Below, piece after piece: positions 1 to 64,000 of a stretch of DNA of 64,000 nt (positions are counted from its first letter, which is position 1; every line of letters starts with the position of its first letter). The notes beneath the pieces were generated by a model. That model searched no databases. It saw nothing but the letters and a program-made list of their open reading frames with translations, and had not been told where the DNA came from. The stretch comes from Jiella pelagia (lineage in GTDB: Bacteria > Pseudomonadota > Alphaproteobacteria > Rhizobiales > Rhizobiaceae), in NCBI RefSeq assembly GCF_026898155.1, contig NZ_CP114029.1, positions 4,940,001 through 5,004,000 of the forward strand. The letters are read 5' to 3'. Both the position numbers and the translations under genes were made by a program.

Positions 1-85
1 TTGCCAGCTACTCCGATCACCCAGGTCGGGGTTCGAGATGCCGCTCCGAATTCGGCCGGTCTTCATTGCGTGAGAGGAATTATCC

Positions 86-832
86 ATGAAAATCAAATAT
101 CTTGTCGCTGCCGCTGTCTTTGCTCTGACCGCTGGTGCGGCTCAGGCCGAGACGTTGAAGGTCGGCTCCACCGCGACCGGCATTCCCTTCACGTTCCTCG
201 ATGTCCAGAAGAACGAAATCACCGGCATGATGGTGGATGTGGTCGAGGCGATCGGCAGTCATGCCGGGTTCGAGTCCGACGTGCAGTCCGTGGATTGGGT
301 GTCTCTGATCCCCGCCCTGGAGTCGGGACGCATCGACATGATCGCCGCCGCCATGTCGATCACCGACGCCCGCAAGAAGGTGGTCGATTTCTCCGATCCG
401 ATCTTTCCCTATGGCGAAGGTCTTGTCGTCCTGGCCGATGACAATACCGCCTACAGCGCCGATCTCCATGAAACGGTCGGCAAGGTGATCGGCGTTCAGC
501 AGGGCACCAACTTCCATAAAGTGCTGGAGGCCAGGGAAGGCATCGGCGAAATCAAGGTCTATGAAAACATCGCCGATATCATGCGCGACGTTCAGTTGGG
601 CCGCATCGCCGTCGGCCTCGCGGACTATCCGATCATGAGCTACCAGATCGGCATCGGCAAGTTTCCCGACCTGAAGATGGTCAAGGGATACGAGTCCCAG
701 ATCTCGGCACCGATCGGCGTGGCCGTCAAGAAGGGGCAGCCGGAGCTTCTGGAGCGCATCAATGTCGGGCTGGCGACCATCAAGGAAAATGGCGAGCTGG
801 ATGCGCTGATCAAGAAGTGGAAGCTCGACTGA
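86..832 (+). CDS. Polar amino acid ABC transporter substrate-binding protein
   Basis: Periplasmic solute-binding protein of family 3 (248 aa) that delivers an amino acid-like ligand to the permease and ATPase encoded next. Residues 1-21 form a signal peptide ending in AQA before ETLKVGS. The body has the family pattern: VDVVEAIG near residue 51, a segment around residues 85-105 containing SITDARKKVVDFSDP, and a C-terminal LDALIKKWKLD. A GAGAGGAA ribosome site lies just upstream of the ATG. The next gene starts 16 bp downstream, so this is the first gene of a three-gene operon. The ligand cannot be read from sequence. The promoter would lie in or before the first 85 bases of the window. Confidence 0.93.
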   Translation: MKIKYLVAAAVFALTAGAAQAETLKVGSTATGIPFTFLDVQKNEITGMMVDVVEAIGSHAGFESDVQSVDWVSLIPALESGRIDMIAAAMSITDARKKVVDFSDPIFPYGEGLVVLADDNTAYSADLHETVGKVIGVQQGTNFHKVLEAREGIGEIKVYENIADIMRDVQLGRIAVGLADYPIMSYQIGIGKFPDLKMVKGYESQISAPIGVAVKKGQPELLERINVGLATIKENGELDALIKKWKLD

Positions 833-848
833 GAGCTGCGCCCGGCAC

Positions 849-1502
849 ATGGAAAAATTCATCACGGATGCGCAGGTTTACCTGCCCATCCTCCTTCATG
901 GCGCTCAAATCACTGTCGCGTTGGCAATTTGCGCGCTCCTGATATCAACATTCGTCGGATTGATACTTGCGCTGATGCGCTATTCCGGAAACCCGATCCT
1001 TTCGACGATATCAAAATCATTCATCAACGTGGTGCGCGGGATCCCAGTCCTCGTACAACTCTTCTACATCTACTTTGTTCTGCCGGAATTCGGTATCGAC
1101 CTGACGGCGTTTCAGGCCGGCGCCCTCGGTCTGGGGATCGCCTATTCGTGCTACATGGCGGAGAACTTCCGCGCCGGCCTCGAGGCTGTCGATCACGGAC
1201 AGCTCGAAGCGGCGCAGTCCATCGGCATGGGCTGGCGATTGATGATGCGGCGGGTCATCCTGCCCCAGGCGGTGCGCACCGTTCTGCCGCCCTACGGCAA
1301 TACGATGATCATGCTGCTGAAGGACACGTCGCAGGCCTCCGTCATCACGGTTGCCGAAATGACTTTTCAGGGCAAGATGCTGGCGGCCTCCACGTTCGAG
1401 AACATGTCGATCTACACGCTGGTGGCAGCCCTGTATCTCTGCATGAGTGTGCCGTTAATTGTTCTGGCTGGATGGCTCGAAAGAAAGTTTGGCACCAAAT
1501 GA
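849..1502 (+). CDS. Polar amino acid ABC transporter permease (HisM/GlnP type)
   Basis: Inner-membrane permease (217 aa) of the polar amino acid uptake family. Hydrophobic segments lie near residues 12-40, 55-85, 90-105 and 180-212. The cytoplasmic EAA loop that contacts the ATPase is visible as [20 protein letters not shown], around residues 118-138. Only one permease is encoded, so the channel may be a homodimer, unlike the two-permease importer at 60508-61927. Its TGA overlaps the ATG of the ATPase by ATGA, showing translational coupling. Confidence 0.93.
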
Positions 1503-2221
1503 TCGAGATCCGTGACCTGCACAAACGCTTCGGGGAACTGGAAGTGCTCAAAGGCATCGACACCACCGTCGAGGAGGGTGAAGTCGTTTGCCTGATCGGC
1601 GCCTCGGGGTCGGGGAAATCGACTCTCCTGCGCTGTGTGAACGGACTTGAAACCTATGAGGCCGGCGAAATCGTCTTTGCCGGCACCAGGGTCGATGCGC
1701 GCAGTTCTGACATTCGCGCGCTGCGCACTCACGTGACGATGGTGTTCCAGCGTTTCAATCTGTTTCCGCACCGAACAGCGCTCGAGAACGTGACGGAGGG
1801 ACCGATCTACGTCAAAGGTGAGCCTCGGAACGAAGCCCGCGACCGTGGTCTGGCGTTGCTTGAACGGATGGGGCTGGCCGAGAAGGCGCAAGCCTATCCC
1901 ACGCAGTTGTCCGGGGGGCAGCAGCAGCGCGTCGCGATCGCACGCGCTTTGGCCATGCGTCCAAAAGCCATTCTCTTCGACGAACCGACATCGGCGCTCG
2001 ACCCCGAACTGGTCGGCGAGGTGTTGGGCGCAATGCGTTCCTTGGCTGACGAGGGCATGACGATGCTCGTGGTCACTCACGAGATGGCCTTCGCCCGCGA
2101 CGTCGCCGACCGCGTCCTCTTCATGCATGACGGACGAATTCTGGAGGAAGGACTGCCTTCCGATATCTTGAGCAATCCGAAGGAGGCAAGGACACGGGAC
2201 TTTCTGAGCAGGATCCTTTGA
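1499..2221 (+). CDS. Polar amino acid ABC transporter ATP-binding protein (GlnQ type)
   Basis: ATPase subunit (240 aa) that powers the importer encoded by the two preceding genes. Walker A is GASGSGKST (about residues 35-43), the signature is [15 protein letters not shown] and Walker B is [13 protein letters not shown], followed by the switch histidine in VVTHEM. The ATG at 1499 overlaps the permease stop, and the protein starts [12 protein letters not shown] as is usual for the family. A longer frame runs further upstream but only through the permease gene, so it was not used. A GAGCCTC at 1820 is a natural in-frame sequence (KGEPRNE) and is not a frame break. Confidence 0.94.
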
Positions 2222-2466
2222 TTCTGCTTTGCGTTTGGAAATGCCCTCCGCTCCGCGCCTTCCAACTCCCGCGCCAATCGTGGCCAATCGTCTCTCGGTC
2301 GCCCTCCGGATATTTACGCGCGGCTTCGCTGGCGCGACCCGTGCCGTTCATCGCTTGCTGTCAGAACGGGTCGACTACCGGAAGGCGTCCCGGCTTTGCG
2401 ACCCGCCGCGACCTCTCTTCATAGTGACGCGGTCTTCGCTGCGGCGTCGCGGAGCGCCAAGTCTTG

Positions 2467-2756
2467 CTACCTGGCGGCTCTCCCTTGCTCCAGGGCGGCT
2501 TTAAGGTCTTCCATCCGCGGAACACCGGGAAAGATCACGGTGCCGGCGACGAAGGCGGGGGTTCCGTTGAAGCCGAAGCCACCACCCTGGGTGTCGTTGC
2601 GGCGGAGCAGCCCGTCGATCTTCGCCTCATCCTGCCGATGGTTCTGCTTCAGGACGGCGACGTTGAAGCCGGCTTTCGTCAGCGTCTCGTCGATCATTTG
2701 CATTGTCAAACGGCCGTCCGTCTTCATCAACGCGTCGAGTGCCTGCGGTCGGTGTC
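2467..2756 (-). pseudogene. DsbA-family oxidoreductase, C-terminal remnant
   Basis: The minus-strand frame ending at a TAG at 2467-2469 encodes the C-terminal third of a DsbA-like thioredoxin-fold protein. It contains a helix with MQMIDETLTKAGFNVAVLK, then FGFNGTPAFVAG with the conserved cis-proline TP motif, then VFPGVPRMEDLKAAL-like sequence (read as GTVIFPGVPRMEDLKAALE). The N-terminal half with the signal peptide and CxxC is missing. The frame runs directly into the left inverted repeat of the IS30 element at 2757, and the missing part is not present on the far side of the elements. This is a dead remnant cut by transposition or a later deletion. The 245 bases between 2221 and 2467 hold no gene I can recognise. 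Confidence 0.72.
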
Positions 2757-2781
2757 GGCGGATTCAATCGGTCGTCGCAAC
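2757..2781 (+). repeat. IS30-family left terminal inverted repeat
   Basis: 25-bp terminal repeat starting GGCGGATTCAATCGG and ending GTCGTCGCAAC. It matches the reverse complement of 4194-4218 at 24 of 25 positions. Confidence 0.82.
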
Positions 2782-2802
2782 ACCTGAACGAAGGAGGTTG
2801 CG

Positions 2803-4211
2803 ATGGGCACCAAGAGACGGAGATCACATCGTTCGGGACGAGCACCATCGCCGTCACCGGGACGGCCGCCACTGGCCTCCCGAACTGAGCCTCGAGCGGT
2901 TCTGGTCCGGTATTGCGAATGGGATGAGCAGCGATGATGCTGCTGTGTCGGCGGGCATGTCGGCCCCTGTCGGCGCCCGCTGGTTCCGAAAGGCAGGCGG
3001 CATGCCACCAGCGATGTTCAGGTCTTCGACCAAGCCGTTGTCCAGGCGGTATCTCTCGTTTGCCGAGCGCGAAGAGATCGCTCTTTTTCGTGTCCAAGGC
3101 CTGTCCAGGCAGGAAATCGGGCGCCGACTTGGTCGAGCCGCCTCGACGATCTCGCGAGAACTCCGGCGCAACGCCGCGACACGCGGCGGTGGCCTGGAGT
3201 ATCGAGCGACGACCGCCCAATGGCATGCCGAGCGATCGGCTCGGCGACCGAAAGCCGCGAAGCTTGCTCTCAACACGGCTTTGCGCACCTATGTCGAGGA
3301 ACGGCTCGCCGGAATGGTCGCGGCGCCGAGTGGTGTTGCCGTTCCTGGCCCTGTTGTTCCCTGGAAAAGCCGCCGGCATGGCCAGCGCAAAGATCGGCGA
3401 TGGGCGAAGGCGTGGAGCCCGGAGCAGATCGCCAACCGTCTCACCGTCGACTTTCCCAATGACAAGGGGATGCGCATCAGCCACGAAGCCATCTATCAGG
3501 CGATCTTCATCCAGGGTCGCGGTGCGCTCCGCCGTGAACTGACGGCATGCCTTCGCACCGGACGGGCGTTGCGGACGCCGCGGGCGCGCGTTGGTCAGAG
3601 AGGCAAAGGATTCGTCTCTCCCGAGATCATGATCAGCGAACGCCCGGCCGAAGCGTCCGATCGGGCCATTCCGGGACACTGGGAAGGCGATCTCATTCTG
3701 GGGCTGGAGAGCCTCGGCGATCGGCACGCTCGTTGAACGCACGACGCGCTTCACGATGCTGCTGCATCTCCCGCGTCTTGAAGGCCATGGTGACGGGCCC
3801 CGAGCCAAGAATGGTCCGGCGCTCGCGGGGCATGGCGCTGAGGCTGTTCGTGATGCAATCACCCGCACCATCGTAGCGTTGCCCGTGGAACTGCGCCGTT
3901 CCTTGACCTGGGACCAAGGCGCTGAAATGGCCCAGCACGCGACGCTCAAGATCGATACCGGCGTCGATATCTACTTCTGCGATCCCCGGAGCCCATGGCA
4001 GCGCGGCACCAACGAGAACACCAACGGGCTTCTGCGCCAGTACTTTCCGAAGGATACGAACCTCAGCGCCCACAGCGCCGAAACGCTCGCCGCCGTGGCA
4101 GCGACCCTCAACGCCAGGCCGCGCAAAACTCTCGGCTGGAAGACACCTGCCGAAGCCCTTGACCGATGGCTGAAGACAATCGAAACCAACCATGTTGCGA
4201 CGACCGTTTGA
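2803..4211 (+). CDS. IS30-family transposase (frame broken twice as sequenced)
   Basis: DDE transposase of the IS30 family, about 468 aa once two one-base insertions are removed. The ATG at 2803 follows GAAGGAGG and starts MGTKRRR. After the first break come RYLSFAEREEIALF and an HTH (SRQEIGRRLGRAASTISREL), then a catalytic core with GHWEGDLI (first Asp), TWDQGAEMA (second Asp) and PWQRGTNENTNGLLRQYFP (Glu). Breaks occur at GAGCCTC 2887-2893 (restores TELERFWSGIA) and GAGCCTC 3709-3715 (restores SAIGTLVERTT). The corrected length of 1407 nt is an exact 469 codons. Both breaks are of the GAGCTC type found across the window, so the enzyme may be intact in the organism. Confidence 0.85.
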
Positions 4212-4218
4212 ATCCGCC
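4194..4218 (-). repeat. IS30-family right terminal inverted repeat
   Basis: 25-bp terminal repeat, reading on the minus strand GGCGGATTCAAACGG followed by TCGTCGCAAC. It overlaps the last codons of the transposase gene and pairs with 2757-2781. Confidence 0.82.
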
Positions 4219-4518
4219 CAATATGTCAGCCTTCGCTACACCGAGCGGCTGGCCGAGGCCGGCATCGAGCCCTCCGTTGGCAGTGTCGGGGATCCCTACG
4301 ACAACGCTCTCGCCGAGACGATCAACGGCCTCTTCAAGACCGCGGTGATCCACCGGTGCGGGCCGTGGCGCAGCTTCGAAGCTGTCGAGTTCGCCACCCT
4401 CGAATGGGTCGACTGGTTCAATCATCGCCGGCTGCTCGAGCCGATCGGCAACATCCCACCCGCCGAGGCGGAAGCTGCATACTACGCTCGGCTTGAGGCC
4501 ATGCCGATCGCCGCGTAG
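4219..4518 (+). pseudogene. IS3-family transposase OrfB, C-terminal fragment
   Basis: About 99 codons of the IS3 OrfB integrase core. SVGSVGDPYDNALAETING carries the second catalytic Asp region and the final catalytic Glu context, followed by FKTAVIH, then FATLEWVDWFNHRRLLEP, typical of the protein's C-terminus, and a stop at 4516-4518. The N-terminal two thirds are missing because the IS30 element sits at the break. There is no start codon of its own. Confidence 0.82.
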
Positions 4519-4559
4519 GATTCAAGCCAACCGGTCTCCGGGAAAGCCGGTGCGGTTCA
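4219..4559 (+). mobile_element. Truncated IS3-family element (right end)
   Basis: The right-hand portion of an IS3-family element, starting exactly at the IS30 right end and running to a probable terminal repeat ending in GCGGTTCA near 4559. It contains the 3' end of the orfB transposase gene (4219-4518) and the usual short non-coding tail. The left part is missing, so the element cannot move by itself. After it, 4560-4652 contains only a (TC)7 run and no gene. Confidence 0.65.
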
Positions 4560-4628
4560 TTGTCGGTTGAAGGGGCGGCCCCTGCGCGGCGCTTCAACAT
4601 CACGACAAGGTTGGCCCTGCGCCTGAAA

Positions 4629-4642
4629 TCTCTCTCTCTCTC
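4629..4642. repeat. (TC)7 simple repeat
   Basis: Seven TC dinucleotides immediately downstream of the livM stop codon, on the opposite strand to the gene. It is too short to assign a role; length variation would be possible. Confidence 0.6.
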
Positions 4643-4652
4643 CCGCCCGTCG

Positions 4653-5717
4653 TCAGGTGGCCTGTGTTTTTGACAGCGCCGCCGTTGGCGCGCGTTTGAA
4701 GTTGAACCGCTGCTTCACATTCTCCCAGAGCTTGGCCATGCCGAGCGGCTCATAGATCATGAACACGATGATCAGCACGCCGAATACGACCTGTTCCGCA
4801 GCCGATATGATGGTGGCGTCGATCGCGCCGTGGAAGACGTTGTTGCCGAGGCTGTTCAGGACGACGGGAAACAGCAGGATGAAGGCGGCGCCGATGAAGG
4901 CGCCGCTGATCGTGCCGAGGCCGCCGAGGATGACCATGAACAGGATCTTGAACGAGAGCTTGATGTCGAAGGCGACGGGCTCGAGCGATTTGAGATAGGT
5001 GAAGGCGAACAGCGCCCCGGCGACCCCGCAGAAGAAGGCCGAGATGGCGAAAGCCTGGAGCTTGGTGCGCAGAAGCGAGATGCCCATCGATTCCGCGGCG
5101 ATGTCCATGTCGCGCACCGCCATCCAGCTTCGCCCCGTACTGCCCCGGGTCATGTTGACGGCGAAGATCGTCAGCACCGCGACGACCACCACGACCACCA
5201 GATACATTTCCAGCGGCGTGGTGAAGGTCTTGCCGAAGATCACGATGTCCTGCGCCGTGATGATGCCGGACGTGTCGTAGTTCTTGAACCAGCCGAACTT
5301 GTCGATCATCCAGACGATGAAGAACTGCGAGGCCAGCGTCGCGACCATGAGGTAGATGCCTCGGACGCGCAGGCTGGGCAGCCCGAACAGGACGCCGAAG
5401 GCCGCGGCGATCAGGCCCGAGAGCGCCAGCGCCACCGGAAACGGCATGTAGGGCACGCGCAGGATCAGATTGAAGCAGGCGAAGGCGCCCGCTGCCATGA
5501 ACCCTGCCGCTCCGAGCGCCAACTGGCCGGCATATCCCATCACGATCTGCTGCCCGACCGCCGCCAGCGCGAGGCAGAGCCAGGGGATCAGGATCGACGC
5601 ATACCAGTAATCCGACTCGACGGTCAGCGGGATGACAAGCAAGGCCAACGCCAGCACGACCACGAGATTGGTCAGGTCGCTTCGCGTGTAGCCCATGAAG
5701 ACAACGTTCGTGTTCAT
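4653..5717 (-). CDS. livM: Branched-chain amino acid-type ABC permease LivM
   Basis: Inner-membrane permease (354 aa) of the Liv/HAAT family. About ten hydrophobic segments are visible. The family block AVGQQIVMGYAGQLALGAAG lies near residues 52-72. The coupling region includes SWMAVRDMDIAAESMGI (about residues 205-222), and VILGGLGTISGAFIGAAF is near residues 275-292. It is the last gene of a five-gene minus-strand operon (livK, livF, livG, livH, livM) and lies 11 bp after livH. The ligand may be a branched-chain amino acid, an amide or an aromatic acid; sequence alone does not decide. Confidence 0.92.
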   Translation of the reverse strand: MNTNVVFMGYTRSDLTNLVVVLALALLVIPLTVESDYWYASILIPWLCLALAAVGQQIVMGYAGQLALGAAGFMAAGAFACFNLILRVPYMPFPVALALSGLIAAAFGVLFGLPSLRVRGIYLMVATLASQFFIVWMIDKFGWFKNYDTSGIITAQDIVIFGKTFTTPLEMYLVVVVVVAVLTIFAVNMTRGSTGRSWMAVRDMDIAAESMGISLLRTKLQAFAISAFFCGVAGALFAFTYLKSLEPVAFDIKLSFKILFMVILGGLGTISGAFIGAAFILLFPVVLNSLGNNVFHGAIDATIISAAEQVVFGVLIIVFMIYEPLGMAKLWENVKQRFNFKRAPTAALSKTQAT

Positions 5718-5728
5718 CTGCCCCTATC

Positions 5729-6631
5729 CTATACGCGTCTGATGATCTTCTCGCCGAACAGGCCTTCGGGTCGCCTCAGCAGAAAGAAGATGGCCAGCAC
5801 GTAGGGCGCCCAACCTTCGATCCCGCCGCCGAAAAAGGGCCCGACATAAACTTCCAGGACCTTCTCGGAGGCCCCGATGATCAGGCCGCCGACGATGGCG
5901 CCCGGGATCGAGGAGAAGCCGCCGATGATCAGCACCGGAAGCGCCTTGAGGGCGAGGTCGACCAGCGCGAACTGCACGCCGGCGCGCGCGCCCCACATCA
6001 TGCCGGCGACGAGCGCGACGATCCCGGCGGCGGTCCAGACCAGCAGCATGATGTTGCCGAGCGGAATGCCGATTGAACTTGCCGCGCCAGCATCGTCGGC
6101 GACCGCCCGCAGGCCGAGCCCCATCTTGGTATACTTGAAAAGCAGCGCGAGACCGATGATGAGCACGGCGGCGACGAGACCCGCGGTGAGATCGAGGGCG
6201 CTGATGAACAGCCCGGTGCTGTCGATGATCCACGGAATTGGAAAATCGCCGATGCCGAGGTCGAGCCGCCGGACTTCGACGCCCCAGGCCGCCTGTGCCA
6301 GGCCCTCCAGCACGAAGCCGAGGCCGATGGTCGCCATCAGCAGGGTGTCCTCGCTCTGGTTCATCAGCGGTTTGAGGACCAGTCGCTCGGTGAAGAACCC
6401 CACCAGTCCCATCAGGACGATGGTGACGAAGAAGGCCGCGACGAATGGCAGCCCCAGTTCCATGAAGCCGACGAAGGCGAGGACGGCGAAGAACACCATC
6501 GCCCCTTGCGCGAAATTGAACGTCGACGAGGCCTTGTAGATCAGGACGAAGCCGAGGGCGACGAGCGAATACATGGTGCCAGCAAGCAGGCCGGCGACCA
6601 CGACTTCGATGAAGAAGAGAAAATCAGTCAT
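5729..6631 (-). CDS. livH: Branched-chain amino acid-type ABC permease LivH
   Basis: Inner-membrane permease (300 aa) paired with LivM. The N-terminus has the family motif GTMYSLVALGFVLIYKASST, then NFAQGAMV, near residues 18-45. Later come GLRAVADDAGAASSIGI (coupling helix, about residues 185-200) and IIGGFSSIPGAIVGGLIIG (about 245-263). The start overlaps the livG stop by 8 bp, indicating coupled translation. Confidence 0.92.
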   Translation of the reverse strand: MTDFLFFIEVVVAGLLAGTMYSLVALGFVLIYKASSTFNFAQGAMVFFAVLAFVGFMELGLPFVAAFFVTIVLMGLVGFFTERLVLKPLMNQSEDTLLMATIGLGFVLEGLAQAAWGVEVRRLDLGIGDFPIPWIIDSTGLFISALDLTAGLVAAVLIIGLALLFKYTKMGLGLRAVADDAGAASSIGIPLGNIMLLVWTAAGIVALVAGMMWGARAGVQFALVDLALKALPVLIIGGFSSIPGAIVGGLIIGASEKVLEVYVGPFFGGGIEGWAPYVLAIFFLLRRPEGLFGEKIIRRV

Positions 6632-7421
6632 GGGCTACCCCGAGATAGGCGTCGATCACGGCCCGGTCGGCCCGGACCTCGTCGGGCGGCCCGTCTCCGA
6701 TGACCTTGCCGTAGTCGAGCACGACGACGTTGTCCGAGATGTCCATGACGACCCCCATGTCGTGCTCGATCAACACCATGGTCGTGCCGAACTCGTCGTT
6801 GACCTTGAGGATGAACCGGCACATGTCGCGCTTCTCCTCGACGTTCATGCCGGCCATCGGCTCGTCGAGAAGCAGGATGTCGGCCTCGGTGGCGAGCGCC
6901 CGGCCGAGTTCGACCTTCTTCTGCAGGCCGTAGGGGAGCCGCCCGACCGGGGTGTCGCGGATGTGGCTGATTTCGAGAAACTCGACGATCTCCTCGCACT
7001 TGGCGCGGTTCTCACGTTCCTCACGCACGGCCTCGGGCAGCCGGAGGGCGACCGAGAGAAAATTGGCCGACATGTGCAGCTTGCGACCGACAAGAATGTT
7101 GTCGAGGACCGACATGCGCTTGAACAAAGCGAGGTTCTGGAACGTGCGGGACAGGCCTTTTCGCGCGACGATGTTCGGGCTGATCTTGTCGAGCACCTCG
7201 CCGTTCAGGGCGATCGTGCCTTCCTGCGGCTTGTAGATGCCGTTGATGCAGTTGAGCAGCGAACTCTTGCCGGCGCCATTGGGGCCGATGATCGCCCGGA
7301 TCTCGTGCCTGAAGACGTTGAAGGACGTATCGGTGATCGCCCGCACGCCGCCAAATCGCAGCGAGATGTTCTTCACTTCCAGGATAGGCTCGCCAATCGG
7401 AAAGCGTCTGGCCTCAACCAT
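6624..7421 (-). CDS. livG: Branched-chain amino acid-type ABC ATPase LivG
   Basis: ATP-binding subunit (265 aa). Walker A is GPNGAGKSS (about residues 43-51), and LivG-specific RTFQNLALFKRMSVLDNI follows. The signature is the PYGLQKKVELGRAL variant in place of LSGGQ, common in this LivG subgroup. Walker B is ILLLDEPMAGMN, followed by EHDMGVVMDISD. It shares the subgroup features of the second LivG at 45316-46212. It starts 35 bp after livF ends and overlaps livH. Confidence 0.92.
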   Translation of the reverse strand: MVEARRFPIGEPILEVKNISLRFGGVRAITDTSFNVFRHEIRAIIGPNGAGKSSLLNCINGIYKPQEGTIALNGEVLDKISPNIVARKGLSRTFQNLALFKRMSVLDNILVGRKLHMSANFLSVALRLPEAVREERENRAKCEEIVEFLEISHIRDTPVGRLPYGLQKKVELGRALATEADILLLDEPMAGMNVEEKRDMCRFILKVNDEFGTTMVLIEHDMGVVMDISDNVVVLDYGKVIGDGPPDEVRADRAVIDAYLGVAHD

Positions 7422-7456
7422 GTCTTTTCGGTCTCTTTTCCTGATTGCGCGACGGT

Positions 7457-8282
7457 CTAGGCTTGATGAAGATCGGGGTGGATGGCGCTTTCTCGTCTGA
7501 GGACGTCGCGGAAATTCTTCCGGCCCTCCTTGGAGACGCCGAGATAGAGATCCTTGACCTTCTCGTCGTTGAGGAGGCTCTGGGCGGTCCCGTGCAGCAT
7601 CACATGGCCGGTTTCGATGATGTAACCGTAGTGAGCATTGCGCAGCGCGACGTTGGTGTTCTGCTCCGCCAGCAGGATGCTCACGCCTTCGTTCTGATTG
7701 AGCGTGTTGACGATGTTGAAGATCTCGGCCACCAGCTGCGGTGCGAGGCCCATCGACGGCTCATCGAGGAGCAGCATCTTGGGCTTGGCCATCATCGCGC
7801 GCGCGACGGCGACCATCTGCTGCTCGCCACCCGACGTAAAGCCGGCTTGGCTCTTGCGGCGCTCTCTCAAGCGCTTGAAATAGGTGTATATCTTGTCGAG
7901 CCTCGTTGCGGATTTCGGCCTTGGATAGCTTGCGGGAATACGCTCCCGCAATGATGTTCTCTTCAACGGTCAGATGCGCGAAACAGCGGCGCCCCTCGAG
8001 CACCTGAACCATCCCGAGGCGGACCATGTCGGCCGGGCCCTGATGTCTGACCGGCTTGCCCTCGTAGGTGATCGTTCCCTTGGTGACCATGCCGCGTTCG
8101 GCGGCCAGCATTGTCGAGACCGCCTTCAGGGTGGTGCTCTTGCCGGCGCCATTGCCGCCGAGGAGGGCGACGATCTTGCCCCTCGGCACCGTCAGCGATA
8201 CGTCGTGCACTGCGGCGATGACGCCGTCATAGACGACCTCGATCGCGTCGATCTCCAGGATGTTGTCTGTGCTCGCGGTCAT
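7457..8282 (-). CDS. livF: Branched-chain amino acid-type ABC ATPase LivF (frame broken once as sequenced)
   Basis: Second ATPase of the operon, about 274 aa after correction. The first part has EIDAIEVVYDGVIAAVHDV, Walker A GGNGAGKST and VLEGRRCFAHLTVEENI. The second part has the signature TSGGEQQMVAVARAMM and Walker B MLLLDEPSMGLAP. The frame changes at GAGCCTC 7898-7904 (GAGGCTC on the coding strand); removing one base joins AEIRNE to LDKIYTYF and gives exactly 275 codons. The ATG at 8282 (MTASTDN) is preferred over one 10 codons upstream because AAGGAA lies just before it. Confidence 0.87.
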
Positions 8283-8357
8283 CGGTTCCTTGCCATCTGC
8301 GTTTTCCGGCACCCCTTGCGCGGGGGGCGAAGCGGCCGGCTTCAGTCAACCGGTGCC

Positions 8358-8381
8358 GAAGGCCCACTCGCGTGGGCCTTC
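8358..8381 (-). terminator. Intercistronic hairpin between livK and livF
   Basis: Perfect inverted repeat: arm GAAGGCCCAC, loop TCGC, arm GTGGGCCTTC. It lies in the 137-bp gap between the livK stop and the livF start. No U-run follows, so it is more likely an mRNA-stabilising or partial attenuation structure than a full terminator. This is typical where the binding protein must be made in excess over the rest of the transporter. Confidence 0.6.
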
Positions 8382-8419
8382 GACGCCGCGTTGCCTGGTT
8401 CCTCTCGACGGAAGTCGTG

Positions 8420-9751
8420 TCAGGAACAGCTTTTGGGGGTGATGTTGTTTTCGCTGGCGAACTTGGCCGCGGATTCTTCCACCAGCTGGCGGATGTAGCC
8501 GGGGTCGATCGGGGCTTCCCAACCGGTGATCTGCTCGAACTTTTCGCCGTTCCATTGCATCACGGCGAACCGGCCGGCGCCCTCGTGGTTTTCACACGAG
8601 ATGGCAAAGGGCGCGATCATCCCCTTGATGCCGATTTCCTCGAGCCGCTCCTCGGTCATGTTCAGAGCCTCGTAGCCGTCTCGAAACTCCGGTCCCGTCA
8701 CCGCCTTGCCGACCTTGCCGTGCATCTCCTGGGCGTTCTTCATCGCCTCGACCCACATCACCGCCGCGCCGAGGCCGCGGTTCCAGTAGACCGAGCCGAT
8801 CCGGCTTTCGTCAGAAAGATTGCCCTTGCCGGTGCCATAGACCTGTTCCTTGATCGCCTTGACGAGCGGATAGTCCTGGCCGGGGAGGGCATTGGCCATG
8901 GCGTAGGTTCCGAGCGCGGCATCGCCGGCGGGGTACATGTCTTCCTCGGCCGCGCCGAAGGTGACGTACATCATCCGGTTGCGGGGAAAGCCGACGCGCG
9001 CCGCATTGGTCATGGCGGTCGAATTCATGCCGGATCCGGCGCCCCAGAAGGTGACCCAGTCGGGCCGTTCGCGGCGGATCTGCAGCCACTGCGACTGCTG
9101 TTCGAGGCCGGGGGGCGGCACGGAGATCTCGACCAGGGTGACGCCCCAGTCCTCGGCGATCTTGCGCATTGCGGGGAGCGGCTCGCGCCCATAGGCGGAA
9201 TCGATGTGAAGATGCACGATCTTCTTGCCCCTCATGTTCTCGACGCCGCCTTCCTGCTCGGCCATGAACTTCATCTTGACGGCGATCTGCGACCAATAGT
9301 GGCTGGCGGCGTTGAACACCCACGGCCAGACCCGTCCGTCCGCCGCGTCGGTCCTGCCGTAGCCGTATTGGGCGAGAACGACGTTGTCCTCGGCCATCCG
9401 GTTGATCACGGCGTAGGCGCCGGGCGTTCCGAGCGTGTCGAACACGACGATCCGCTGGCCGTCCTTTTCCAGAAGGCGCTGGTAGCACTCGACCGTCTTG
9501 ACCGCGTTGTACTCGGTCTCGCACTCCTGCCATGTCAGCATGACGCCGTTCACGCCGCCGTTCATGTTGACGTAGTTCATGTAGTCGATCTGTGCGCCGT
9601 AATAGCCGGTGCCCATGGCGGAGTATGGCCCGACACGGCTGCTGGCGACCGGGAAATACTGGGTTTCCTGGGCGACCGCCGGTACTGCAAAGGCTGACAC
9701 TGCCGCGAAAGCGACCGCAGCCGTCATCAGAGATGTGCTTCTACGGAACAT
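8420..9751 (-). CDS. livK: Branched-chain amino acid-type ABC substrate-binding protein LivK
   Basis: Periplasmic binding protein (443 aa), first gene of the Liv operon. A signal peptide of about 27-28 residues ends in VPAVAQ. Mature features include SRVGPYSAMGTGYYGAQIDY, the ligand-pocket region with VFDTLGTPGAYAVINRM (about residues 110-127) and a second-domain SVYWNRGLGAAVMWVEAMK. At 443 aa it is longer than classical LivK/LivJ (about 370 aa) and belongs to the longer group often linked to aromatic or amide ligands. A ribosome site GGGAGGAAAAGAAC precedes the ATG. Confidence 0.9.
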   Translation of the reverse strand: MFRRSTSLMTAAVAFAAVSAFAVPAVAQETQYFPVASSRVGPYSAMGTGYYGAQIDYMNYVNMNGGVNGVMLTWQECETEYNAVKTVECYQRLLEKDGQRIVVFDTLGTPGAYAVINRMAEDNVVLAQYGYGRTDAADGRVWPWVFNAASHYWSQIAVKMKFMAEQEGGVENMRGKKIVHLHIDSAYGREPLPAMRKIAEDWGVTLVEISVPPPGLEQQSQWLQIRRERPDWVTFWGAGSGMNSTAMTNAARVGFPRNRMMYVTFGAAEEDMYPAGDAALGTYAMANALPGQDYPLVKAIKEQVYGTGKGNLSDESRIGSVYWNRGLGAAVMWVEAMKNAQEMHGKVGKAVTGPEFRDGYEALNMTEERLEEIGIKGMIAPFAISCENHEGAGRFAVMQWNGEKFEQITGWEAPIDPGYIRQLVEESAAKFASENNITPKSCS

Positions 9752-10225
9752 TGTTCTTTTCCTCCCTTTGATTGTTTTTTCTTGACCGGCACAGGCATCG
9801 AAGAGCGTGTCTGGCTTCGCCGGGCGCTCGATCCGTCGTCCTCCGGCTGGATCGTGCCGTTTGGCTCACCCGATGTCGTTCGAGTTCAGGGGATGGACTG
9901 CAACTGCCTGCAGGACGCGTCTCTCAGACTGCATGAGGTCGCAATCCGGTCACCCGTCACGAGCAATACGCGCTCCACAAGGCTCGGCTTCAAACTCCCC
10001 ATCCCGCGGATCGCCGACTGGAGCGGCGTGACCCTCCCATACGTAACTGAGGAGTATTGCTAGGGTTGAAGCTTGCGACCTGTCAACTATTTAATCTTTG
10101 AAATCAATGAGTAGATCGAATTCGCAAGGTGCGTGAAAGGTAACAATGTCCTCTATCCTGCATAGCTCGCATGGTTAGATAGACAAAATGTCCACTTCTC
10201 GCGCTCGATCTCGCAATTTTTCGGA
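9752..10225. other. 474-bp non-coding region between livK and the histidine kinase gene
   Basis: Holds the promoter of the minus-strand Liv operon and the 3' end of the kinase gene. Short open frames here lack family resemblance and ribosome sites and are not called. The part from about 10065 to 10220 is clearly more AT-rich than its surroundings (for example ACTATTTAATCTTTG), as expected of regulatory DNA or an operon end. I looked for a sigma-54 promoter and found only a poor match at 9941-9957 on the minus strand. Confidence 0.5.
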
Positions 10226-12175
10226 CTAAATGTCCGAGGACGGAAACCACACCGTGAATGTGGCTCCCTCTCCGGGAAGGCTCCGGACACTGATCAGCCC
10301 TCCGGCGCGCGTCACCAGCGCCTGGCTGATCGACAGTCCCAATCCCGATCCCGTGCCGAGTTTGGTCGTCATGAAGGGGTCGAAGACGTTGTCGATCTTG
10401 TCGGGCGGAATGCCGGGACCGGTGTCCTCGACGACGATCTCGCAGCCGGAAATACTCTCGCGCGTGGCCGGCCGCGTCCGGATCGTCAGCGTTCCTCCCG
10501 CGCCCATCGCCTGCGCGGCGTTGATGGCGAGATTCACCACCACCTGCTGCAGCTCGGTCTCGACGACCCTGAAGCTCGGGCTCGGGCTGTGCTCCACCCG
10601 CGTCTCGATCGCGTGCTTGCGCAGATCCGGCGCAACCAGGATCAGAGCGTCGTCGACGGCCCGGGCGGCGTCCACTTGAGACATCGCGTCGGACATCTCG
10701 TCGGGCCGGGTGAAGTTCAGCAGCTTGCCGACGATGATGTTGATGCGATGCGTCTGGGTGTCGATGAAGTCCAGTTCGCTCTTCAGCTCCGCCCGCTGCT
10801 CGGGCGAAAGCCCCATGCGGATGACTTCGAGGTTGCCCTGGATAATCGCGACGGGATTGTTGATCTCGTGGGCGACGCCTGCGGTGATCTCGCCGACCGA
10901 GGCGAGCTTCTCGGACATGACCAGTTGCGCGAAGGTGGTCTCCAGCTTGCGATTGGCCTCCTTCAGCTCGTCGGTGCGCCGTTCGACCAGTTCGTTGAGG
11001 TTGTTGGCATAGTCGCGCAGCGCGGCATCGCGCTCTTCCACCTGATCGAGCAGGCGGTCGAGATGGCGGGCGACGGCGCCGATCTCGTCGTTTCCGGAGA
11101 CGGCGCCGATCCGCGCATCGAACGCGCCGGCCTCCACATGCGCCATGGTGGCCGTCATCTTTTCCAGGGGGGCGAAGATGCCCCTGGCCAGCCACAGGAA
11201 CAGCGGCACCGACAGCCCGACGACCGCGACGAAGGCGAGGATCAGCGTGAGGATCGTCGCGTTCCGCTGGGCGGTGAACGGCGCTTCGAGAAACCCTGTA
11301 TAGAGCATGCCGATCCGGTTGCCGGAAATGTCGGCCAAGGGAACGTAGCCGGAGATGTACCAGTCGTTGACGACGAAGGCGCGGTCGAGCCAAGTCTCAC
11401 CGTCCTCCATCACCCGCCGCCAGACCGCCTGCGAAACCCGGGTGCCGAGCGCGCGCGAGCCTTCGAACAGCCTGACATTCGTGGAGATCCGGACGTCCTC
11501 GAGGAACAGCGTCGTCGTGCCGGTGCGCGAGACGTGGCCCGCCTCGTCGCGATAGACGAGGGCGTTCATCGTGTCGATGACATCCAGATTGCGGTTCAAG
11601 AGCCGGCCGCCGATCAACATCTCGCCGCTGTCGGCGGAGCGGTGAGCCGCGAGGATGAACATGCCTCGGCTTTCCACGTCGCGGTCGATCGGCCGCGCCG
11701 CCTCGGTCGGCACCAGCGGGATCGCCGCCCCCTCGTCGAGCGACGGCGAGATCAACGACATCTCCGCGGCGCTGAGGAGCACCAGCTCGGCGCTCGGCGC
11801 GTTCGCAGTTGCGGCGAGGGCCACCTCGCGGGCCGCCTGGGGCAGGCCGGTGTCGGTCACGGCGCCCCAGACCAGGAAATCGAGCCCGAGGGCGGTGCGC
11901 TTGCGCTCGACGAACTCGGCAAGCGCCATATCGCCGCGCGACTTCGCCTCGTGAAAGTCCACCGACTGGGCCACCGCCGCCACCTCGGCGGCCAGCGTGG
12001 CGGAGATCCGGCCGAAATACTGCTCGGCGACGCGCAGGTCGCTGCCCACCTTGGCGATCAGAAGGTTGTCGTACTTGTTGATCCAGCGCAGCATCGTCAC
12101 GCCGAGCAGCAACGGCAGAAGGACGATCAGCGGCAGGAGGGCGATGGCGAGCAACCGCAACCGCACCGAGTGCAT
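10226..12175 (-). CDS. Membrane-bound sensor histidine kinase with extracytoplasmic sensor and HAMP
   Basis: Sensor kinase (649 aa) partnered with the regulator encoded 4 bp upstream. Order: TM1 near residues 7-32; a large extracytoplasmic sensing region to about 310; TM2; HAMP near 325-380; a coiled segment NNLNELVERRTDELKEANRK; HisKA with phosphoacceptor VGEITAGVAHEINNPVA; and an HATPase domain with NAAQAM, VVEDTGPGIPPD and TGSGLGLSISQALV. The layout resembles C4-dicarboxylate or C1-type DctB/NtrB-like kinases. The start was set at MHSVRLRLL (12175), because upstream codons would overlap the regulator gene. Being next to the Liv operon it may control that operon; this is inference. Confidence 0.88.
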   Translation of the reverse strand: MHSVRLRLLAIALLPLIVLLPLLLGVTMLRWINKYDNLLIAKVGSDLRVAEQYFGRISATLAAEVAAVAQSVDFHEAKSRGDMALAEFVERKRTALGLDFLVWGAVTDTGLPQAAREVALAATANAPSAELVLLSAAEMSLISPSLDEGAAIPLVPTEAARPIDRDVESRGMFILAAHRSADSGEMLIGGRLLNRNLDVIDTMNALVYRDEAGHVSRTGTTTLFLEDVRISTNVRLFEGSRALGTRVSQAVWRRVMEDGETWLDRAFVVNDWYISGYVPLADISGNRIGMLYTGFLEAPFTAQRNATILTLILAFVAVVGLSVPLFLWLARGIFAPLEKMTATMAHVEAGAFDARIGAVSGNDEIGAVARHLDRLLDQVEERDAALRDYANNLNELVERRTDELKEANRKLETTFAQLVMSEKLASVGEITAGVAHEINNPVAIIQGNLEVIRMGLSPEQRAELKSELDFIDTQTHRINIIVGKLLNFTRPDEMSDAMSQVDAARAVDDALILVAPDLRKHAIETRVEHSPSPSFRVVETELQQVVVNLAINAAQAMGAGGTLTIRTRPATRESISGCEIVVEDTGPGIPPDKIDNVFDPFMTTKLGTGSGLGLSISQALVTRAGGLISVRSLPGEGATFTVWFPSSDI

Positions 12176-12179
12176 CGGG

Positions 12180-13747
12180 TCACAGCCCCCACGAGCGGCA
12201 TTTCCGGTCGATGGTCTTGCGGGCCACGCCGAGACGGCGCGCCGCTTCGGCGCGATTGCCGTCGCAGGCGTCGAGGACGGCAAGGACATGTCGCCGTTCG
12301 ACGGCGGCGAGGTCTTCGATCTCGATCCGGGTGGCGGCGGTGCCGAGGGCCGTCTCGAAGTCGCCGTGGATCAGGGCGCGCTCGACCGTGTTGCGCAGCT
12401 CCATGACGTTGCCCGGCCAGTCATGGGACAGGAACCGCCGGCGCGCCGCCGGCGAAAAGGCAGGGACGCCGGTTCCCATGCGCTGCGACAGCCTGTCTGA
12501 GAAAAATCGCGTCAGCTCCATGATGTCGGCCGTCCTCTGCCGCAGCGGCGGCAGGAGGATCTCGACCACGGTCAGGAGATAGAAGAGGTCCGTGCGAAAC
12601 ATCCGCTCCACGGCGATCGCCTGGAGCGGACGCGTCGTGGAGCTGATGATCCTCAGGTCGAATTCGAGACTGCGGCGCGCCCCCAGCGGGCTGAAGCGAC
12701 CGGTGCTGACGAGGCTCGGCGAGAATGTTCTGGCAACCCGCCGACAGCATCTCCACATCTTCGAGATAAAGGGTGCCGCCCGCCGCACTGAGGAGAATGC
12801 CCTCCTGCTGCGAAGACGGCCCGTCGGCCGGCGCGCCGAGATGTCCGAACAGGCGTTCCTGGAAGGCCTGTTCGGTCATGCCGTAGCATTGCAGCCAGAC
12901 GAAGGGATGGGCGGCCCGGGGCGAGGCGGCGTGCAGCATGCGCGCGGCGACCTGCTTGCCCGAGCCGACTTCGCCGCGGAAAACGACGTTGGAATGGGAC
13001 ATGGCGGCCTGTTCGATCGCCTGCCGGGCTCTCTGGATCTCGACCGACGTCCCCAGCAGCGCATCCCGATGCTTCAGAATGTCCTTGCCGACCTCGAGCC
13101 TCGTGGCGCAGCACCGAGTTCTGGCGCCGCAGGCGCGAACGTTCGAGACTGCGGGCGATGGCGTTCAGGACCTGATTGGAGCGAAACGGCTTCAGCAGGA
13201 AATCGCTGGCGCCGGCGCGAATCGCCTGGATCGCGGTGTCCAGATCGGCATGTGCGGTGATCATGATCGCGTCGCTGAAGAGGCCGATCTTGCGTTGCTC
13301 GGCAAGCCATTCCAGCCCGGTCTTGTCGGGCATGATGTTGTCGAGAATGATCACGTCATAGGCGTTTTCGTCGAGAAGCCGCGAGGCATCGCGCGTGTCC
13401 GCGGTGACGTCCACCCTGGCGCAGTTTGCGGCGAGAACTTTGGACAGGAAGTTCCGCATGCCAGGCTCGTCATCGATGACGAGCACGGCGGCCTTGGTCA
13501 ATTCGTCGCTGAGGGTTCCATTTTCGATTGTGGTGTCCGCCGGCTCTCTCAAGGCTGGCCGGCTGTTCGCACTCACGGACAAACTTGCCTGCCAAAGCCT
13601 GCTGGCGAAGACCAGCTCTTCAACGGGCGATGGAACCAAAAGTCGGTAGCGGCCAGGACCAGATGGCAGCGAAGCTCCCGATGCGATGCCGCTGAAGCAT
13701 CGCCAATCGCCGTATCGATCCTCCGACACGACATCACGGCGATTCAC
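12180..13747 (-). CDS. NtrC-like response regulator lacking the GAFTGA motif (frame broken twice as sequenced)
   Basis: Receiver, AAA+ and Fis-type HTH protein, at most 521 aa after correction. The receiver has VLVIDDEPGMRNFLSKVL, phosphoacceptor VIILDNIMPD and FLLKPF. The AAA+ part has Walker A GEVGSGKQ and TLYLEDVEML in place of the usual Walker B D-E, but no GAFTGA: the corresponding stretch reads LFGHLGAPADGPSSQQEG. FRTDLFYLLTVVEILLPPLR and a C-terminal GNRAEAARRLGVARKTI helix-turn-helix follow. Breaks at GAGGCTC 12711-12717 and GAGCCTC 13096-13102; removing two bases gives exactly 522 codons. The start is uncertain: 13747 is the only ATG, but the receiver begins about 85 residues later and an internal TTG or GTG is likely. 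Confidence 0.8.
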
Positions 13748-14114
13748 CTCGGGGGCCTCGCGAGGGCATTCTCAGCGCCTCCGGCACGGCTTCTCTCCTG
13801 AAAAAGAGCTGGCCGACGATACATGGACCTACTGAAGACCGTCAACGCCGAAGGATTGCTCTTGCCCCGGTTGAGTGAATCGATGATGGGCATTCGAGCC
13901 AAGACTTGGAGTGTCCGATGGCGGAGTAGAAGCGCCGGTATTTCTTGGAGGAAGGTAGGGTCGAGTTGCTGACAAGATCATCCCGAAAAGCGAAACAGGG
14001 CGGGATGTGGGCCGGACCTGATCGCATCAGGCTTTAAGAGGTCCCCGAAGGTTAGCGTCATCTTCACAAGCCCATAATCGTGTCCGCCGGCACTGGCTCG
14101 TTTCGGGGGGCTGC
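13748..14114. other. 367-bp region without a recognisable gene
   Basis: Lies between the regulator gene (5' side) and the stop of the reductase gene. Short open frames on the minus strand at 13842-14027 and 13978-14235 resemble no family I know and overlap one another. Base composition is less GC-rich than the surroundings. It could be a decayed mobile-element fragment, but no inverted repeats or transposase motifs were seen. Confidence 0.4.
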
Positions 14115-15062
14115 TTAGAGATCCAGCGTCACGTGTCCTCTGGCTCTGGAAACGCAAGGCATCAAGCGTCTTTTGCGCTGCCCTGGTGAGAGGACGACGT
14201 CGCGGTGGATGACGTCGCCGGCGAGATAGCCGCATTCGCAGGCCCCGCAGACTCCGATCTTGCAGGAGGATTCCAAGACGATGCCGCTTTCCTCAAGGAC
14301 GTCCAGCAGCGTCCGATCAGCGGGAACGGCGAGTTGCCGACTGCTCGAGGCGAGGACGGCCTCGAAGGCCTGCGGCTGGAAATCAGCCTCGGTGAGGGCT
14401 GTGAAACGTTCGGTGTGGAGCCGCTCCTCGGCGTGGCCCGCGGCGAGAATGGTCGCCACCACGGCCGCAGTCAGCCGTTCGGGCCCGCAGGCGTAGATCT
14501 CCGCCGCGGTTTCGTCGGCGAGCGACGCTGTGGAGTCAAACCGAGTTCCCTGCGAGGAGAGCCAGACGCGCAGGCGTTCGCCACAGAGTTCGCGGAGTTC
14601 GGCGAGGAGGGGCGCCGTGGCCTCGTCTGGGGCGCAGTAGTGGAAAACGAAGTCGCCTTTGCGGGCAACCAGCGTGTGCGCCATTGCCGCCAACGGCGTA
14701 ATGCCGATGCCGCCGCCGATCAGAACGACGCGGCCATCGCCCTCGGCCAACGGGAAATGATTGCGCGGCGCGGCGACATGAAGTTCGGAGCCTTCGGCAA
14801 GATTGGAATGCAGCCAGTGCGAACCGCCGCGGCCTTCCGGATCGAGCTTGACCGCGATCAAATAGCTGCCAGTTTCGGCGGGATCGCCGCAGAGCGAATA
14901 CTGCCTGACACCGATTTGTGGCAGGTGGACGTCGACATGGGCGCCAGCGTCCCAGGCGGGCAGTCGCGGCCGCCGCGGATGGACCAGCCGCAGCAAGAGG
15001 ACATTCGAGGCGGCGTATCGCGCTTCGGCCACCTTCAGCTTCATGATCATCCGGTCGGCCAC
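14115..15062 (-). CDS. Vanillate demethylase/phthalate dioxygenase-type reductase (flavin and [2Fe-2S])
   Basis: Electron-transfer reductase (315 aa) of the class IA oxygenase-reductase type: flavin domain, NAD domain, plant-type ferredoxin domain. VRQYSLCGD (about residue 74) is the flavin-binding RxYS motif. GGGIGITPLAAMA (about 116-128) is the nucleotide-binding start. The C-terminus has CKIGVCGACECGYL, the CxxxxCxxC cluster ligands, with the fourth Cys in LMPCVSRA. It would pass NAD(P)H electrons to a partner. No Rieske oxygenase is encoded nearby; the partner may instead be the MOSC protein encoded 3 bp upstream. Last gene of the TRAP operon. Confidence 0.88.
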   Translation of the reverse strand: MADRMIMKLKVAEARYAASNVLLLRLVHPRRPRLPAWDAGAHVDVHLPQIGVRQYSLCGDPAETGSYLIAVKLDPEGRGGSHWLHSNLAEGSELHVAAPRNHFPLAEGDGRVVLIGGGIGITPLAAMAHTLVARKGDFVFHYCAPDEATAPLLAELRELCGERLRVWLSSQGTRFDSTASLADETAAEIYACGPERLTAAVVATILAAGHAEERLHTERFTALTEADFQPQAFEAVLASSSRQLAVPADRTLLDVLEESGIVLESSCKIGVCGACECGYLAGDVIHRDVVLSPGQRKRRLMPCVSRARGHVTLDL

Positions 15063-15065
15063 GCG

Positions 15066-15635
15066 CTACTCCAGAAGTTCGATCGGGTCGCCCGGTCGGA
15101 TGGTGCCACCTTTCTCGATGCCGCAATTCAGGCCGGAGCGGTTGTAGAGCGGCAAGAAAACCGGCATGCCGAGGAGGTTTTCCAGATACTTGCACGGAAA
15201 GTTCAGCCGCCCGCCGCGCAGGATAACCTCACCGACCCGGAAGCGACGGCCGACGAGGTGATTGAGCGGCACGCCGCGGACCGTCAGGTTGCGGCGGTGG
15301 TCGATCGGCTCGAGGGTGATCGGCTCGTCCTGCAGCGGCGGATCGTTGCGGGCAAGCGCATCGAGCGCCTCCTGTTCGATCAGTGTGATTTCGCGCACGT
15401 CGGGTCGCGGCGAATAGGTGCCCGTCCCGGCGAAGTAGCGATCTCCCTCGATCCCGCGGCCGGCCACGCAGACGGCTTCGGAAAGCTCTTCCATCTCGTA
15501 GCTCGCCGTGGGCGCGACGTGGATGTGGAGGAGAATGCCCTGCCAACCTTCCGTGCCACCCTTGGTGCCGATCGCCGCCTTGGCGGCCGGATGTTCGAAG
15601 GCCTCGGTCATATCGGGCTTGGTCTCGTCGCTCAT
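15066..15635 (-). CDS. MOSC-domain protein
   Basis: Protein of 189 aa dominated by a MOSC (molybdenum cofactor sulfurase C-terminal) domain. Seen: GILLHIHVAPTASYEM, AGRGIEGDRYFAGTGTY, EITLIEQEALDAL, NLTVRGVPLNHLVGRRFRVG and NFPCKYLENLLG, whose Cys is the usual cofactor-binding residue, then GLNCGIEKGGTIRPGD. MOSC proteins such as YiiM, YcbX and mARC bind Moco and reduce N-hydroxylated compounds, using an electron-transfer partner. The adjacent [2Fe-2S] flavoprotein is a plausible partner here. It sits between the RidA gene (10 bp) and the reductase gene (3 bp). Confidence 0.87.
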   Translation of the reverse strand: MSDETKPDMTEAFEHPAAKAAIGTKGGTEGWQGILLHIHVAPTASYEMEELSEAVCVAGRGIEGDRYFAGTGTYSPRPDVREITLIEQEALDALARNDPPLQDEPITLEPIDHRRNLTVRGVPLNHLVGRRFRVGEVILRGGRLNFPCKYLENLLGMPVFLPLYNRSGLNCGIEKGGTIRPGDPIELLE

Positions 15636-15644
15636 GATTCCTCC

Positions 15645-16028
15645 TCAGCTTTGCCGCGCCGCGACGGCTTCGATCTCGACCAGCGCGCCCTTGGGCAGGC
15701 GTGCCACCTCGATCGTCGAGCGGGCGGGTGGCTCGGTCGGAAAGGCGGTGGCATAGACCGCGTTCATTGCGGCAAAGTCGTCCATGTTCTGCAGGAACAC
15801 CGTGGTCTTGAGAACGGTGGCGAAGCTGGCGCCACCTGCGGTCAGGACGCCTTCGAGATTGCGGAGGACTGCCTTCGTCTGCGCCTCGATGCCCTCGGCG
15901 AGTTCGCCGCTTGCCGGATCGATCGGTAGCTGGCCGGAGGCGAATACCAGCCGGTCGTAGCCGACCCCTTGCGAATAGGGGCCGACGGCAGCGGCAGCGG
16001 CGTCGGTGGCGATGACTTCACGGGACAT
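15645..16028 (-). CDS. RidA family (YjgF/YER057c/UK114) protein
   Basis: Small trimeric-fold protein (127 aa), close to the family's usual length. Family blocks: AVGPYSQGVGYDRLVFASGQ near residues 12-31, LPIDPASGEL, QTKAVLRNLEGVLTAGGAS, and a C-terminal segment PPARSTIEVARLPKGALVEIE containing the conserved Arg that binds the carboxylate of imine substrates. RidA proteins hydrolyse reactive enamine/imine intermediates. Its place in a TRAP operon suggests it handles an imine formed during catabolism of the imported compound. Confidence 0.9.
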   Translation of the reverse strand: MSREVIATDAAAAAVGPYSQGVGYDRLVFASGQLPIDPASGELAEGIEAQTKAVLRNLEGVLTAGGASFATVLKTTVFLQNMDDFAAMNAVYATAFPTEPPARSTIEVARLPKGALVEIEAVAARQS

Positions 16029-16078
16029 GTCTTGTCTCCCTTGCTGTTGATTTCATTGCGCTGTTCATCATGCCTCGA

Positions 16079-17443
16079 TCAGTAGCCCATGTAGTCCGGC
16101 AGCCATAGGACGAGGGCCGGGAACAAAAGACACAGGACGAGGCCGGCGAGTTGCAGCAGCGTGAAGGGGATCACGCCGCGATAGATTTGGCCGAGGCTGA
16201 GATGGGCGTGGCCCGCCTGGCGGAGATAGAACAGGGCGGGACCGAATGGCGGCGTCAGATAGGAGGTCTGAAGGTTCACCGCGACAGCGATCGCGAACCA
16301 CAAAAGGATCTTGTCGGAAGGAACGGCGTCGCCGAAGTCGAGCGCCATGACGATCGGCCGAAAGACCGGCAGGATGATCAGCGTGATTTCCAACCAATCG
16401 AAGAAGAAGCCGAGCAGGAAGATGATCACCATCAGGAGGCACAGGAGCGTCCAGTCGTGGAGATCGAGAAGATCGATGACGTGGATGATGGCATCGTCGC
16501 CGCCGAGTTCGCGGAAGACGTAGGAAAACAGCGTGGCGCCGCAGAAGATGCCGAAGATCATTGCATTGGTCAGCGCCGTTCCGCGAGCGACGTCGCGCAG
16601 GAGGCCGATGCTGAAGGTGCGGTTGAAGACGGCGAGGACGGTTGCGCCGAAGGCCCCGATCCCTGCCGCCTCCGTCGGCGTCGCGAAGCCGCCGATGATG
16701 GACCCGAGGACACAGACGACGAGGACGGTCGGCGGAAGGAAGCCGCGCAAGACCAGGAGCGGCAGGTTGTCGACCTTGTCGACCTCGGCCTGTGCCAGCT
16801 TCGGCATCTTGGCCGGCGCGAGGAGCGCCAGGACGACGATGTAGACGAGATAGAGCCCCGACAGGAGGAAGCCTGGGATCACCGCGCCGGCAAAGAGATC
16901 GCCGACCGGAATGGCCAGGAGATCGCCCATGACGACGAGCATGATCGACGGCGGAATGAGGATCCCCAGCGTCCCCGACGAGGAGATGACGCCGGCCGCC
17001 ACCGCCTTGTCGTAGCCCCGCTCCATCATCACCGGGAGGGCGAGAAGCGCCAGCATGACGACCGATGCGCCGACGATGCCTGTCGTCGCCGCCATGATCG
17101 TGCCCATCAGCACGACCGCGAGCGCGAGGCCCCCCGGCACCCGCCGCATCAGGACGGACAGGATCTCGAGCAGATGTCTCGCCACTCCGCTTTTCTCCAG
17201 CATGATGCCCATGAAGATGAACATGGGAATTGCCACGAGAACGAGGTTCTCCGCGATCGAGCCCCAGATGCGGCTGACGATCAGGAAGAGCTGCATGGGA
17301 TGGAACATCCCCAGCAAACCGCCGAGAAGCGCGAATGTCAGGCCGACGCCGGCAAGGCAGAAGGCCACGGGAAAGCCGGAGAACAGGATGACCACGAGCA
17401 AGCCCAGCATGCTCAAGGGCAGCATCGTCTCGAACGCGGTCAT
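16079..17443 (-). CDS. dctM: TRAP transporter large permease (DctM type)
   Basis: Large membrane subunit (454 aa) of a tripartite sodium-driven importer, with about twelve hydrophobic segments. Family blocks: GFPVAFCLAGVGLTFALLG, the loop GIMLEKSGVARHLLEIL, SSSGTLGILIPPSIMLVVMG (about residues 150-170) and GFATPTEAAGIGAFGA (about 260-275). The ATG at 17443 (MTAFETML) overlaps the small-subunit stop by 4 bp, so a frame extending 25 codons further upstream was not used. Confidence 0.92.
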   Translation of the reverse strand: MTAFETMLPLSMLGLLVVILFSGFPVAFCLAGVGLTFALLGGLLGMFHPMQLFLIVSRIWGSIAENLVLVAIPMFIFMGIMLEKSGVARHLLEILSVLMRRVPGGLALAVVLMGTIMAATTGIVGASVVMLALLALPVMMERGYDKAVAAGVISSSGTLGILIPPSIMLVVMGDLLAIPVGDLFAGAVIPGFLLSGLYLVYIVVLALLAPAKMPKLAQAEVDKVDNLPLLVLRGFLPPTVLVVCVLGSIIGGFATPTEAAGIGAFGATVLAVFNRTFSIGLLRDVARGTALTNAMIFGIFCGATLFSYVFRELGGDDAIIHVIDLLDLHDWTLLCLLMVIIFLLGFFFDWLEITLIILPVFRPIVMALDFGDAVPSDKILLWFAIAVAVNLQTSYLTPPFGPALFYLRQAGHAHLSLGQIYRGVIPFTLLQLAGLVLCLLFPALVLWLPDYMGY

Positions 17444-17991
17444 AGGCCGACCTCCTCGTGTTCGCCGTGTCGGCTTTCCGGCGGCGGAGCGCCGAGCAGG
17501 ATGGCGAGGGATTCGCACAAGGCGCCAAGCGCGGCGACGAGAAGCATGAAGAACCCGCCGAGAAGCGTGGACTTGATGATCCAGCGATGGGGCAGCCCGG
17601 TCTGCGAGGCGGAGCCTTCGTCGAGCATGAAGGAGCGCTCGACGAAGGTGTAGCCGTAGTAAAGAACAATGAGGCAGAACGGCACGAGGAAGATGAGGGC
17701 GCCGACGAGTTCAATCGCCGCCGCCGTCTTCGGCCCGAAGCGGGTGTGGAGGACGTCAATTCTCACATGCTCGCCCTCGACATAGGCGTAGCCGAGCGAG
17801 AACAGGAACAGGGCTGCATGGAAATGCCACTCCAGATCCTGGAGTTTCGTCGAGCCGAGCACGACGAAGCGACGGGTGATCACGTCGAGCACCACGGTGA
17901 GGATCAGGAGGACGACGAGCCACGCCGCCGCCGTTCCGATCCCTCGCGCGGCCGCCTTCAGACGGTGGGCCGAGGCAAGAAGAAGCGACAT
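17440..17991 (-). CDS. dctQ: TRAP transporter small permease (DctQ type)
   Basis: Small membrane subunit (183 aa) with four hydrophobic segments. Seen: VVLLILTVVLDVITRRFVVLG, LEWHFHAALFLFSLGYAYVEGEHVRIDV (split across about residues 48-76), and YTFVERSFMLDEGSASQTGLP before the last two helices. EGEHVRIDV is typical of DctQ proteins. The start is 4 bp after the binding-protein stop and the stop overlaps dctM. Confidence 0.9.
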   Translation of the reverse strand: MSLLLASAHRLKAAARGIGTAAAWLVVLLILTVVLDVITRRFVVLGSTKLQDLEWHFHAALFLFSLGYAYVEGEHVRIDVLHTRFGPKTAAAIELVGALIFLVPFCLIVLYYGYTFVERSFMLDEGSASQTGLPHRWIIKSTLLGGFFMLLVAALGALCESLAILLGAPPPESRHGEHEEVGL

Positions 17992-17995
17992 GGGC

Positions 17996-19048
17996 CTACT
18001 TCAGATATCCGAGGTCTTTCCAGGTCGCGTATTCCGTCCGGAACGTCGAGAAGCTCTCATAGGCGCGCTTGAAATCAGGGTCGGCGGCAACCTGTTCGGC
18101 TATGACCTCATCGACCGCCCCGCGCAGCTTCTGAAGATCCTCGTCCGACCAGCGATGCAGCTGGACGCCCTTTTCCTGCAGTTCCTTGAGCGCCGGCACC
18201 TGGATCGCCTCGCCTTCGGCGATGCCGTAGCGGACGTTGTCCCCGCAGACGGCCTCGATCTGGGCCTGCTGGGTTTCAGACAGCGCGTCCCACTTGTCCT
18301 TGTTGATCATCAGGTCGAAGAAGGTCGACTGCTGATGCCAGCCCGGGAAGTAGTAGTGCTTGGCGATCTGCCAGAAGCCCATCTTCAGGTCGATCGCCGG
18401 CTGGACGAATTCGAGGCCGTCGATGACGCCGCGGTCGAGCGCCGGATAGACGTCCGGCGCGGCGAGAAGCTGGGCCGAGACGCCGAACTTCTCCAGCGCT
18501 TTGGCGCCGAGGCCGAAGAACCGCAGTTTCAGGCCGGCCAGGTCGTCGACGCTTTTGATCTCCTCGCGGAACCAGCCCGAGCCTTCAGGTGCCAGCATGC
18601 CGCACATCACGGAATGGATGCCGTGCTTGGCGTAGATCTCGTCGAAGATCTCCTGGCCGCCGCCGAAATAGAACCACGCCATGTATTCTGGCGACGGCGG
18701 GCCAAAGGGTAGCGCTGCGAAGACCTGAAGCGCCGGGACCTTGCCGCCCCAGAAGCCCGGAGTGGAGAAGGCCGCGTCGATCGCACCCACCGACACCGCG
18801 TCAAAGGATTCCAGCGGCGGCACCAGCGCATTCGGCTCGTAGAAGCGGATCTCGATGCTGCCGCCCGAGACCTTGGCGATCTGTTCCTCCAGCCGCTTGC
18901 CGAGCGTGCCGAGCTGGGGAAGCGAACTTGAGAAGGTGCCGGCCATCTTCCATTTGACCTTCGCCTCTTGAGCCGATGCCATGGACAAGGGTGCTGCCAC
19001 GGCGGCGAGAGCCAATGCGGCTCGGCCAATGCGTTTTGCGAGCGTCAT
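17996..19048 (-). CDS. dctP: TRAP transporter substrate-binding protein (DctP type)
   Basis: Periplasmic binding protein (350 aa). The start at 19048 (MTLAKRIGR) follows AGGAGAAGC. An earlier ATG lacks such a site. A signal peptide of about 26 residues ends near SMASAQ. Seen: PQLGTLGKRLEEQIAKVSGG, GAIDAAFSTPGFWGG, LAGLKLRFFGLGAKALEKFG (with the conserved carboxylate-binding Arg in the KLRFFG stretch), and DRGVIDGLEFVQPAIDLKMG. Members of this longer subgroup commonly bind 2-oxo or other carboxylic acids; the ligand here is unknown. First gene of the minus-strand operon 19048-14115. Confidence 0.9.
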   Translation of the reverse strand: MTLAKRIGRAALALAAVAAPLSMASAQEAKVKWKMAGTFSSSLPQLGTLGKRLEEQIAKVSGGSIEIRFYEPNALVPPLESFDAVSVGAIDAAFSTPGFWGGKVPALQVFAALPFGPPSPEYMAWFYFGGGQEIFDEIYAKHGIHSVMCGMLAPEGSGWFREEIKSVDDLAGLKLRFFGLGAKALEKFGVSAQLLAAPDVYPALDRGVIDGLEFVQPAIDLKMGFWQIAKHYYFPGWHQQSTFFDLMINKDKWDALSETQQAQIEAVCGDNVRYGIAEGEAIQVPALKELQEKGVQLHRWSDEDLQKLRGAVDEVIAEQVAADPDFKRAYESFSTFRTEYATWKDLGYLK

Positions 19049-19092
19049 GATTCTGCTTCTCCTGTGATCGGCTGCCTGAGGTTTAGACAACG

Positions 19093-19107
19093 TTGCCTAT
19101 CAGGCAA
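19093..19107. promoter_or_regulatory. Candidate operator 1 of the XRE-cupin regulator
   Basis: Perfect 5-bp arms: TTGCC-TATCA-GGCAA, 45 bp upstream of the dctP start. A related copy lies at 19214-19228 and a shorter one at 19264-19275, all within the 326-bp gap between dctP and the divergent regulator gene. The position suits repression of dctP. Confidence 0.55.
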
Positions 19108-19213
19108 TCATTTTGCGTGGTGCCAGATCCTTTTCAGGCCGGCGCAGAACTCGTTGCAAAGCGTGTGCCAGAGTTCGAGAAGTCGAGGTTTGGGCTGGAC
19201 CAGACCGGCGTCG

Positions 19214-19228
19214 TTGCCTAATGAGCAA
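19214..19228. promoter_or_regulatory. Candidate operator 2 of the XRE-cupin regulator
   Basis: TTGCC-TAATG-AGCAA, matching operator 1 in its left arm TTGCC and final GCAA. It sits mid-way between the two divergent genes. A third partial copy, TTGC-AATA-GCAA, is at 19264-19275. No other gene is seen in 19049-19374. Confidence 0.5.
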
Positions 19229-19263
19229 CTGATGTATCGGCGGATCGGCAGTGCCAGCTCGTC

Positions 19264-19275
19264 TTGCAATAGCAA
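19264..19275. promoter_or_regulatory. Candidate operator 3 (short palindrome)
   Basis: TTGC-AATA-GCAA, a perfect short palindrome sharing TTGC and GCAA with the two longer sites. It is closest to the regulator gene, which suits autoregulation. Weaker evidence than for the other two. Confidence 0.35.
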
Positions 19276-19374
19276 ATGCCAGCCGGCAGGCAGGGCGGTT
19301 GTGTCGCGCGCAGCCGCGTCCTATTCGAGCAGCGCGGCGCAACACGTTCGAATGTGAGGATCCTCGGCGACAAA

Positions 19375-19969
19375 ATGGGCGGAGACATCTCAGCAACCGG
19401 CACGAGCGTGAAGCTCGACAGCCCCGCCGTCGTTGGCCTCGGCAGAGCGATTCGCGCCTTGCGGGCGGAGCGCGGCCTGTCTCTGTCGCAGCTCGCGCTC
19501 TCGGCCAGCGTCGACAAGGGCTATCTGTCGCGGGTGGAGCGCGGCCTGAAGGTGCCGTCGGTGGCGATTGTCTTGAGGATATCCACGGCCCTGCAGGTGT
19601 CCGCGGCTCAGCTTTTCGGCGCTGCCGAGGATCACGACCTCATTTTCCTGACCAGGGCCGGCGATCGTGGTGGTCTTACCGCGACTGACGCGACCTATCA
19701 GATGGAGGCTCCTGACGCGCGGAAGCGACAGTTCCGGGCTGGAGGTCTTTCTGATGTTCCCACCCGCTGATTTCCCCGACGAGCCGGAACTTGCTCACCG
19801 GGGCGAGGAACTTCTGTTCGTGGTGGAGGGCCGGGTCGAGATCCGCTTTCCAGACCGACTCCTGGTGCTGGAGAAGGGGGACGCAGTGCAGTTCCCGGGG
19901 CCGCTTCGCCATCAGCTCCGGCGTCTGGAAGACAAAAGCTGTGTGCTGATTTCTGTCAGCGGCCCATGA
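19375..19969 (+). CDS. XRE-family transcriptional regulator with C-terminal cupin (frame broken once as sequenced)
   Basis: Small regulator, 197 aa after correction. The N-terminal HTH spans about residues 20-75 (GLGRAIRALRAERGLSLSQL, then DKGYLSRVERGLKVPSV). The cupin half has PDEPELAHRGEELLFVVEG, RVEIRFPDRLLVLEKGDAVQF and a C-terminal LISVSGP. The frame changes at GAGGCTC 19705-19711; removing one base joins TYQME to LLTRGSDSSG and gives exactly 198 codons. XRE-cupin regulators usually bind a small effector in the cupin and control an adjacent catabolic operon; the divergent TRAP operon is the obvious target. The start was chosen as the ATG nearest the HTH; an earlier ATG at 19276 is possible. 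Confidence 0.85.
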
Positions 19970-20167
19970 TCAGAGCCGCCCCTGTGACCTGATACCCGTT
20001 CTGGACCGATCGGCTGGAAATCTCATGGCCGTTCGCTCACAGGCCGTCGTCATCCCCACAGCATATGGCGAACCAGAAGCGGATAGCGCGCCGCGCCGCG
20101 GCGGGGTGCTGGGGATGACAGCGGTCTGCGAGTGGGGCATCTCCATGGTTCGGCGATCAGGAGCCGA

Positions 20168-21169
20168 TCAGGCGGTGGGATCCTCGATCTTCGTGTCGCT
20201 CTGCTTGTAGCGGAACTTCGTGTCGGTCAGTCCCGCGGCGTCGGACAGGGTGGCGGCGAGGAGCTGCGGGGCGAAGATGTCGTAGATCGCCTGAAGCACG
20301 CGGTCCTCCGATTGCGGGATGGTGAGGACGGTCAGCGTCTTGCCGTCGGCAATTCCGGTTTCGGAGGTGATCAGCAGGGCGGGGCAGCCGATCGCGTCGA
20401 GCTGGTGGGCGAGTTCCACCTCGCGGCCGTTGCCGAAGATGATGACACCCGTCGTCTCATCCATCGATTCCATCGGCCCATGCAGATAATGGCGGGTGTC
20501 GTAGGCGGCGGCCGGAATGCGGGATGCCTCGCGGATGAGCAGCGAGGCTTCGTCGGCCGTTCCGAGCGCTGCGCCAGCGCCGACACAGTCGATCGCACGC
20601 CGATCGGCGAACAACCGCCCGAGCCGCCCCATCTTGGCATCGGCAGCCTCGAGGATGGCCGAAGCCTGTCCGGGCAGCGCGTTCCAGTCGGCATCTTTCG
20701 CACCGGTGACCGCGTCGAGGACGAGGCCGGCAACGAGGAGCGTCGCGGTATAGCCGGTGCTGGATGGCGTCGCATCGGCGCCGTTGGCCTGCGTCACGTG
20801 ATGGTCGGCCGCCTTTGCCAGCGGGCTTTCAGCGCTATTGGTGATCGCCAGGCTCTCGGCCTTCGGCAGCTTGCGCAACGCCTCGACTGTTTCGACGCTG
20901 CGGCCGCGATGCGACAAAGCGATGATGGAATCGGCGAGATCGCGGCCTTCGGCCATGTCGACGGCGCGGATCGGAACGGCGCGTCTGCCTCGTCGCTGCA
21001 GCTCGCTGGCGACGACCACCGCCGCTGCGAAGCTCGCGCCGATGCCGGTCACCGCCGTCAGCCCCGCGCCGAAGCCGGAGAGATCCATGCCTGCGAGTTC
21101 GGCCCGTGCCGCGGCGAGGCTGTCGGCAAGCGATTGGGTCTGGCGGGCGACTGTCGATCGATAGCTCAT
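20168..21169 (-). CDS. SIS-domain sugar isomerase/deaminase-like protein
   Basis: Protein of 333 aa with two SIS domains, like the isomerase half of GlmS and the AgaS/FrlB group that act on phosphorylated amino sugars or their derivatives. Seen: [20 protein letters not shown] (first SIS nucleotide-like loop), [20 protein letters not shown] (S-H-R-G-R in place of S-Q-S-G-E), [20 protein letters not shown] and [16 protein letters not shown], the usual HGP motif. The glutaminase half of GlmS is absent. It overlaps the kinase gene by 4 bp and is the last gene of the sugar operon. 19970-20167 downstream holds no recognised gene. Confidence 0.85.
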
Positions 21170-22152
21170 GAAGATGCCTTTGCTGTCATGTTGGATGTGT
21201 GCGGCCGCACGAAGAGCGCATCGGGCTCGCTGCGGGCGAGCTGCGCGGCGAGGCGATGCGCCCCCTCGACGGGCGCGCCGGTGAAGAGGATGGGTTCGAT
21301 CCGGCCCTCGCAGCTTCGTTCGAGGCCCTCGCAGAAGGCGCGCCAGAGGCTCGGCTGCGCAGAGATCACGCTGCCGCCGGCCACGACCTTGTCGGCGCCG
21401 GCGCCGCGGCGGTCGAGCCGCGCGACGAGGTCCGCGAGCGCCCGCCCGCCCTCTCGGATCACCCGGGCGGCGAGCGCCGAACCCGCCGCTTCGGCGGCAA
21501 AGACCATGGGCGCGAAGGTTCCGGCTGCGGCCGGCCCGCCGATCTGGCCGAGGCGGCTGCCGATCCGGGCCGGGGAGGGAATGTCGAGAGCCTCGAAGAC
21601 CGCGGTCACCAGCGGCTCGTCCCTGGTGCCGCCCTCGTCCAGGTGGCGCGCGACGGCCTGCGCCGCTTCGCGGACGAGACTGGCGGCGCTGCCCTCGTCG
21701 CCGATGATCCAGCCCCATCCGCCGGCGACGAGCATCTCGCCGGACGGTGTGCGGCAGACGGCGATCGAGCCGGTTCCGGCGACGAGGCCGATTTCGCCTG
21801 GATGGCCGAGAGCTGCAGGCATCAGTTCGGCGTCGTTGACGACCCGCACCGGCAACGAGCCCGTTTCGGCGAAGGCCGCCTCGAAGGCATCGCACTCCGC
21901 TCCGTCGTCGCAGCCATGGGCCCCGACGGCCATCGCCGCGATGGCAGTTCCCTCGGACAGGTCTGCAACCAGCCGCAACAGCTCGGCGGCGTCCGCATGC
22001 CATTCCCGCAACCGCCAACTGGCGGTGGGAATGACCTTGTCCCTTGCCACGTCCGGCCCGCGCAGCCGCAGATGCGTCTTTGTTCCGCCGATGTCGATCC
22101 CGACGACCGTTGCCATCGACTCTGCGGGGTCTTCGCCTGTCCCGTTCGTCAT
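21166..22152 (-). CDS. BadF/BadG-type sugar kinase (N-acetylglucosamine kinase-like)
   Basis: ASKHA-fold kinase, 328 aa. Seen: [15 protein letters not shown] (phosphate 1 loop, about residues 16-30), [21 protein letters not shown] (catalytic Asp region), [13 protein letters not shown] and [20 protein letters not shown] (phosphate 2), [15 protein letters not shown] (adenosine). This is the eukaryotic-NAGK/BadF type and not ROK. In a sugar ABC operon with a SIS protein it likely phosphorylates the imported amino sugar or a related sugar. The ATG at 22152 overlaps the ABC ATPase stop by ATGA; an inner ATG at 22116 is the alternative. The GAGGCTC at 21346 is natural here (QPSLWRAF). Confidence 0.85.
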
Positions 22153-23256
22153 GCGGCACCGGCTTGGCGGATGCGCTGGCCGGAGGCGCCGAACAACAGG
22201 AAGCGGGATGGGTCGAGCCGGATCCGGCTCGAAGTCTCGGCGCGATGGCGGGCATTGTCGCTGCGCGCGATGATCCGCTCGCCGGCCGGCATCGACGCGT
22301 GCATGTAAGTCACGTCGCCGAGGCTCTTCGACCAGCGTGACCTCGACCTCGACATCGCCGTCCAGCGTTTCGCCGGAGGGGGCGAGCCGGACATGCTCCG
22401 GCCGCACGCCGATCTCGACGGATCCCTCGGCCGCGTCGAAGCCGCGAAACGGCATGACGAGGGATGCGGACGATCCGCCGATGTTATCGAGGACAATCGC
22501 CTCGGGGCGCACCTCCTTCACCGTCGCCGACAGGAAGTTCATCTTCGGCGATCCGATAAAGCCGGCGACGAAACGGTTGTCGGGATCGTCATAAAGGTCG
22601 AGCGGACGGCCGCACTGCTGGATGACGCCGCCATTCAGGACCACCATGCGGTCGGCCAGCGTCATCGCTTCGACCTGATCGTGGGTGACGTAGATCATCG
22701 TCGCCTTGAGTCGCCGATGCAGGTCTATCAACTCGGCGCGCATCTGCACGCGGAGTTCGGCGTCGAGGTTCGACAACGGCTCGTCGAACAGGAAGACCTT
22801 GGGCTCCCTGACGATCGCCCGGCCGATGGCGACGCGCTGCTTCTGGCCGCCGGAAAGCTGGCCGGGCCTTCGCTGCATATGCGGCTCGAGCTGCAGGATG
22901 GCCGCGGCCTTCGCCACCTTCTCGCGGATTTCTGACTTCTTCGCGCCCGCCATCCTCAGGCTGAAGCCCATGTTCTCGGCGGCGGTCATGTGCGGATAGA
23001 GGGCGTATGACTGGAACACCATCGCGGTGCCCCGGCGCGCCGGATCGACGTCGTTGAGGCGCTCACCGTCGAGGCGCAGCTCGCCGGCGGTGATCTCTTC
23101 GAGACCGGAGATGATGCGGAGCAGGGTCGACTTGCCGCAGCCGGACGGGCCGACGAAGACGACGAACTCGCCCGAGCGGATGTTGAGATTGATGTCGCGC
23201 AGGACATCGACGGCGCCGAATTTCTTGGCGACGCCAGTGATATCGAGTTGTGCCAT
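22149..23256 (-). CDS. Sugar ABC transporter ATPase, UgpC/MsmX type (frame broken once as sequenced)
   Basis: ATPase (368 aa after correction) of the CUT1 sugar importer family. Walker A is GPSGCGKST (about residues 38-46), signature [16 protein letters not shown], Walker [16 protein letters not shown], then [18 protein letters not shown], and a C-terminal TOBE region with [15 protein letters not shown]. The frame changes at GAGGCTC 22320-22326; removing one base joins VEVTLVEE to [15 protein letters not shown], the expected TOBE continuation, and gives exactly 369 codons. As sequenced, the frame instead runs on into the kinase gene and creates a false fusion. Confidence 0.88.
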
Positions 23257-23274
23257 CTGAGCCTCGGTGAATCC

Positions 23275-24150
23275 TCAGCCCTTCGATCCGGACATCGCGA
23301 TGCCCTCGACGATCTTGCGCTGGAAGATGAGGAAGAAGAGAAGCGGCGGGATGGCCGCCAGAAGATTGGCGGTCATCACCACGTCCACCGTCTGGTGGGA
23401 GAAGGGCGCGTTGAAGAGCCCGACGACCTGGCTGACCGTGTATTTCTCGGCGTTCGACAGAACGATGAGCGGCCAGATGAAATTGCCCCAGGTCTTCATG
23501 AAGGTGAGGATCGCCAGCGTGACCATAGCGTTGCGGGTCAGCGGCAACACGACGTGCCAGTAGATCTGGAAATGCCGCGCCCCGTCGAGCCGCGCCGCCT
23601 CGATCATCTCCTTCGGCAGGCCCTTCATGAATTCGACCAGGAGAAACAGGCCGAAGGCCGACGCGAGACCAGGCGCGACGAGGCCCTGCATCGTGTTGAT
23701 CCAGCCGAGTTCGGCGGTCAAAAGATAGGTCGGAATGATGGTGACGGCCGTCGGCACCATCAGCGACAGCATGATCAGACCGAAGAGGGGACGCTTTCCC
23801 GGGAACTCGAACAGGGCGAATTCGAAGGCCGCCATGGAGCCGAGAAGCAACACGCCGGCAATGGTCAGGAGCGCATAGGCCATCGACATGTAATAGGCGC
23901 GGAGATAGCCGGTCTCGCGCATGATCATCGCCACCTTGTCCCAGCCGGCCGAAAACGAGGTCGGATAGAGCCGCGGATTGATCGAGACCGGCGTGCCGGG
24001 CTCGGTGAAGACGACGTTGACCATCCACCAGATCGGGAAGACGACGACGATCGTCACCGAGATCGCGATGGCCCAGCGGCACACGTCCCAGGCCGTGATG
24101 GAAGGCCACCGGCTCCGCCTGCTCTCGGTCGCCTCGATCGCGAGCGTCAT
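23275..24150 (-). CDS. Sugar ABC transporter permease (MalG/UgpE type)
   Basis: Inner-membrane permease (291 aa) of the CUT1 family with six hydrophobic segments. The EAA loop EMIEAARLDGARHFQIYWHV is near residues 195-215, and the protein ends in the family tail QRKIVEGIAMSGSKG. The start at 24150 (MTLAIEAT) overlaps the upstream permease stop by 4 bp. Confidence 0.91.
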   Translation of the reverse strand: MTLAIEATESRRSRWPSITAWDVCRWAIAISVTIVVVFPIWWMVNVVFTEPGTPVSINPRLYPTSFSAGWDKVAMIMRETGYLRAYYMSMAYALLTIAGVLLLGSMAAFEFALFEFPGKRPLFGLIMLSLMVPTAVTIIPTYLLTAELGWINTMQGLVAPGLASAFGLFLLVEFMKGLPKEMIEAARLDGARHFQIYWHVVLPLTRNAMVTLAILTFMKTWGNFIWPLIVLSNAEKYTVSQVVGLFNAPFSHQTVDVVMTANLLAAIPPLLFFLIFQRKIVEGIAMSGSKG

Positions 24151-25031
24151 GCCTTGCTCCTCATGGCTCGAAGGCCGAACATGCCGGCGGTGACGACGAT
24201 GATCAGTGCGGTGAGGATGAAGCCGTAGGCCGATGCCTGGCCGAAGCGGACCGACCCGAAGGCGCGGCCCATCATGTCCATGACGGGAAAGAGCAGCGCG
24301 TTCTGCCGGCCTCCATAGTTGGTGAAGGACGAGCCGGTCAAAAGCCACGGTACGTCGAAGACCTGAAGGGCCGAGATCAGGCCGTAGGTCATGACGAAGA
24401 ACAGCACCGGCGCCAGCATGGGTATGGTGACGTGGCGCACCTGCTGCAGCCGGCTTGCCCCGTCGAGGCGCGCCGCCTCGTAGAGATCGACCGGAATGTT
24501 CTTCAGGCCGGCGAGCAGGATGACCATGTTGAAGCCGGCAGACACCCAGATGTCGACCGCGATCAGCGAGAAGAGCATCGTGTCGGTGTCGTTCAGGAAG
24601 TTGACAGATGGATAGCCGAACCAGCCCAGCACCATGTTCACCAGACCGAAATTCGGCGCATACATCCACCGCCAGATCGTCGCCGCCAGAAAGGCGGGCA
24701 GGACCACGGGCAGGAAGAAGACGCTGCGAAAGAGGTTCGACCAGAAGCCGCTGAAGCTGTCGACGAGAAGCGCCAGACCGAAGGCCACCGCGATCCCGAG
24801 CGGCACGGTGATGACGACGTAGGTGATGAGGTTCCACATCGCCCGCGAGAAATCCCGCGAGCCGACGATCCGCTCGTAATTCGCGAGCCCGACGAACTGC
24901 GGCTCGGTTACCGCGTTCCAGTCGTGGAAGCTGTAATAGAAGCCGCTGACGATCGGATAGAGGAAGAAGGCCGCGAACAGCGCCACGAAGGGCAGGATCA
25001 TCAGGTAATGCGGCAGATGTCTCGAATTCAT
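24147..25031 (-). CDS. Sugar ABC transporter permease (MalF/UgpA type)
   Basis: Inner-membrane permease (294 aa). Seen: LPFVALFAAFFLYPIVSGFY at the N-terminus, SVFFLPVVLPAFLAATIWRW, and the EAA loop DLYEAARLDGASRLQQVRHV near residues 203-222. The ATG at 25031 opens the frame after the 53-bp gap that carries a hairpin. The next permease gene overlaps by 4 bp. Confidence 0.91.
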   Translation of the reverse strand: MNSRHLPHYLMILPFVALFAAFFLYPIVSGFYYSFHDWNAVTEPQFVGLANYERIVGSRDFSRAMWNLITYVVITVPLGIAVAFGLALLVDSFSGFWSNLFRSVFFLPVVLPAFLAATIWRWMYAPNFGLVNMVLGWFGYPSVNFLNDTDTMLFSLIAVDIWVSAGFNMVILLAGLKNIPVDLYEAARLDGASRLQQVRHVTIPMLAPVLFFVMTYGLISALQVFDVPWLLTGSSFTNYGGRQNALLFPVMDMMGRAFGSVRFGQASAYGFILTALIIVVTAGMFGLRAMRSKA

Positions 25032-25049
25032 GGCATGTGCCCCGGGCAG

Positions 25050-25073
25050 GCGTCCGGCCTCAGGGCCGGACGC
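25050..25073 (-). terminator. Intercistronic hairpin after the sugar-binding protein gene
   Basis: Perfect 10-bp stem: GCGTCCGGCC, loop TCAG, GGCCGGACGC. It lies in the gap between the binding-protein stop (25085) and the permease start (25031) on the minus-strand transcript. It lacks a U-run and so probably stabilises the upstream mRNA or attenuates transcription. Confidence 0.62.
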
Positions 25074-25084
25074 GCCGTCATCGC

Positions 25085-26349
25085 TCAGTTGGCCAGGCAG
25101 TCGTCGAGGCTCTTCGACCAGTTCCTTTGCCCCCTCCTCGGGAGTGGCGTCCCCATCGGCGACCATCGCGGCGTTGTCGGTGATGATCGAGCGGTAGCAG
25201 TTCGGATAGGCGCCATCGAAATAGGGGGGCATGACGTCGACGGCGTATTTGACCGCCTGCACCGACTTCTCGATCAGCGGCAGTTCGGCGACGCTCGGCT
25301 CCGCCATGGCCTCGGCATTGGCGTTGTAGCGCGAAAGAAGCTTCGCCCAGCGCGCCATCTGGTTCTTCTCGGTGATGTAGGCGGCGAACTCGAAGGCGAT
25401 CTTCTGGTGCTCGCCCGGCGCCACGCCGACGAGCCTCGTAGCTCTTGATGCCGCCGTGCTCGCCTTCCTTCATCCCCGGCACCAGCACGAAGTCGTATTT
25501 GAGTCCGGATTCCCTGGCCGCCTGCTCGTAGGTCGGATTGACCCACGGACCGACCACGTGGAACGCCAGCTGGTTGGTGATGAAGAGATCCTTGGTCGAC
25601 TGATCGTTGCGGCTGGTGCCGCTGTTGAGCGGCGCCATGTCGACGAAGAGCTGCAGGACCTTGGTGTAGGTCTCGGGATCGATCTTGGTCTTCATCGCGT
25701 CGAAATCGATGCCCCAGCCGTCGATGCCGCCGACGATCGCATAGGTGCTGGCGACCGAGTTGAAGACCTGGGTCTGGTCAGGCACGGCGTATTTGCCCGC
25801 CTTCTGGACAGTCTGCATCTGCCCGTACCACTCCGCCCAGTCCTTCGGCGCCTGCGAAGTGTCGATGCCGGCTTCCTCAAGGACAGTCAGATTGCGGAAC
25901 ATGATCTCGCCGAAGCCGGTATAGGGCAGGCAGTAGAGGGTCTCGGGCTTGGGCATGCAGCTCTTCAGCGCGTCCGCGTCGAACTGCGCGCGGTAGGCTT
26001 CGGGCATCTCCATCCACAGCGGATAGAGATTGGAGAGCGCTCCGACTTCGACGAGCTGCGCGCCGACTGCCAGCCCGTTCATGAAGACATCGGGCAGGGT
26101 GCCGCTGGCCGCACCGGCGATCTGGCCCGCCGTCAGGTCGTCGTCGCCGCGTCCGGAAATGTTGATCGTGACGTTCGGGTGCTTTTCCTTGAACTCGGAA
26201 ATGAACGTCTGCTGCAGCGCCAGGGCGTCGCCCTGCGCGAAGTCCGAATAGACCCAGTATTCGAGCGTCACCGGCTCGTCGGCCCGGGCGGAACCGGCCG
26301 CGAAGGCCAAGAGGACGGTCGCTGATTTCAGCATGGCGGAACTGCGCAT
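25085..26349 (-). CDS. Sugar ABC transporter substrate-binding protein (frame broken twice as sequenced)
   Basis: Family 1 extracellular binding protein, 420 aa after correction, first gene of the sugar operon. The signal peptide is residues 1-23 (ends SARA). Seen: TLEYWVYSDFAQGDALALQQ, FKEKHPNVTINISG, GTLPDVFMNGLAVGAQLVEVG, LYCLPYTGFGEIMFRN and ITNQLAFHVVGPWVNPTYEQ. Breaks at GAGCCTC 25431-25437 (restores KSYE-LVGVAPGEHQ) and GAGGCTC 25106-25112 (restores ELVEE-LDDCLAN and the stop at 25085). Removing two bases gives exactly 421 codons, strong support that the gene is intact in the organism. The ligand is probably an oligosaccharide or amino sugar, judging by the kinase and SIS genes. Confidence 0.88.
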
Positions 26350-26408
26350 GAGGCTCTCCATTTGCTTGACTTGCACCAAACTCTCAGCCGCAGGAACCGC
26401 GCGACTTA

Positions 26409-26425
26409 TGTTAGGCACATTAACA
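26409..26425. promoter_or_regulatory. Candidate ROK operator upstream of the sugar operon
   Basis: Inverted repeat TGTTA-GGCACAT-TAACA, 60 bp upstream of the binding-protein start, followed by an A-rich stretch. Read on the other strand it begins TTTGTTA, the same seven bases that begin the candidate site at the ROK gene start (27742). The ROK protein encoded next door is the likely binder. Confidence 0.45.
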
Positions 26426-26560
26426 AACAAAATCGAACGCGCAAGTCGAAAATCTGCCGAACCTGTCCGATGGTCGCTTGTCCGGCCTCGCAGCAAGGCC
26501 CGATGCAGCCCCGCGGTGTCGCGCAGAAGGTGCGTGGCAGAGCATCGAAGCGGACGCGGG

Positions 26561-27742
26561 CTAGGGCGAGGGCTGAGCCAGAACGACATCGAGAGCGCGG
26601 TCGACCGCCAGCTTCTCAATGCCGAGCACGGTCGCATCGGGGCCGAGCGAACTCGTCTCGACGCTGACGGCGTAGCTGAGGGCATTTGCGACCTTCCGCA
26701 CGATGGGAAGGATCAGTGGGCTTGTTCCGACGCCACCGCCGAGAACGACGAGCCCCGGATCGACGAGCGCAACGCAGCTGGCAACCAGCGCGCCGATATC
26801 GGCAGCATGGCGCTCCACCTGCTCGCGCGCGGCGACCTCGTCCTTTTCGGCCCGTGCGAACAGGTCGCCGGCATCTTCGGGAGGGGGCGGCGGCGCTTCG
26901 GGCCACGCGTCGCGCACCCGTTGCATAAGCGCCTCGGTGCCAAGATAGGTCTCGGCCTCGCCTGCGACGGGCGTATGGCCGGGTGCGAAGGGATAGGCCA
27001 GATGACCGATCTCGCCGGCCGCGCCGTTGCGGCCGCGGATCAGCCGCCCGCCCAGCATCAACCCCATGCCGAGCTTTAGGCCGATCTGGATATACGCGAA
27101 GTCCTGTCGCCCCTGTGCGACGCCATAGACGTTCTCGGCGACGGCCGCGCAGTTGACGTTGTTTTCCAGCACCAGTTTTGGGCCGGCCGGCGGCGCGAAG
27201 TGGGTGAACAGTTCGTCCTGGCGGGTGGATGCGCGTTCGGCGCCGTCTCCGACCACTCGCGAGGGCAGGGCGATGCCAATGGCCCGCAAGGGTCCCCAAC
27301 CTGCCTCCGTCTCAGTGGCCGCCGCTGCGAATTCTTCGGCGACAGCCCGGCTGATCTCCTCGTTCATCAGCCGATGGCTGGTGGGAAGACGATAGGTGCG
27401 GCTGTGCAGCAGGCGGTGATCGAGTGTCGCCACCCGCAGCCTCACATGGGTCGAGCCCGCGTCGATCGCCACGACGTGGCCGGCACCAGCTCCGACGCGG
27501 TAGAGCGCCGCCTTGCGCCCGAGACTGCCCTGCGATTCCCCGATCTTCTCGACATAGCCGAGACGCTCCAGCTCGCCGATCGAGGCGGACATGGTCGGCC
27601 GCGACAGCGCCAGCTGTTCGCCGATCTGCGGGCGGGTCGACGGGCCGCCCGCCACAAGGCTTCGAAACACAGCCCGTGCGCTCGGCGTCAGCTCGGCTGC
27701 CGAAAAACTTTCGCCCGGTCTCGACAAATGACTGAAACCCAT
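26561..27742 (-). CDS. ROK-family transcriptional repressor (NagC-like)
   Basis: Regulator of 393 aa with an N-terminal winged helix (LTPSARAVFRSLVAGG, then RPQIGEQLALSRPTMSASI) and a ROK sugar-binding body: HVVAIDAGSTHVRLRVATL, AIGIALPSRVVGD, LVLENNVNCAAVAENVYG, LGMGLMLGGRLIRGRNGAAG followed by EIGHLAYPFAPGH, and VVLGGGVGTSPLILP. The usual ROK zinc-binding cysteine cluster is not obvious. It likely represses the sugar operon immediately downstream (26349-20168) and itself, with a sugar as inducer. The gene is divergent from 27826. Confidence 0.88.
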   Translation of the reverse strand: MGFSHLSRPGESFSAAELTPSARAVFRSLVAGGPSTRPQIGEQLALSRPTMSASIGELERLGYVEKIGESQGSLGRKAALYRVGAGAGHVVAIDAGSTHVRLRVATLDHRLLHSRTYRLPTSHRLMNEEISRAVAEEFAAAATETEAGWGPLRAIGIALPSRVVGDGAERASTRQDELFTHFAPPAGPKLVLENNVNCAAVAENVYGVAQGRQDFAYIQIGLKLGMGLMLGGRLIRGRNGAAGEIGHLAYPFAPGHTPVAGEAETYLGTEALMQRVRDAWPEAPPPPPEDAGDLFARAEKDEVAAREQVERHAADIGALVASCVALVDPGLVVLGGGVGTSPLILPIVRKVANALSYAVSVETSSLGPDATVLGIEKLAVDRALDVVLAQPSP

Positions 27743-27763
27743 TTGTTATGCGGCTTTATGAAA
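27742..27763. promoter_or_regulatory. Candidate ROK operator at the divergent promoter region
   Basis: TTTGTTA, a 7-8 base spacer, then TTATGAAA, overlapping the ROK start codon in the AT-rich gap between the divergent ROK and D-threonine-aldolase-like genes. Its TTTGTTA arm also occurs at the upstream site of the sugar operon (26409-26425 region, minus strand). It would suit autorepression. Confidence 0.38.
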
Positions 27764-27825
27764 TGCTGATCGCGTGGTGATCCATTTTTGCGAAGCATAT
27801 GTCATGGCGGAAGGAAAATGGCAAA

Positions 27826-28971
27826 ATGAGTGATTGGTCAGGCCTTGAAGTCGGCTACGACGTGCCGGCGCTGGCGGGCATGGCCTTGGGCGATGTGCAG
27901 ACGCCGGCGCTGGTCGTCGATCTCGATGCCCTCGAGCGCAATCTCGCCCGGATGCGCGCTCATGCCGAGGCCGCGGGAATGCGGCTCAGGGCCCATGCCA
28001 AGACGCACAAATCGGCCGACATCGCCCGGCTGCAGATGAGCAAAGGCGGAGCCTGCGGGATCTGCTGCCAGAAGGTCTCGGAAGCCGAAGCGATGGTACG
28101 CGCCGGCATTTCCGACATCCTGGTGACCAACGAGGTTCGCGATCCGCTCAAGATCGACAGGCTGGCCCGGCTCGCCAAGCAAGCCCGCATCATCGTCTGC
28201 GTCGACGATCCGGAGAACATCGAGCCGCTGTCGCAGGCGGCGCGGCGCCACGGCGTCACCATCGAGGCGCTGGTCGAAATCGAGTGCGGCGCCGGCCGCT
28301 GCGGCATCGAGCCCGGCCCGCCGGCCGTACGGCTCGCTCTGGCGGTCGCCGCGGCGGAGGGGCTCCGATTCGCCGGCCTGCAGGCCTATCACGGACCAGC
28401 CCAGCACATCGCCGATCCCGTCGGGAGAGCTGCGGCGATCGCTGCCGCCGCCGACGTCACCGCTCGAACGGTCTTGCTCCTCCAGGACGCCGGCCTCGAT
28501 TGCGACATCGTCGGCGGGGCCGGGACGGGCAGCTTCCCGTTCGAGGCGCGGTCCGGCGTCTACAACGAACTTCAATGCGGCTCCTACGTCTTCATGGATG
28601 CGGACTACGAGCGGATCCGGACGGAGGGCGGCGGGAGGGTCGGCGGGTTCGAGAATGCGCTCTTCGTCGTGGCCTCCGTCATGAGCCTCCCGGCACCCGG
28701 CCGCGCCATCTGCGACGCCGGCCTGAAGGCTCTCGCCGTCGACAGCGGCCTGCCGAGGGTCTTCGACAGGGAAGGCGTGCGATACGCCGGCGCGTCGGAC
28801 GAACACGGCGTCCTGGCGATCGACGGCGGCGTCGTCGCAATCAACGAGCGGATCCGGCTCGTCCCCGGCCATTGCGACCCGACCTGCAATCTCCACGACT
28901 GGATCGTCGCGATGCGTGGGGAAACGGTCGAGACGCTGTGGCCGGTGACTGCACGCGGCAAGGTCTTTTGA
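27826..28971 (+). CDS. D-threonine aldolase/D-serine dehydratase-like (DSD1 family) PLP enzyme
   Basis: Fold-type III PLP enzyme (381 aa). The N-terminal barrel has TPALVVDLDALERNLARM and RLRAHAKTHKSADIARLQM, whose Lys is the PLP Schiff-base residue. Also seen: IEALVEIECGAGRCGIEPG, LQAYHGPAQHI and GGAGTGSFPFE (phosphate binding). The C-terminal domain has VPGHCDPTCNLHDWIV, the H-x-D/C metal site of DSD1 enzymes. Such enzymes cleave D-threonine or other D-3-hydroxy amino acids, or dehydrate D-serine. The start at 27826 has GGAAGG upstream; another ATG 9 codons earlier lacks one. Confidence 0.87.
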   Translation: MSDWSGLEVGYDVPALAGMALGDVQTPALVVDLDALERNLARMRAHAEAAGMRLRAHAKTHKSADIARLQMSKGGACGICCQKVSEAEAMVRAGISDILVTNEVRDPLKIDRLARLAKQARIIVCVDDPENIEPLSQAARRHGVTIEALVEIECGAGRCGIEPGPPAVRLALAVAAAEGLRFAGLQAYHGPAQHIADPVGRAAAIAAAADVTARTVLLLQDAGLDCDIVGGAGTGSFPFEARSGVYNELQCGSYVFMDADYERIRTEGGGRVGGFENALFVVASVMSLPAPGRAICDAGLKALAVDSGLPRVFDREGVRYAGASDEHGVLAIDGGVVAINERIRLVPGHCDPTCNLHDWIVAMRGETVETLWPVTARGKVF

Positions 28972-28973
28972 CG

Positions 28974-29272
28974 AGAGCAGCTTGGCGTGCCGGCAACACG
29001 CGCGGTTCGAGCTGCCGTGCAGGATCAGCTCGATGCGACGAGGTCGGCGAGGCGGGGGCCGAGCATGCCATCGACATCGGCGGGATCGAGCACCACGATG
29101 CTTCTGCGAAACAGTGGCGGAGACGACGATGGGCCGCGGTTACGCGGCTGCGTCGAAACACCACCGCGACATCGGCGGACCCGCCGCCCGGGCGAACGGC
29201 TGGTCGGGACGCCAGAGCGGCTGGCATCGGTTCCAAGGCCTTTTGCGGCAACTTTCAGCAGCGATCGGCTCG
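28974..29272. other. 299-bp gap with no recognised gene
   Basis: Lies between the convergent DSD1-like gene and the ABC ATPase gene. Minus-strand frames continue through it (for example one ending with RSIVVLDPADVDGMLGPRL), but without a start, ribosome site or recognisable family. It might be a decayed gene tail. No terminator hairpin was evident. Confidence 0.4.
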
Positions 29273-30358
29273 TCACGCGTCGATGGCTTTGCCGCTGCCG
29301 GGATCGAACCAGCGGACGCTTTCCGCCGGAGCGGTCAGTGCGAAGCGGGCACCGGCGGCCGGTGCGTCGTCCGGTTTGACGCTGGCAATGAGCACCTGTC
29401 CGCCGGTGCGGCCGATCACCAATGTTTCGGCTCCGGTGAGTTCCACCACCTCGATGTCCATCGACAGGATGGACCGTGTGTCCGCTCTCGCCGGAGCGAG
29501 ATGCTCGGGCCTGATGCCCGCGATGACCGGACGGCCTGGCCCGAGCGTCCTGCGCGAACTCGTGGGGATCGGGACGAGGCACCTTCCGCCCTCGGCCTCG
29601 AAGCTTTCGCCGTCCGTCGATACGCGCCCCTCGACGAGATTCATCGGCGGCGAGCCCATGAAGCCGGCGACATAGAGGCTGGCGGGGCGGTCGTAGATCT
29701 CCCGTGGCGAGCCGATCTGCTCTACGCGGCCCTCGCGCATCACCGCGATGCGCGTGGCAAGCGTCATCGCCTCGACCTGATCGTGGGTGACGTAGACGAT
29801 GGTGGCCTGCAGCTTCTGATGCAGGCGCTTCAGCTCGGTGCGCATCTCCGTTCGCAGTTTCGCGTCCAGATTCGACAGAGGCTCGTCGAACAGGAAGACC
29901 TTGGGATCGCGCACCAGCGCCCGGCCGATGGCGACGCGCTGGCGCTGGCCGCCGGACAGCTCCGCCGGCTTGCGCGCGAGCAGCGGCTCGATCTGCAGGA
30001 TCTCGGCGGCGCGGCGGACCGCCATGTCCCGCTCTGGCTTCGGCACCTTGCGCATTTCGAGGCCGAAGCCGATGTTGCGGGCGACCGAAAGGTTCGGATA
30101 GAGCGCATAGGACTGGAAGACCATCGCGATGTCGCGGTTCTTCGGATGGACCTTGCGCATCGAACGGCCGTCGATCAGGACGTCGCCGCCGCTTGGCTCC
30201 AGCAGCCCGGCGATGATGTTCAAAAGGGTCGACTTGCCGCAACCCGAGGGGCCGAGAAGGACCAGGAATTCGCCGCTCTCAAGGGCGATGTCGATGCCCT
30301 TCAGGGTGTCGATGGCGCCGAAGCGCTTCGTCACGGCGGCGATTTCGAGCGTGCTCAT
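29273..30358 (-). CDS. Sugar ABC transporter ATPase (UgpC/MsmX type)
   Basis: ATPase (361 aa) of a second CUT1 importer. Walker [10 protein letters not shown], signature [16 protein letters not shown], Walker [16 protein letters not shown], then [20 protein letters not shown]. The TOBE part has VIAGIRPEHLAPARADTRSI. The C-terminus has WFDPGSGKAIDA. The GAGGCTC at 29878 lies in the conserved DEPLSN codons and is natural. Last gene of the minus-strand operon 35367-29273; its ATG overlaps the PfkB gene stop by 4 bp. Confidence 0.92.
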   Translation of the reverse strand: MSTLEIAAVTKRFGAIDTLKGIDIALESGEFLVLLGPSGCGKSTLLNIIAGLLEPSGGDVLIDGRSMRKVHPKNRDIAMVFQSYALYPNLSVARNIGFGLEMRKVPKPERDMAVRRAAEILQIEPLLARKPAELSGGQRQRVAIGRALVRDPKVFLFDEPLSNLDAKLRTEMRTELKRLHQKLQATIVYVTHDQVEAMTLATRIAVMREGRVEQIGSPREIYDRPASLYVAGFMGSPPMNLVEGRVSTDGESFEAEGGRCLVPIPTSSRRTLGPGRPVIAGIRPEHLAPARADTRSILSMDIEVVELTGAETLVIGRTGGQVLIASVKPDDAPAAGARFALTAPAESVRWFDPGSGKAIDA

Positions 30359-31278
30359 GTCGGATCTTTCAGCGCGTAGAGGCGGGGCGCGGTGGAGATC
30401 GCCCGCGAGGCGAGGGTGATGCCAGCATCGAGCGCCTCGGCCAGCCCATCGCCCGCTGCAATCCCCATCAGGAACCCCGCATTGAAGACGTCGCCCGCCC
30501 CGATCGTGTCGACCACCGCGACATCGGGCGCGTGCCTGCGGGTCGGAGCGCCATCGGATGCTTGCGCCATCGCCCCCTTGGCGCCGAGCTTGGCGACAAC
30601 CGTGCCATCCGGCCCAAGCTCGTGGCGAAGCCCTGCGATGCCCGCGACGATATCGTCGGTTTCGGCGAGCGCGAGGGTCTCGATCTCGTTGAGTAGCAGG
30701 TAGCGACAGCGGGGCAGCCAGCCGTGAACGGTATCGCGCACCTCGCGGCTCCAGCCCTTCAAGGGCCAGCCGGTGTCGAGGGCGATTTCCACCTCCTGCC
30801 GGTCCGCCCAGTCGAACAGCCTGGCATAGTCGTCCGTCAGGCTATCCGTGAGGAAGGATCCGCAGACGAGGAGAATCCCGCCCGACAGCGTCTCGGGATC
30901 CATCATCCGCTGGACGGACTCCCAGGAAAATTGCGGCAGGTGGCCGCGCGAGGTGATGAAGGTCCGCTCGCCATTCGGATGAGTGATGCCGACAGAGATG
31001 GTCGTCGCGGTCGCCTCGACGGCCCAGGCCTCGGCCCGCGTCCCGAATTCTGCCTTCAGCCAGGCGCCGAACGTGTCAGTCCCGACATTGGCGAAGATCT
31101 CGTGCTTCCGCCCGAGACCGGCCCAGGCGAGGGCGGTGTTTCCGGCCGCGCCGCCGACGCGCAGCTCGTCATGCTCGACCATCACTTCGGTGCCCGGCAA
31201 AGGCCAGGGCGCGCAGGGACCGAGGATGAGATCGACATTGACGTTGCCGAGAACGGCGAGGGGACGGGGCCTGGTCAT
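30355..31278 (-). CDS. PfkB-family carbohydrate kinase
   Basis: Ribokinase-fold kinase (307 aa). Seen: LAVLGNVNVDLILGPCAPWP, RVGGAAGNTALAWAGLG (PfkB signature 1), and the catalytic signature VVDTIGAGDVFNAGFLMGIA with the GAGD anion hole and catalytic Asp. Probable substrate: the imported sugar or its SIS-derived product. The first sugar operon uses a BadF-type kinase in the same position, so the two systems likely handle different sugars. It starts 6 bp after the SIS gene and overlaps the ATPase gene. Confidence 0.9.
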   Translation of the reverse strand: MTRPRPLAVLGNVNVDLILGPCAPWPLPGTEVMVEHDELRVGGAAGNTALAWAGLGRKHEIFANVGTDTFGAWLKAEFGTRAEAWAVEATATTISVGITHPNGERTFITSRGHLPQFSWESVQRMMDPETLSGGILLVCGSFLTDSLTDDYARLFDWADRQEVEIALDTGWPLKGWSREVRDTVHGWLPRCRYLLLNEIETLALAETDDIVAGIAGLRHELGPDGTVVAKLGAKGAMAQASDGAPTRRHAPDVAVVDTIGAGDVFNAGFLMGIAAGDGLAEALDAGITLASRAISTAPRLYALKDPT

Positions 31279-31284
31279 TGGGTC

Positions 31285-32307
31285 TCAGACGATCCCGGTG
31301 ATCTTCTGCGAGCGGCGCGGCGTTCCGACATCCGGCACCCGCCTTGCGGCATGCTGCACCATGAAGCGCTGGGCGACGGGCAGGATCCGGCAGATCGCCG
31401 CCGGGCCCTCTGCCCTCGGAAGGGTGAAAGACACTGTGCCGGGGACCGGCTCGCCGCCGGACGCGTCGAAGACGACGACGGGCGAGCCCGCCTCGACGGC
31501 GGCTTTCGACAGGCTGCGGACGAGATCGGCGGCTTCCTCGTCGGCGCAGAACTGGACGAGGCCGACTCGGCTTCCCAGCATCTCCATCGGGCCGTGGCGC
31601 AGCTGGCCGCCTTCCAGCGCGTAGGCCGGCTCGCGGGTGAGTTCGGTGAAGCCGAGCGCGATCGCCTCGGCGACGCCTCGCAGCAGGCGGCCGGAGGCAA
31701 CGATCGTATCGACGCCGGCGAAGGCCTCGAGCGCGGGCTCCACGGAAATGTCAGCCGCCTCGCCAATGGCATCGAGGGCCGAGGCCGGATCGGCCCCGAG
31801 CGCCGCGAGGATCGCCAGATGCTGGGCGAATGTGATGGTGAGGCTGCGCGTCGCGGCGAAGGCCCGCTCGGTGCCGCCGACGCCGACGAGGCTGGGGACG
31901 GCCGACGCCAGGCTGGAGCCCCCTTCGAGGGTGAGGCCGAAGACGTCGTCGGTTTTTCCGGATTGCTCGAGCCAGCGGATGACCTCGCCGCTCTCGCCGG
32001 ACTGCGAGGTGAGGAGGACGGTCCGGCCCTCGACCGCGACCGGCGAGACGAGCTGCTCGGACATCGGCACCGCAAAGGCCTCGACGCCTTGCGCCCGGTA
32101 GAACGGCTCCATCGCCCGGCCGACGGCATGGGAGCCGCCCATGCCGAGCATGAGGAGGCGCCCGGTCTCCTTCAGCGAATTTGCAATACGCTCGGCAACG
32201 GCTCGGCCTGCCTCGAAGGACGCCAGCGCGTCCTCGGTCTGGCGCGCCATCTCGCGCTCGATCGCCACCAGCCCCTCGGGGCGGCTCGGATCGCCTGGAA
32301 GTGTCAT
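31285..32307 (-). CDS. SIS-domain sugar isomerase/deaminase-like protein
   Basis: Protein of 340 aa with two SIS domains. Seen: RLLMLGMGGSHAVGRAMEPF, VEAFAVPMSEQLVSPVAVEG, VLLTSQSGESGEVIRWLEQS (classical S-Q-S-G-E phosphosugar loop, unlike the S-H-R-G-R variant of the paralogue at 20168), and YALEGGQLRHGPMEMLGSRV with HGP. Likely acts on a phosphorylated amino sugar or fructosamine. Start overlaps the permease gene stop by 4 bp. Confidence 0.87.
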   Translation of the reverse strand: MTLPGDPSRPEGLVAIEREMARQTEDALASFEAGRAVAERIANSLKETGRLLMLGMGGSHAVGRAMEPFYRAQGVEAFAVPMSEQLVSPVAVEGRTVLLTSQSGESGEVIRWLEQSGKTDDVFGLTLEGGSSLASAVPSLVGVGGTERAFAATRSLTITFAQHLAILAALGADPASALDAIGEAADISVEPALEAFAGVDTIVASGRLLRGVAEAIALGFTELTREPAYALEGGQLRHGPMEMLGSRVGLVQFCADEEAADLVRSLSKAAVEAGSPVVVFDASGGEPVPGTVSFTLPRAEGPAAICRILPVAQRFMVQHAARRVPDVGTPRRSQKITGIV

Positions 32308-33149
32308 CCCTTAACTCCACCGGTAGTGAGGCCGGATATCACGGCCCTTTGCATGACGAGCCCGATCAGGACGGGCGGAAGCGCGGCAAGGATGCCGCCG
32401 GTTGCGATCAGGCCGTAGTCGGAGACCCGGCCGCCGGCGAGATCGGCGATCGCGACGGTGACGGTCTTGGCCCGCTGATCGGCCGTGAACAGCAGCGCGT
32501 AGAAGAATTCGTCCCAGGCCAGCAGGAAGGCGAACAGGGCCGTCGTCGCCACGATCGGTTTCGCCAGCGGCAGGGTGATGTGGCGCATCGTCTGGTCGAG
32601 TCTTGCCCCGTCGATCATCGCGGCGCTCTCGATCTCCCGGGGGATGTTGTCGAAGCCGGTCTTCAGGAGCCAGGTGGCGAAGGGCGCGAGGATGGTCAGA
32701 TAGACCAGCGCCAGCCCGGTGATCGTGTTGAGAAGGCCAAAGTGGGCCAGTCCCATGTAGAGCGGAACCGCGAGCGAGACGGGCGGCAGCATGTAGGTCG
32801 CGATGACGGCAAAGAGCGACCACTGCACCTGCGGCGTGCGCGACACTGCCCAGGCGGCCGGAACGGCGACGAGAATGGCGCCGAGCGTCGCAAGCCCGGA
32901 GACGAACAGGCTGTTGCGCAGCGAGCCGAGGAACGCTTCGCCGGCGCTGTTGGAGACGAGCGAGACAAGGGTGCCGTAGCGCGACAGGTCGAGCGTCTGC
33001 GGCCACCAGTGCAGGGGCTGCGCCGAGAGGTCGTTGGCCGACGAGATGCTCATCAGGAAGAGCCACAGGATCGGCGCGAGGATGATCGCCGACATGACGG
33101 TCGCCGCTCCATAGACGAGGATGCTGGCGGCGAGCGAGCGACGTTCCAT
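32304..33149 (-). CDS. Sugar ABC transporter permease (MalG/UgpE type)
   Basis: Inner-membrane permease (281 aa). Seen: ILAPILWLFLMSISSANDL, VIATYMLPPVSLAVPLYMGL, and the EAA loop EIESAAMIDGARLDQTMRHI (about residues 182-201). The C-terminus is MQRAVISGLTTGGVKG, the family ending. The start at 33149 (MERRSLA) is close to the upstream permease stop. The frame continues further upstream only through the other permease gene. Confidence 0.91.
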   Translation of the reverse strand: MERRSLAASILVYGAATVMSAIILAPILWLFLMSISSANDLSAQPLHWWPQTLDLSRYGTLVSLVSNSAGEAFLGSLRNSLFVSGLATLGAILVAVPAAWAVSRTPQVQWSLFAVIATYMLPPVSLAVPLYMGLAHFGLLNTITGLALVYLTILAPFATWLLKTGFDNIPREIESAAMIDGARLDQTMRHITLPLAKPIVATTALFAFLLAWDEFFYALLFTADQRAKTVTVAIADLAGGRVSDYGLIATGGILAALPPVLIGLVMQRAVISGLTTGGVKG

Positions 33150-33151
33150 CG

Positions 33152-34033
33152 TCAGGCCCTCGATCCGCTGCGCCGCATCAAGGCGATGTAGAAGGCCGCG
33201 AAGACGGTGACGATCAGCGTCACGATCAGCGCGAGAGATGCGCCGGAGCCGGCGCGCTGGAAGGAGAAGGCTTCCTGATAGACGAGGATCGACAGGGTGC
33301 GGGTGGAATTGACCGGCCCGCCCCGCGTCATCACCCAGATGATGTCGAAGACCTTGAACGCCTCGATGGTGCGCAGGACGAGAGCGATGGTCAGGGGCCC
33401 CGCCAGATAGGGCCACATGACGAAGCGGAACCGCGCGAAGGCGCCGGCGCCATCGACGATTGCGGCCGCCTTGATGTCGCGGGGAACGGCCTGCAGGGCA
33501 GCCAGTGCGATGAGGGCGACGAGGGGAAAGTTCTTCCAGCAGTCGGCCGCGACGATGGCCCAGAGGGCCGTGCCGGGCTCGCCCAGCCAGGAGCGGTATT
33601 CGGAGAGGATGCCGAGTTGGGTGAGAAGGCTGTTCAGGGCACCGTATTCGGGATTGTAGATCAGCCGCCAAAGCATGGCATTGACCACCGTCGGCAGGGC
33701 CCAGGGCAGTATCATCAAGGCGCGCACGAAGCTTCGGCCGCGAAACTGCTGGTCGAGAAGGAGGGCCGCCAGAACGCCGAGCGTCATTTCGGCGGCGACC
33801 GAAAACACCGCGAAGACGGCGGTGTTGCGAAGCGCGCCGAGAAAGGCGCTGCCCGTCAGGAGCTTGGCGTAGTTGGCAAGGCCGACATACTCCCCGGACG
33901 TTCCGACGAGGCGGGTGTCGGTGAAGGAGAGCCGTACCGTGTCGACCATCGGCCAGCCGACCACCGCGATCATCACGATCAACAGCGGCAGCATCAGCAA
34001 CCAGGCGCGTGTGGTGATCCAGGCGCTCGACAA
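33152..34033 (-). CDS. Sugar ABC transporter permease (MalF/UgpA type)
   Basis: Inner-membrane permease (293 aa). Seen: LLMLPLLIVMIAVVGWPMVD, VRLSFTDTRLVG, ALMILPWALPTVVNAMLWRL and the EAA region ALQAVPRDIKAAAIVDGAGA (about residues 188-207), in which the loop reads K-A-A-A-I-V-D-G-A. The only reasonable start is a TTG at 34033; no in-frame ATG fits the length. It is preceded by a 92-bp gap with a hairpin after the binding-protein gene. Confidence 0.88.
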   Translation of the reverse strand: MSSAWITTRAWLLMLPLLIVMIAVVGWPMVDTVRLSFTDTRLVGTSGEYVGLANYAKLLTGSAFLGALRNTAVFAVFSVAAEMTLGVLAALLLDQQFRGRSFVRALMILPWALPTVVNAMLWRLIYNPEYGALNSLLTQLGILSEYRSWLGEPGTALWAIVAADCWKNFPLVALIALAALQAVPRDIKAAAIVDGAGAFARFRFVMWPYLAGPLTIALVLRTIEAFKVFDIIWVMTRGGPVNSTRTLSILVYQEAFSFQRAGSGASLALIVTLIVTVFAAFYIALMRRSGSRA

Positions 34034-34070
34034 GGCGGCCTCGCGATTGAAGGCGGAAGTGGAGAGAGCG

Positions 34071-34111
34071 AAAAGTCAGGCGCCGCGCATGATGCACGGC
34101 GCCTGGAGCTT
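34071..34111 (-). terminator. Hairpin with U-run after the sugar-binding protein gene
   Basis: Stem arms CAGGCGCCG (34077-34085) and CGGCGCCTG (34097-34105), flanked by AAAAG and GCTTTT, so the minus-strand transcript reads stem, loop, stem, ACUUUU. It looks like an intrinsic terminator with partial read-through, between the binding protein (stop 34126) and the permeases. This would set a high binding-protein to transporter ratio. Confidence 0.7.
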
Positions 34112-34125
34112 TTCGGCGGCGAGGA

Positions 34126-35367
34126 TCAGAGGCCGCTGTTGTCGGCCGCCTCGGTCAGCGCCTCTTCGGGGCTTGCCATGCCGAGGATCGCCGACTGGAT
34201 CGCCAGCTGCAGCGCCTGCGACAATTCCTGGTAACGGGGCGTCGTTGGCCGGGGATACATCACGGCGAGGGACTGCTTGGCCGCGGCGACGAGTTCTTCC
34301 TGGCCCTTGGTGACGGCCGGGTCGTCATAGGACGACTTCCAGATCGGCAGGCTCAGCCTGGCGTATTCGTTCTGCACCTTCTGGGAGGTCATGAAGGTCA
34401 CGTAATCCCAGGCCTCGTCCTTGTGCTGGCTCGTCGTCGTGACGCCGAGACCCATCGAGCCGTTGACCGCCGATGCCTCGCTGGTGCCTTCGTGGCCGGG
34501 GGCGGGAACGACGCCGACCTTACCGGCGACCTTGGATTCCTTCGGGTCGTTGGCGAGGTTGTACATGTAGGTCCAGTTCAGCGCGAAGGCCGCGTCGCCG
34601 TTCTGAAAGACCTTCCGGACGTCCTCTTCCAGATATTCCTTGGAATTCGGATTGGTGATGCCGTCCTTCATCGTGCCGGCCATGTATTGCAGCGCCTCGA
34701 GGCCACCGCCCGTCTGGAACGCCGGCTTGCCGTCTGCGTCGAGGAAGGAGCCGCCATAGGCCGAGAGGATCGTGGTATAGTCGCAGACGGCGGCTTCGGC
34801 CTGCGACCAGCTCCAGACGATCGGCTCTTCCAGCAGGCCCTTCTCCTTGATGGTCGCAGCCTGGCTCGCGAGTTCGTCCCAGGTCTTCGGGGGCGCCTTG
34901 ATGCCCGCCTTTTCAAGGATTTCCTTATTGTAAAACAGGTATTTGGTGTCGAGAATCCACGGCATTCCATAGGTCTTGCCGTCGTACTGCACCGTCGTCC
35001 AGGCGCCCGGCAGGACGCCGTCCTTCATCTCGGGCGTGATCTTGTCGGTCGCGTCGACGAGAACGTCGTTGGACGCGTATTCCGCCGGCCAGATCACGTC
35101 GAAGAGGACGACATCGTAACCGCCGCCCGACCCTTGGGCGAGAACCGTCTTGTCGTGCAGGCCCTCATAGGGAACGAATTCGAGCTCGACCTTCACGTCG
35201 GGATGTTCCTTGGTGAAGGCCTCGGTCATGGCCCGCACGTCGGCTTCGCTGTAGGCAGCCTGTGCCATGAAGAGGGCGCGGAGCGTCGTTTCGGCGAAGG
35301 CCGGGGACGCGAGGAATGCCGCGATGGCGGCGGCCCCAATGGCGGTTGAAGCGAGACGATGGCGCAT
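34126..35367 (-). CDS. Sugar ABC transporter substrate-binding protein
   Basis: Family 1 binding protein (413 aa), first gene of the second sugar operon. The signal peptide is residues 1-25 (ends SPAFA). Seen: MTEAFTKEHPDVKVELEFVP, GLHDKTVLAQGSGGGYDVVL followed by FDVIWPAEYAS, MPWILDTKYLFYNKEILEKA, KVFQNGDAAFALNWTYMYN and GSMGLGVTTTSQHKDEAW. AGGGGAGT precedes the ATG. It contains one of the four intact GAGCTC sites in the window (35182-35187). The ligand is unknown. Confidence 0.91.
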   Translation of the reverse strand: MRHRLASTAIGAAAIAAFLASPAFAETTLRALFMAQAAYSEADVRAMTEAFTKEHPDVKVELEFVPYEGLHDKTVLAQGSGGGYDVVLFDVIWPAEYASNDVLVDATDKITPEMKDGVLPGAWTTVQYDGKTYGMPWILDTKYLFYNKEILEKAGIKAPPKTWDELASQAATIKEKGLLEEPIVWSWSQAEAAVCDYTTILSAYGGSFLDADGKPAFQTGGGLEALQYMAGTMKDGITNPNSKEYLEEDVRKVFQNGDAAFALNWTYMYNLANDPKESKVAGKVGVVPAPGHEGTSEASAVNGSMGLGVTTTSQHKDEAWDYVTFMTSQKVQNEYARLSLPIWKSSYDDPAVTKGQEELVAAAKQSLAVMYPRPTTPRYQELSQALQLAIQSAILGMASPEEALTEAADNSGL

Positions 35368-35443
35368 GACAGACTCCCCTGGTGAGCTTCGCGGCCGCCA
35401 TCATGAGCGGCTTGTTGAAGCGCGATTACGAGTAGTGTACGGC

Positions 35444-35468
35444 ATTAAGTCAATCAATTTGGATTAAT
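35444..35468. promoter_or_regulatory. Candidate ROK operator in the divergent promoter region
   Basis: AT-rich inverted repeat with outer arms ATTAA and TTAAT, spaced 15 bp apart. It lies between the divergent binding-protein gene (starts 35367, minus) and ROK gene (starts 35510, plus). It is the most AT-rich stretch in this 142-bp gap and is suitably placed to control both genes. Confidence 0.42.
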
Positions 35469-35509
35469 GGTTGCGCGAATGGGCGGCATTGTCAACAGGT
35501 GAACAATCG

Positions 35510-36723
35510 ATGAGCAGACCACCGCGGATCCGGGCCACTCAGGGCGCCAATCTCGGCGGTGCCTACGCTCACAACCGGCGCGTCGTCATCGAAGCGCTGC
35601 GGCTGAACGGCGTGCTGTCGCGGGCCGAACTCGCCCGGGCGACGCGCCTGACCGGCCAGACCGTCTCGAACATCGTTGCCGATCTTGCGGCGGAGAATCT
35701 CGTCATCGCGGATGCGCCCGTGCGGATCGCCCGGGGCCAGCCCGCGCGTCCCTATCGGCTCAACGGCAGCGGAGCCTTCGCGCTGGGTGTCCAGATCGAC
35801 CGGCACGTGACGCGGGCGGTCGCCGTCGACCTTCTCGGCGCCGAACGCCTGCGCCTCGAGATGCCGCTGCCCAACGGAGGGCCCGAGACGGGCCTGCCAG
35901 TCGTCTACGGGCTTGTCGCCGACATCCGCGAGCAGCTGGCCGCACTGGAACCCGGCGCCGGAGACAGGATCGTCGGCCTCGGCTTGGCGATGCCCGGGCC
36001 GTTCGGCCAGGCGCCGCGCGACTACGATCCCTGGATGATGTCGGCGTGGCAGAACCGCGCCATCGCCGACGAGCTGGCCGCCGAAACGGGGCTGACGGTC
36101 ACCCTGCAGAACGACGCGGCGGCGGCTGCGTCGGCCGAGAAGCTCTCGGGTGTTGCGAAAGGCATCGACGATTTCGTCTATCTCTATTTCGGCTACGGCC
36201 TTGGCGCCGCCATCTTCGTGCGTGGCGAGATCCATTCCGGCAATCACAACAATGCCGGGGAGATCGGCATGGCGCTGCCATGGATGCCGGATGGCGGCCT
36301 CGGTGAGCCGATCGAACACGGCGTTTCGCTGGCTTCGCTCTGTCGCTGGCTCGGCCTCGACCCGGCGATGCCCGACCTCTTCCCGGCGATTGATGACGCC
36401 CTGAAGAGCGGAACTGCCGGCGAATGGCTGGATGCGGCCGGAGCGCGACTGAAATGGGTGGTCCATATCCTGGAGACGCTGCTCGACCCGGACACGATCG
36501 TCTTCGGTGGGGCCATTCCGCCGTCGCTGCTCGACGCCCTGCGCGAACGCATGCAGCCGCTCTTGCCGGCGCATGCCGACAGGCCGGGGAGAGAGCTTCC
36601 AAGGTTGACGACCGGGGGGCGGATCCATGGATGGTGGCAACCGGTGCGGCGGCAGAGCCCATCGCCCGCACCTTCGATCCCCGCTTTTCGGCCATTCAAA
36701 ACGGCCTTGTCGCGGCCGATTAG
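35510..36723 (+). CDS. ROK-family transcriptional regulator (frame broken near the 3' end as sequenced)
   Basis: Regulator of 404 aa after correction, divergent from the second sugar operon and its probable repressor. The winged helix has NRRVVIEALRLNGVLSRAEL and TGQTVSNIVADLAAENLV. The ROK body has FALGVQIDRHVTRAVAVDLL, IVGLGLAMPGPFG, VTLQNDAAAAASAEKLSG and HNNAGEIGMALPW. The last 37 residues lie in another frame (WMVATGAAAEPIARTF, stop 36723). The break is at a run of six G (36614-36619), where seven are needed. Adding one base gives exactly 405 codons. The start at MSRPPRI is chosen because an upstream ATG lacks a ribosome site. Confidence 0.86.
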
Positions 36724-36744
36724 GTCGTGAGCCAGTTCGCAAGA

Positions 36745-37245
36745 GCAGAGCGATCGATCTCGTCGCCTATCTGCAGAGCCTCGGCCGCGCCGACAACTCT
36801 CGGGCTAAGACGACTGGGTTGCGGTTGCGACAACAGCGGCACCGGTCTCCCATGACGGTTCGATGGACATGAGCATGACCCAGGCGGCGCATTAGAGCGA
36901 GCCTGACGCCAATCCGAACGCCGCCCGGATCGACGGCGACACGCCGTCGCCGGGAAATGTGATCACCGATGGAATGCTGCCGCGGTGTTGCGGGGTCGCG
37001 ACCTCTTGATAGCCAACTGCTCGGGCTGCCATGGCGCAAAGGACGCGGGAGACGGGCCAGTGACTGGATTGCTCCTGCCGCGCCGTGCCGACCTGGCTGC
37101 CGCGACCTTCTCGCCCGAACGGGTCGCAGCCGCCCTGTGGAACGGCGATGCCGGCTTGGCAGGAACGCCGTAGGACGCCTTCGCCGACGTTTCTGCCTAT
37201 GAGCAGGCGCTGCATCAGGATGCGGTGCCAAGTAAGATCTGCCGC
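36745..37245 (+). pseudogene. Degraded cytochrome c-like gene fragments
   Basis: Pieces of a c-type cytochrome in several frames. Around 36755: AIDLVAYLQSLGRA, a typical cytochrome c C-terminal helix. Around 36910-36965: NAARIDGDTPSPGNVITDG. At 36985-37173: RGRDLLIANCSGCHGAKD, with the CxxCH heme-binding motif (Cys codons at 37018 and 37027), then FSPERVAAALWNGDAGLAGT, a TAG stop, then DAFADVSAYEQALHQD in the same frame. Stops and frame changes rule out a working product and are not of the GAGCTC type. It is the only content of the 604-bp gap between the ROK and TetR genes. Confidence 0.62.
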
Positions 37246-37296
37246 GATCTGGGTGCGCTCTTTCTGAGAGATTGCATGAGGAGAAAGTCTGCGCTA

Positions 37297-37312
37297 ATGA
37301 ATGATCGTTCAT
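37297..37312. promoter_or_regulatory. Candidate TetR operator upstream of the leucine-degradation regulator
   Basis: ATGAATGA-TCGTTCAT, an inverted repeat with 7 of 8 arm positions matching, 16-31 bp before the chosen regulator start. The size and spacing are typical of TetR-family operators. It supports the later start at 37328, because a start at 37301 would lie inside the palindrome. Confidence 0.5.
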
Positions 37313-37327
37313 GCACTGGAAGAGTCC

Positions 37328-37948
37328 ATGCTGAAGAGTGAGGCGGTGATTTCCGGCCATCCGAAGGCCAGCACGAAACAGGCGATCGAGCGCGCCGCGC
37401 TCAGCCTGTTCGCCGAGCGAGGCTATCCGGCTGTTTCCATGCGCGAGATCGCCGAGCGGGTCGGGATCCGCCAGGGCGGCATCTACAATCACTTCGGCAG
37501 CAAGCAGGCGCTTCTGGTGCATCTGATGGAAGGGCATATGCGTGCGCTTCTTGTCGCGCTCGATGCCTCGGTGCCGAAGGGGGGCGACCCTCGCCAGCGG
37601 CTTGCCCAGTTCGTGCGATTTCACGTGCTCTACCACCTGACGCAGCCAGATGACGTATTCATCGCATACATGGAACTGAGAAGCCTGGAGCCGGACGGGC
37701 TTACCCGCCTGAAGGAACTCCGGCGCGCCTATGAGGAGCGTCTGCGTCGAATCCTCGAGGCAGGGCAAAGGCTCGGCGTTTTCGCGATCACAGATGTGCC
37801 GGTCCAGGCGATGGGGCTGATCGCGATGCTGACGGGTGTGACCACCTGGTATCACGACGGTGGCCGGCTGACCCGGGAAGAGGTCGCGGATATCTACGCT
37901 GAAATGGTCATGCGCAGCCTCGATGTGGAGGAAACTGAGAAAAGCTGA
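37328..37948 (+). CDS. TetR/AcrR-family regulator of the leucine/isovalerate degradation operon
   Basis: Regulator of 206 aa. The N-terminal HTH has KQAIERAALSLFAERGYPAV, SMREIAERVGIRQGGIYNHF and GSKQALLVHLMEGH, a standard TetR DNA-binding domain. The rest is an all-helical ligand domain containing LAQFVRFHVLYHLTQPDDVF and LRRILEAGQRLGVFA. It lies 48 bp before ivd on the same strand, so it probably controls that operon, with an acyl-CoA as the likely effector by analogy with other catabolic TetR proteins. Confidence 0.87.
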   Translation: MLKSEAVISGHPKASTKQAIERAALSLFAERGYPAVSMREIAERVGIRQGGIYNHFGSKQALLVHLMEGHMRALLVALDASVPKGGDPRQRLAQFVRFHVLYHLTQPDDVFIAYMELRSLEPDGLTRLKELRRAYEERLRRILEAGQRLGVFAITDVPVQAMGLIAMLTGVTTWYHDGGRLTREEVADIYAEMVMRSLDVEETEKS

Positions 37949-37996
37949 ATAGGCCAGCCGTGACAAGCGGCCGGTGTTCTTGTGGGAGGCAAGAAG

Positions 37997-39162
37997 ATGT
38001 TCGACCAGACCATGAATTTTGCGCTCGGCGAGGAGGTCGCAGCGCTGCGAGAGATGGTGCATCGCTTCGCCCAGGAGAAGATCGCTCCGCGGGCCGGTGA
38101 AATCGATGCCACCAACGAATTTCCGAACGAGCCTCTGGCGCGAGATGGGAGAACTCGGTCTTCTCGGCGTCACGGTCGAGGAAGAGTTCGGCGGATCGGG
38201 CCTTGGCTATGTCGCCCATTGCGTCGCCGTCGAGGAGATCTCCCGGGCCTCCGCCTCGGTCGGCCTTTCCTACGGTGCCCATTCCAATCTTTGCGTCAAC
38301 CAGATCCGCCGCAACGGCACCGACGCGCAGAAGCGCACATACCTGCCGAAGCTGATCTCCGGCGAACATGTGGGCTCACTGGCGATGTCCGAGAGCGGCG
38401 CCGGATCCGACGTCGTCTCGATGAAGCTCAAGGCCGAGCCGAAGAACGACCGCTTCGTCCTCAACGGCACCAAGATGTGGATCACCAACGGGCCGGACGC
38501 AGACACTCTCGTCGTCTACGCCAAGACCGATCCGCAAGCCGGCCCGCGCGGCATCACCGCCTTTCTGGTCGAGAAGGGCATGGCGGGCTTTTCCACCGCC
38601 CAGAAACTCGACAAGCTCGGCATGCGCGGCTCCAACACCTGCGAACTCGTCTTTGAGGATTGCGAGGTGCCCTACGAGAACGTCCTCGGCGAGGTGGGCG
38701 GCGGCGTGAAAGTGCTGATGAGCGGGCTCGATTACGAACGCGTGGTTCTGGCGGCGGGGCCGGTCGGCATCATGGCCGCCTGTCTCGACGTGGTGGTGCC
38801 TTACGTTCACGAGCGCAAGCAGTTCGGCCAGGCGATCGGCGAGTTTCAGCTGATGCAGGCGAAACTCGCCGACATGTATGTCACCACCAATGCCTGCCGG
38901 TCCTATGTCTACGCCGTCGCCGCCGCCTGCGACCGGGGTGAGGTCAGCCGCAAGGACGCAGCCGGCTGCATCCTCTATGCCGCAGAGGCCGCGACACAGA
39001 TGGCGCTGCAGGCGATCCAGGCGCTCGGCGGCAACGGCTACATCAACGACTATCCGACCGGCCGCCTCCTGCGCGACGCCAAGCTCTACGAAATCGGCGC
39101 CGGGACGAGCGAGATCCGGCGCATGCTGATCGGCCGCGAGCCTCTTTGCGGAGACGGCTTGA
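37997..39162 (+). CDS. ivd: Isovaleryl-CoA dehydrogenase (frame broken twice as sequenced)
   Basis: FAD-dependent acyl-CoA dehydrogenase, 387 aa after correction. Converts isovaleryl-CoA to 3-methylcrotonyl-CoA. Seen: [20 protein letters not shown] and [19 protein letters not shown] (FAD and substrate sites); [20 protein letters not shown], whose Glu is at the IVD-specific catalytic position; and [20 protein letters not shown]. Breaks at GAGCCTC 38129-38135 (restores [16 protein letters not shown]) and GAGCCTC 39138-39144 (restores IGRE-LFAETA and the stop at 39160-39162). Removing two bases gives exactly 388 codons. GGGAGG precedes the ATG. Confidence 0.92.
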
Positions 39163-39170
39163 TGGTCGTC

Positions 39171-39527
39171 TTAGCGAACGCTCGTCGTGCCATGGTCGAG
39201 ATCGGCGGTCGCCTGTCGCTCCAGCGTTTCGACGATCCATTGATTGATGGAAGCGGACCGACGAGCGGCGGCAGCGGCGATGCGCTGATGGAGTTCGGGC
39301 GAGGTTCGCAGGGACAGCGTGCCCGAGAAGGGCTTTTGCGGCTCGACATTTTCGTTCCGGCAAAAGTCCAGATAGTCGTCGACGCTGTCTTCGAACGCCT
39401 TGCGCAGATCTTCAGCGGTTCTTGCCTGAAACGTCACGACGTCGCGGATGCCGGCGACCTCACCGTGAAACAGCATGGCTACGTCGTCATATTCGACGGT
39501 TCCGGTGTATCCTTTGTACGGTGTCAT
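39171..39527 (-). CDS. hicB: HicB-family antitoxin
   Basis: Antitoxin of 118 aa. The N-terminal half is the degraded RNase H-like HicB fold: [40 protein letters not shown] and [15 protein letters not shown]. The C-terminal half is a ribbon-helix-helix DNA-binding domain, [20 protein letters not shown] and [16 protein letters not shown]. It would neutralise HicA and repress the pair. Its ATG overlaps the hicA stop by ATGA. The stop is only 9 bp from the ivd stop, so the two genes converge. Confidence 0.88.
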
Positions 39528-39790
39528 TCCCAATCGTCCGGTTTGATTCCTGCATTGGCAAGAAAGCGCCGCATGGATTTGACGGCGCCCTTGTCTGTGG
39601 TCGGCTCGGGATACGGTCGATGGAAGGTCGCGCGCTCGCCATTGAGCTTCAATCTCACGCGGGAGCCTCGACCTTCCGTGATTTCGCAGCCCAGAGAACG
39701 AAGGGCGCTTTCAATGTCCGCCCAGCGCAGGTCCGGCTTGACCGGATCTGCGAAGATCTCGGCGATCGTCCGCTTCTGCTTTCGGTTCAC
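39524..39790 (-). CDS. hicA: HicA-family mRNA interferase toxin
   Basis: Toxin of 88 aa with a double-stranded RNA-binding-like fold: [40 protein letters not shown], then FHRPYPEP and [16 protein letters not shown]. The usual HicA active-site His in GSH is Arg here (GSR), with a His further on in FHRP; a subgroup with this pattern exists as far as I recall. The GTG start at 39790 is preferred because AGGAGG lies 6 bp upstream; an ATG 14 codons earlier has no such site. Toxin first, antitoxin second is the usual hicAB order. Confidence 0.85.
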
Positions 39791-39916
39791 ACCGCCCCTC
39801 CTTTTGTCCCGGGTGCATCGCACCACCGTCACAAAATCGGAAAGGGGGGCCGCAGTGGCTCCGCATCCTTGCCTCCATTGGTATCATAATATGGTATCGT
39901 TCCAAGCGAGTCAAAC

Positions 39917-41521
39917 ATGAGATTGATCTCGCAAGTTTCCCCCGCTCCGAAGCCTTCGCGGAAAACCGCAAGGCGATGCTGGCGCAGCTCGATGTCGCGC
40001 GCGCGGCTGCCGATCTGGGGCTGGCGGGTGGCGGCGAGCGGGCGCGCGAGCGGCATCTGTCGCGGGGCAAGCTTCTGCCGCGCGACCGGGTGGAGGGGCT
40101 TCTCGACCGCGGGTCGCCCTTTCTCGAAATCGGCCTCTTCGCCGCTCATGGACTTTATGGCGACGCGGTGCCGGCGGCCGGCGCGATCGCCGGTATCGGC
40201 CGGGTGAAGGGCCGCGAGGTCATGGTTCTCGCCAATGACGCGACGGTGAAGGGCGGCACCTATTTCCCGCTGACGGTCAAGAAGCACCTGCGCGCCCAGG
40301 AGATCGCCGAGGCGAACCGGCTGCCTTGCGTCTATCTCGTTGATTCCGGCGGCGCCAACCTGCCGAACCAGGACGAGGTCTTTCCCGACCGCGACCATTT
40401 CGGCCGCATCTTCTTCAACCAGGCGCAGATGAGCGCCAAGGGCATCGCCCAGATCGCCGTCGTCATGGGGTCCTGCACCGCCGGCGGCGCCTATGTGCCG
40501 GCGATGAGCGACGAGACCATCATCGTAAGGGATCAGGGCACGATCTTTCTGGCCGGCCCGCCGCTCGTCAAAGCCGCGACCGGCGAGGATGTCGAGGCGG
40601 AGGATCTCGGCGGCGGCGATGTGCATACCCGGCTTTCGGGTGTCGCGGACCATCTCGCCCATGACGATCTGCATGCGCTGGAGATCGCGCGCGACATCGT
40701 GGGAAATCTCGGCCGCGCGGAACCGGCAAAGATCGCGCGGCGGGCGCCGGAAGAACCGGCTTATGACCCGGAAGACATCCTCGGCGTCGTGCCGGCCGAC
40801 CCGAAGACACCCTATGACGTGCGCGAGGTGATCGCCCGGCTCGTCGACGGCTCGCGCTTCGAAGAGTTCAAGGCGCGCTACGGCCCGACCATCGTCTGCG
40901 GCTTCGCCCATCTTTACGGAATCCCGGTCGGTATCGTCGCCAACAACGGCGTCATCTTTTCCGAAAGCGCGGTGAAGGCGGCGCATTTCATCGAGCCTCT
41001 GCTCCCAGCGCAAGATTCCGCTCGTCTTCCTGCAGAATGTCACCGGCTTCATGGTCGGGCGCAAATACGAGGCCGGCGGCATCGCCAAGAACGGTGCCAA
41101 GCTGGTGACAGCGGTCTCGACCACGGCCGTGCCGAAGATCACCATGCTGATCGGCGGCTCATACGGCGCCGGCAATTACGGCATGTGCGGCCGGGCCTAT
41201 TCGCCCCGCTTCCTGTGGAGCTGGCCGAACAGCCGCATCGCGGTGATGGGCGGCGAACAGGCGGCGAAGACGCTCGCCATCGTCAAGCGCCAGGCGATGG
41301 AAAAACGCGGCCAGGACTGGAGCGCGGAAGAGGAAGAAACGTTCCGCAAGCCGACGGAGGACATGTTCACCCGCCAGAGCCATCCGCTCTACGCCTCGGC
41401 AAGGCTTTGGGACGACGGCATCGTCGATCCGCGCCACAGCCGGCAGATTCTCGGCCTGTCGCTGGCTGCGAGCCTCAACGCACCGATCGAAGACACGCGC
41501 TTCGGTCTGTTTCGGATGTGA
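39917..41521 (+). CDS. mccB: Methylcrotonyl-CoA carboxylase, carboxyltransferase (beta) subunit (frame broken twice as sequenced)
   Basis: Carboxyltransferase subunit, 534 aa after correction, carboxylating 3-methylcrotonyl-CoA with MccA. The ATG at 39917 gives MRLISQVSP; one missing C in the run 39939-39943 is needed to continue into [13 protein letters not shown], the standard N-terminus. Seen: [77 protein letters not shown]. The second break is GAGCCTC 40993-40999 (restores [19 protein letters not shown]). One base added and one removed leave exactly 535 codons, the usual length. Confidence 0.9.
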
Positions 41522-41532
41522 GGAGAGCCACG

Positions 41533-43550
41533 ATGATCGATACCCTCCTCATCGCCAATCGCGGCGAAATCGCCTGCCGGATCATCCGCACCGCAAGGCG
41601 GCTCGGGGTGCGGACGGTCGCGGTTTACTCCGAGGCCGACGCAGGGGCGATGCATGTAGCGATGGCGGACGAGGCGGTGCTGATCGGGCCGGCGGCGGTG
41701 GCGGACAGCTATTTGAAGGGCGAGGCGATCATCGCCGCGGCGAAACGCTGCGGGGTGGAGGCGATCCATCCCGGCTACGGCTTCTTGTCGGAGAACCCGG
41801 ATTTCGTCGAGGCGGTCGCCGCGGCCGGGCTGATCTTCGTCGGGCCATCGGCGAGCGCGATCCGCGCCATGGGGCTGAAGGACGCCGCCAAGCGGCTGAT
41901 GCAGGAGGCGGGCGTTCCCGTCGTTCCCGGCTATCACGGGGGTGAGCAGGACCCGGCGTTTCTCAAAAGCGAGGCCGAGCGCATCGGCTACCCGGTGCTG
42001 ATCAAGGCGCGCGCCGGCGGCGGCGGCAAGGGCATGCGCCGGGTCGACGATCCGGCGGAATTCGAAAGTGCCCTCGAAGGCGCCCGGCGCGAGGCGAAAG
42101 CCGCCTTCGGCGATCCGCACTGCCTGATCGAAAAATTCGTCGCGACGCCCCGTCACATCGAAATCCAGGTCTTCGGCGACGCGCACGGCAACGTCGTCCA
42201 TCTCTTCGAGCGGGACTGCTCGCTCCAGCGCCGGCACCAGAAGGTGATCGAGGAAGCGCCGGCCCCCGGCATGACGGATGAGATGCGCGCCGCCATGGGC
42301 GAGGCGGCGGTGAAGGCAGCTGCGGCCATTGGCTATGCGGGCGCCGGCACGGTGGAATTCATCGTCGACGCCTCAAAGGGCCTGAGGCCCGACCGCTTCT
42401 ACTTCATGGAGATGAATACGCGGCTGCAGGTCGAACATCCGGTGACCGAGGCGATCACCGGGCTCGACCTCGTCGAACTTCAACTCCGCGTCGCCAGCGG
42501 CGAGGCGCTGCCCTTCACGCAAGGTGACCTTCAAATCGAGGGGCACGCCTTCGAGGCCCGCCTTTACGCGGAAGACCCGGCCAGGGGCTTCCTGCCGGCG
42601 ACGGGCCGGATCGCTTATCTCGAATGGCCGCAGGCCGGAGCGGGATTGCGGATCGATACCGGCGTCCGGCAAGGCGACCGGGTGACGCCCCATTACGATC
42701 CGATGCTCGCCAAGCTGATCGTCCATGGCCCCGATCGTCCCGCCGCGCTGAAGCGGCTCGCAAGGGCTCTCGGCGATCTTCGTCTTGCCGGGCTGACGAC
42801 CAATGCGGGCTTCCTAAAACGCCTTGCCGAGCATGAGGGCTTTGCCGCCGGAACCATCGATACGGGGCTCATCGACCGGGATGCCGAAGCGCTGACCGCA
42901 CAGGCCGAGCCGAACGACTTGACCCGTGCGCTTGCCGCCCTGGCCCATTACCTCGGCGATGCGGCGCAAGACGGGGAGGATGACGGCCCTTTCGCCCGAC
43001 TTTCCGGTTTTCGCACCTGGGGGCAGGCGCGGCAGGCGGTGCGCTTTGCCGAAGCGCGCGAGCGCAGGGATATGGTGGTCGCCGATCTCGGCGGCAGCGC
43101 TTATCACGTTGCGCCGGCGGAGAGGGCGGAAGCGGGCGTCGACATCGCCGTGACGAGCTTCGAGCGATGCGCCGAGACCGGCGCGATCACCCTGCGGGTG
43201 AGCATCGGGGGCTGGCAGGCGACGCATCATCTTCTGGTTTCGCGCGATGCGGTGAGCGTCTTTTCCGACGGCGCGACCCATGTCCTGCCGCTCTATCGCC
43301 CGTCCGCTGCCGCCGAAGAGACCGCCACCTCGGACCGCATCGTCGCCCCGATGCCGGGCACGATCGGCAAGCTCACGGTCGTGGCCGGCGAGCGGGTGGC
43401 GGCCGGCGCGCCGCTGGTCGTTTTGGAAGCGATGAAGATGGAGCATACGCTGAAAGCCCCCGCGACGGGACGATCGCCGAAATCCTGGTCTGCGAGGGCG
43501 ATCAGGTGGAAGACGGCGCCGTTATGGTGACGCTCGAGGAGGAGGCATGA
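41533..43550 (+). CDS. mccA: Methylcrotonyl-CoA carboxylase, biotin-containing (alpha) subunit (frame broken near the 3' end as sequenced)
   Basis: Biotin carboxylase and biotin carrier subunit, 672 aa after correction. Seen: [36 protein letters not shown], the ATP-grasp loop [15 protein letters not shown] (about residues 155-170), [19 protein letters not shown] and [20 protein letters not shown]. Near the C-terminus is [12 protein letters not shown], whose Lys carries biotin. The frame changes at a run of five C (43457-43461), where six are needed to give [19 protein letters not shown]. The corrected length is exactly 673 codons. GGAGAGCC precedes the ATG. Confidence 0.92.
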
Positions 43551-44461
43551 TGCGGCAGCCTTCGAAAGAGAGCGTGACGATCGTGGAAATGGCGCCACGC
43601 GACGGGCTTCAGAACGAGCCGGGTGAGGTCGCGACCGCCGACAAGATCGCCCTCATCGACAAGCTTTCGGCCTGCGGCTTCACCCGCATCGAGGCGACGA
43701 GCTTCGTGTCGCCGAAATGGGTGCCGCAAATGGCCGATGCGGCGGCGGTGATGGGCGGCATCTCGCGCCGGCCTGGCTGTGCCTATTCGGTGCTGACGCC
43801 CAATATGAAAGGCTTCGAAGCCGCCCTGGCGGCGAAGGCCGACGCGGTCGCCGTCTTCGCTTCGGCATCGGAAGGCTTCAGCCGCAACAACATCAACTGC
43901 TCGATCGCCGAGAGTCTGGACCGTTTTGCGCCGGTGCTGAAGGCGGCGAAGGACGCAGGCATTCCGGTTCGCGGCTATGTCTCCTGCGTCACCGACTGCC
44001 CCTATGACGGCCCGGTCGAGCCGGGTTCGGTGGCGAAGGTCGCTACGGCGCTCGATGCCATGGGGTGCCATGAAATCTCGCTCGGCGACACGCTGGGGCA
44101 GGGGGCGCCCGAGACCATCGCCGCCATGCTGGAGGCGGTGTGCGCCGTGGTGCCGGCCGAGCGGCTCGCCGGGCATTTCCACGACACGGCCGGCCGGGCG
44201 CTCATCAACATCGAGACGAGCCTCGGCTTCGGTCTTCGGGTGTTCGACGCGGCGGCGGGCGGTCTCGGCGGCTGTCCCTATGCGCCGGGGGCGAAGGGCA
44301 ATGTCGCGACCGAAGCCGTCGACGCCTTCCTGACGGACAAAGGCTATCGAACCGGCCTCGACCGGGCGGCTTTGGAGGATGCCGTATCCTTCGCAAGGGC
44401 GCTGCGGTCGCATGATCGCGCGGCCGCGAGCCCGGCCGCCGTCGCGGGAGGCGGGCGATGA
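43547..44461 (+). CDS. Hydroxymethylglutaryl-CoA lyase
   Basis: Protein of 304 aa cleaving HMG-CoA to acetoacetate and acetyl-CoA, the last step of leucine degradation. Seen: VEMAPRDGLQNEPG (catalytic Arg and Asp), EATSFVSPKWVPQMADA, VFASASEGFSRNNINCSI, AGHFHDTAGRALINIETSL (metal-binding His pair) and GGLGGCPYAPGAKGNVATE, the lyase signature with the catalytic Cys. Overlaps mccA and the following hydratase gene by 4 bp each, showing tight coupling. Confidence 0.93.
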   Translation: MMRQPSKESVTIVEMAPRDGLQNEPGEVATADKIALIDKLSACGFTRIEATSFVSPKWVPQMADAAAVMGGISRRPGCAYSVLTPNMKGFEAALAAKADAVAVFASASEGFSRNNINCSIAESLDRFAPVLKAAKDAGIPVRGYVSCVTDCPYDGPVEPGSVAKVATALDAMGCHEISLGDTLGQGAPETIAAMLEAVCAVVPAERLAGHFHDTAGRALINIETSLGFGLRVFDAAAGGLGGCPYAPGAKGNVATEAVDAFLTDKGYRTGLDRAALEDAVSFARALRSHDRAAASPAAVAGGGR

Positions 44462-45234
44462 GCGGCTTTTCGACGATCCGGATCGAACGGGACGAGCGCG
44501 GCGTCGCGACGCTGACCCTCGCCCGGCCCGAGCGGCACAACGCCATGGACGCGGCGATGATCGGCGAGCTTGCCAGGGCAGCCGCGGCGCTCGGCGAAGA
44601 TGGTTCGGTTCGCGCCGTCGTCCTCACCGGAGAGGGCAAGAGCTTTTCGGCCGGCGCCGACCTCAACTGGATGAAGGCGCAGTTCGACGCGAGCCGGGCG
44701 GAGCGCATCGCCGAGGCGACGGCGCTCGCGCGCATGCTCAAGGCCCTCAATGAGATGCCAAAACCGCTGATCGGTCGCATCAACGGCCAGGCCTTCGGCG
44801 GGGGGCTCGGGCTGATCTCGGTCTGCGACGTCGCGGTGGCGAGCCTGGGGGCGCGCTTTGCCTTCACCGAAGTCAAGCTCGGCCTCATTCCGGCGACGAT
44901 CTCGCCTTTCGTGGCGGCGCGGATGGGGGAGGCGCGGGCGCGGCAGGTGTTCATGTCGGCGCGGATGTTCGACGCGCAGGAGGCAGTCTCGCTCGGGCTC
45001 ATTGGACAAGCAGTCGCCGCCGACGTCCTCGACACGGCGGTGGAAGCGGAAATCGCCCCGTATCTCGAATGCGTGGCACCTGCGGTTGCCCGGTCGAAAG
45101 CGCTCTTGCGCGCGCTCGGGCCGGTCATCGACGAGGCGGTGGTGGCGCGCACGGCAAGCGCGCTCGCCGACACCTGGGAAACCGAGGAGGCCCGCTCGGG
45201 CATCGCGGCCTTTCTGAAGCGGCGCAGCAGGTGA
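44458..45234 (+). CDS. Enoyl-CoA hydratase family, probable methylglutaconyl-CoA hydratase
   Basis: Crotonase-fold protein (258 aa). Seen: ATLTLARPERHNAMDAAMIG, LTGEGKSFSAGADLNWMKAQ (first oxyanion-hole segment), LIGRINGQAFGGGLGLISVC (second segment), FAFTEVKLGLIPATISPFV, whose Glu is catalytic. GADLNWMK is characteristic of the methylglutaconyl-CoA hydratase (LiuC/AUH) group. Operon context with mccB, mccA and HMG-CoA lyase supports the step 3-methylglutaconyl-CoA to HMG-CoA. Last gene of the ivd-type operon. Confidence 0.88.
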   Translation: MSGFSTIRIERDERGVATLTLARPERHNAMDAAMIGELARAAAALGEDGSVRAVVLTGEGKSFSAGADLNWMKAQFDASRAERIAEATALARMLKALNEMPKPLIGRINGQAFGGGLGLISVCDVAVASLGARFAFTEVKLGLIPATISPFVAARMGEARARQVFMSARMFDAQEAVSLGLIGQAVAADVLDTAVEAEIAPYLECVAPAVARSKALLRALGPVIDEAVVARTASALADTWETEEARSGIAAFLKRRSR

Positions 45235-45315
45235 TGGCGAATGACGGCAGGCCGGCGATCGGCTGGCGAAAAGGCGCAGTGACAAGGGTTCGAGGCATCC
45301 GGTGACGGACGGGGA

Positions 45316-46212
45316 ATGAATGACCGCGGCAAAGGGCAGGGAGGCCCCGAGCCGGCGGACAACGCCAAAAGGGGAGGAGCTTTCTTGGCGGATCGAGGCA
45401 GTGTGATCCTGAAGGTCGACGACGTGTCGGTGCGCTTTGGCGGCGTCAAGGCGTTGAGCAACGTGTCGTTCGACGTGCGCAAGGGCGAGCTCTTTTCGCT
45501 GATCGGGCCGAACGGCGCCGGCAAGACGTCGATGCTGAACTGCATCTCGGGCCGCTATCGCCCGACGAGCGGCAACATCGCGTGGCAGGGGGACGATCTT
45601 CTGAAACATTCGATCAATGATCGGGCAAGTCTCGGTATTGGTCGCACGTTTCAGAACCTCGCTTTGTTCGGCCATATGAGCGTGCTCGACAACATTCTGG
45701 TCGGCCGCCACCACCGGATGAAGAACAACTTCGTCACGGGCATGTTCTATTGGGTCGGCGGCGCGCGACGCGAGGAACTCAAGGAGCGCCGCTTCGTCGA
45801 GACGATCATCGACTTCCTCGAAATCCAGCATGTGCGCAACGAGCCGGCGGGCATTCTGTCCTACGGCCTGCGCAAGCGGGTGGAGCTTGCCCGGGCGATC
45901 GCGATCGAGCCCGAACTGATCCTCCTCGACGAGCCGATGGCCGGCATGAATCTGGAAGAAAAGGAGGACATGGCCCGGTTCATCATCGCGCTGCGTGAGG
46001 AATTCGACATGACGATCATGATGATCGAGCATGACATGGGCGTGGTTATGGACCTGTCGGACCGGGTCGCGGTGCTCGATTTCGGCCGCGTCATCGCCGC
46101 CGGAAGCCCCGAAGAGGTGCTGGCCGACGAGCATGTGAAGAAAGCCTATCTCGGGGAGGACGACGAGATGCTCGACGCGCTCGCCGCCGAGGAAGCGGAG
46201 GCCGTGGCATGA
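45316..46212 (+). CDS. livG: Liv-type ABC transporter ATPase LivG
   Basis: ATPase (298 aa) of the second Liv-type importer. A 26-residue hydrophilic N-terminal extension precedes SVILKVDDVSVRFGGVKAL. Walker A is GPNGAGKTS, and RTFQNLALFGHMSVLDNI follows. The signature variant is LSYGLRKRVELARAI, Walker B is LILLDEPMAGMN. It contains an intact GAGCTC (45487-45492). The start could be internal, since the ribosome site at 45316 is weak (GGGG). It overlaps the acyl-CoA synthetase gene by 4 bp. Confidence 0.91.
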   Translation: MNDRGKGQGGPEPADNAKRGGAFLADRGSVILKVDDVSVRFGGVKALSNVSFDVRKGELFSLIGPNGAGKTSMLNCISGRYRPTSGNIAWQGDDLLKHSINDRASLGIGRTFQNLALFGHMSVLDNILVGRHHRMKNNFVTGMFYWVGGARREELKERRFVETIIDFLEIQHVRNEPAGILSYGLRKRVELARAIAIEPELILLDEPMAGMNLEEKEDMARFIIALREEFDMTIMMIEHDMGVVMDLSDRVAVLDFGRVIAAGSPEEVLADEHVKKAYLGEDDEMLDALAAEEAEAVA

Positions 46213-48202
46213 CGGAGCGTCGGCTCGAAATCAGCGGCGAGGCGATCGGCTGGCCTGACACGGCGCCCGAACTGAAGGAAGCGGCGCAGCTGAAGACGCT
46301 GCCGAAGCTGTTGCGCCACAATGCCGAACGCTATCCCAAACTCGTCGCCCAGCGCGAGAAGGAATTCGGCATCTGGGTCAGCTACAGCTGGGAAGAGGTC
46401 GAAGGGCATATTCTCGCAGATGGCCGCCGCCTTCGCCGAACTCGGCGTCGGAGCGGGCGACGTCGTGGCGCTGATCGGCGACAATCGGCCGGAATGGGTC
46501 TGGGGCGAGGTCGCCGCCCATGCCTGCAGGGCGATGAGCCTCGGTGTGTATCGCGACGCGCTGGAAGAGGAAATCCGCTATCTCGCCGGCCACGCCCATC
46601 CCAAGGTGATCATCGCCGAGGACGAGGAGCAGGTCGACAAGCTGCTCAATCTCGGCGATGCGATCCCGAGCGTTCAGGCGATCGTCTACACCGACCCGCG
46701 CGGCATGCGGAAATATGACGATGCAAGGCTGATCGCGATCGCGGACCTTGAGGAGCGCGGACGACGCGCGCTGCAAAAGGATACGGGCCTGTGGACGCGC
46801 ATGGTCGAGGCGACCGACGGCGCCGATGTCGCGATCCTCTGCACCACCTCGGGCACGACCTCGAGCCCCAAGCTCGCCGAATGGACGGGCGAGGCTTTCA
46901 TCGGCCATGCCGCGACGTATCTCAGAGCAGACCCACGCGGACCCGAGGACGAATATGTCGCGGTCCTCCCGCTCTCCTGGGTGATGGAGCAGATGTATTC
47001 GGTCGGTTGGAACTTCCTCGCCCGGATGAAGGTCAATTTTCCCGAGGAGGAGCGCACGATGATGGCCGATCTGCGCGAGGTCGGCCCGACCTTCGTGCTC
47101 CTGTCACCGCGCGCCTGGGAGGGCGTTGCGGCCGACATCAGAGCCCGCATCATGGACGCCACGCCCTGGAAACGCCGGATCTACAATTGGGCTGTCGGCC
47201 GCGGCATGGCGGCGATGGAAAAGGGTGGGCGCGACGGCGCCGCAGAGTGGGGCCTGTTCCGCCATTTGCGGGACAGGCTCGGCTTTTCGCGGCTGAAATC
47301 GGCCGCCACCGGCGGCGCCGCCATGGGCCCCGACACGTTCCGCTTCTTCCAGGCCATGGGCCTGCCGCTGAAGCAGCTCTATGGCCAGACCGAAGCGCTC
47401 GGCGCCCATACGATCCACCAGGCCGGACATGTCGACTATGAGACGGTAGGCTTCCCGATGCCGGGAGTGACGCTGTCGATCCGCGATCCTGATCCCGAAG
47501 GGCTCGGCGAGGTGCTTGTGCGCCATCCGAACATGATGAGCGGCTATTACCGCAACGCCGAAGCTTCGAAGGAGAGCTTTTCCGAAGATGGCTGGTTCCA
47601 GACCGGCGATGCCGGCTATCTGACGGAACGAGGCCATCTCGTGGTGATCGACCGGATCAAGGATCTGGCGGAGACCTCGCGCGGGGTCCGCTTCTCGCCG
47701 CAATTCATCGAGAACAAGCTGAAATTCTCGACCTACGTCGCCGAGGCCGTGATCCTGGGCAAGGACCGGCCCTATCTCGGGGCGATGATCTGCATCCGCT
47801 ATCCGATCGTCGCCAAATGGGCCGAGGAGCGGCGGATCTCCTTCACCACCTACTCCGACCTCGCCTCGCGGCCGGAAGTCTATGCGCTGCTGCGCGAGGA
47901 GGTCGAGCGCGTCAACGCAACGCTCCCGGCGCAGCAGCGGATCACCAAATTCGTCCTCCTCTACAAGGAGGCTCGACGCCGACGACGGCGAACTGACCCG
48001 CACCAAGAAGGTCCGGCGCGGCGTCATTGCGGAGAAGTACGAGGACATCATCGCGCGGATCTATTCCGGTGCCGATCATGTCGACATCGACACGATCATC
48101 CACTTCCAGGACGGCTCGAAGCAGCGGGTGGTCACGAGCCTTGCGATCGAGACCCTCGACAACGCGCCCGACGCCCAAAAGACGGAGAGCCAGGCGGCAT
48201 GA
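46209..48202 (+). CDS. Long-chain acyl-CoA synthetase-like AMP-forming ligase (frame broken twice as sequenced)
   Basis: ANL-family ligase, 663 aa after correction, activating a carboxylic acid to its CoA ester. Seen: LPKLLRHNAERYPKLVAQRE, VVALIGDNRPEWVWGEV, the AMP-binding P-loop ILCTTSGTTSSPK, LKQLYGQTEALGAHTIH, SEDGWFQTGDAGYLTERGHL and LTRTKKVRRGVIAEKY near the end. The first break, near 46400-46415, is a net one-base gain without GAGCTC. The second is GAGGCTC 47968-47974 (restores YKE-LDADDGELTRTKK). Removing two bases gives exactly 664 codons. Ligases of this type are often encoded inside Liv operons, presumably to trap the imported acid. Confidence 0.87.
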
Positions 48203-49092
48203 ACACCTCCCTTCTCATCCAGCTTCTCGTCAACGGCGTCATCGTCGGCATGCTCTACGGCATCGTCGCCATGTGCTTCGTCCTGATCTACAAATCGACC
48301 CAGGTGGTGAATTTCGCCCAAGGCGAGTTCGTCGTCCTCGGCGCGTGGGTCTGCCTCGCCCTCGTCGTGAACATGGGCCTGCCCTTCTGGCTCGCCTTCC
48401 TGTTCTCGCTCGTGTTCATGATGGTGTTCGGCATCCTCGTGCAGGTCGTGCTCCTGCGCCCGCTCCTGGGCGAGCCGGTGATCTCGGTGATCATGGCGAC
48501 CATCGGCCTGTCGATCTTCATGCAGGCGACGATGAACTGGATCTTCGGCAACAACGCCGTCAGGTTCCCGCAGGTCTTCGATCGGGGGACGATGGAGATC
48601 GCCGGGCTCAACGTCGAGACGGCCTATCTGATGAGCTTCGTCCTGTCGCTCGTCGTCATGGGCCTGTTCTTCTGGTTCTTCCAGTATTCGCGCTGGGGCC
48701 TCGCCATGCGGGCGACGGCCTATAACCAGCAGATCGCCCAGTCGCTTGGCATTTCGGTGGGGCGGGTTTTTGCCATGGCCTGGGCCATCTCGGCCGTCGT
48801 TTCCGGCATTGCCGGCGTCGTCATCGGCCTCGTCTCCGCGGTGTCGAACTCGCTCGCCATCATCGGCATCAAGGTGTTTCCGGCGGTCATCGTGGGCGGG
48901 CTCGATTCGATCGTCGGCGCGATCATCGGCGGGCTGACCATCGGCATTCTGGAAAACCTCGCCGAGTTCGTCGACGGCCAGTACCTCCATATCGGCAACA
49001 TGTATTCGGTGGCGCCCTTCTACGTCCTGCTCATCATCTTGATGATCAAACCCTACGGCCTGCTCGGCACGCCCGACATCGAGCGAGTGTAA
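48199..49092 (+). CDS. livH: Liv-type ABC transporter permease LivH
   Basis: Inner-membrane permease (297 aa). Seen: LYGIVAMCFVLIYKSTQVVN then FAQGEFVVLGAW near residues 17-50, ATAYNQQIAQSLGISVGRVF (coupling helix, about residues 174-193) and VIVGGLDSIVGAIIGGLTIG (about 233-252). The ATG overlaps the ligase stop by ATGA. Confidence 0.92.
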   Translation: MNTSLLIQLLVNGVIVGMLYGIVAMCFVLIYKSTQVVNFAQGEFVVLGAWVCLALVVNMGLPFWLAFLFSLVFMMVFGILVQVVLLRPLLGEPVISVIMATIGLSIFMQATMNWIFGNNAVRFPQVFDRGTMEIAGLNVETAYLMSFVLSLVVMGLFFWFFQYSRWGLAMRATAYNQQIAQSLGISVGRVFAMAWAISAVVSGIAGVVIGLVSAVSNSLAIIGIKVFPAVIVGGLDSIVGAIIGGLTIGILENLAEFVDGQYLHIGNMYSVAPFYVLLIILMIKPYGLLGTPDIERV

Positions 49093-49096
49093 CCCC

Positions 49097-50158
49097 GTGG
49101 CGCATGTTCCCAATCCAAGACCCACCGGCGATTTCCGCGCGACCTACGCCGCCGACCGGACGCTCTTCCGCACCCGCAACGAGACGATGGCGGTTCTGGC
49201 CGGCGTCGTCCTGGTGGCGCTCTGCCCGCTGGTCTTCGGCGGCTACGTGCTGTCACAGCTGATCATGATCGGCATTTACGGCATCGCCGCTTTGGGGCTG
49301 AACGTCCTGACCGGCATGACCGGCCAGATCTCGCTCGGCCATGGCGCCTTCTTCGGCTTCGGGGCCTTCGCCTCGGCCTGGATTTCCGGCAACGGCATTC
49401 CGGTCCTGATCGCGATCCCGCTCGCCGGGCTGATGACCATGGCCGTCGGCATGATCTTCGGCATTCCGGCGGCGCGGCTGAAGGGGCTCTACCTCGCCAT
49501 TGCGACGCTCGCCTCGCAATACATCCTGCAGGACTTCTTCGCCCGCGCCGACTGGTTCACCGGCGGCACCTACGGGTCGCTCGCGGAGACGGCGAGCTTC
49601 TTCGGCTTCCAGCTCAACAGCGACGCGCGCTATCTCTATCTCGTCCTGTTCTGGGTGGTCGTCGCCTTCGTCGCCGTCGCCAATCTCGCCCGCACCCGGG
49701 ACGGCCGGGCGTTGGTGGCGGTGCGCGACCATTATCTCTCGGCCGAGATCATGGGCATCAATCTGACGCGATACCGCATCCTGTCCTTCGGCATCTCGTC
49801 CTTCTTCGCCGGCATCGGCGGGGCGCTCTACGGCCATTATCTCGGCTTCGTCTCGGCGGAAGGCTTCACCATCATCCTGTCGATCGAGTTCCTGGCGATG
49901 ATCATCATCGGCGGGCTCGGCTCGGTGTCGGGATCGCTTTTGGGCGCGGCCTTCATCCTGCTTTTGCCGCAGGCGATGGAAGTTTTCGCCAATGGCGTGG
50001 CGACCGTCGTGCCGGCCATCGCGCAGGGCACGGCCTACATCAAGCAGATGAGCGTCGGTGCGGCGATCATCCTGTTTCTCGTTCTCGAACCGGAGGGACT
50101 TGTCCATCGCTGGCGCATGACGCGCGCGAGCTGGAAACTGTTTCCCTTCTCGCACTGA
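49097..50158 (+). CDS. livM: Liv-type ABC transporter permease LivM
   Basis: Inner-membrane permease (353 aa). Seen: IAALGLNVLTGMTGQISLGH, GAFFGFGAFASAW, IPAARLKGLYLAIATLASQY, LVAVRDHYLSAEIMGINLTR (coupling helix) and IIIGGLGSVSGSLLGAAFIL. GTG start at 49097, 4 bp after livH; no in-frame ATG gives the family N-terminus. Confidence 0.91.
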   Translation: MAHVPNPRPTGDFRATYAADRTLFRTRNETMAVLAGVVLVALCPLVFGGYVLSQLIMIGIYGIAALGLNVLTGMTGQISLGHGAFFGFGAFASAWISGNGIPVLIAIPLAGLMTMAVGMIFGIPAARLKGLYLAIATLASQYILQDFFARADWFTGGTYGSLAETASFFGFQLNSDARYLYLVLFWVVVAFVAVANLARTRDGRALVAVRDHYLSAEIMGINLTRYRILSFGISSFFAGIGGALYGHYLGFVSAEGFTIILSIEFLAMIIIGGLGSVSGSLLGAAFILLLPQAMEVFANGVATVVPAIAQGTAYIKQMSVGAAIILFLVLEPEGLVHRWRMTRASWKLFPFSH

Positions 50159-50164
50159 GCCGTG

Positions 50165-50192
50165 GCCGGACCGCCGGGGAGGGCGGGCCGGC
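50165..50192 (+). terminator. Hairpin after livM
   Basis: Stem arms GCCGGACCGCC and GGCGGGCCGGC with one A/G mismatch and a 6-base loop. It starts 7 bp after the livM stop, in the 118-bp gap before the binding-protein gene. No U-run follows. It may protect the upstream mRNA 3' end or attenuate. Confidence 0.5.
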
Positions 50193-50276
50193 TCACTTCA
50201 ACCGATGACGGCGGTCTTCGCGGCTCCGCCAGCATCTTGAGCCACTTCAAAGTCCGCGAATGGGAGGAATTCGACA

Positions 50277-51522
50277 ATGCCAAGGCTCCACAGACTGACC
50301 CTGACGGCTGCGCTGGCGGCCACCACCATCATTGCCGGCGCGCCGGCGCTTGCGCAGGATGACAGCGTCCTCGTCGGCCATCTGGCCGACTACACCGGCG
50401 CGACGTCCTTCGTCGGCAAGCAGTATGGCCCGGGCGTCGCCGACGCCTTCAAAGAGATCAACGCCGATGGCGGCATCGATGGCACGATGGTCGAGCCTCG
50501 ACACCGTCGACTACGCCTACAAGGTTCCCGAAGCGATCGCCCAGTTCAAGAAATGGGTCGGCAACGACATGGTTGCCCTGCAGGGCTGGGGTACGGCCGA
50601 CACGGAGGCGCTGATCTCCTTCGTCGCGCGCGCCGAGATCCCGACGATCTCCGGCTCCTATTCGGCGCATCTGACCGACCCGCAGGGCAAGAACCCGAAC
50701 ACGAAGGCACCGGCGCCCTACAACTTCTTCTACGGCCCGTCCTATTCCGACGCCTGCCGGGCGCTGGTCCAGTGGGCCGCCGAGGACGCCAAGGAGAAGG
50801 GGACCGAGAACCCGACCTTCGTCCACACCGGCGACAACCATCCTTATCCCAATGCGCCGAAGGAGGCCTGCGCGTCCTATGCCGAGGAGCTGGGCTTCAC
50901 CGTCGCCCAGCCGGTCGTCGTGCCGCTCGCGCCGGGCGACTTCAAGGCGCAGTGCCTGACGATCAAGGATTCCGGCGCCCAATACGTCTATATGGGCAAT
51001 CTCGGCGGTTCGGTCGTGTCGATGATCAAGAGTTGCAACACGGTCGGCGTCGAAGCGACCTACATGGGCAATCCATGGGCCGGCGACTATCAGACCGTGG
51101 AAGCGGCAGAGGCGCAGAACCTGATTTTCCCGTCCTCGACGCCTTTCTACGGGGCCGACGTGCCCGGCATGGCGCTGGTCAAGAAGATCCTCGAAAATGG
51201 CGGCGGCCAGGTCGGCGACCGGCCGACCCACCATTATCTGCGCGGCATCTGCTCGGCCTACTACATGAAGGAAGCCATGCAGTGGGCCAAGGCCAATGGC
51301 GGCATCACCGGCAAGAACATCCGTGACGGCATGTATCAGAAGACCGACTGGGTGCCGGAAGGGCTCGAGGGCGTCTGCTCGCCCTCGACATGGACTGCGG
51401 AGGACCATCGCGGCCTTCTCAGGGTGGCGATCAACTCCGGCTCCTTCACTGACGGCAAGGCGGTCATCGAGGAAATCGCCGAGATCGACGTGCCGCGCCG
51501 CGAGGAATGGCTCGGACAGTAA
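50277..51522 (+). CDS. Liv-type ABC transporter substrate-binding protein (frame broken once as sequenced)
   Basis: Periplasmic binding protein, 414 aa after correction. The signal peptide is residues 1-26 (ends APALA). Seen: VGHLADYTGATSFVGKQYGP, ADAFKEINADGGIDG, LQGWGTADTEALISFVARAE, PTISGSYSAHLTDPQGKNPN and YFMKEAMQ-like C-terminal sequence (YYMKEAMQWAKANGGITG). The frame changes at GAGCCTC 50493-50499; removing one base joins TMVE to LDTVDYAYKVPEA and gives exactly 415 codons. GGGAGGAAT precedes the ATG. Ligands of such long family members include aromatic and aliphatic acids; two CoA ligases in the cluster fit an acid. Confidence 0.9.
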
Positions 51523-51543
51523 GCGCTAAGCCCCACATGAACC

Positions 51544-51570
51544 GCCGGCCGGCCGCGATGGCCGGTCGGC
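51544..51570 (+). terminator. Intercistronic hairpin after the Liv-type binding protein gene
   Basis: Stem arms GCCGGCCGGCC and GGCCGGTCGGC (one G-U pair), loop GCGAT. It lies in the 82-bp gap between the binding-protein stop and livF. No U-run follows. Same position relative to the binding-protein gene as the hairpins at 8358, 25050 and 34077. Confidence 0.6.
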
Positions 51571-51604
51571 CCTCATCCAAAATCGAGCCGCGAGCCGAAG
51601 TCCG

Positions 51605-52441
51605 ATGACCCTCACTGCCGACACCACGAGGCCGTCCGAGAAGGCCGGGAGCGACAGCCAGCCGCTGCTTGAGCTCAACAATGTCGAGGTGGTCTTCAAC
51701 GATGTGATCCTGGTCCTGCGCGGCATGTCGCTTCAGGCCAGGCGCGGCGAGATCACCGCACTTCTCGGCGCCAACGGCGCCGGCAAGTCGACCACCCTGA
51801 AGGCCATCGCCGGCCTGCTCAAGACCGAGGATGGCGAGATTACCCGCGGGACGGTCTCCTACGAAGGGGCGGACGTCACCAGAACGCCTCCCGACAAGAA
51901 GGTTCGGGACGGGATCTTCCTCGTCATGGAAGGCCGCGGCATCGTCCAGGACATGACCATCCGCGATAATCTGCGGCTCGGCGCGTTTTCCCGCCCCAAT
52001 GCCGACATCGAGGCCGAGATCGCCGAGGTCTATCGCTTCTTTCCGCGATTGAAGGAGCGAACCGGTCTCGCGGGCTATCTGTCTGGCGGCGAACAGCAGA
52101 TGCTGGCGATCGGCCGCGCGATGATGGCCAAGCCCCGGCTGATCATGATGGACGAGCCCTCGATGGGCCTGTCGCCGCTTCTGGTGAAGGAGGTGTTCGG
52201 CATCATCCGCCGGCTGAACGAGGAATTGGGGATCACCATCCTTCTCGTCGAGCAGAATGCCAACATGGCGCTGAAGGTCGCCGATTACGGCTACATCATC
52301 GAAAGCGGCAAGATCGTCCTCGACGGCACCGGGGCCGAACTGGTCGAGAACGAGGACGTCAAGGAATTCTATCTCGGCGGCGGCGAGCGCCGTTCGTTTC
52401 GCAACGTGAAGAGCTTCCGCCGCCGCAAGCGCTGGCTTTGA
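51605..52441 (+). CDS. livF: Liv-type ABC transporter ATPase LivF
   Basis: ATPase (278 aa). Seen: LLELNNVEVVFNDVILVL (includes an intact GAGCTC at 51671-51676), Walker A GANGAGKST, DGIFLVMEGRGIVQDMTI, signature LSGGEQQMLAIGRAMM, Walker B IMMDEPSMGLSP, and GYIIESGKIVLDGTG. The C-terminus is unusually basic (RNVKSFRRRKRWL). Followed at 26 bp by the PaaK-like gene. Confidence 0.93.
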   Translation: MTLTADTTRPSEKAGSDSQPLLELNNVEVVFNDVILVLRGMSLQARRGEITALLGANGAGKSTTLKAIAGLLKTEDGEITRGTVSYEGADVTRTPPDKKVRDGIFLVMEGRGIVQDMTIRDNLRLGAFSRPNADIEAEIAEVYRFFPRLKERTGLAGYLSGGEQQMLAIGRAMMAKPRLIMMDEPSMGLSPLLVKEVFGIIRRLNEELGITILLVEQNANMALKVADYGYIIESGKIVLDGTGAELVENEDVKEFYLGGGERRSFRNVKSFRRRKRWL

Positions 52442-52467
52442 GGCACGGCAAGGGAGGAAGGCGACCC

Positions 52468-53705
52468 ATGACCAATTTCTTCGACGACCTTGAATCCCGC
52501 TCGCGCGAGGCGCGGGAGGCTGATCTTTTCGATGCGCTGCGGCGTCAGCTCGCCCACGCGGCTGCGAATGCGCCTGCTTATGCCCGGACGCTCGATGGGG
52601 TCGATCCGGCCGCGATCACCGATCGCGCGGCGCTAGCGGCGCTGCCGATCCTGCGCAAGTCCGACCTGCCGGCCCTGCAGGAGCAGGATCCGCCGCTCGG
52701 CGGCCTCGCCACCAGGGAGCCGGGCGCGTTTCGCCGGCTTTATCTCTCCCCCGGTCCGATCGTCGAGCCGGAAGGCGATGAGGAGCATTGGCGCATGGGC
52801 CGGGCGCTTCATGCGGCCGGTATCGGCAAAAACGACCGGGTTCTCAACGCCTTCGCCTATCATCTGACCCCGGCGGGCGTGATGTTCGATCATGCCGCTG
52901 CGGCGGTTGGAGCGGTGGTGTTTCCCGGCGGCGTCGGCAATACCGAGCAGCAGGTGGCGGCTATCGAGCGGCTGCGCCTTACCGCCTATGTGGGAACGCC
53001 CGATTTCCTCAAGACCATTCTCGAGCGCGGCGACGACAGCGGCGCCGACACTTCCAGCCTCAAGACGGCGCTGGTCAGCGGCGGGCCGCTCTTTCCCAAT
53101 CTGAGGACCTGGTATTCCGACCGGGGCATTGCCATCCGCCAATGCTATGCGACGGCCGAACTCGGCCTCATCGCCTATGAGACGGCGGGCCCGTCGGACG
53201 GCATGGTGGTCGAGGAGAACGTCCTCGTGGAGATTGTGCGCCCGGGCACCGGCGATCCGGTGGAGCCGGGCGAGGTCGGCGAGGTGGTCGTCACCACCTT
53301 CAACCCGCTTTATCCGCTGATCCGCTTTGCCACCGGCGACATGTCGGCGATGCTGACGGAGCCTTCGCCCTGCGGGCGAACCGGGTTGCGGCTGAAAGGT
53401 TGGATGGGCCGCGCGGATCAGACGACGAAGGTGCGCGGAATGTTCGTCCATCCCGCCCAGGTTGCCCGGATCATGAAGCCTCATGGTGAACTCGGCCGAG
53501 CGCGGCTCGTCGTCACGGAAGAGGGCGGCCACGACAAGCTCGCGCTGCATGTCGAATGCGACGGCCCGCCGGAGGGGCTCGCTGACAAGCTTGCCGATGC
53601 GCTGCGCGCCGAGTGCCGCGTCAGGGGGAGGTGGTCTTCGCCGCGCCGGGAAGCTTACCCAATGACGGCAAGGTGGTCGACGACCAGAGAAAGCTGGAAG
53701 GGTAG
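52468..53705 (+). CDS. Phenylacetate-CoA ligase-like AMP-forming enzyme (frame broken near the 3' end as sequenced)
   Basis: PaaK-type ligase of 412 aa after correction, shorter than the usual 430-440. Seen: ALPILRKSDLPALQEQDPPL, RAGI-like segment read as LHAAGIGKNDRVLNAFAYHL, GVMFDHAAAAVGAVVFPGG, KTALVSGGPLFPNLRTWYSD, QCYATAELGLIAYETAG, and RADQTTKVRGMFVHPAQVAR. The SGTTG loop typical of PaaK is weak (reads YLSPGPIVEPEGD). The frame changes at a run of five G (53624-53628), where six give RGEVVFAAPGSLPNDGK and a stop at 53705; the corrected length is exactly 413 codons. AGGGAGGAAG precedes the ATG. Probably activates the acid imported by the Liv-type system. Confidence 0.85.
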
Positions 53706-53859
53706 GCGGCTGCCCCTAAACCGGGCTGTCGCCATGTTACGTGAGCCAGCCGGCGCCGGATTGATCACCGGCGTCAGGATAAACCAATGGCTGACGCCGC
53801 GCATGCACTGGCTGGCGGGTAATCTGCGACGAGAATAACGTCAGCCTAAGACGGAGTAA

Positions 53860-54324
53860 TTACCCGAACGGAATCGGGCGTTGCTCCTCAATAGCTTCCA
53901 TCGCAAAGAACGAAGTGACGGTTTCGAGCTCGATGTTCTCGATGAGTCGCTTATACACCTCGTCGTAGCTTGCCATGTCACGCGTGACGACCTTCAGGAG
54001 ATAGTCGTACTCGCCGCCGATCCTGTAGAAGTCGACGACGTCGGCGATGGCCGAGACATGCATCCGGAACGTTTTCAGCCACCCAGCCGAGTGGTGCCGG
54101 GTCTTGATCATCGAAAAGACCACCAGGCCCACCCCCAGCCGGTCACGGTCGAGAACGACCGTGTGCCGCTTGATGACGCCCGATGCCTCGAGGGCTTTCA
54201 GGCGCCGCCAGCACGCATTCTGCGACAGCCCGACCTTGTCGCTGAGGCTGCGCTGCGACTGCGACGAGTCCTTCTGGAGTTCGTCCAGAATGCGGCAATC
54301 GATTCGATCCAATTTTACGGCCAT
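53860..54324 (-). CDS. AsnC/Lrp-family transcriptional regulator
   Basis: Regulator of 154 aa. HTH near residues 6-55 (DRIDCRILDELQKDSSQSQR, then LSQNACWRRLKALEASGVIK) and the RAM effector-binding domain (FYRIGGEYDYLLKVVTRDMA, then TSFFAMEAIEEQRPIPFG). The start MAVKLDRID is preceded by an AT-rich region. It is divergent from the PLP-enzyme gene across a 111-bp gap, so it probably controls the cluster 54436-61927 in response to an amino acid-like ligand. It contains an intact GAGCTC (53926-53931). 53706-53859 downstream holds nothing recognised. Confidence 0.91.
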   Translation of the reverse strand: MAVKLDRIDCRILDELQKDSSQSQRSLSDKVGLSQNACWRRLKALEASGVIKRHTVVLDRDRLGVGLVVFSMIKTRHHSAGWLKTFRMHVSAIADVVDFYRIGGEYDYLLKVVTRDMASYDEVYKRLIENIELETVTSFFAMEAIEEQRPIPFG

Positions 54325-54435
54325 CTGTCTATCATGCGATCGAATATACGGCCGGTCAAGGCAAAAATCTGTGAAGTTTCCGCTGAGACTTGTGTCATAC
54401 TGAGTGCTTAGTTCATGGCTAGGAAGCGAGCTTGA

Positions 54436-56016
54436 ATGCTGCCGCTCGATGAATTCGCCCAGTCTTTGCAACGGCCTGATGTCTGCGAGTGGATTCGCGC
54501 CGGGTTGATCGGCGACGACATCGAGATCGACGGACCGTTCGGGAAGAAGAGACTGCTCTACGCGGACTATGTCGCCTCCGGCCGAGCCCTCGTGCAGGTC
54601 GAGGACTTCGTTCGGGACCGTGTCCTGCCCTATTACGCCAATAGCCACACGCGCGCCTCGTTCTGCGGCGCCTATACGACGCAGTTGCGAGAAGCGGCAC
54701 GCGCCGAGATTTGTCGCATCACGGGCGCCGGCAATGACTGCAGCGTCATCTTTACCGGTGGCGGCACCACCGCCGGCATCAACCGCCTCGTCGGGCTCCT
54801 CGATCTCCACGCTTCGGCTCGAGACGAGCGTCGTGCCGTCGTGCTCGTGGGTCCCTACGAACACCATTCGAATCTTCTGCCGTGGCGCGAGAGTGGCGCG
54901 CAGACGATCGAGATCCCGGAGGGCCCGGGCGGCGGTCCCGACATGGCCGCCTTGGAAGCGGCGCTGCGGTCTGCAGCGCATGCGGACCTGGTTGTCGGGG
55001 CTTTTTCCGCGGCATCGAACGTCACCGGGATTGTGACAGACGTCGACGCGGTTACACGGTTGCTGAAGCGCTACCGTGCGCTGGCCGTATGGGACTACGG
55101 CTGCGGCGGTCCATACATGCCGATGGAGATGAATTCCGGCACCGACATTGCGCGGGACGCCATCATCTATTCTTCGCACAAATTCCCCGGTGGTCCCGGC
55201 GCCTCGGGCGTGATGGTGATCCGCGATTCCATCGTTCGCCGTGAGACACCGACCGCACCCGGCGGCGGCACGGTGACCTTCGTGTCGCCATGGGGACAGG
55301 TTTATTCCAAACAGCTGGCCGAGCGGGAGGAGGGCGGAACGCCCAATGTGACCGGCGACATCCGCGCAGCGTTGGTCCTTTTGGTCAAGGAGGCGCTGGT
55401 GGGGCAGGGTTGGCTCGCCGAACGGCAGCAAGCACTCCGGCAGCGCGCCCTGAAGGCTTGGTCGGACCATCCGCGGATCGAGATCCTCGGCTGTGCGGAA
55501 CCGCAGGAGGCGTTGCCGATCTTCTCGTTCCGGGTTCGCGATGCCGAGGGCGGCATGATCCACCACCAGCTTTTCACTCGCCTGCTCAGCGATGTGTACG
55601 GCGTTCAGGCGCGCGGCGGCTGTGCCTGTGCCGGGTCCTATGCGCACCGGCTCCTCGGTCTGGAGCGAAGCGAGTCCGATGTGGCCTTCGCTGCGATCGC
55701 CGACGGCCGCGAGATCGAACGGCCAGGGTGGGTCCGGCTCAACCTGTCCGCCCTGATGAGCGACGAGAAAGTCGACCGCATCATTGCCGCCGTAGCCGAA
55801 CTGGCGTTCGACGCGCCTGATTATCTGTCACGGTATCAAGCCGACCCGGCCACCGCCCGCTTCTCCTGGCGAGAGGATGAAGAACCGCTGAGGCTCGTGT
55901 CCACGATGCCTCACCCCAAGGCCCAGCAAGACGCCCCTCGGCCGTCGCGCGTTTTGCGGCCGCCATTCGCCGCGAACGGCCGCTCCGCTGAACGCGATCG
56001 GGGAGGGGCGACGTGA
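54436..56016 (+). CDS. Class V aminotransferase/cysteine desulfurase-like PLP enzyme
   Basis: Fold-type I PLP enzyme, 526 aa, longer than typical SufS/IscS (about 400). Seen: LLYADYVASGRALVQVEDF, YYANSHTRASFCGAYTTQLR, VIFTGGGTTAGINRLVGLL, VVGAFSAASNVTGIVTDVDA, AVWDYGCGGPYMPMEMN (PLP-pyridine Asp), IIYSSHKFPGGPGASGVMVI, whose Lys is the Schiff-base residue, and a Cys-rich VQARGGCACAGSYAHRLLG. The last 60 residues are Pro/Arg-rich and not family-like. It may cleave a C-S, C-N or similar bond or transaminate. AGGAAG lies 9 bp before the ATG. A GAGGCTC at 55890 is in frame and looks natural. Confidence 0.85.
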   Translation: MLPLDEFAQSLQRPDVCEWIRAGLIGDDIEIDGPFGKKRLLYADYVASGRALVQVEDFVRDRVLPYYANSHTRASFCGAYTTQLREAARAEICRITGAGNDCSVIFTGGGTTAGINRLVGLLDLHASARDERRAVVLVGPYEHHSNLLPWRESGAQTIEIPEGPGGGPDMAALEAALRSAAHADLVVGAFSAASNVTGIVTDVDAVTRLLKRYRALAVWDYGCGGPYMPMEMNSGTDIARDAIIYSSHKFPGGPGASGVMVIRDSIVRRETPTAPGGGTVTFVSPWGQVYSKQLAEREEGGTPNVTGDIRAALVLLVKEALVGQGWLAERQQALRQRALKAWSDHPRIEILGCAEPQEALPIFSFRVRDAEGGMIHHQLFTRLLSDVYGVQARGGCACAGSYAHRLLGLERSESDVAFAAIADGREIERPGWVRLNLSALMSDEKVDRIIAAVAELAFDAPDYLSRYQADPATARFSWREDEEPLRLVSTMPHPKAQQDAPRPSRVLRPPFAANGRSAERDRGGAT

Positions 56017-56208
56017 CCCTTGCCGGACCGGCATCGCCAGCCGCGAGACACGTCGGAGCGGTTCGACCGCTGGCGCTGGTGCGATCGCATGTGTATCCCG
56101 GCTGCCGGATGAGTCAGCCGCGCAGCCCATTTGTTCGATTCGGGAATTTCGTTGCCTTGGTCCGGACGGCAGCCTGACGACGAACCGGGAATTTCGAGGA
56201 GACCAGGA

Positions 56209-57675
56209 ATGCTTGAGGATAGGTTGTCCACGATTGATGGTAGAGGCCTTGCCGCGCTCGAGGCCCGGTTGGACGAAGACCTTGGCCATCTCTGCTATCC
56301 AGGCAAGGATTGGGTTCCTCCGCGCACGGGCGTCACCGACGTCGTCATTATCGGCGCCGGCATGTGCGGCATGGTTGCCTGGCTGGCGCTGACCACCGGT
56401 GGCATGCGCAACATCCGCGTCCTCGATCGCAGTCCCGTCGGGTACGAGGGCCCGTGGCTGAACTACGCCCGCATGGAGACCCTGCGCTCGCCCAAACAGC
56501 TGACGGGCCCTGCCTTCGGTCATGGCGCGCTGACCTTCCAGGCCTGGTATCGTGCCCAGTTCGGCGCGCAGGCTTGGGAGACGCTCGACAAGATCCCACG
56601 GCCCATGTGGATGGAGTATCTGCGCTGGTACCGCAAGGCGTTGAATGTTCCGGTGGAAAACGGTGTCTCGGTCGACCGGGTGGTTGCCGAGGGCGATCTC
56701 TTGCGGCTGCACCTGTCCGGCGCGCCGGAGGACACCATCCTCGTGCGAAAGCTCATTTTCGCCACCGGGCGCGACGGGCTTGGCGGCCCCAACATTCCGT
56801 CTTTCGTGGAGCAACTGCCTCGCGAACTGTGGGCCCACACCGCTGACGAGATCGACTTCGGCGCTCTGAAGGGGAAGCGCGTGGCAGTCATCGGCGTCGG
56901 TGCCTCCGCCGTCGACAATGCGGCCGAAGCGCTGGAGCACGGTGCGGCGGAAGTGCGCCATCTGATCCGGCGCAAGGAGATGCCGACCATCAACAAGATG
57001 ATGGGCATCGGCAGCTACGGCTTCACATGCGGTTTCGCCGACCTGCCGGACGAGTGGCGATGGCGCTTCATGCAATATTCCTTCAGCACCCAGACGCCGC
57101 CGCCGCATGGATCGACGCTTCGGGTCAGCCGTCACCCCAATGCGTATTTCCATTTCGGCAAGAGCGTTTCGGCGACCGAGAAGCGCGGTCACGCCGTCCG
57201 CATCGGTCTTGACGACGGGACGTCCCACGAGGCCGATTTCCTGATCCTCGGCACCGGCTTCAACGTCGACCCTTTCGCTCGTACCGAACTCGGCGAGGCG
57301 GCCGGCGAGATCCTGCTGTGGGAGGACGTCTACACGCCACCGGAGGACGAACAGCGCTCCGATCTCGGCCGTTTTCCGTATCTGAACGGCGATTTCACCT
57401 TCCGGGAGAAAGTGTCCGGCGCGGCGCCTTGGCTGAAGAACATCTACTGCTTCAACTATGCCGCAACTGCCAGCATGGGCAAGGTCAGCGGCGACATCCC
57501 TGGCGTGTCGGAGGGTGCCGACTGGCTCTCTCGCAGCGTTGCCTCGACCCTGTATGCGGAGGACGTGGCGCTTCACTGGCAGAGCATGCTGGCCTACGAC
57601 ACACCCGAGCTGGTGGGAGACGAGTGGGAACCGTCGGATCTGCAGGCGGCCGCCATGGAAGGGAAAGTAGCGTGA
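56209..57675 (+). CDS. FMO/Baeyer-Villiger-type FAD/NAD(P)-dependent oxidoreductase
   Basis: Flavoprotein of 488 aa with two Rossmann sites: FAD site VVIIGAGMCGMVAWLAL near residues 45-61 and NAD(P) site GKRVAVIGVGASAVDNAAEA near residues 222-241. LIFATGRDGLGGPNIPSFVE and FLILGTGFNVDPFARTELG are ATG-type motifs of the FMO/BVMO superfamily. No membrane segment. In the cluster it would hydroxylate or oxygenate an N- or S-containing compound. GAGGAGA precedes the ATG. The 192-bp gap before it has no gene. Confidence 0.86.
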   Translation: MLEDRLSTIDGRGLAALEARLDEDLGHLCYPGKDWVPPRTGVTDVVIIGAGMCGMVAWLALTTGGMRNIRVLDRSPVGYEGPWLNYARMETLRSPKQLTGPAFGHGALTFQAWYRAQFGAQAWETLDKIPRPMWMEYLRWYRKALNVPVENGVSVDRVVAEGDLLRLHLSGAPEDTILVRKLIFATGRDGLGGPNIPSFVEQLPRELWAHTADEIDFGALKGKRVAVIGVGASAVDNAAEALEHGAAEVRHLIRRKEMPTINKMMGIGSYGFTCGFADLPDEWRWRFMQYSFSTQTPPPHGSTLRVSRHPNAYFHFGKSVSATEKRGHAVRIGLDDGTSHEADFLILGTGFNVDPFARTELGEAAGEILLWEDVYTPPEDEQRSDLGRFPYLNGDFTFREKVSGAAPWLKNIYCFNYAATASMGKVSGDIPGVSEGADWLSRSVASTLYAEDVALHWQSMLAYDTPELVGDEWEPSDLQAAAMEGKVA

Positions 57676-58163
57676 CCGACGAATTCTTCGAGATGACCGC
57701 GCTGGCGACCAGCGGCGTTGCGGCAGACGGACCGGCAGCTTCGGTCGCGCTGCATCGCAGAGCGGTGCTGGAGATGACGCAGGCGGCGGAAGATGCCGTC
57801 TTGGCGCCGGAACGTCCGGGAGCCTGGTCGGCCAGCATGCGCGCCGCCTTCGCCGTCCGGATCGCAATGCTGAACGGAAACGTGGAATTGGCGGAGCGCT
57901 ATCGGCCGCGCATAGAAGACCAAGACGCGGTGCCGCTGTCCCAGCCGGAGAACGACGGAGCGGCGCAAGGCCTCGCCGAGGTCGTTGCGTTCATGGATAA
58001 GGTCGCTGCGAAAACGCGGGACGTGACGGCTGGCGACGTAGAGGGGCTGAAGGCGGCCGGCGTCGCCGACGGTGACATCGTCCGCCTTGCCGAACTCAAC
58101 GCCTTCCTCGCCTATCAAATCCGGGTTGTCGCCGGGCTGAAGTTGATGAGGGGTTCGAAATGA
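57672..58163 (+). CDS. CMD-domain protein (Avi_7170/YciW N-terminal-like)
   Basis: Small helical protein (163 aa) of the carboxymuconolactone-decarboxylase-like superfamily that lacks an obvious CxxC. Seen: PASVALHRRAVLEMTQAAED, RPGAWSASMRAAFAVRIAML, and GVADGDIVRLAELNAFLAYQ. In my recollection this type (Avi_7170) is always encoded next to an AhpD-type partner (Avi_7169), and the two are fused in E. coli YciW. The GTG start overlaps the stop of the flavoprotein gene by 4 bp. Confidence 0.8.
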   Translation: MTDEFFEMTALATSGVAADGPAASVALHRRAVLEMTQAAEDAVLAPERPGAWSASMRAAFAVRIAMLNGNVELAERYRPRIEDQDAVPLSQPENDGAAQGLAEVVAFMDKVAAKTRDVTAGDVEGLKAAGVADGDIVRLAELNAFLAYQIRVVAGLKLMRGSK

Positions 58164-58747
58164 GCCAGGTCGTTCACAAGTTCACCCGGAATGTGCCGAG
58201 CTGGCGGCCACGTGTAACGCCTGTCGACCTGAAAAAGGCGTCTCCAGAACAGCTCGATGCGCTGCAGGTCACGCCCTCCAACACCAAGGTTTCGGACTAC
58301 GTACTGGTCCTGGCGCATGATCCGGAGACCCTGAAGGTCCGCTCGCCACTGTTCAACGCGATCATGTACGATCCCGGAGGCATGAGTCGCGCGGAGCGCG
58401 AAATCGGCGCCATCGGCGCATCGATCGTCAATCGCTGCGTCTATTGCGCTGCGGTCCATGCCGACCGTCATGCCAAGCTGGAAGGTAGTACGGAGGTCAC
58501 CGACAGGATCTTCCTGGCCGGACCCGATGCCGAGCTTTCTCCTCGCGACAAGGCGATCCTGGATTTCGCGATCAAGCTGTCGCTCAGTCCCCCGGAAGCC
58601 GGCGAAGCGGAGATGGACGCCCTGCGCGAGGCCGGCCTGGACGACGAGGAGATCCTCGACCTTATCCTGTCGGCGGCCTTGTTCGGCTGGGCCAACCGAC
58701 TAATGCATGTGTTGGGCGATCCGGTGCGCAAAGAGCCGCCGGCCTGA
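58160..58747 (+). CDS. AhpD-like CMD-domain protein (Avi_7169/YciW C-terminal-like)
   Basis: Protein of 195 aa with the AhpD active-site pattern: REIGAIGASIVNRCVYCAAV followed by HADRHAKLEG, giving CVYCAAVH (CxxCxxxH) with a preceding acidic residue. The C-terminus has DEEILDLILSAALFGWANRL. Such proteins act as thiol-based peroxidase- or reductase-like enzymes, but the substrate of this branch is not known to me. ATGA overlap with the preceding gene fits a partnership. Confidence 0.87.
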   Translation: MSQVVHKFTRNVPSWRPRVTPVDLKKASPEQLDALQVTPSNTKVSDYVLVLAHDPETLKVRSPLFNAIMYDPGGMSRAEREIGAIGASIVNRCVYCAAVHADRHAKLEGSTEVTDRIFLAGPDAELSPRDKAILDFAIKLSLSPPEAGEAEMDALREAGLDDEEILDLILSAALFGWANRLMHVLGDPVRKEPPA

Positions 58748-58846
58748 CCGATGGAAACGGCATCGACGCTTCGCGGGGAGACCGCCACGAGCAGCGATGC
58801 AATAGGATCTTGGGACGCCTCTGCCGCGAAAGGACGACATCGGGAA

Positions 58847-59587
58847 ATGCTCGAACTCAGAGACATAAGGCTCAGCTATGGCAATTCGCAGATCCTGAAG
58901 GGCGTCAATCTCTCCGTCAGTCGCGGCGACGTGGTGTCGATCATCGGCCCGAGCGGAACCGGCAAGACAACCTTGCTGAAATGCATCAACTATCTGGCGA
59001 GGCCGTCGTCCGGAACCATCGCGCTCGATCAGATCCGGATGGACTACCGGCGCGCCGACAAGCCGACGGTCCAGGCGATCCGGCTTCGAACGGCGATGGT
59101 GTTCCAGCAATTCAACGTCTTCAAGAACATGTCGGTCATCCAGAACGTGATGGATCCGCTGATCGTGGTGCAGCGCAAGTCGAAGGAAGAGGCCCGCCAG
59201 ATCGCCGTGCAGGAGCTTGAGCGGGTCGGCCTCTCGGACAAGCTGGACATGTATCCGTCGCAACTCTCCGGCGGGCAGCTCCAGCGGACCGGTATCGCGC
59301 GAGCGCTGGCGGTTCGTCCGGACGTGATGCTTTTCGACGAGCCCACCTCGTCCCTCGATCCGGAGCTTGTCGGGGAGGTTCTGAAAGTCATCAATGACGT
59401 GGCCGCGTCGGGAATGACCTCGCTTCTCGTGACTCACGAGATGCAGTTTGCCAAGAAGATCTCGAATCGCATTGTCTTCATGGATCAGGGCGTCGTCGCC
59501 GCCGAGGGCAGCCCGGACGAAGTCTTCGATACGCCCTCCAACCCGCGCCTCGCGCAGTTTCTCAAGTCGGAAGTTGCATTCCAGTAG
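58847..59587 (+). CDS. Polar amino acid ABC transporter ATP-binding protein
   Basis: ATPase (246 aa). Walker A is GPSGTGKTT, signature LSGGQLQRTGIARAL (Val-to-Thr change in the motif's QRV), Walker B VMLFDEPTSSLDPE, then LVTHEMQFAKKISNR. The start is set at MLELRDIRLSYGN (58847), the usual family N-terminus. An ATG 32 codons upstream (58751) would add an extension, and neither site has a strong ribosome sequence. ATPase first, then binding protein and two permeases. Confidence 0.9.
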   Translation: MLELRDIRLSYGNSQILKGVNLSVSRGDVVSIIGPSGTGKTTLLKCINYLARPSSGTIALDQIRMDYRRADKPTVQAIRLRTAMVFQQFNVFKNMSVIQNVMDPLIVVQRKSKEEARQIAVQELERVGLSDKLDMYPSQLSGGQLQRTGIARALAVRPDVMLFDEPTSSLDPELVGEVLKVINDVAASGMTSLLVTHEMQFAKKISNRIVFMDQGVVAAEGSPDEVFDTPSNPRLAQFLKSEVAFQ

Positions 59588-59606
59588 AGAGAAGGAAAAT
59601 CCATCA

Positions 59607-60443
59607 ATGTCGAGCATCACTTCAAGAACACGCCGCCACTTCGCTGTCGCCGCATTGAGCGGCGTGGCGATGACCCTTGCCTCCGCGGGCATCGGCCACG
59701 CCCAGTCCGACGACACCGTCCGGACGATCAAGATCGCCACCGCGGCGGAGTCGAAGCCTCTGGCCTGGGGCGCGATCGGCGTCGAGCCGGAGGGGTTCGA
59801 ACCTGATCTCCTGCGGGCGATCGACGAGAAGCTGCCCCAGTACAAGTTCGAGATGGAGGGTGTTGCGGACATCGCCCAGGAAACCGGCCTCGCCACGGGC
59901 AAGTACGACATGGCCGTCGGCGGTTACTACAAGGTGCCCGCGCGCATGAAGCAGTTCCTCATTCCCGAAACGGCGGAATGTGCGAGCCTGATGCGGATCT
60001 ACACCCGGGCGGACAGCGACATCGAAGGCATGAAGGATCTGGCCGGCAAGCGGATCGTGCCGGTGACGGCCGGCGGCGGGGTCTACAAGTTCGTCACGCA
60101 GTGGCAGGAGGAGAACCCGGACGTCGATGTCGAGGTCACCGCATCGAGCGCCGGCATTCCTTATCCGGATCGCCTGAAGGAGGTTCAGAACGGCAAGTAT
60201 GACGCGCTGATCCTGCCGTCCAATCTGGGTGAGCAGACCGTCATCGACGAGCAGGGGCTCAAGATCAAGGCCAGCGAGCCGGTCGCCATCACCAACACCT
60301 ACTTCCTGATCCACCGGTCCGACGAGAACGAGCAGCTTGTTCAGGATGTCGACAAGGCGCTCATGGAATTGCGGCAGGACGGCACGGTGAGCAAGCTTTC
60401 GATGCAGTGGTTCGGCGAAGACTGCAGCACCTACGTGAAGTAG
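59607..60443 (+). CDS. Polar amino acid ABC transporter substrate-binding protein
   Basis: Family 3 binding protein (278 aa). Signal peptide of about 32 residues with a twin-arginine-like start (RTRRHFAVAAL) ending near GIGHAQ. Seen: EGFEPDLLRAIDEKLPQYKF, GKYDMAVGGYYKVPARMKQF, DLAGKRIVPVTAGGGVYKF and MQWFGEDCSTYVK. The ARMKQF segment replaces the usual TPEREKxxxFS. GAAGGAAAA precedes the ATG. Presumably binds the substrate of the flavoprotein/PLP pathway. Confidence 0.9.
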   Translation: MSSITSRTRRHFAVAALSGVAMTLASAGIGHAQSDDTVRTIKIATAAESKPLAWGAIGVEPEGFEPDLLRAIDEKLPQYKFEMEGVADIAQETGLATGKYDMAVGGYYKVPARMKQFLIPETAECASLMRIYTRADSDIEGMKDLAGKRIVPVTAGGGVYKFVTQWQEENPDVDVEVTASSAGIPYPDRLKEVQNGKYDALILPSNLGEQTVIDEQGLKIKASEPVAITNTYFLIHRSDENEQLVQDVDKALMELRQDGTVSKLSMQWFGEDCSTYVK

Positions 60444-60507
60444 CAGAGGCCCGCTTCGATGCGAGGTCAGCGGCAGCGACCGGAATGGCGCGAAGGAAGG
60501 ATCGTCC

Positions 60508-61215
60508 TTGAATCTCTCTGAAATGCTTCCCGAACTCATTCTGGCGTTGCCGCTGACGCTCGCGATAATGTTTGTCGCCCTGATAGCCGGCTTCTTCCTC
60601 GCGGTGTTGGCGACAACCTTCCGGATCCGCAGGGTTCCGGTGATCAGCCAACTGGCCGATCTCTACGTTTCCTATGCCCGCAGCGTTCCGGTGGTCCTGC
60701 AGTTGTTCGTGGCCTTCTACGGGCTGCCCGTTCTGGTCGCGCTGTTCGAAATCTCCGACTTCTTCTCGCCGAACGTCGCTGCCATGCTCGGGCTCAGTCT
60801 TTATCACGGCGGTTACCTGTCGGAGGTCATGCGGCCCGCATACCTGGCTGTCGATCGCGGTCAGCATGACGCCGCCGACAGCCTGGGCTATGGCTTCCGG
60901 CAGAAGATATTCCGCGTCGTCGGGCCGCAGGCCGTTCACATCGCCCTGCCGGGCTACGGGAACGCCCTCATCTACCTGATCCACAACGTTGCGTTGGTCA
61001 TGTACATCGGGGCAGCAGACGTGATGGCCACGGCGCACCTGGTCATGCAGCGTCACTACAATCAGTATCAGTTCGAGACGTATCTTCTGCTGGCGGTCAT
61101 CTACTCACTTCTGTGCCTGGTCGCGTGGCTCATCGTGCGGTTCTTCGAGCGGCGCTCGCCGATGTACGCATCGGCCGAGAGGCAGGTGAAGATGCCTCTC
61201 ATGGCGAACGTCTGA
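60508..61215 (+). CDS. Polar amino acid ABC transporter permease 1
   Basis: Inner-membrane permease (235 aa) of the HisM/GlnP family. Seen: VSYARSVPVVLQLFVAFYGL, and the EAA-like loop QHDAADSLGYGFRQKIFRVV followed by GPQAVHIALPGYGN, near residues 118-150. TTG start at 60508 with GAAGGAAGG upstream; an ATG five codons later is an alternative. Overlaps nothing; permease 2 follows after 19 bp. Confidence 0.88.
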   Translation: MNLSEMLPELILALPLTLAIMFVALIAGFFLAVLATTFRIRRVPVISQLADLYVSYARSVPVVLQLFVAFYGLPVLVALFEISDFFSPNVAAMLGLSLYHGGYLSEVMRPAYLAVDRGQHDAADSLGYGFRQKIFRVVGPQAVHIALPGYGNALIYLIHNVALVMYIGAADVMATAHLVMQRHYNQYQFETYLLLAVIYSLLCLVAWLIVRFFERRSPMYASAERQVKMPLMANV

Positions 61216-61234
61216 CAGGAAGGGCATCCAGGAC

Positions 61235-61927
61235 ATGTTCGATTTCGATGTTCTTCTGCCGGACACTTTGTCCATCTTGAGCGCCGTGCCGCTGACGCTC
61301 GCCCTGGCGGCGACGATCTTCGTCCTCTCGACGATCATCGGAAGCCTTTTCGCCTTCATCGAACAGCGACGGGTTCCCGTGCTGCGGCAGGGCGTGGTCG
61401 CCTACAAGGTCGTCTTCAAGGGCGTCCCGATGGTGATTGTCATCTTCCTCGCCTATTACGGCGTTCCGCCGGCGCTGCAGTTCCTGACAACGCTGTTCGG
61501 GCTCGAGTACAATGCCCATTCTTTGCCCAACTGGATCCTCCTCGTGATTGCCCTGACTGCATGTGTGTCGGCATTCCAGGCAGAAATCGTCAAGGGCGCC
61601 CTGAACTCGTTCGATCGCGGCCAGGCGGACGCTGCTTATTCGCTCGGCTACACGGGGGGGCAGATGTTCAGGCGCATCCTCTTCCCGCAGGTAATTCTTG
61701 CAGCCATTCCAGACCTTGCCAATTCCGTCATGGTCATCATGAAGGCGCTGTCTCTCGGTTTCGCAATCGAGGTGATAGACATATTCGCACAGGCGCAATT
61801 GACGGCCGCCCTGAACTACTACTACCTCGAAGCCTTCGTGGTTGCGGTCGTCATATACATGGTAATTGCCTATCTCGTCACGTTTTCGGCAGACAGGGCT
61901 GAGAAGGCGCTGAGACTGCGCATGTAG
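61235..61927 (+). CDS. Polar amino acid ABC transporter permease 2
   Basis: Inner-membrane permease (230 aa). Seen: VVAYKVVFKGVPMVIVIFLA, and the loop DRGQADAAYSLGYTGGQMFR followed by RILFPQVILAAIPDLAN, near residues 128-165. Permeases 1 and 2 probably form a heterodimer. Last gene of the cluster; the 110 bases to the convergent kinase gene hold no clear terminator. Confidence 0.9.
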   Translation: MFDFDVLLPDTLSILSAVPLTLALAATIFVLSTIIGSLFAFIEQRRVPVLRQGVVAYKVVFKGVPMVIVIFLAYYGVPPALQFLTTLFGLEYNAHSLPNWILLVIALTACVSAFQAEIVKGALNSFDRGQADAAYSLGYTGGQMFRRILFPQVILAAIPDLANSVMVIMKALSLGFAIEVIDIFAQAQLTAALNYYYLEAFVVAVVIYMVIAYLVTFSADRAEKALRLRM

Positions 61928-62037
61928 AACCGAATTGCTCTCAGTACGCGTCCAACCTGTCGACACGAAAGTACCGTCAGCAATTTGCGCCGGCAACAGC
62001 GAGGACGACACGCCGCTTCGGGTCGAGGGGAGTCGAA

Positions 62038-63381
62038 TCAGACGGTGTCCGGAACGTCCGTCGGCAGGCTGAGGGAGGCCTGGAAACCGGAAGAAGCGCC
62101 CGGGCGGGGCGATTTGAGAACGACGGAGCTTCCAATCCGGTCGGCGATGGCGGCGACGATGGCAAGGCCGAGCCCGCTGCCATCGGCATTGGAATTTGCC
62201 CGCTCGAAGCGCGTGGTGAGGCGGTCGAGGGTGTCGCGCGGCAGGACGGGGCCGTCGTTCGCCACGATCAGCCGTCCTTCCTTCGTAAGCGTCACCCCGA
62301 CCGGGGCAGTCTTCGCCCCATGCCGCAGGGCGTTCTCGACGAGATTCCGGCAGACAATTGCAAAGGCATCGGGGTCGAGGTCCGACATGACAGCCCTGTC
62401 CGGCAATGTCAGCGTGATCCGGCCCGGCGCGGTCGCCCGGCAAAGATCGTCCACGACGACGCGCGCAACAGACCTCAGATCCGTGCTTTGGTCCATCCGC
62501 AGTCGCCCGCCTTCCGCCCGCGCCAGCTGCATGAGGCGTTCGGAAAGCCGCGTCAGACGCTTGAGCGTCGCCTCGATCTCCGCCGCGCGCGCGTCCACGG
62601 CGGGGTCACGGGTTTCCGAGCGGAGCCGTTGCGCCTGCGCGATGGCGCCTGCGAGCGGCGTCCGGAGTTCATGGGCAGCGTTTGCAGCAAAGCTGCGCTC
62701 GGCCTCGAACGCGTCGCGTAGCCTGGTGAGAAGGCTGTTCAGGGTCGCGGCCAGCGGGCCGATCTCGGTCGGCAGGTCGCCTGCGGGCACCTCCGACAGG
62801 TCGCGGGCGCCGCGTGTCTCGAGCCGCCTGCGGAACCGGCGCAGGGGGGCGAGGCTGAAGCGGACGGCCAGAATGATTGCCGCCAGCGAGACCGGGAGGA
62901 CGATCAGCAGCGGCAGGCCGAGGCCCATCTGGATCTCCCGTGCGACCGACGCGCGATGCGCCAGCGGTTCGGCCACCGTGATGCGGATCGTTCCCTGAAG
63001 CGCCGCGTCGCTATAAAGGCGATGAATCGCGGTCTGGCGAAACCCCGGACCGTTCCAGGGCGGGAACGCGGCGGGATCGGCCGCATGGGATTGCAAGAGG
63101 ATGCGCCCTTCGGCATCGCGGACGAGATAGGTGAAGTACTCGTCGTGCGCCCGGATCGGCGCGAGCCGCTGCGTCACTCCCTCCTCCTCGCGCCCGACGA
63201 TGTCGCGCACGGCCAGCGGCAGGATCCGCTCCGCGGTCTCGCGCAGCGCGCTGTCGAAGACCTCGTCGATCTCGCTCCGCACGATCACGGCCGTGACCAT
63301 GGCGGCCAAGAGCCACAGGATCGTCAGGACGAGGCCGAGCGACAGACCAAGCCGCGCCCGAAGGCTGCGCGGCAGCCTCAT
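62038..63381 (-). CDS. Sensor histidine kinase (QseC/PhoR-like, HAMP)
   Basis: Membrane kinase (447 aa). TM1 near residues 10-35, a periplasmic region to about 155 (FTYLVRDAEGRILLQSHAAD), TM2 near 163-185 and a HAMP domain to about 240. HisKA has RSFAANAAHELRTPLAGAIA with the phospho-His. ATPase motifs: NLVENALRHGAKTAPVG, LIVANDGPVLPRDTLDRL and ADGSGLGLAIVAAIADR. The start overlaps the response-regulator stop by 4 bp (ATGA). Confidence 0.91.
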   Translation of the reverse strand: MRLPRSLRARLGLSLGLVLTILWLLAAMVTAVIVRSEIDEVFDSALRETAERILPLAVRDIVGREEEGVTQRLAPIRAHDEYFTYLVRDAEGRILLQSHAADPAAFPPWNGPGFRQTAIHRLYSDAALQGTIRITVAEPLAHRASVAREIQMGLGLPLLIVLPVSLAAIILAVRFSLAPLRRFRRRLETRGARDLSEVPAGDLPTEIGPLAATLNSLLTRLRDAFEAERSFAANAAHELRTPLAGAIAQAQRLRSETRDPAVDARAAEIEATLKRLTRLSERLMQLARAEGGRLRMDQSTDLRSVARVVVDDLCRATAPGRITLTLPDRAVMSDLDPDAFAIVCRNLVENALRHGAKTAPVGVTLTKEGRLIVANDGPVLPRDTLDRLTTRFERANSNADGSGLGLAIVAAIADRIGSSVVLKSPRPGASSGFQASLSLPTDVPDTV

Positions 63382-64000
63382 GCCTTGCCCAGACGGTAGC
63401 CCAAGCCGCGCTCGGTCTCGATGATGGCGGACCCGAGCTTCTTGCGCAGGCGGCTGACATGGACCTCGATCGTATTGCTCTCGACCTCCGCGTCGAAGGC
63501 ATAGAGCTTTTCCTCGAGCTGCGCCTTCGACAGAAGCTGCCCGGGGCGCGCGAGCAAGGCCTCGAAGAGCGCCCACTCGCGGGCCGTCAGCTGGACGGGT
63601 TTGCCGTCGCGGCGGATGCTACGGGCGGCGAGGTCGATGTCCAGCGGCCCATGGGCGACGATCGGGTTCGGGTTGCCGCTGTAGCGCCGGGCAACGGATC
63701 CGATCCGGGCGGACAGTTCGGCAAGATCGAAGGGCTTCACGAGGTAGTCGTCGGCGCCGGCGTTCAGCCCCTCGATCCGATCCGACACCTGGTCGAGCGC
63801 CGTCAGGATGATGATCGGCGTCACGTCGCCGCGCGCACGCAAGCCTTTGAGGAACCCGATGCCGCGACCGTCCGGCAGCATCAGGTCGAGGAGGATCAGG
63901 TCGTAGGAGGTGGTGCTCTGCGCGTTGCCCGCGGCGTCGAGGCGCGTGACCCAGTCCACCGACTGGCCATCGGCGGCGATCTGGTCGCGCACCGCGGCGC
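63378..64000 (-). CDS. OmpR/PhoB-family response regulator (partial, cut by window end)
   Basis: Response regulator missing its first residues, which lie beyond the window. Receiver: YDLILLDLMLPDGRGIGFLK with the phospho-Asp, PIIILTALDQVSDRI and GADDYLVKPFDLAELSARIG. DNA-binding winged helix: QLTAREWALFEALLARPGQL, then NTIEVHVSRLRKKLGSAII and TERGLGYRLGKA. Operon order regulator then kinase. The QseB/TctD group is the closest match in memory; the tctD-tctE-like order would suit a carboxylate sensor, but no target is visible. Confidence 0.9.
   Translation of the reverse strand, partial: AAVRDQIAADGQSVDWVTRLDAAGNAQSTTSYDLILLDLMLPDGRGIGFLKGLRARGDVTPIIILTALDQVSDRIEGLNAGADDYLVKPFDLAELSARIGSVARRYSGNPNPIVAHGPLDIDLAARSIRRDGKPVQLTAREWALFEALLARPGQLLSKAQLEEKLYAFDAEVESNTIEVHVSRLRKKLGSAIIETERGLGYRLGKA

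Follow-up and report, generated by a model that had tools for sequence, protein, structure and literature searches.

The window, a stretch of 64,000 nucleotides from the Jiella pelagia assembly GCF_026898155.1 (contig NZ_CP114029.1, positions 4,940,001 to 5,004,000), carries ten genes in which the reading frame is lost at a GAGCTC word with one extra central base. These comprise genes for an IS30-family transposase, a LivF-like ABC ATPase, an NtrC/NtrX-like regulator, an XRE-cupin regulator, a MalK/UgpC-like sugar ABC ATPase, a sugar-binding protein, ivd, mccB, an acyl-CoA ligase, and a Liv-type binding protein. Word counting located all fourteen altered words named in the original prediction, nine GAGCCTC and five GAGGCTC, together with exactly four unaltered GAGCTC words (Table 1). 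The predicted expectation of roughly 20 GAGCTC words was a fair one, as Markov estimates of orders 1 to 4 for the window were 36.7, 22.8, 23.8, and 16.4, respectively.

Loss of frame was assessed on the unaltered sequence using homologous proteins or family profiles that cross frames, a codon model, and comparison with relatives. It was borne out at all fourteen sites, with the support at 25106 being the weakest. The total number of GAG[CG]CTC words in the window is 29, so the remaining 15 lie outside the claim. In the acyl-CoA ligase gene the break at 47968 was found as described, but one further break, near 46420, is not accompanied by the word. For 11 of the 14 sites, the codon model, which was trained on the window and blind to the motif, placed a frame change on the same strand no more than 60 bp away, with the +1 class at 10; site 2887 fell in the other frame class and was no longer flagged once the model had been retrained. 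The retrained model put a switch on the same strand no more than 20 bp from 10 of the 29 words, and random places subjected to the same 20-bp test gave a mean of 0.8 and a maximum of 6 in 5000 draws.

Table 1. Altered and unaltered GAGCTC words in the window and the evidence at each.
Feature	Position	Strand	Evidence
GAGCCTC, IS30-family transposase gene, first break	2887..2893	+	Homologue residues 1-29 to 2889, residues 32-303 in next frame from 2897; unresolved by codon model
GAGCCTC, IS30-family transposase gene, second break	3709..3715	+	Homologue to residue 303 ends at 3712, rest to 456 in next frame; codon model
GAGCCTC, LivF-like ABC ATPase gene	7898..7904	-	LivF profile 4-113 and 112-236 in two frames; codon model
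GAGGCTC, NtrC/NtrX-like regulator gene	12711..12717	-	NtrX profile 136-249 and 256-383 in two frames; codon model
GAGCCTC, same regulator gene as 12711	13096..13102	-	NtrX profile 3-136 and 136-249 in two frames; codon model
GAGGCTC, XRE-cupin regulator gene	19705..19711	+	Homologue residue 106 ends at 19704, residue 107 starts at 19706 in next frame
GAGGCTC, MalK/UgpC-like sugar ABC ATPase gene	22320..22326	-	Codon model; MalK profile ends at 310/369
GAGGCTC, close to end of sugar-binding protein gene	25106..25112	-	Weakest: homologue aligned to residue 411/418; one-base gap in DNA alignment
GAGCCTC, same sugar-binding protein gene as 25106	25431..25437	-	Homologue residue 303 at 25435, residue 304 at 25433 in next frame; codon model
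GAGCCTC, ivd (isovaleryl-CoA dehydrogenase type)	38129..38135	+	Codon model; N-terminal domain begins only at profile position 32; six-base word in 4/4 aligned relatives
GAGCCTC, late in ivd	39138..39144	+	Relatives: six-base word in all 9 alignments (7 genomes)
GAGCCTC, mccB (carboxyltransferase type)	40993..40999	+	Profile 15-327 and 365-488 in two frames, gap 328-364 around site; six-base word in 5/5 aligned relatives
GAGGCTC, acyl-CoA ligase gene	47968..47974	+	Homologue residue 573 ends at 47970, rest in next frame; codon model
GAGCCTC, Liv-type binding protein gene	50493..50499	+	Homologue residue 68 ends at 50495, residue 69 starts at 50497 in next frame; codon model
Unaltered GAGCTC	35182..35187	.	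Word count
Unaltered GAGCTC	45487..45492	.	Word count
Unaltered GAGCTC	51671..51676	.	Word count
Unaltered GAGCTC	53926..53931	.	Word count
Contrast GAGCCTC outside the fourteen	41470..41476	+	Seven bases also in 5/5 aligned relatives

Distribution of the word across the assembly and in relatives

Genome-wide word counts revealed a deficit of GAGCTC and a matching excess of GAG[C/G]CTC relative to genomes of the same genus. GAGCTC occurs 353 times in the 5.95-Mb assembly and 702 to 1945 times in nine same-genus genomes, and the GAGCTC/CTCGAG ratio is 0.15 here versus 0.51 to 0.74 in the nine. In the whole assembly GAGCCTC (1078) and GAGGCTC (1097) total 2175, compared with 984 for the reversed words (504 and 480). 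The resulting ratio is 2.21 versus 0.93 to 1.12 in the nine genomes, a control that is fair among close kin only, as 5 of 60 relatives, all from outside the genus, exceed 2.21. Approximately 77% of GAGCTC sites are altered genome-wide. Both strands of the palindrome are struck alike, as judged by the near-equal counts of the two words and by the base inserted at 313 breaks (151 G, 142 C, 13 T, and 7 A); the type of inserted base varies with the flanking base (p 7e-6). Completeness of the assembly is 85%, versus 93 to 100% in the nine same-genus genomes.

When 961 frame switches in 2.12 Mb were scanned for k-mers without regard to the motif, GAG[C/G]CTC ranked first of all 7-mers, the word being found at 286 of 823 against 8.2 expected, and 293 of the 300 switches near it belonged to the +1 class. 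Once these were removed, frame switches elsewhere were near the level of the relatives; the few breaks that lack the word include one in pnp, a gene also broken at such words, in addition to that near 46420. One-letter variants were rejected as targets, at most 0.95% being affected, and GRGCYC was unsupported as the motif (GAGCCC/GGGCTC, 26 of 1537 near a switch; GGGCCC, 9 of 503). One full 16S-like stretch contains neither GAGCTC nor GAGNCTC.

Relatives were compared through alignments at ≥75% identity, a cut-off that was adopted because alignment at ≥92% to one relative yielded only 10 kb. Positions where a relative has GAGCTC read here as +1 at 23, intact at 2, substituted at 74, and other at 1, so that the extra base is present at 23 of the 25 places with no intervening substitution. 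A central +1 was sought at 14 control hexamers in the same alignments and none was found. The insertions in the window were likewise not shared with relatives at the three sites comparable at the DNA level (38129, 39138, and 40993), where every aligned relative has the six-base word. In 380 kb from three relatives, 6 of 76 words lay near a switch, and 4 of these were +1. By word counts, alignments, and switch scan, the +1 pattern is absent from the related genomes.

Origin of the extra bases

The +1 pattern is genome-wide, strict for the word, even between strands, and specific to this assembly, and it breaks essential genes. At GAG[C/G]CTC words, secA is broken twice, a gyrA/parC-type gene three times, and infB and gltX are broken as well. 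Real gene inactivation would be expected to spare such vital genes, and their breakage would hardly be bearable for a living cell; the insertions are therefore taken as an artefact. It is very nearly certain that the living chromosome lacks the extra central bases, which stem from a systematic error of the reads or the consensus that inserts one base, and almost certainly the ten genes are intact and look broken through false extra letters. No real mutational process is needed for the pattern. A GAGCTC-aimed process such as blunt central cutting, addition of one nucleotide, and ligation would fit a single word, a single place within it, and the addition of any of four bases, and a nuclease gene does adjoin a C5 methyltransferase gene in this genome. 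Such real mutations are nevertheless very improbable, as some 1200 events would have to persist together, including those in the essential genes above, other signs of decay are absent, and the aligned relatives have none of the insertions at the three comparable sites.

Programmed frameshifting, with the ribosome skipping one of the genuinely present bases at the word, is less probable still. The uniform +1 class would suit it, as would a codon phase 0 start in 292 of 313 breaks, but 82 of 91 unaltered GAGCTC words show this phase too, and the bias therefore reflects Glu-Leu codon pairs. Moreover, no frame change accompanies 202 GAGNCTC words situated deep in coding segments, and the insertions are absent in relatives. 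Translational bypass was rejected on the same unbroken words and shared phase bias. A context error of the base caller or polisher at unmodified GAGCTC, with no involvement of DNA modification, is unlikely, though less so than either of these. The influence of flanking bases on the inserted base agrees with it, as does the higher frequency of an outward G on both sides at broken sites (132 of 313 broken versus 20 of 91 intact coding sites). Against it, GAGCTC is a common word that base callers encounter in training, and one-letter neighbours are untouched; that the only error motif is a palindrome of the restriction type points to modification.

The depletion of GAGCTC with its matching excess, the equal C and G inserts, the strictness of the word, the absence in relatives, and the broken essential genes support the original prediction of a systematic base-calling error at modified GAGCTC. 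We consider it probable (approximately 0.88) that the artefact is due to a GAGCTC-specific DNA modification. GAGCTC would be modified sequence-specifically on both strands, which would alter the signal recorded by a long-read, most likely nanopore, instrument; the base caller or polisher would then write one base too many at about three quarters of GAGCTC words. The surplus base is mostly a second C or G, according to strand and flanks, and seldom A or T. A test for 5mC deamination gave counts of 22 versus 16, and one for insertions in non-coding DNA gave a weak result.

Nanopore data are known to contain consensus errors that are tied to methylation motifs (PMC6591954, PMC11610573, PMC12392509). 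According to the available sections of PMC6591954, Dcm motifs (CCWGG, 5mC) held about 70% of the consensus errors in Klebsiella pneumoniae. As here, errors were tied to one palindrome, in that case with default models untrained on modified signal; the Dcm modification was a known one, whereas here the word is GAGCTC, a central +1 occurs at about 77% of sites, and the modification is putative. Strain-specific methylation-induced errors in assemblies from native DNA (PMC11610573, PMC12016153, PMC12392509) are similarly confined to one strain and its motifs, but the available sections describe R/Y ambiguities and substitutions rather than single-base insertions, and the words 'insertion' and 'indel' are absent from the main text available for PMC11610573 and PMC12016153. 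No report of a near-uniform +1 error was found in the accessible sections of the nanopore literature examined, which describe substitutions or ambiguities, and a limited search of open-licence literature yielded no description of a central +1 at GAGCTC.

Candidate methyltransferase and implications

Among the methyltransferase families searched, the genome has one PF00145 (C5-methyltransferase) match, at 192 bits, in addition to two matches to PF01555 and two to PF02384, one of the latter being weak. The C5 methyltransferase, encoded at C1:1356652-1357947, is matched by PADLOC type II methyltransferase models and is adjoined by a probable nuclease gene, which is itself split near a GAGCCTC. 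At 14 of 45 loci, of which two apparently belong to one genome, this neighbour had a match in the same frame; its model resembles I-Ssp6803I and Hjc, with no match at E ≤ 0.001. As C5 methyltransferase motifs and a linked nuclease, the combination expected of a type II pair, are both present, the two genes likely form a restriction-modification pair.

SacI recognizes GAGCTC. An MTaX1 domain in the candidate pair sets it apart from the SacI type, and a family search with RE_SacI (PF09566) found no match here, though it found none in any control genome either. The available sections of PMC11649196 describe a GRGCYC 5mC restriction-modification system in Propionibacterium freudenreichii; SacI-type and GRGCYC systems resemble the present case in recognizing GAGCTC or a class that includes it, and the latter differs in that GRGCYC is unsupported as the motif here. 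The C5-cytosine methyltransferase is the best candidate writer of the putative GAGCTC modification, with roughly even odds of being the enzyme responsible. In genomes carrying relatives of the enzyme (sets of 6 and 30, one apparently in both), no comparable GAG[C/G]CTC excess was found, the highest ratio being 1.85, and these may be short-read assemblies. When plasmids and phages were searched with the methyltransferase, all relatives returned were below 60% identity.

In this public assembly, essential and metabolic genes appear disrupted because of approximately 1200 false insertions. These are accompanied by a completeness of only 85% and would lead to errors in the counting of pseudogenes, in the calling of pathways, and in protein databases. 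An assembly can also store a record of the modification of its own DNA, the word here having been recovered blind from frame breaks. The +1 marks may be a readable footprint of strict GAGCTC modification by the MTaX1-linked C5 methyltransferase and nuclease pair, a proposal for which the chances appear evenly balanced. If it is true, scanning public genomes for motif-locked frame breaks would allow modification motifs and the corresponding methyltransferase specificities to be recovered from finished consensus assemblies without reads. Applied at scale, such a scan could identify the genomes affected and point to the specificities of methyltransferases.

Frame breaks in the window

The original prediction placed 14 frame breaks at GAGCTC palindromes with a single base added in the centre (GAGCCTC or GAGGCTC, hereafter the word). 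All 14 words were found where they had been placed and the breaks were borne out, the four GAGCTC described as unaltered are present, and GAG[CG]CTC occurs 29 times in the window in total. For 11 of the 14 sites, a codon-usage model that was trained on the window alone and blind to the motif called a same-strand frame change no more than 60 bp away, with the +1 class at 10. At 38129, 39138, and 40993, all aligned same-genus relatives have a six-base form and lack the insertion.

Features in the window and on contig 1 (C1) of the assembly
Position	Feature	Observation
2887	IS30 transposase	homologue over three frames, junctions here and at 3709; model call of another class, gone after retraining
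3709	IS30 transposase	
7898	LivF	profile in two frames: 4-113, then 112-236
12711, 13096	NtrX	profile in three frames: 3-136, 136-249, 256-383
19705	XRE-cupin	homologue residue 106 at 19704, 107 at 19706; frame changes
22320		
25106		least supported of the 14
25431	sugar-binding protein	homologue residue 303 at 25435, 304 at 25433; frame changes
38129, 39138	ivd	
40993	carboxyltransferase	profile in two frames, divided around this position
47968	acyl-CoA ligase	split between frames
50493	Liv-type binding protein	split between frames
41470	GAGCCTC outside the 14	seven bases in relatives also
46404-46438	acyl-CoA ligase	further break (near 46420) against Azospirillum homologue; no GAGNCTC nearby
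37301-39164, 39939-41518	ivd-mccB stretch	90-97% identity in several same-genus genomes
C1:1358460-1358466	GAGCCTC in MTaX1 gene (L004:12460)	gene in two frames; homologues in one
C1 2714411	GAGGCTC in pnp-like gene	frame break
around C1 2715492	pnp-like gene	second break, without motif
C1:3270147-3274004	609-aa protein (locus L003)	C-terminal N6/N4 methyltransferase domain; ~300 residues without Pfam match

For the further acyl-CoA ligase break, a sporadic error, a real change, and an effect of the gene start are all possible. Identity in the alignments to relatives averages 84%, and the higher identity of the ivd-mccB stretch may reflect strong conservation or transfer; the DNA between its two blocks does not align.

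Genome-wide occurrence and strictness of the motif

The assembly to which the window belongs comprises 5.95 Mb in three contigs with a completeness of 85%, compared with 93-100% for the nine other same-genus genomes. It contains 353 GAGCTC (702-1945 in the nine), a GAGCTC/CTCGAG ratio of 0.15 (0.51-0.74), and 2175 GAGCCTC plus GAGGCTC against 984 reversed-letter control words, a ratio of 2.21 (0.93-1.12); this control is poor beyond the genus, where 5 of 60 relatives exceed 2.21. From the word excess (1191) and the 353 intact sites, about 77% of GAGCTC are altered, in agreement with the 14 of 18 in the window. The loss of GAGCTC and the excess of extra-base words span the whole genome, and altered and intact sites are intermixed along the chromosome. 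Odd counts also occurred in genomes G339 (CTCGAG 159, GAGCTC 728) and G248 (GAGCTC 58, CTCGAG 100 in 4.8 Mb), possibly through restriction-site avoidance or low GC.

A blind scan of 2,122,000 bases (10,000 of them N) yielded 961 same-strand frame switches, and the word ranked first among all 7-mers, with 286 of its 823 copies close to a switch where 8.2 were expected. Counting switches up to 20 bp away gave 300 of the 823, in 293 cases with the +1 class, compared with 10/353 reversed words and 2/126 intact GAGCTC. GAGACTC/GAGTCTC were also enriched (20/66, 0.7 expected), which indicates that the extra base is occasionally A or T. One-letter variants of the word reached at most 0.95% near a +1 switch. 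Neither GAGCCC/GGGCTC (26/1537) nor GGGCCC (9/503) was enriched; GRGCYC was therefore ruled out and the motif is GAGCTC. In three relatives (380,000 bases), 6 of 76 such words were near a switch, and the word stood low in their 7-mer list (4 matches, 0.5 expected), under gene-start words. Farther than 60 bp from the motif, switches numbered 105 (+1) and 188 (+2) per Mb (87 and 229 in relatives), and the words left after removal of motif-near switches were chiefly starts, stops, and ribosome sites. The GAGCTC-derived word is the sole strong motif at frame switches.

Origin of the extra base

The breaks strike genes that the cell cannot do without. Searching 2.12 Mb with 81 proteins of E. coli K-12, most of them essential, gave matches for 27, some only by distant paralogues or in part. 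Breaks were found in secA (at two sites), infB (at one), a gyrA/parC-type gene (at three), and pnp (one at the word, the other away from it), and no frame change was found in the remaining 23. The gltX profile extended over three frames and was broken at two GAGCCTC.

In a 239-kb alignment to relatives (mean identity 84%), GAGCTC of the relatives was read here as the +1 word in 23 cases, intact in 2, substituted in 74, and otherwise in 1, and 14 control hexamers (12 of them palindromes) showed no central +1. Of the clean one-base insertions (n=17), 9 fell within the word and 8 elsewhere, and all nine clean deletions lay outside it. Judged from these alignments, the extra central bases are not found in relatives. 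One difference of a single base from the relatives, outside the motif, was repeated in four copies of an apparent mobile repeat.

At 313 +1 breaks the inserted base was G (151), C (142), T (13), or A (7), and the choice between C and G was tied to the neighbouring base (p 7e-6). Sites with outward G on both flanks were altered more often than others (132/313 broken versus 20/91 intact coding sites; Fisher p 5e-4). No effect of codon phase (0/2/1) was seen (292/19/2 broken, 82/7/2 intact). A further 202 deep coding GAGNCTC, among words that could be sorted, had no frame change. Non-coding DNA leaned weakly the same way, with GAGCTC scarcer (17 in 326 kb versus 8 in 60 kb of relatives) and GAG[CG]CTC commoner (108 versus 15). 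At 20 places with GAGACTC/GAGTCTC break words, read with A inserted, the base that follows was G in 19, a contextual regularity of this less common insert.

Candidate methyltransferases and the proposed misreading

Searches for PF00145, PF01555, and PF02384 returned one C5-cytosine enzyme, two, and two (one weak), respectively. The 432-aa C5 enzyme, a putative writer of the modification, is closely related to proteins in 6 of the 396 other genomes of its order that were searched and in many named genomes (best among the matches listed, uncultured Sphingomonas, 81%); genomes with such relatives showed no comparable word excess, and a test for 5mC deamination gave no clear signal (22 against 16). 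The adjoining gene, a probable nuclease, carries an MTaX1 domain, described as having a potential part in discriminating modified DNA and seen in several restriction-modification systems (PMC10853773). Both pieces of this gene were matched in one frame at 14 of 45 loci, two apparently from one genome. When the neighbour from Sphingomonas was modelled (pLDDT 76, pTM 0.51), the fold showed similarity to I-Ssp6803I (E 1.5e-3) and Hjc; none of the matches attained E 0.001, and those to EcoRV were of low probability. Taken together, the domain, the one-frame homologues, and the model make a restriction-modification pair likely. The 609-aa protein is a possible second writer.

For marine virus genomes, cytosine methylation at GAGCTC is on record (PMC9516812), and methylation-bound consensus errors are documented for nanopore data (PMC6591954, PMC11610573, PMC12016153, PMC12392509), against which homology-based polishing has been put forward (PMC8011154). 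With default models, about 70% of consensus errors in K. pneumoniae lay in Dcm motifs (PMC6591954); later work describes strain-specific errors, chiefly ambiguities and substitutions (PMC11610573, PMC12016153, PMC12392509). Here, a single palindrome, GAGCTC, would be modified on both strands, and a base caller or consensus program not expecting the modification would write an extra base; the inserts and their context are as expected from this. Such misreading is the most likely explanation and supports the base-calling error originally proposed, with the modification step presumed. We consider it nearly certain (probability about 0.97) that the broken genes are a sequencing artefact.
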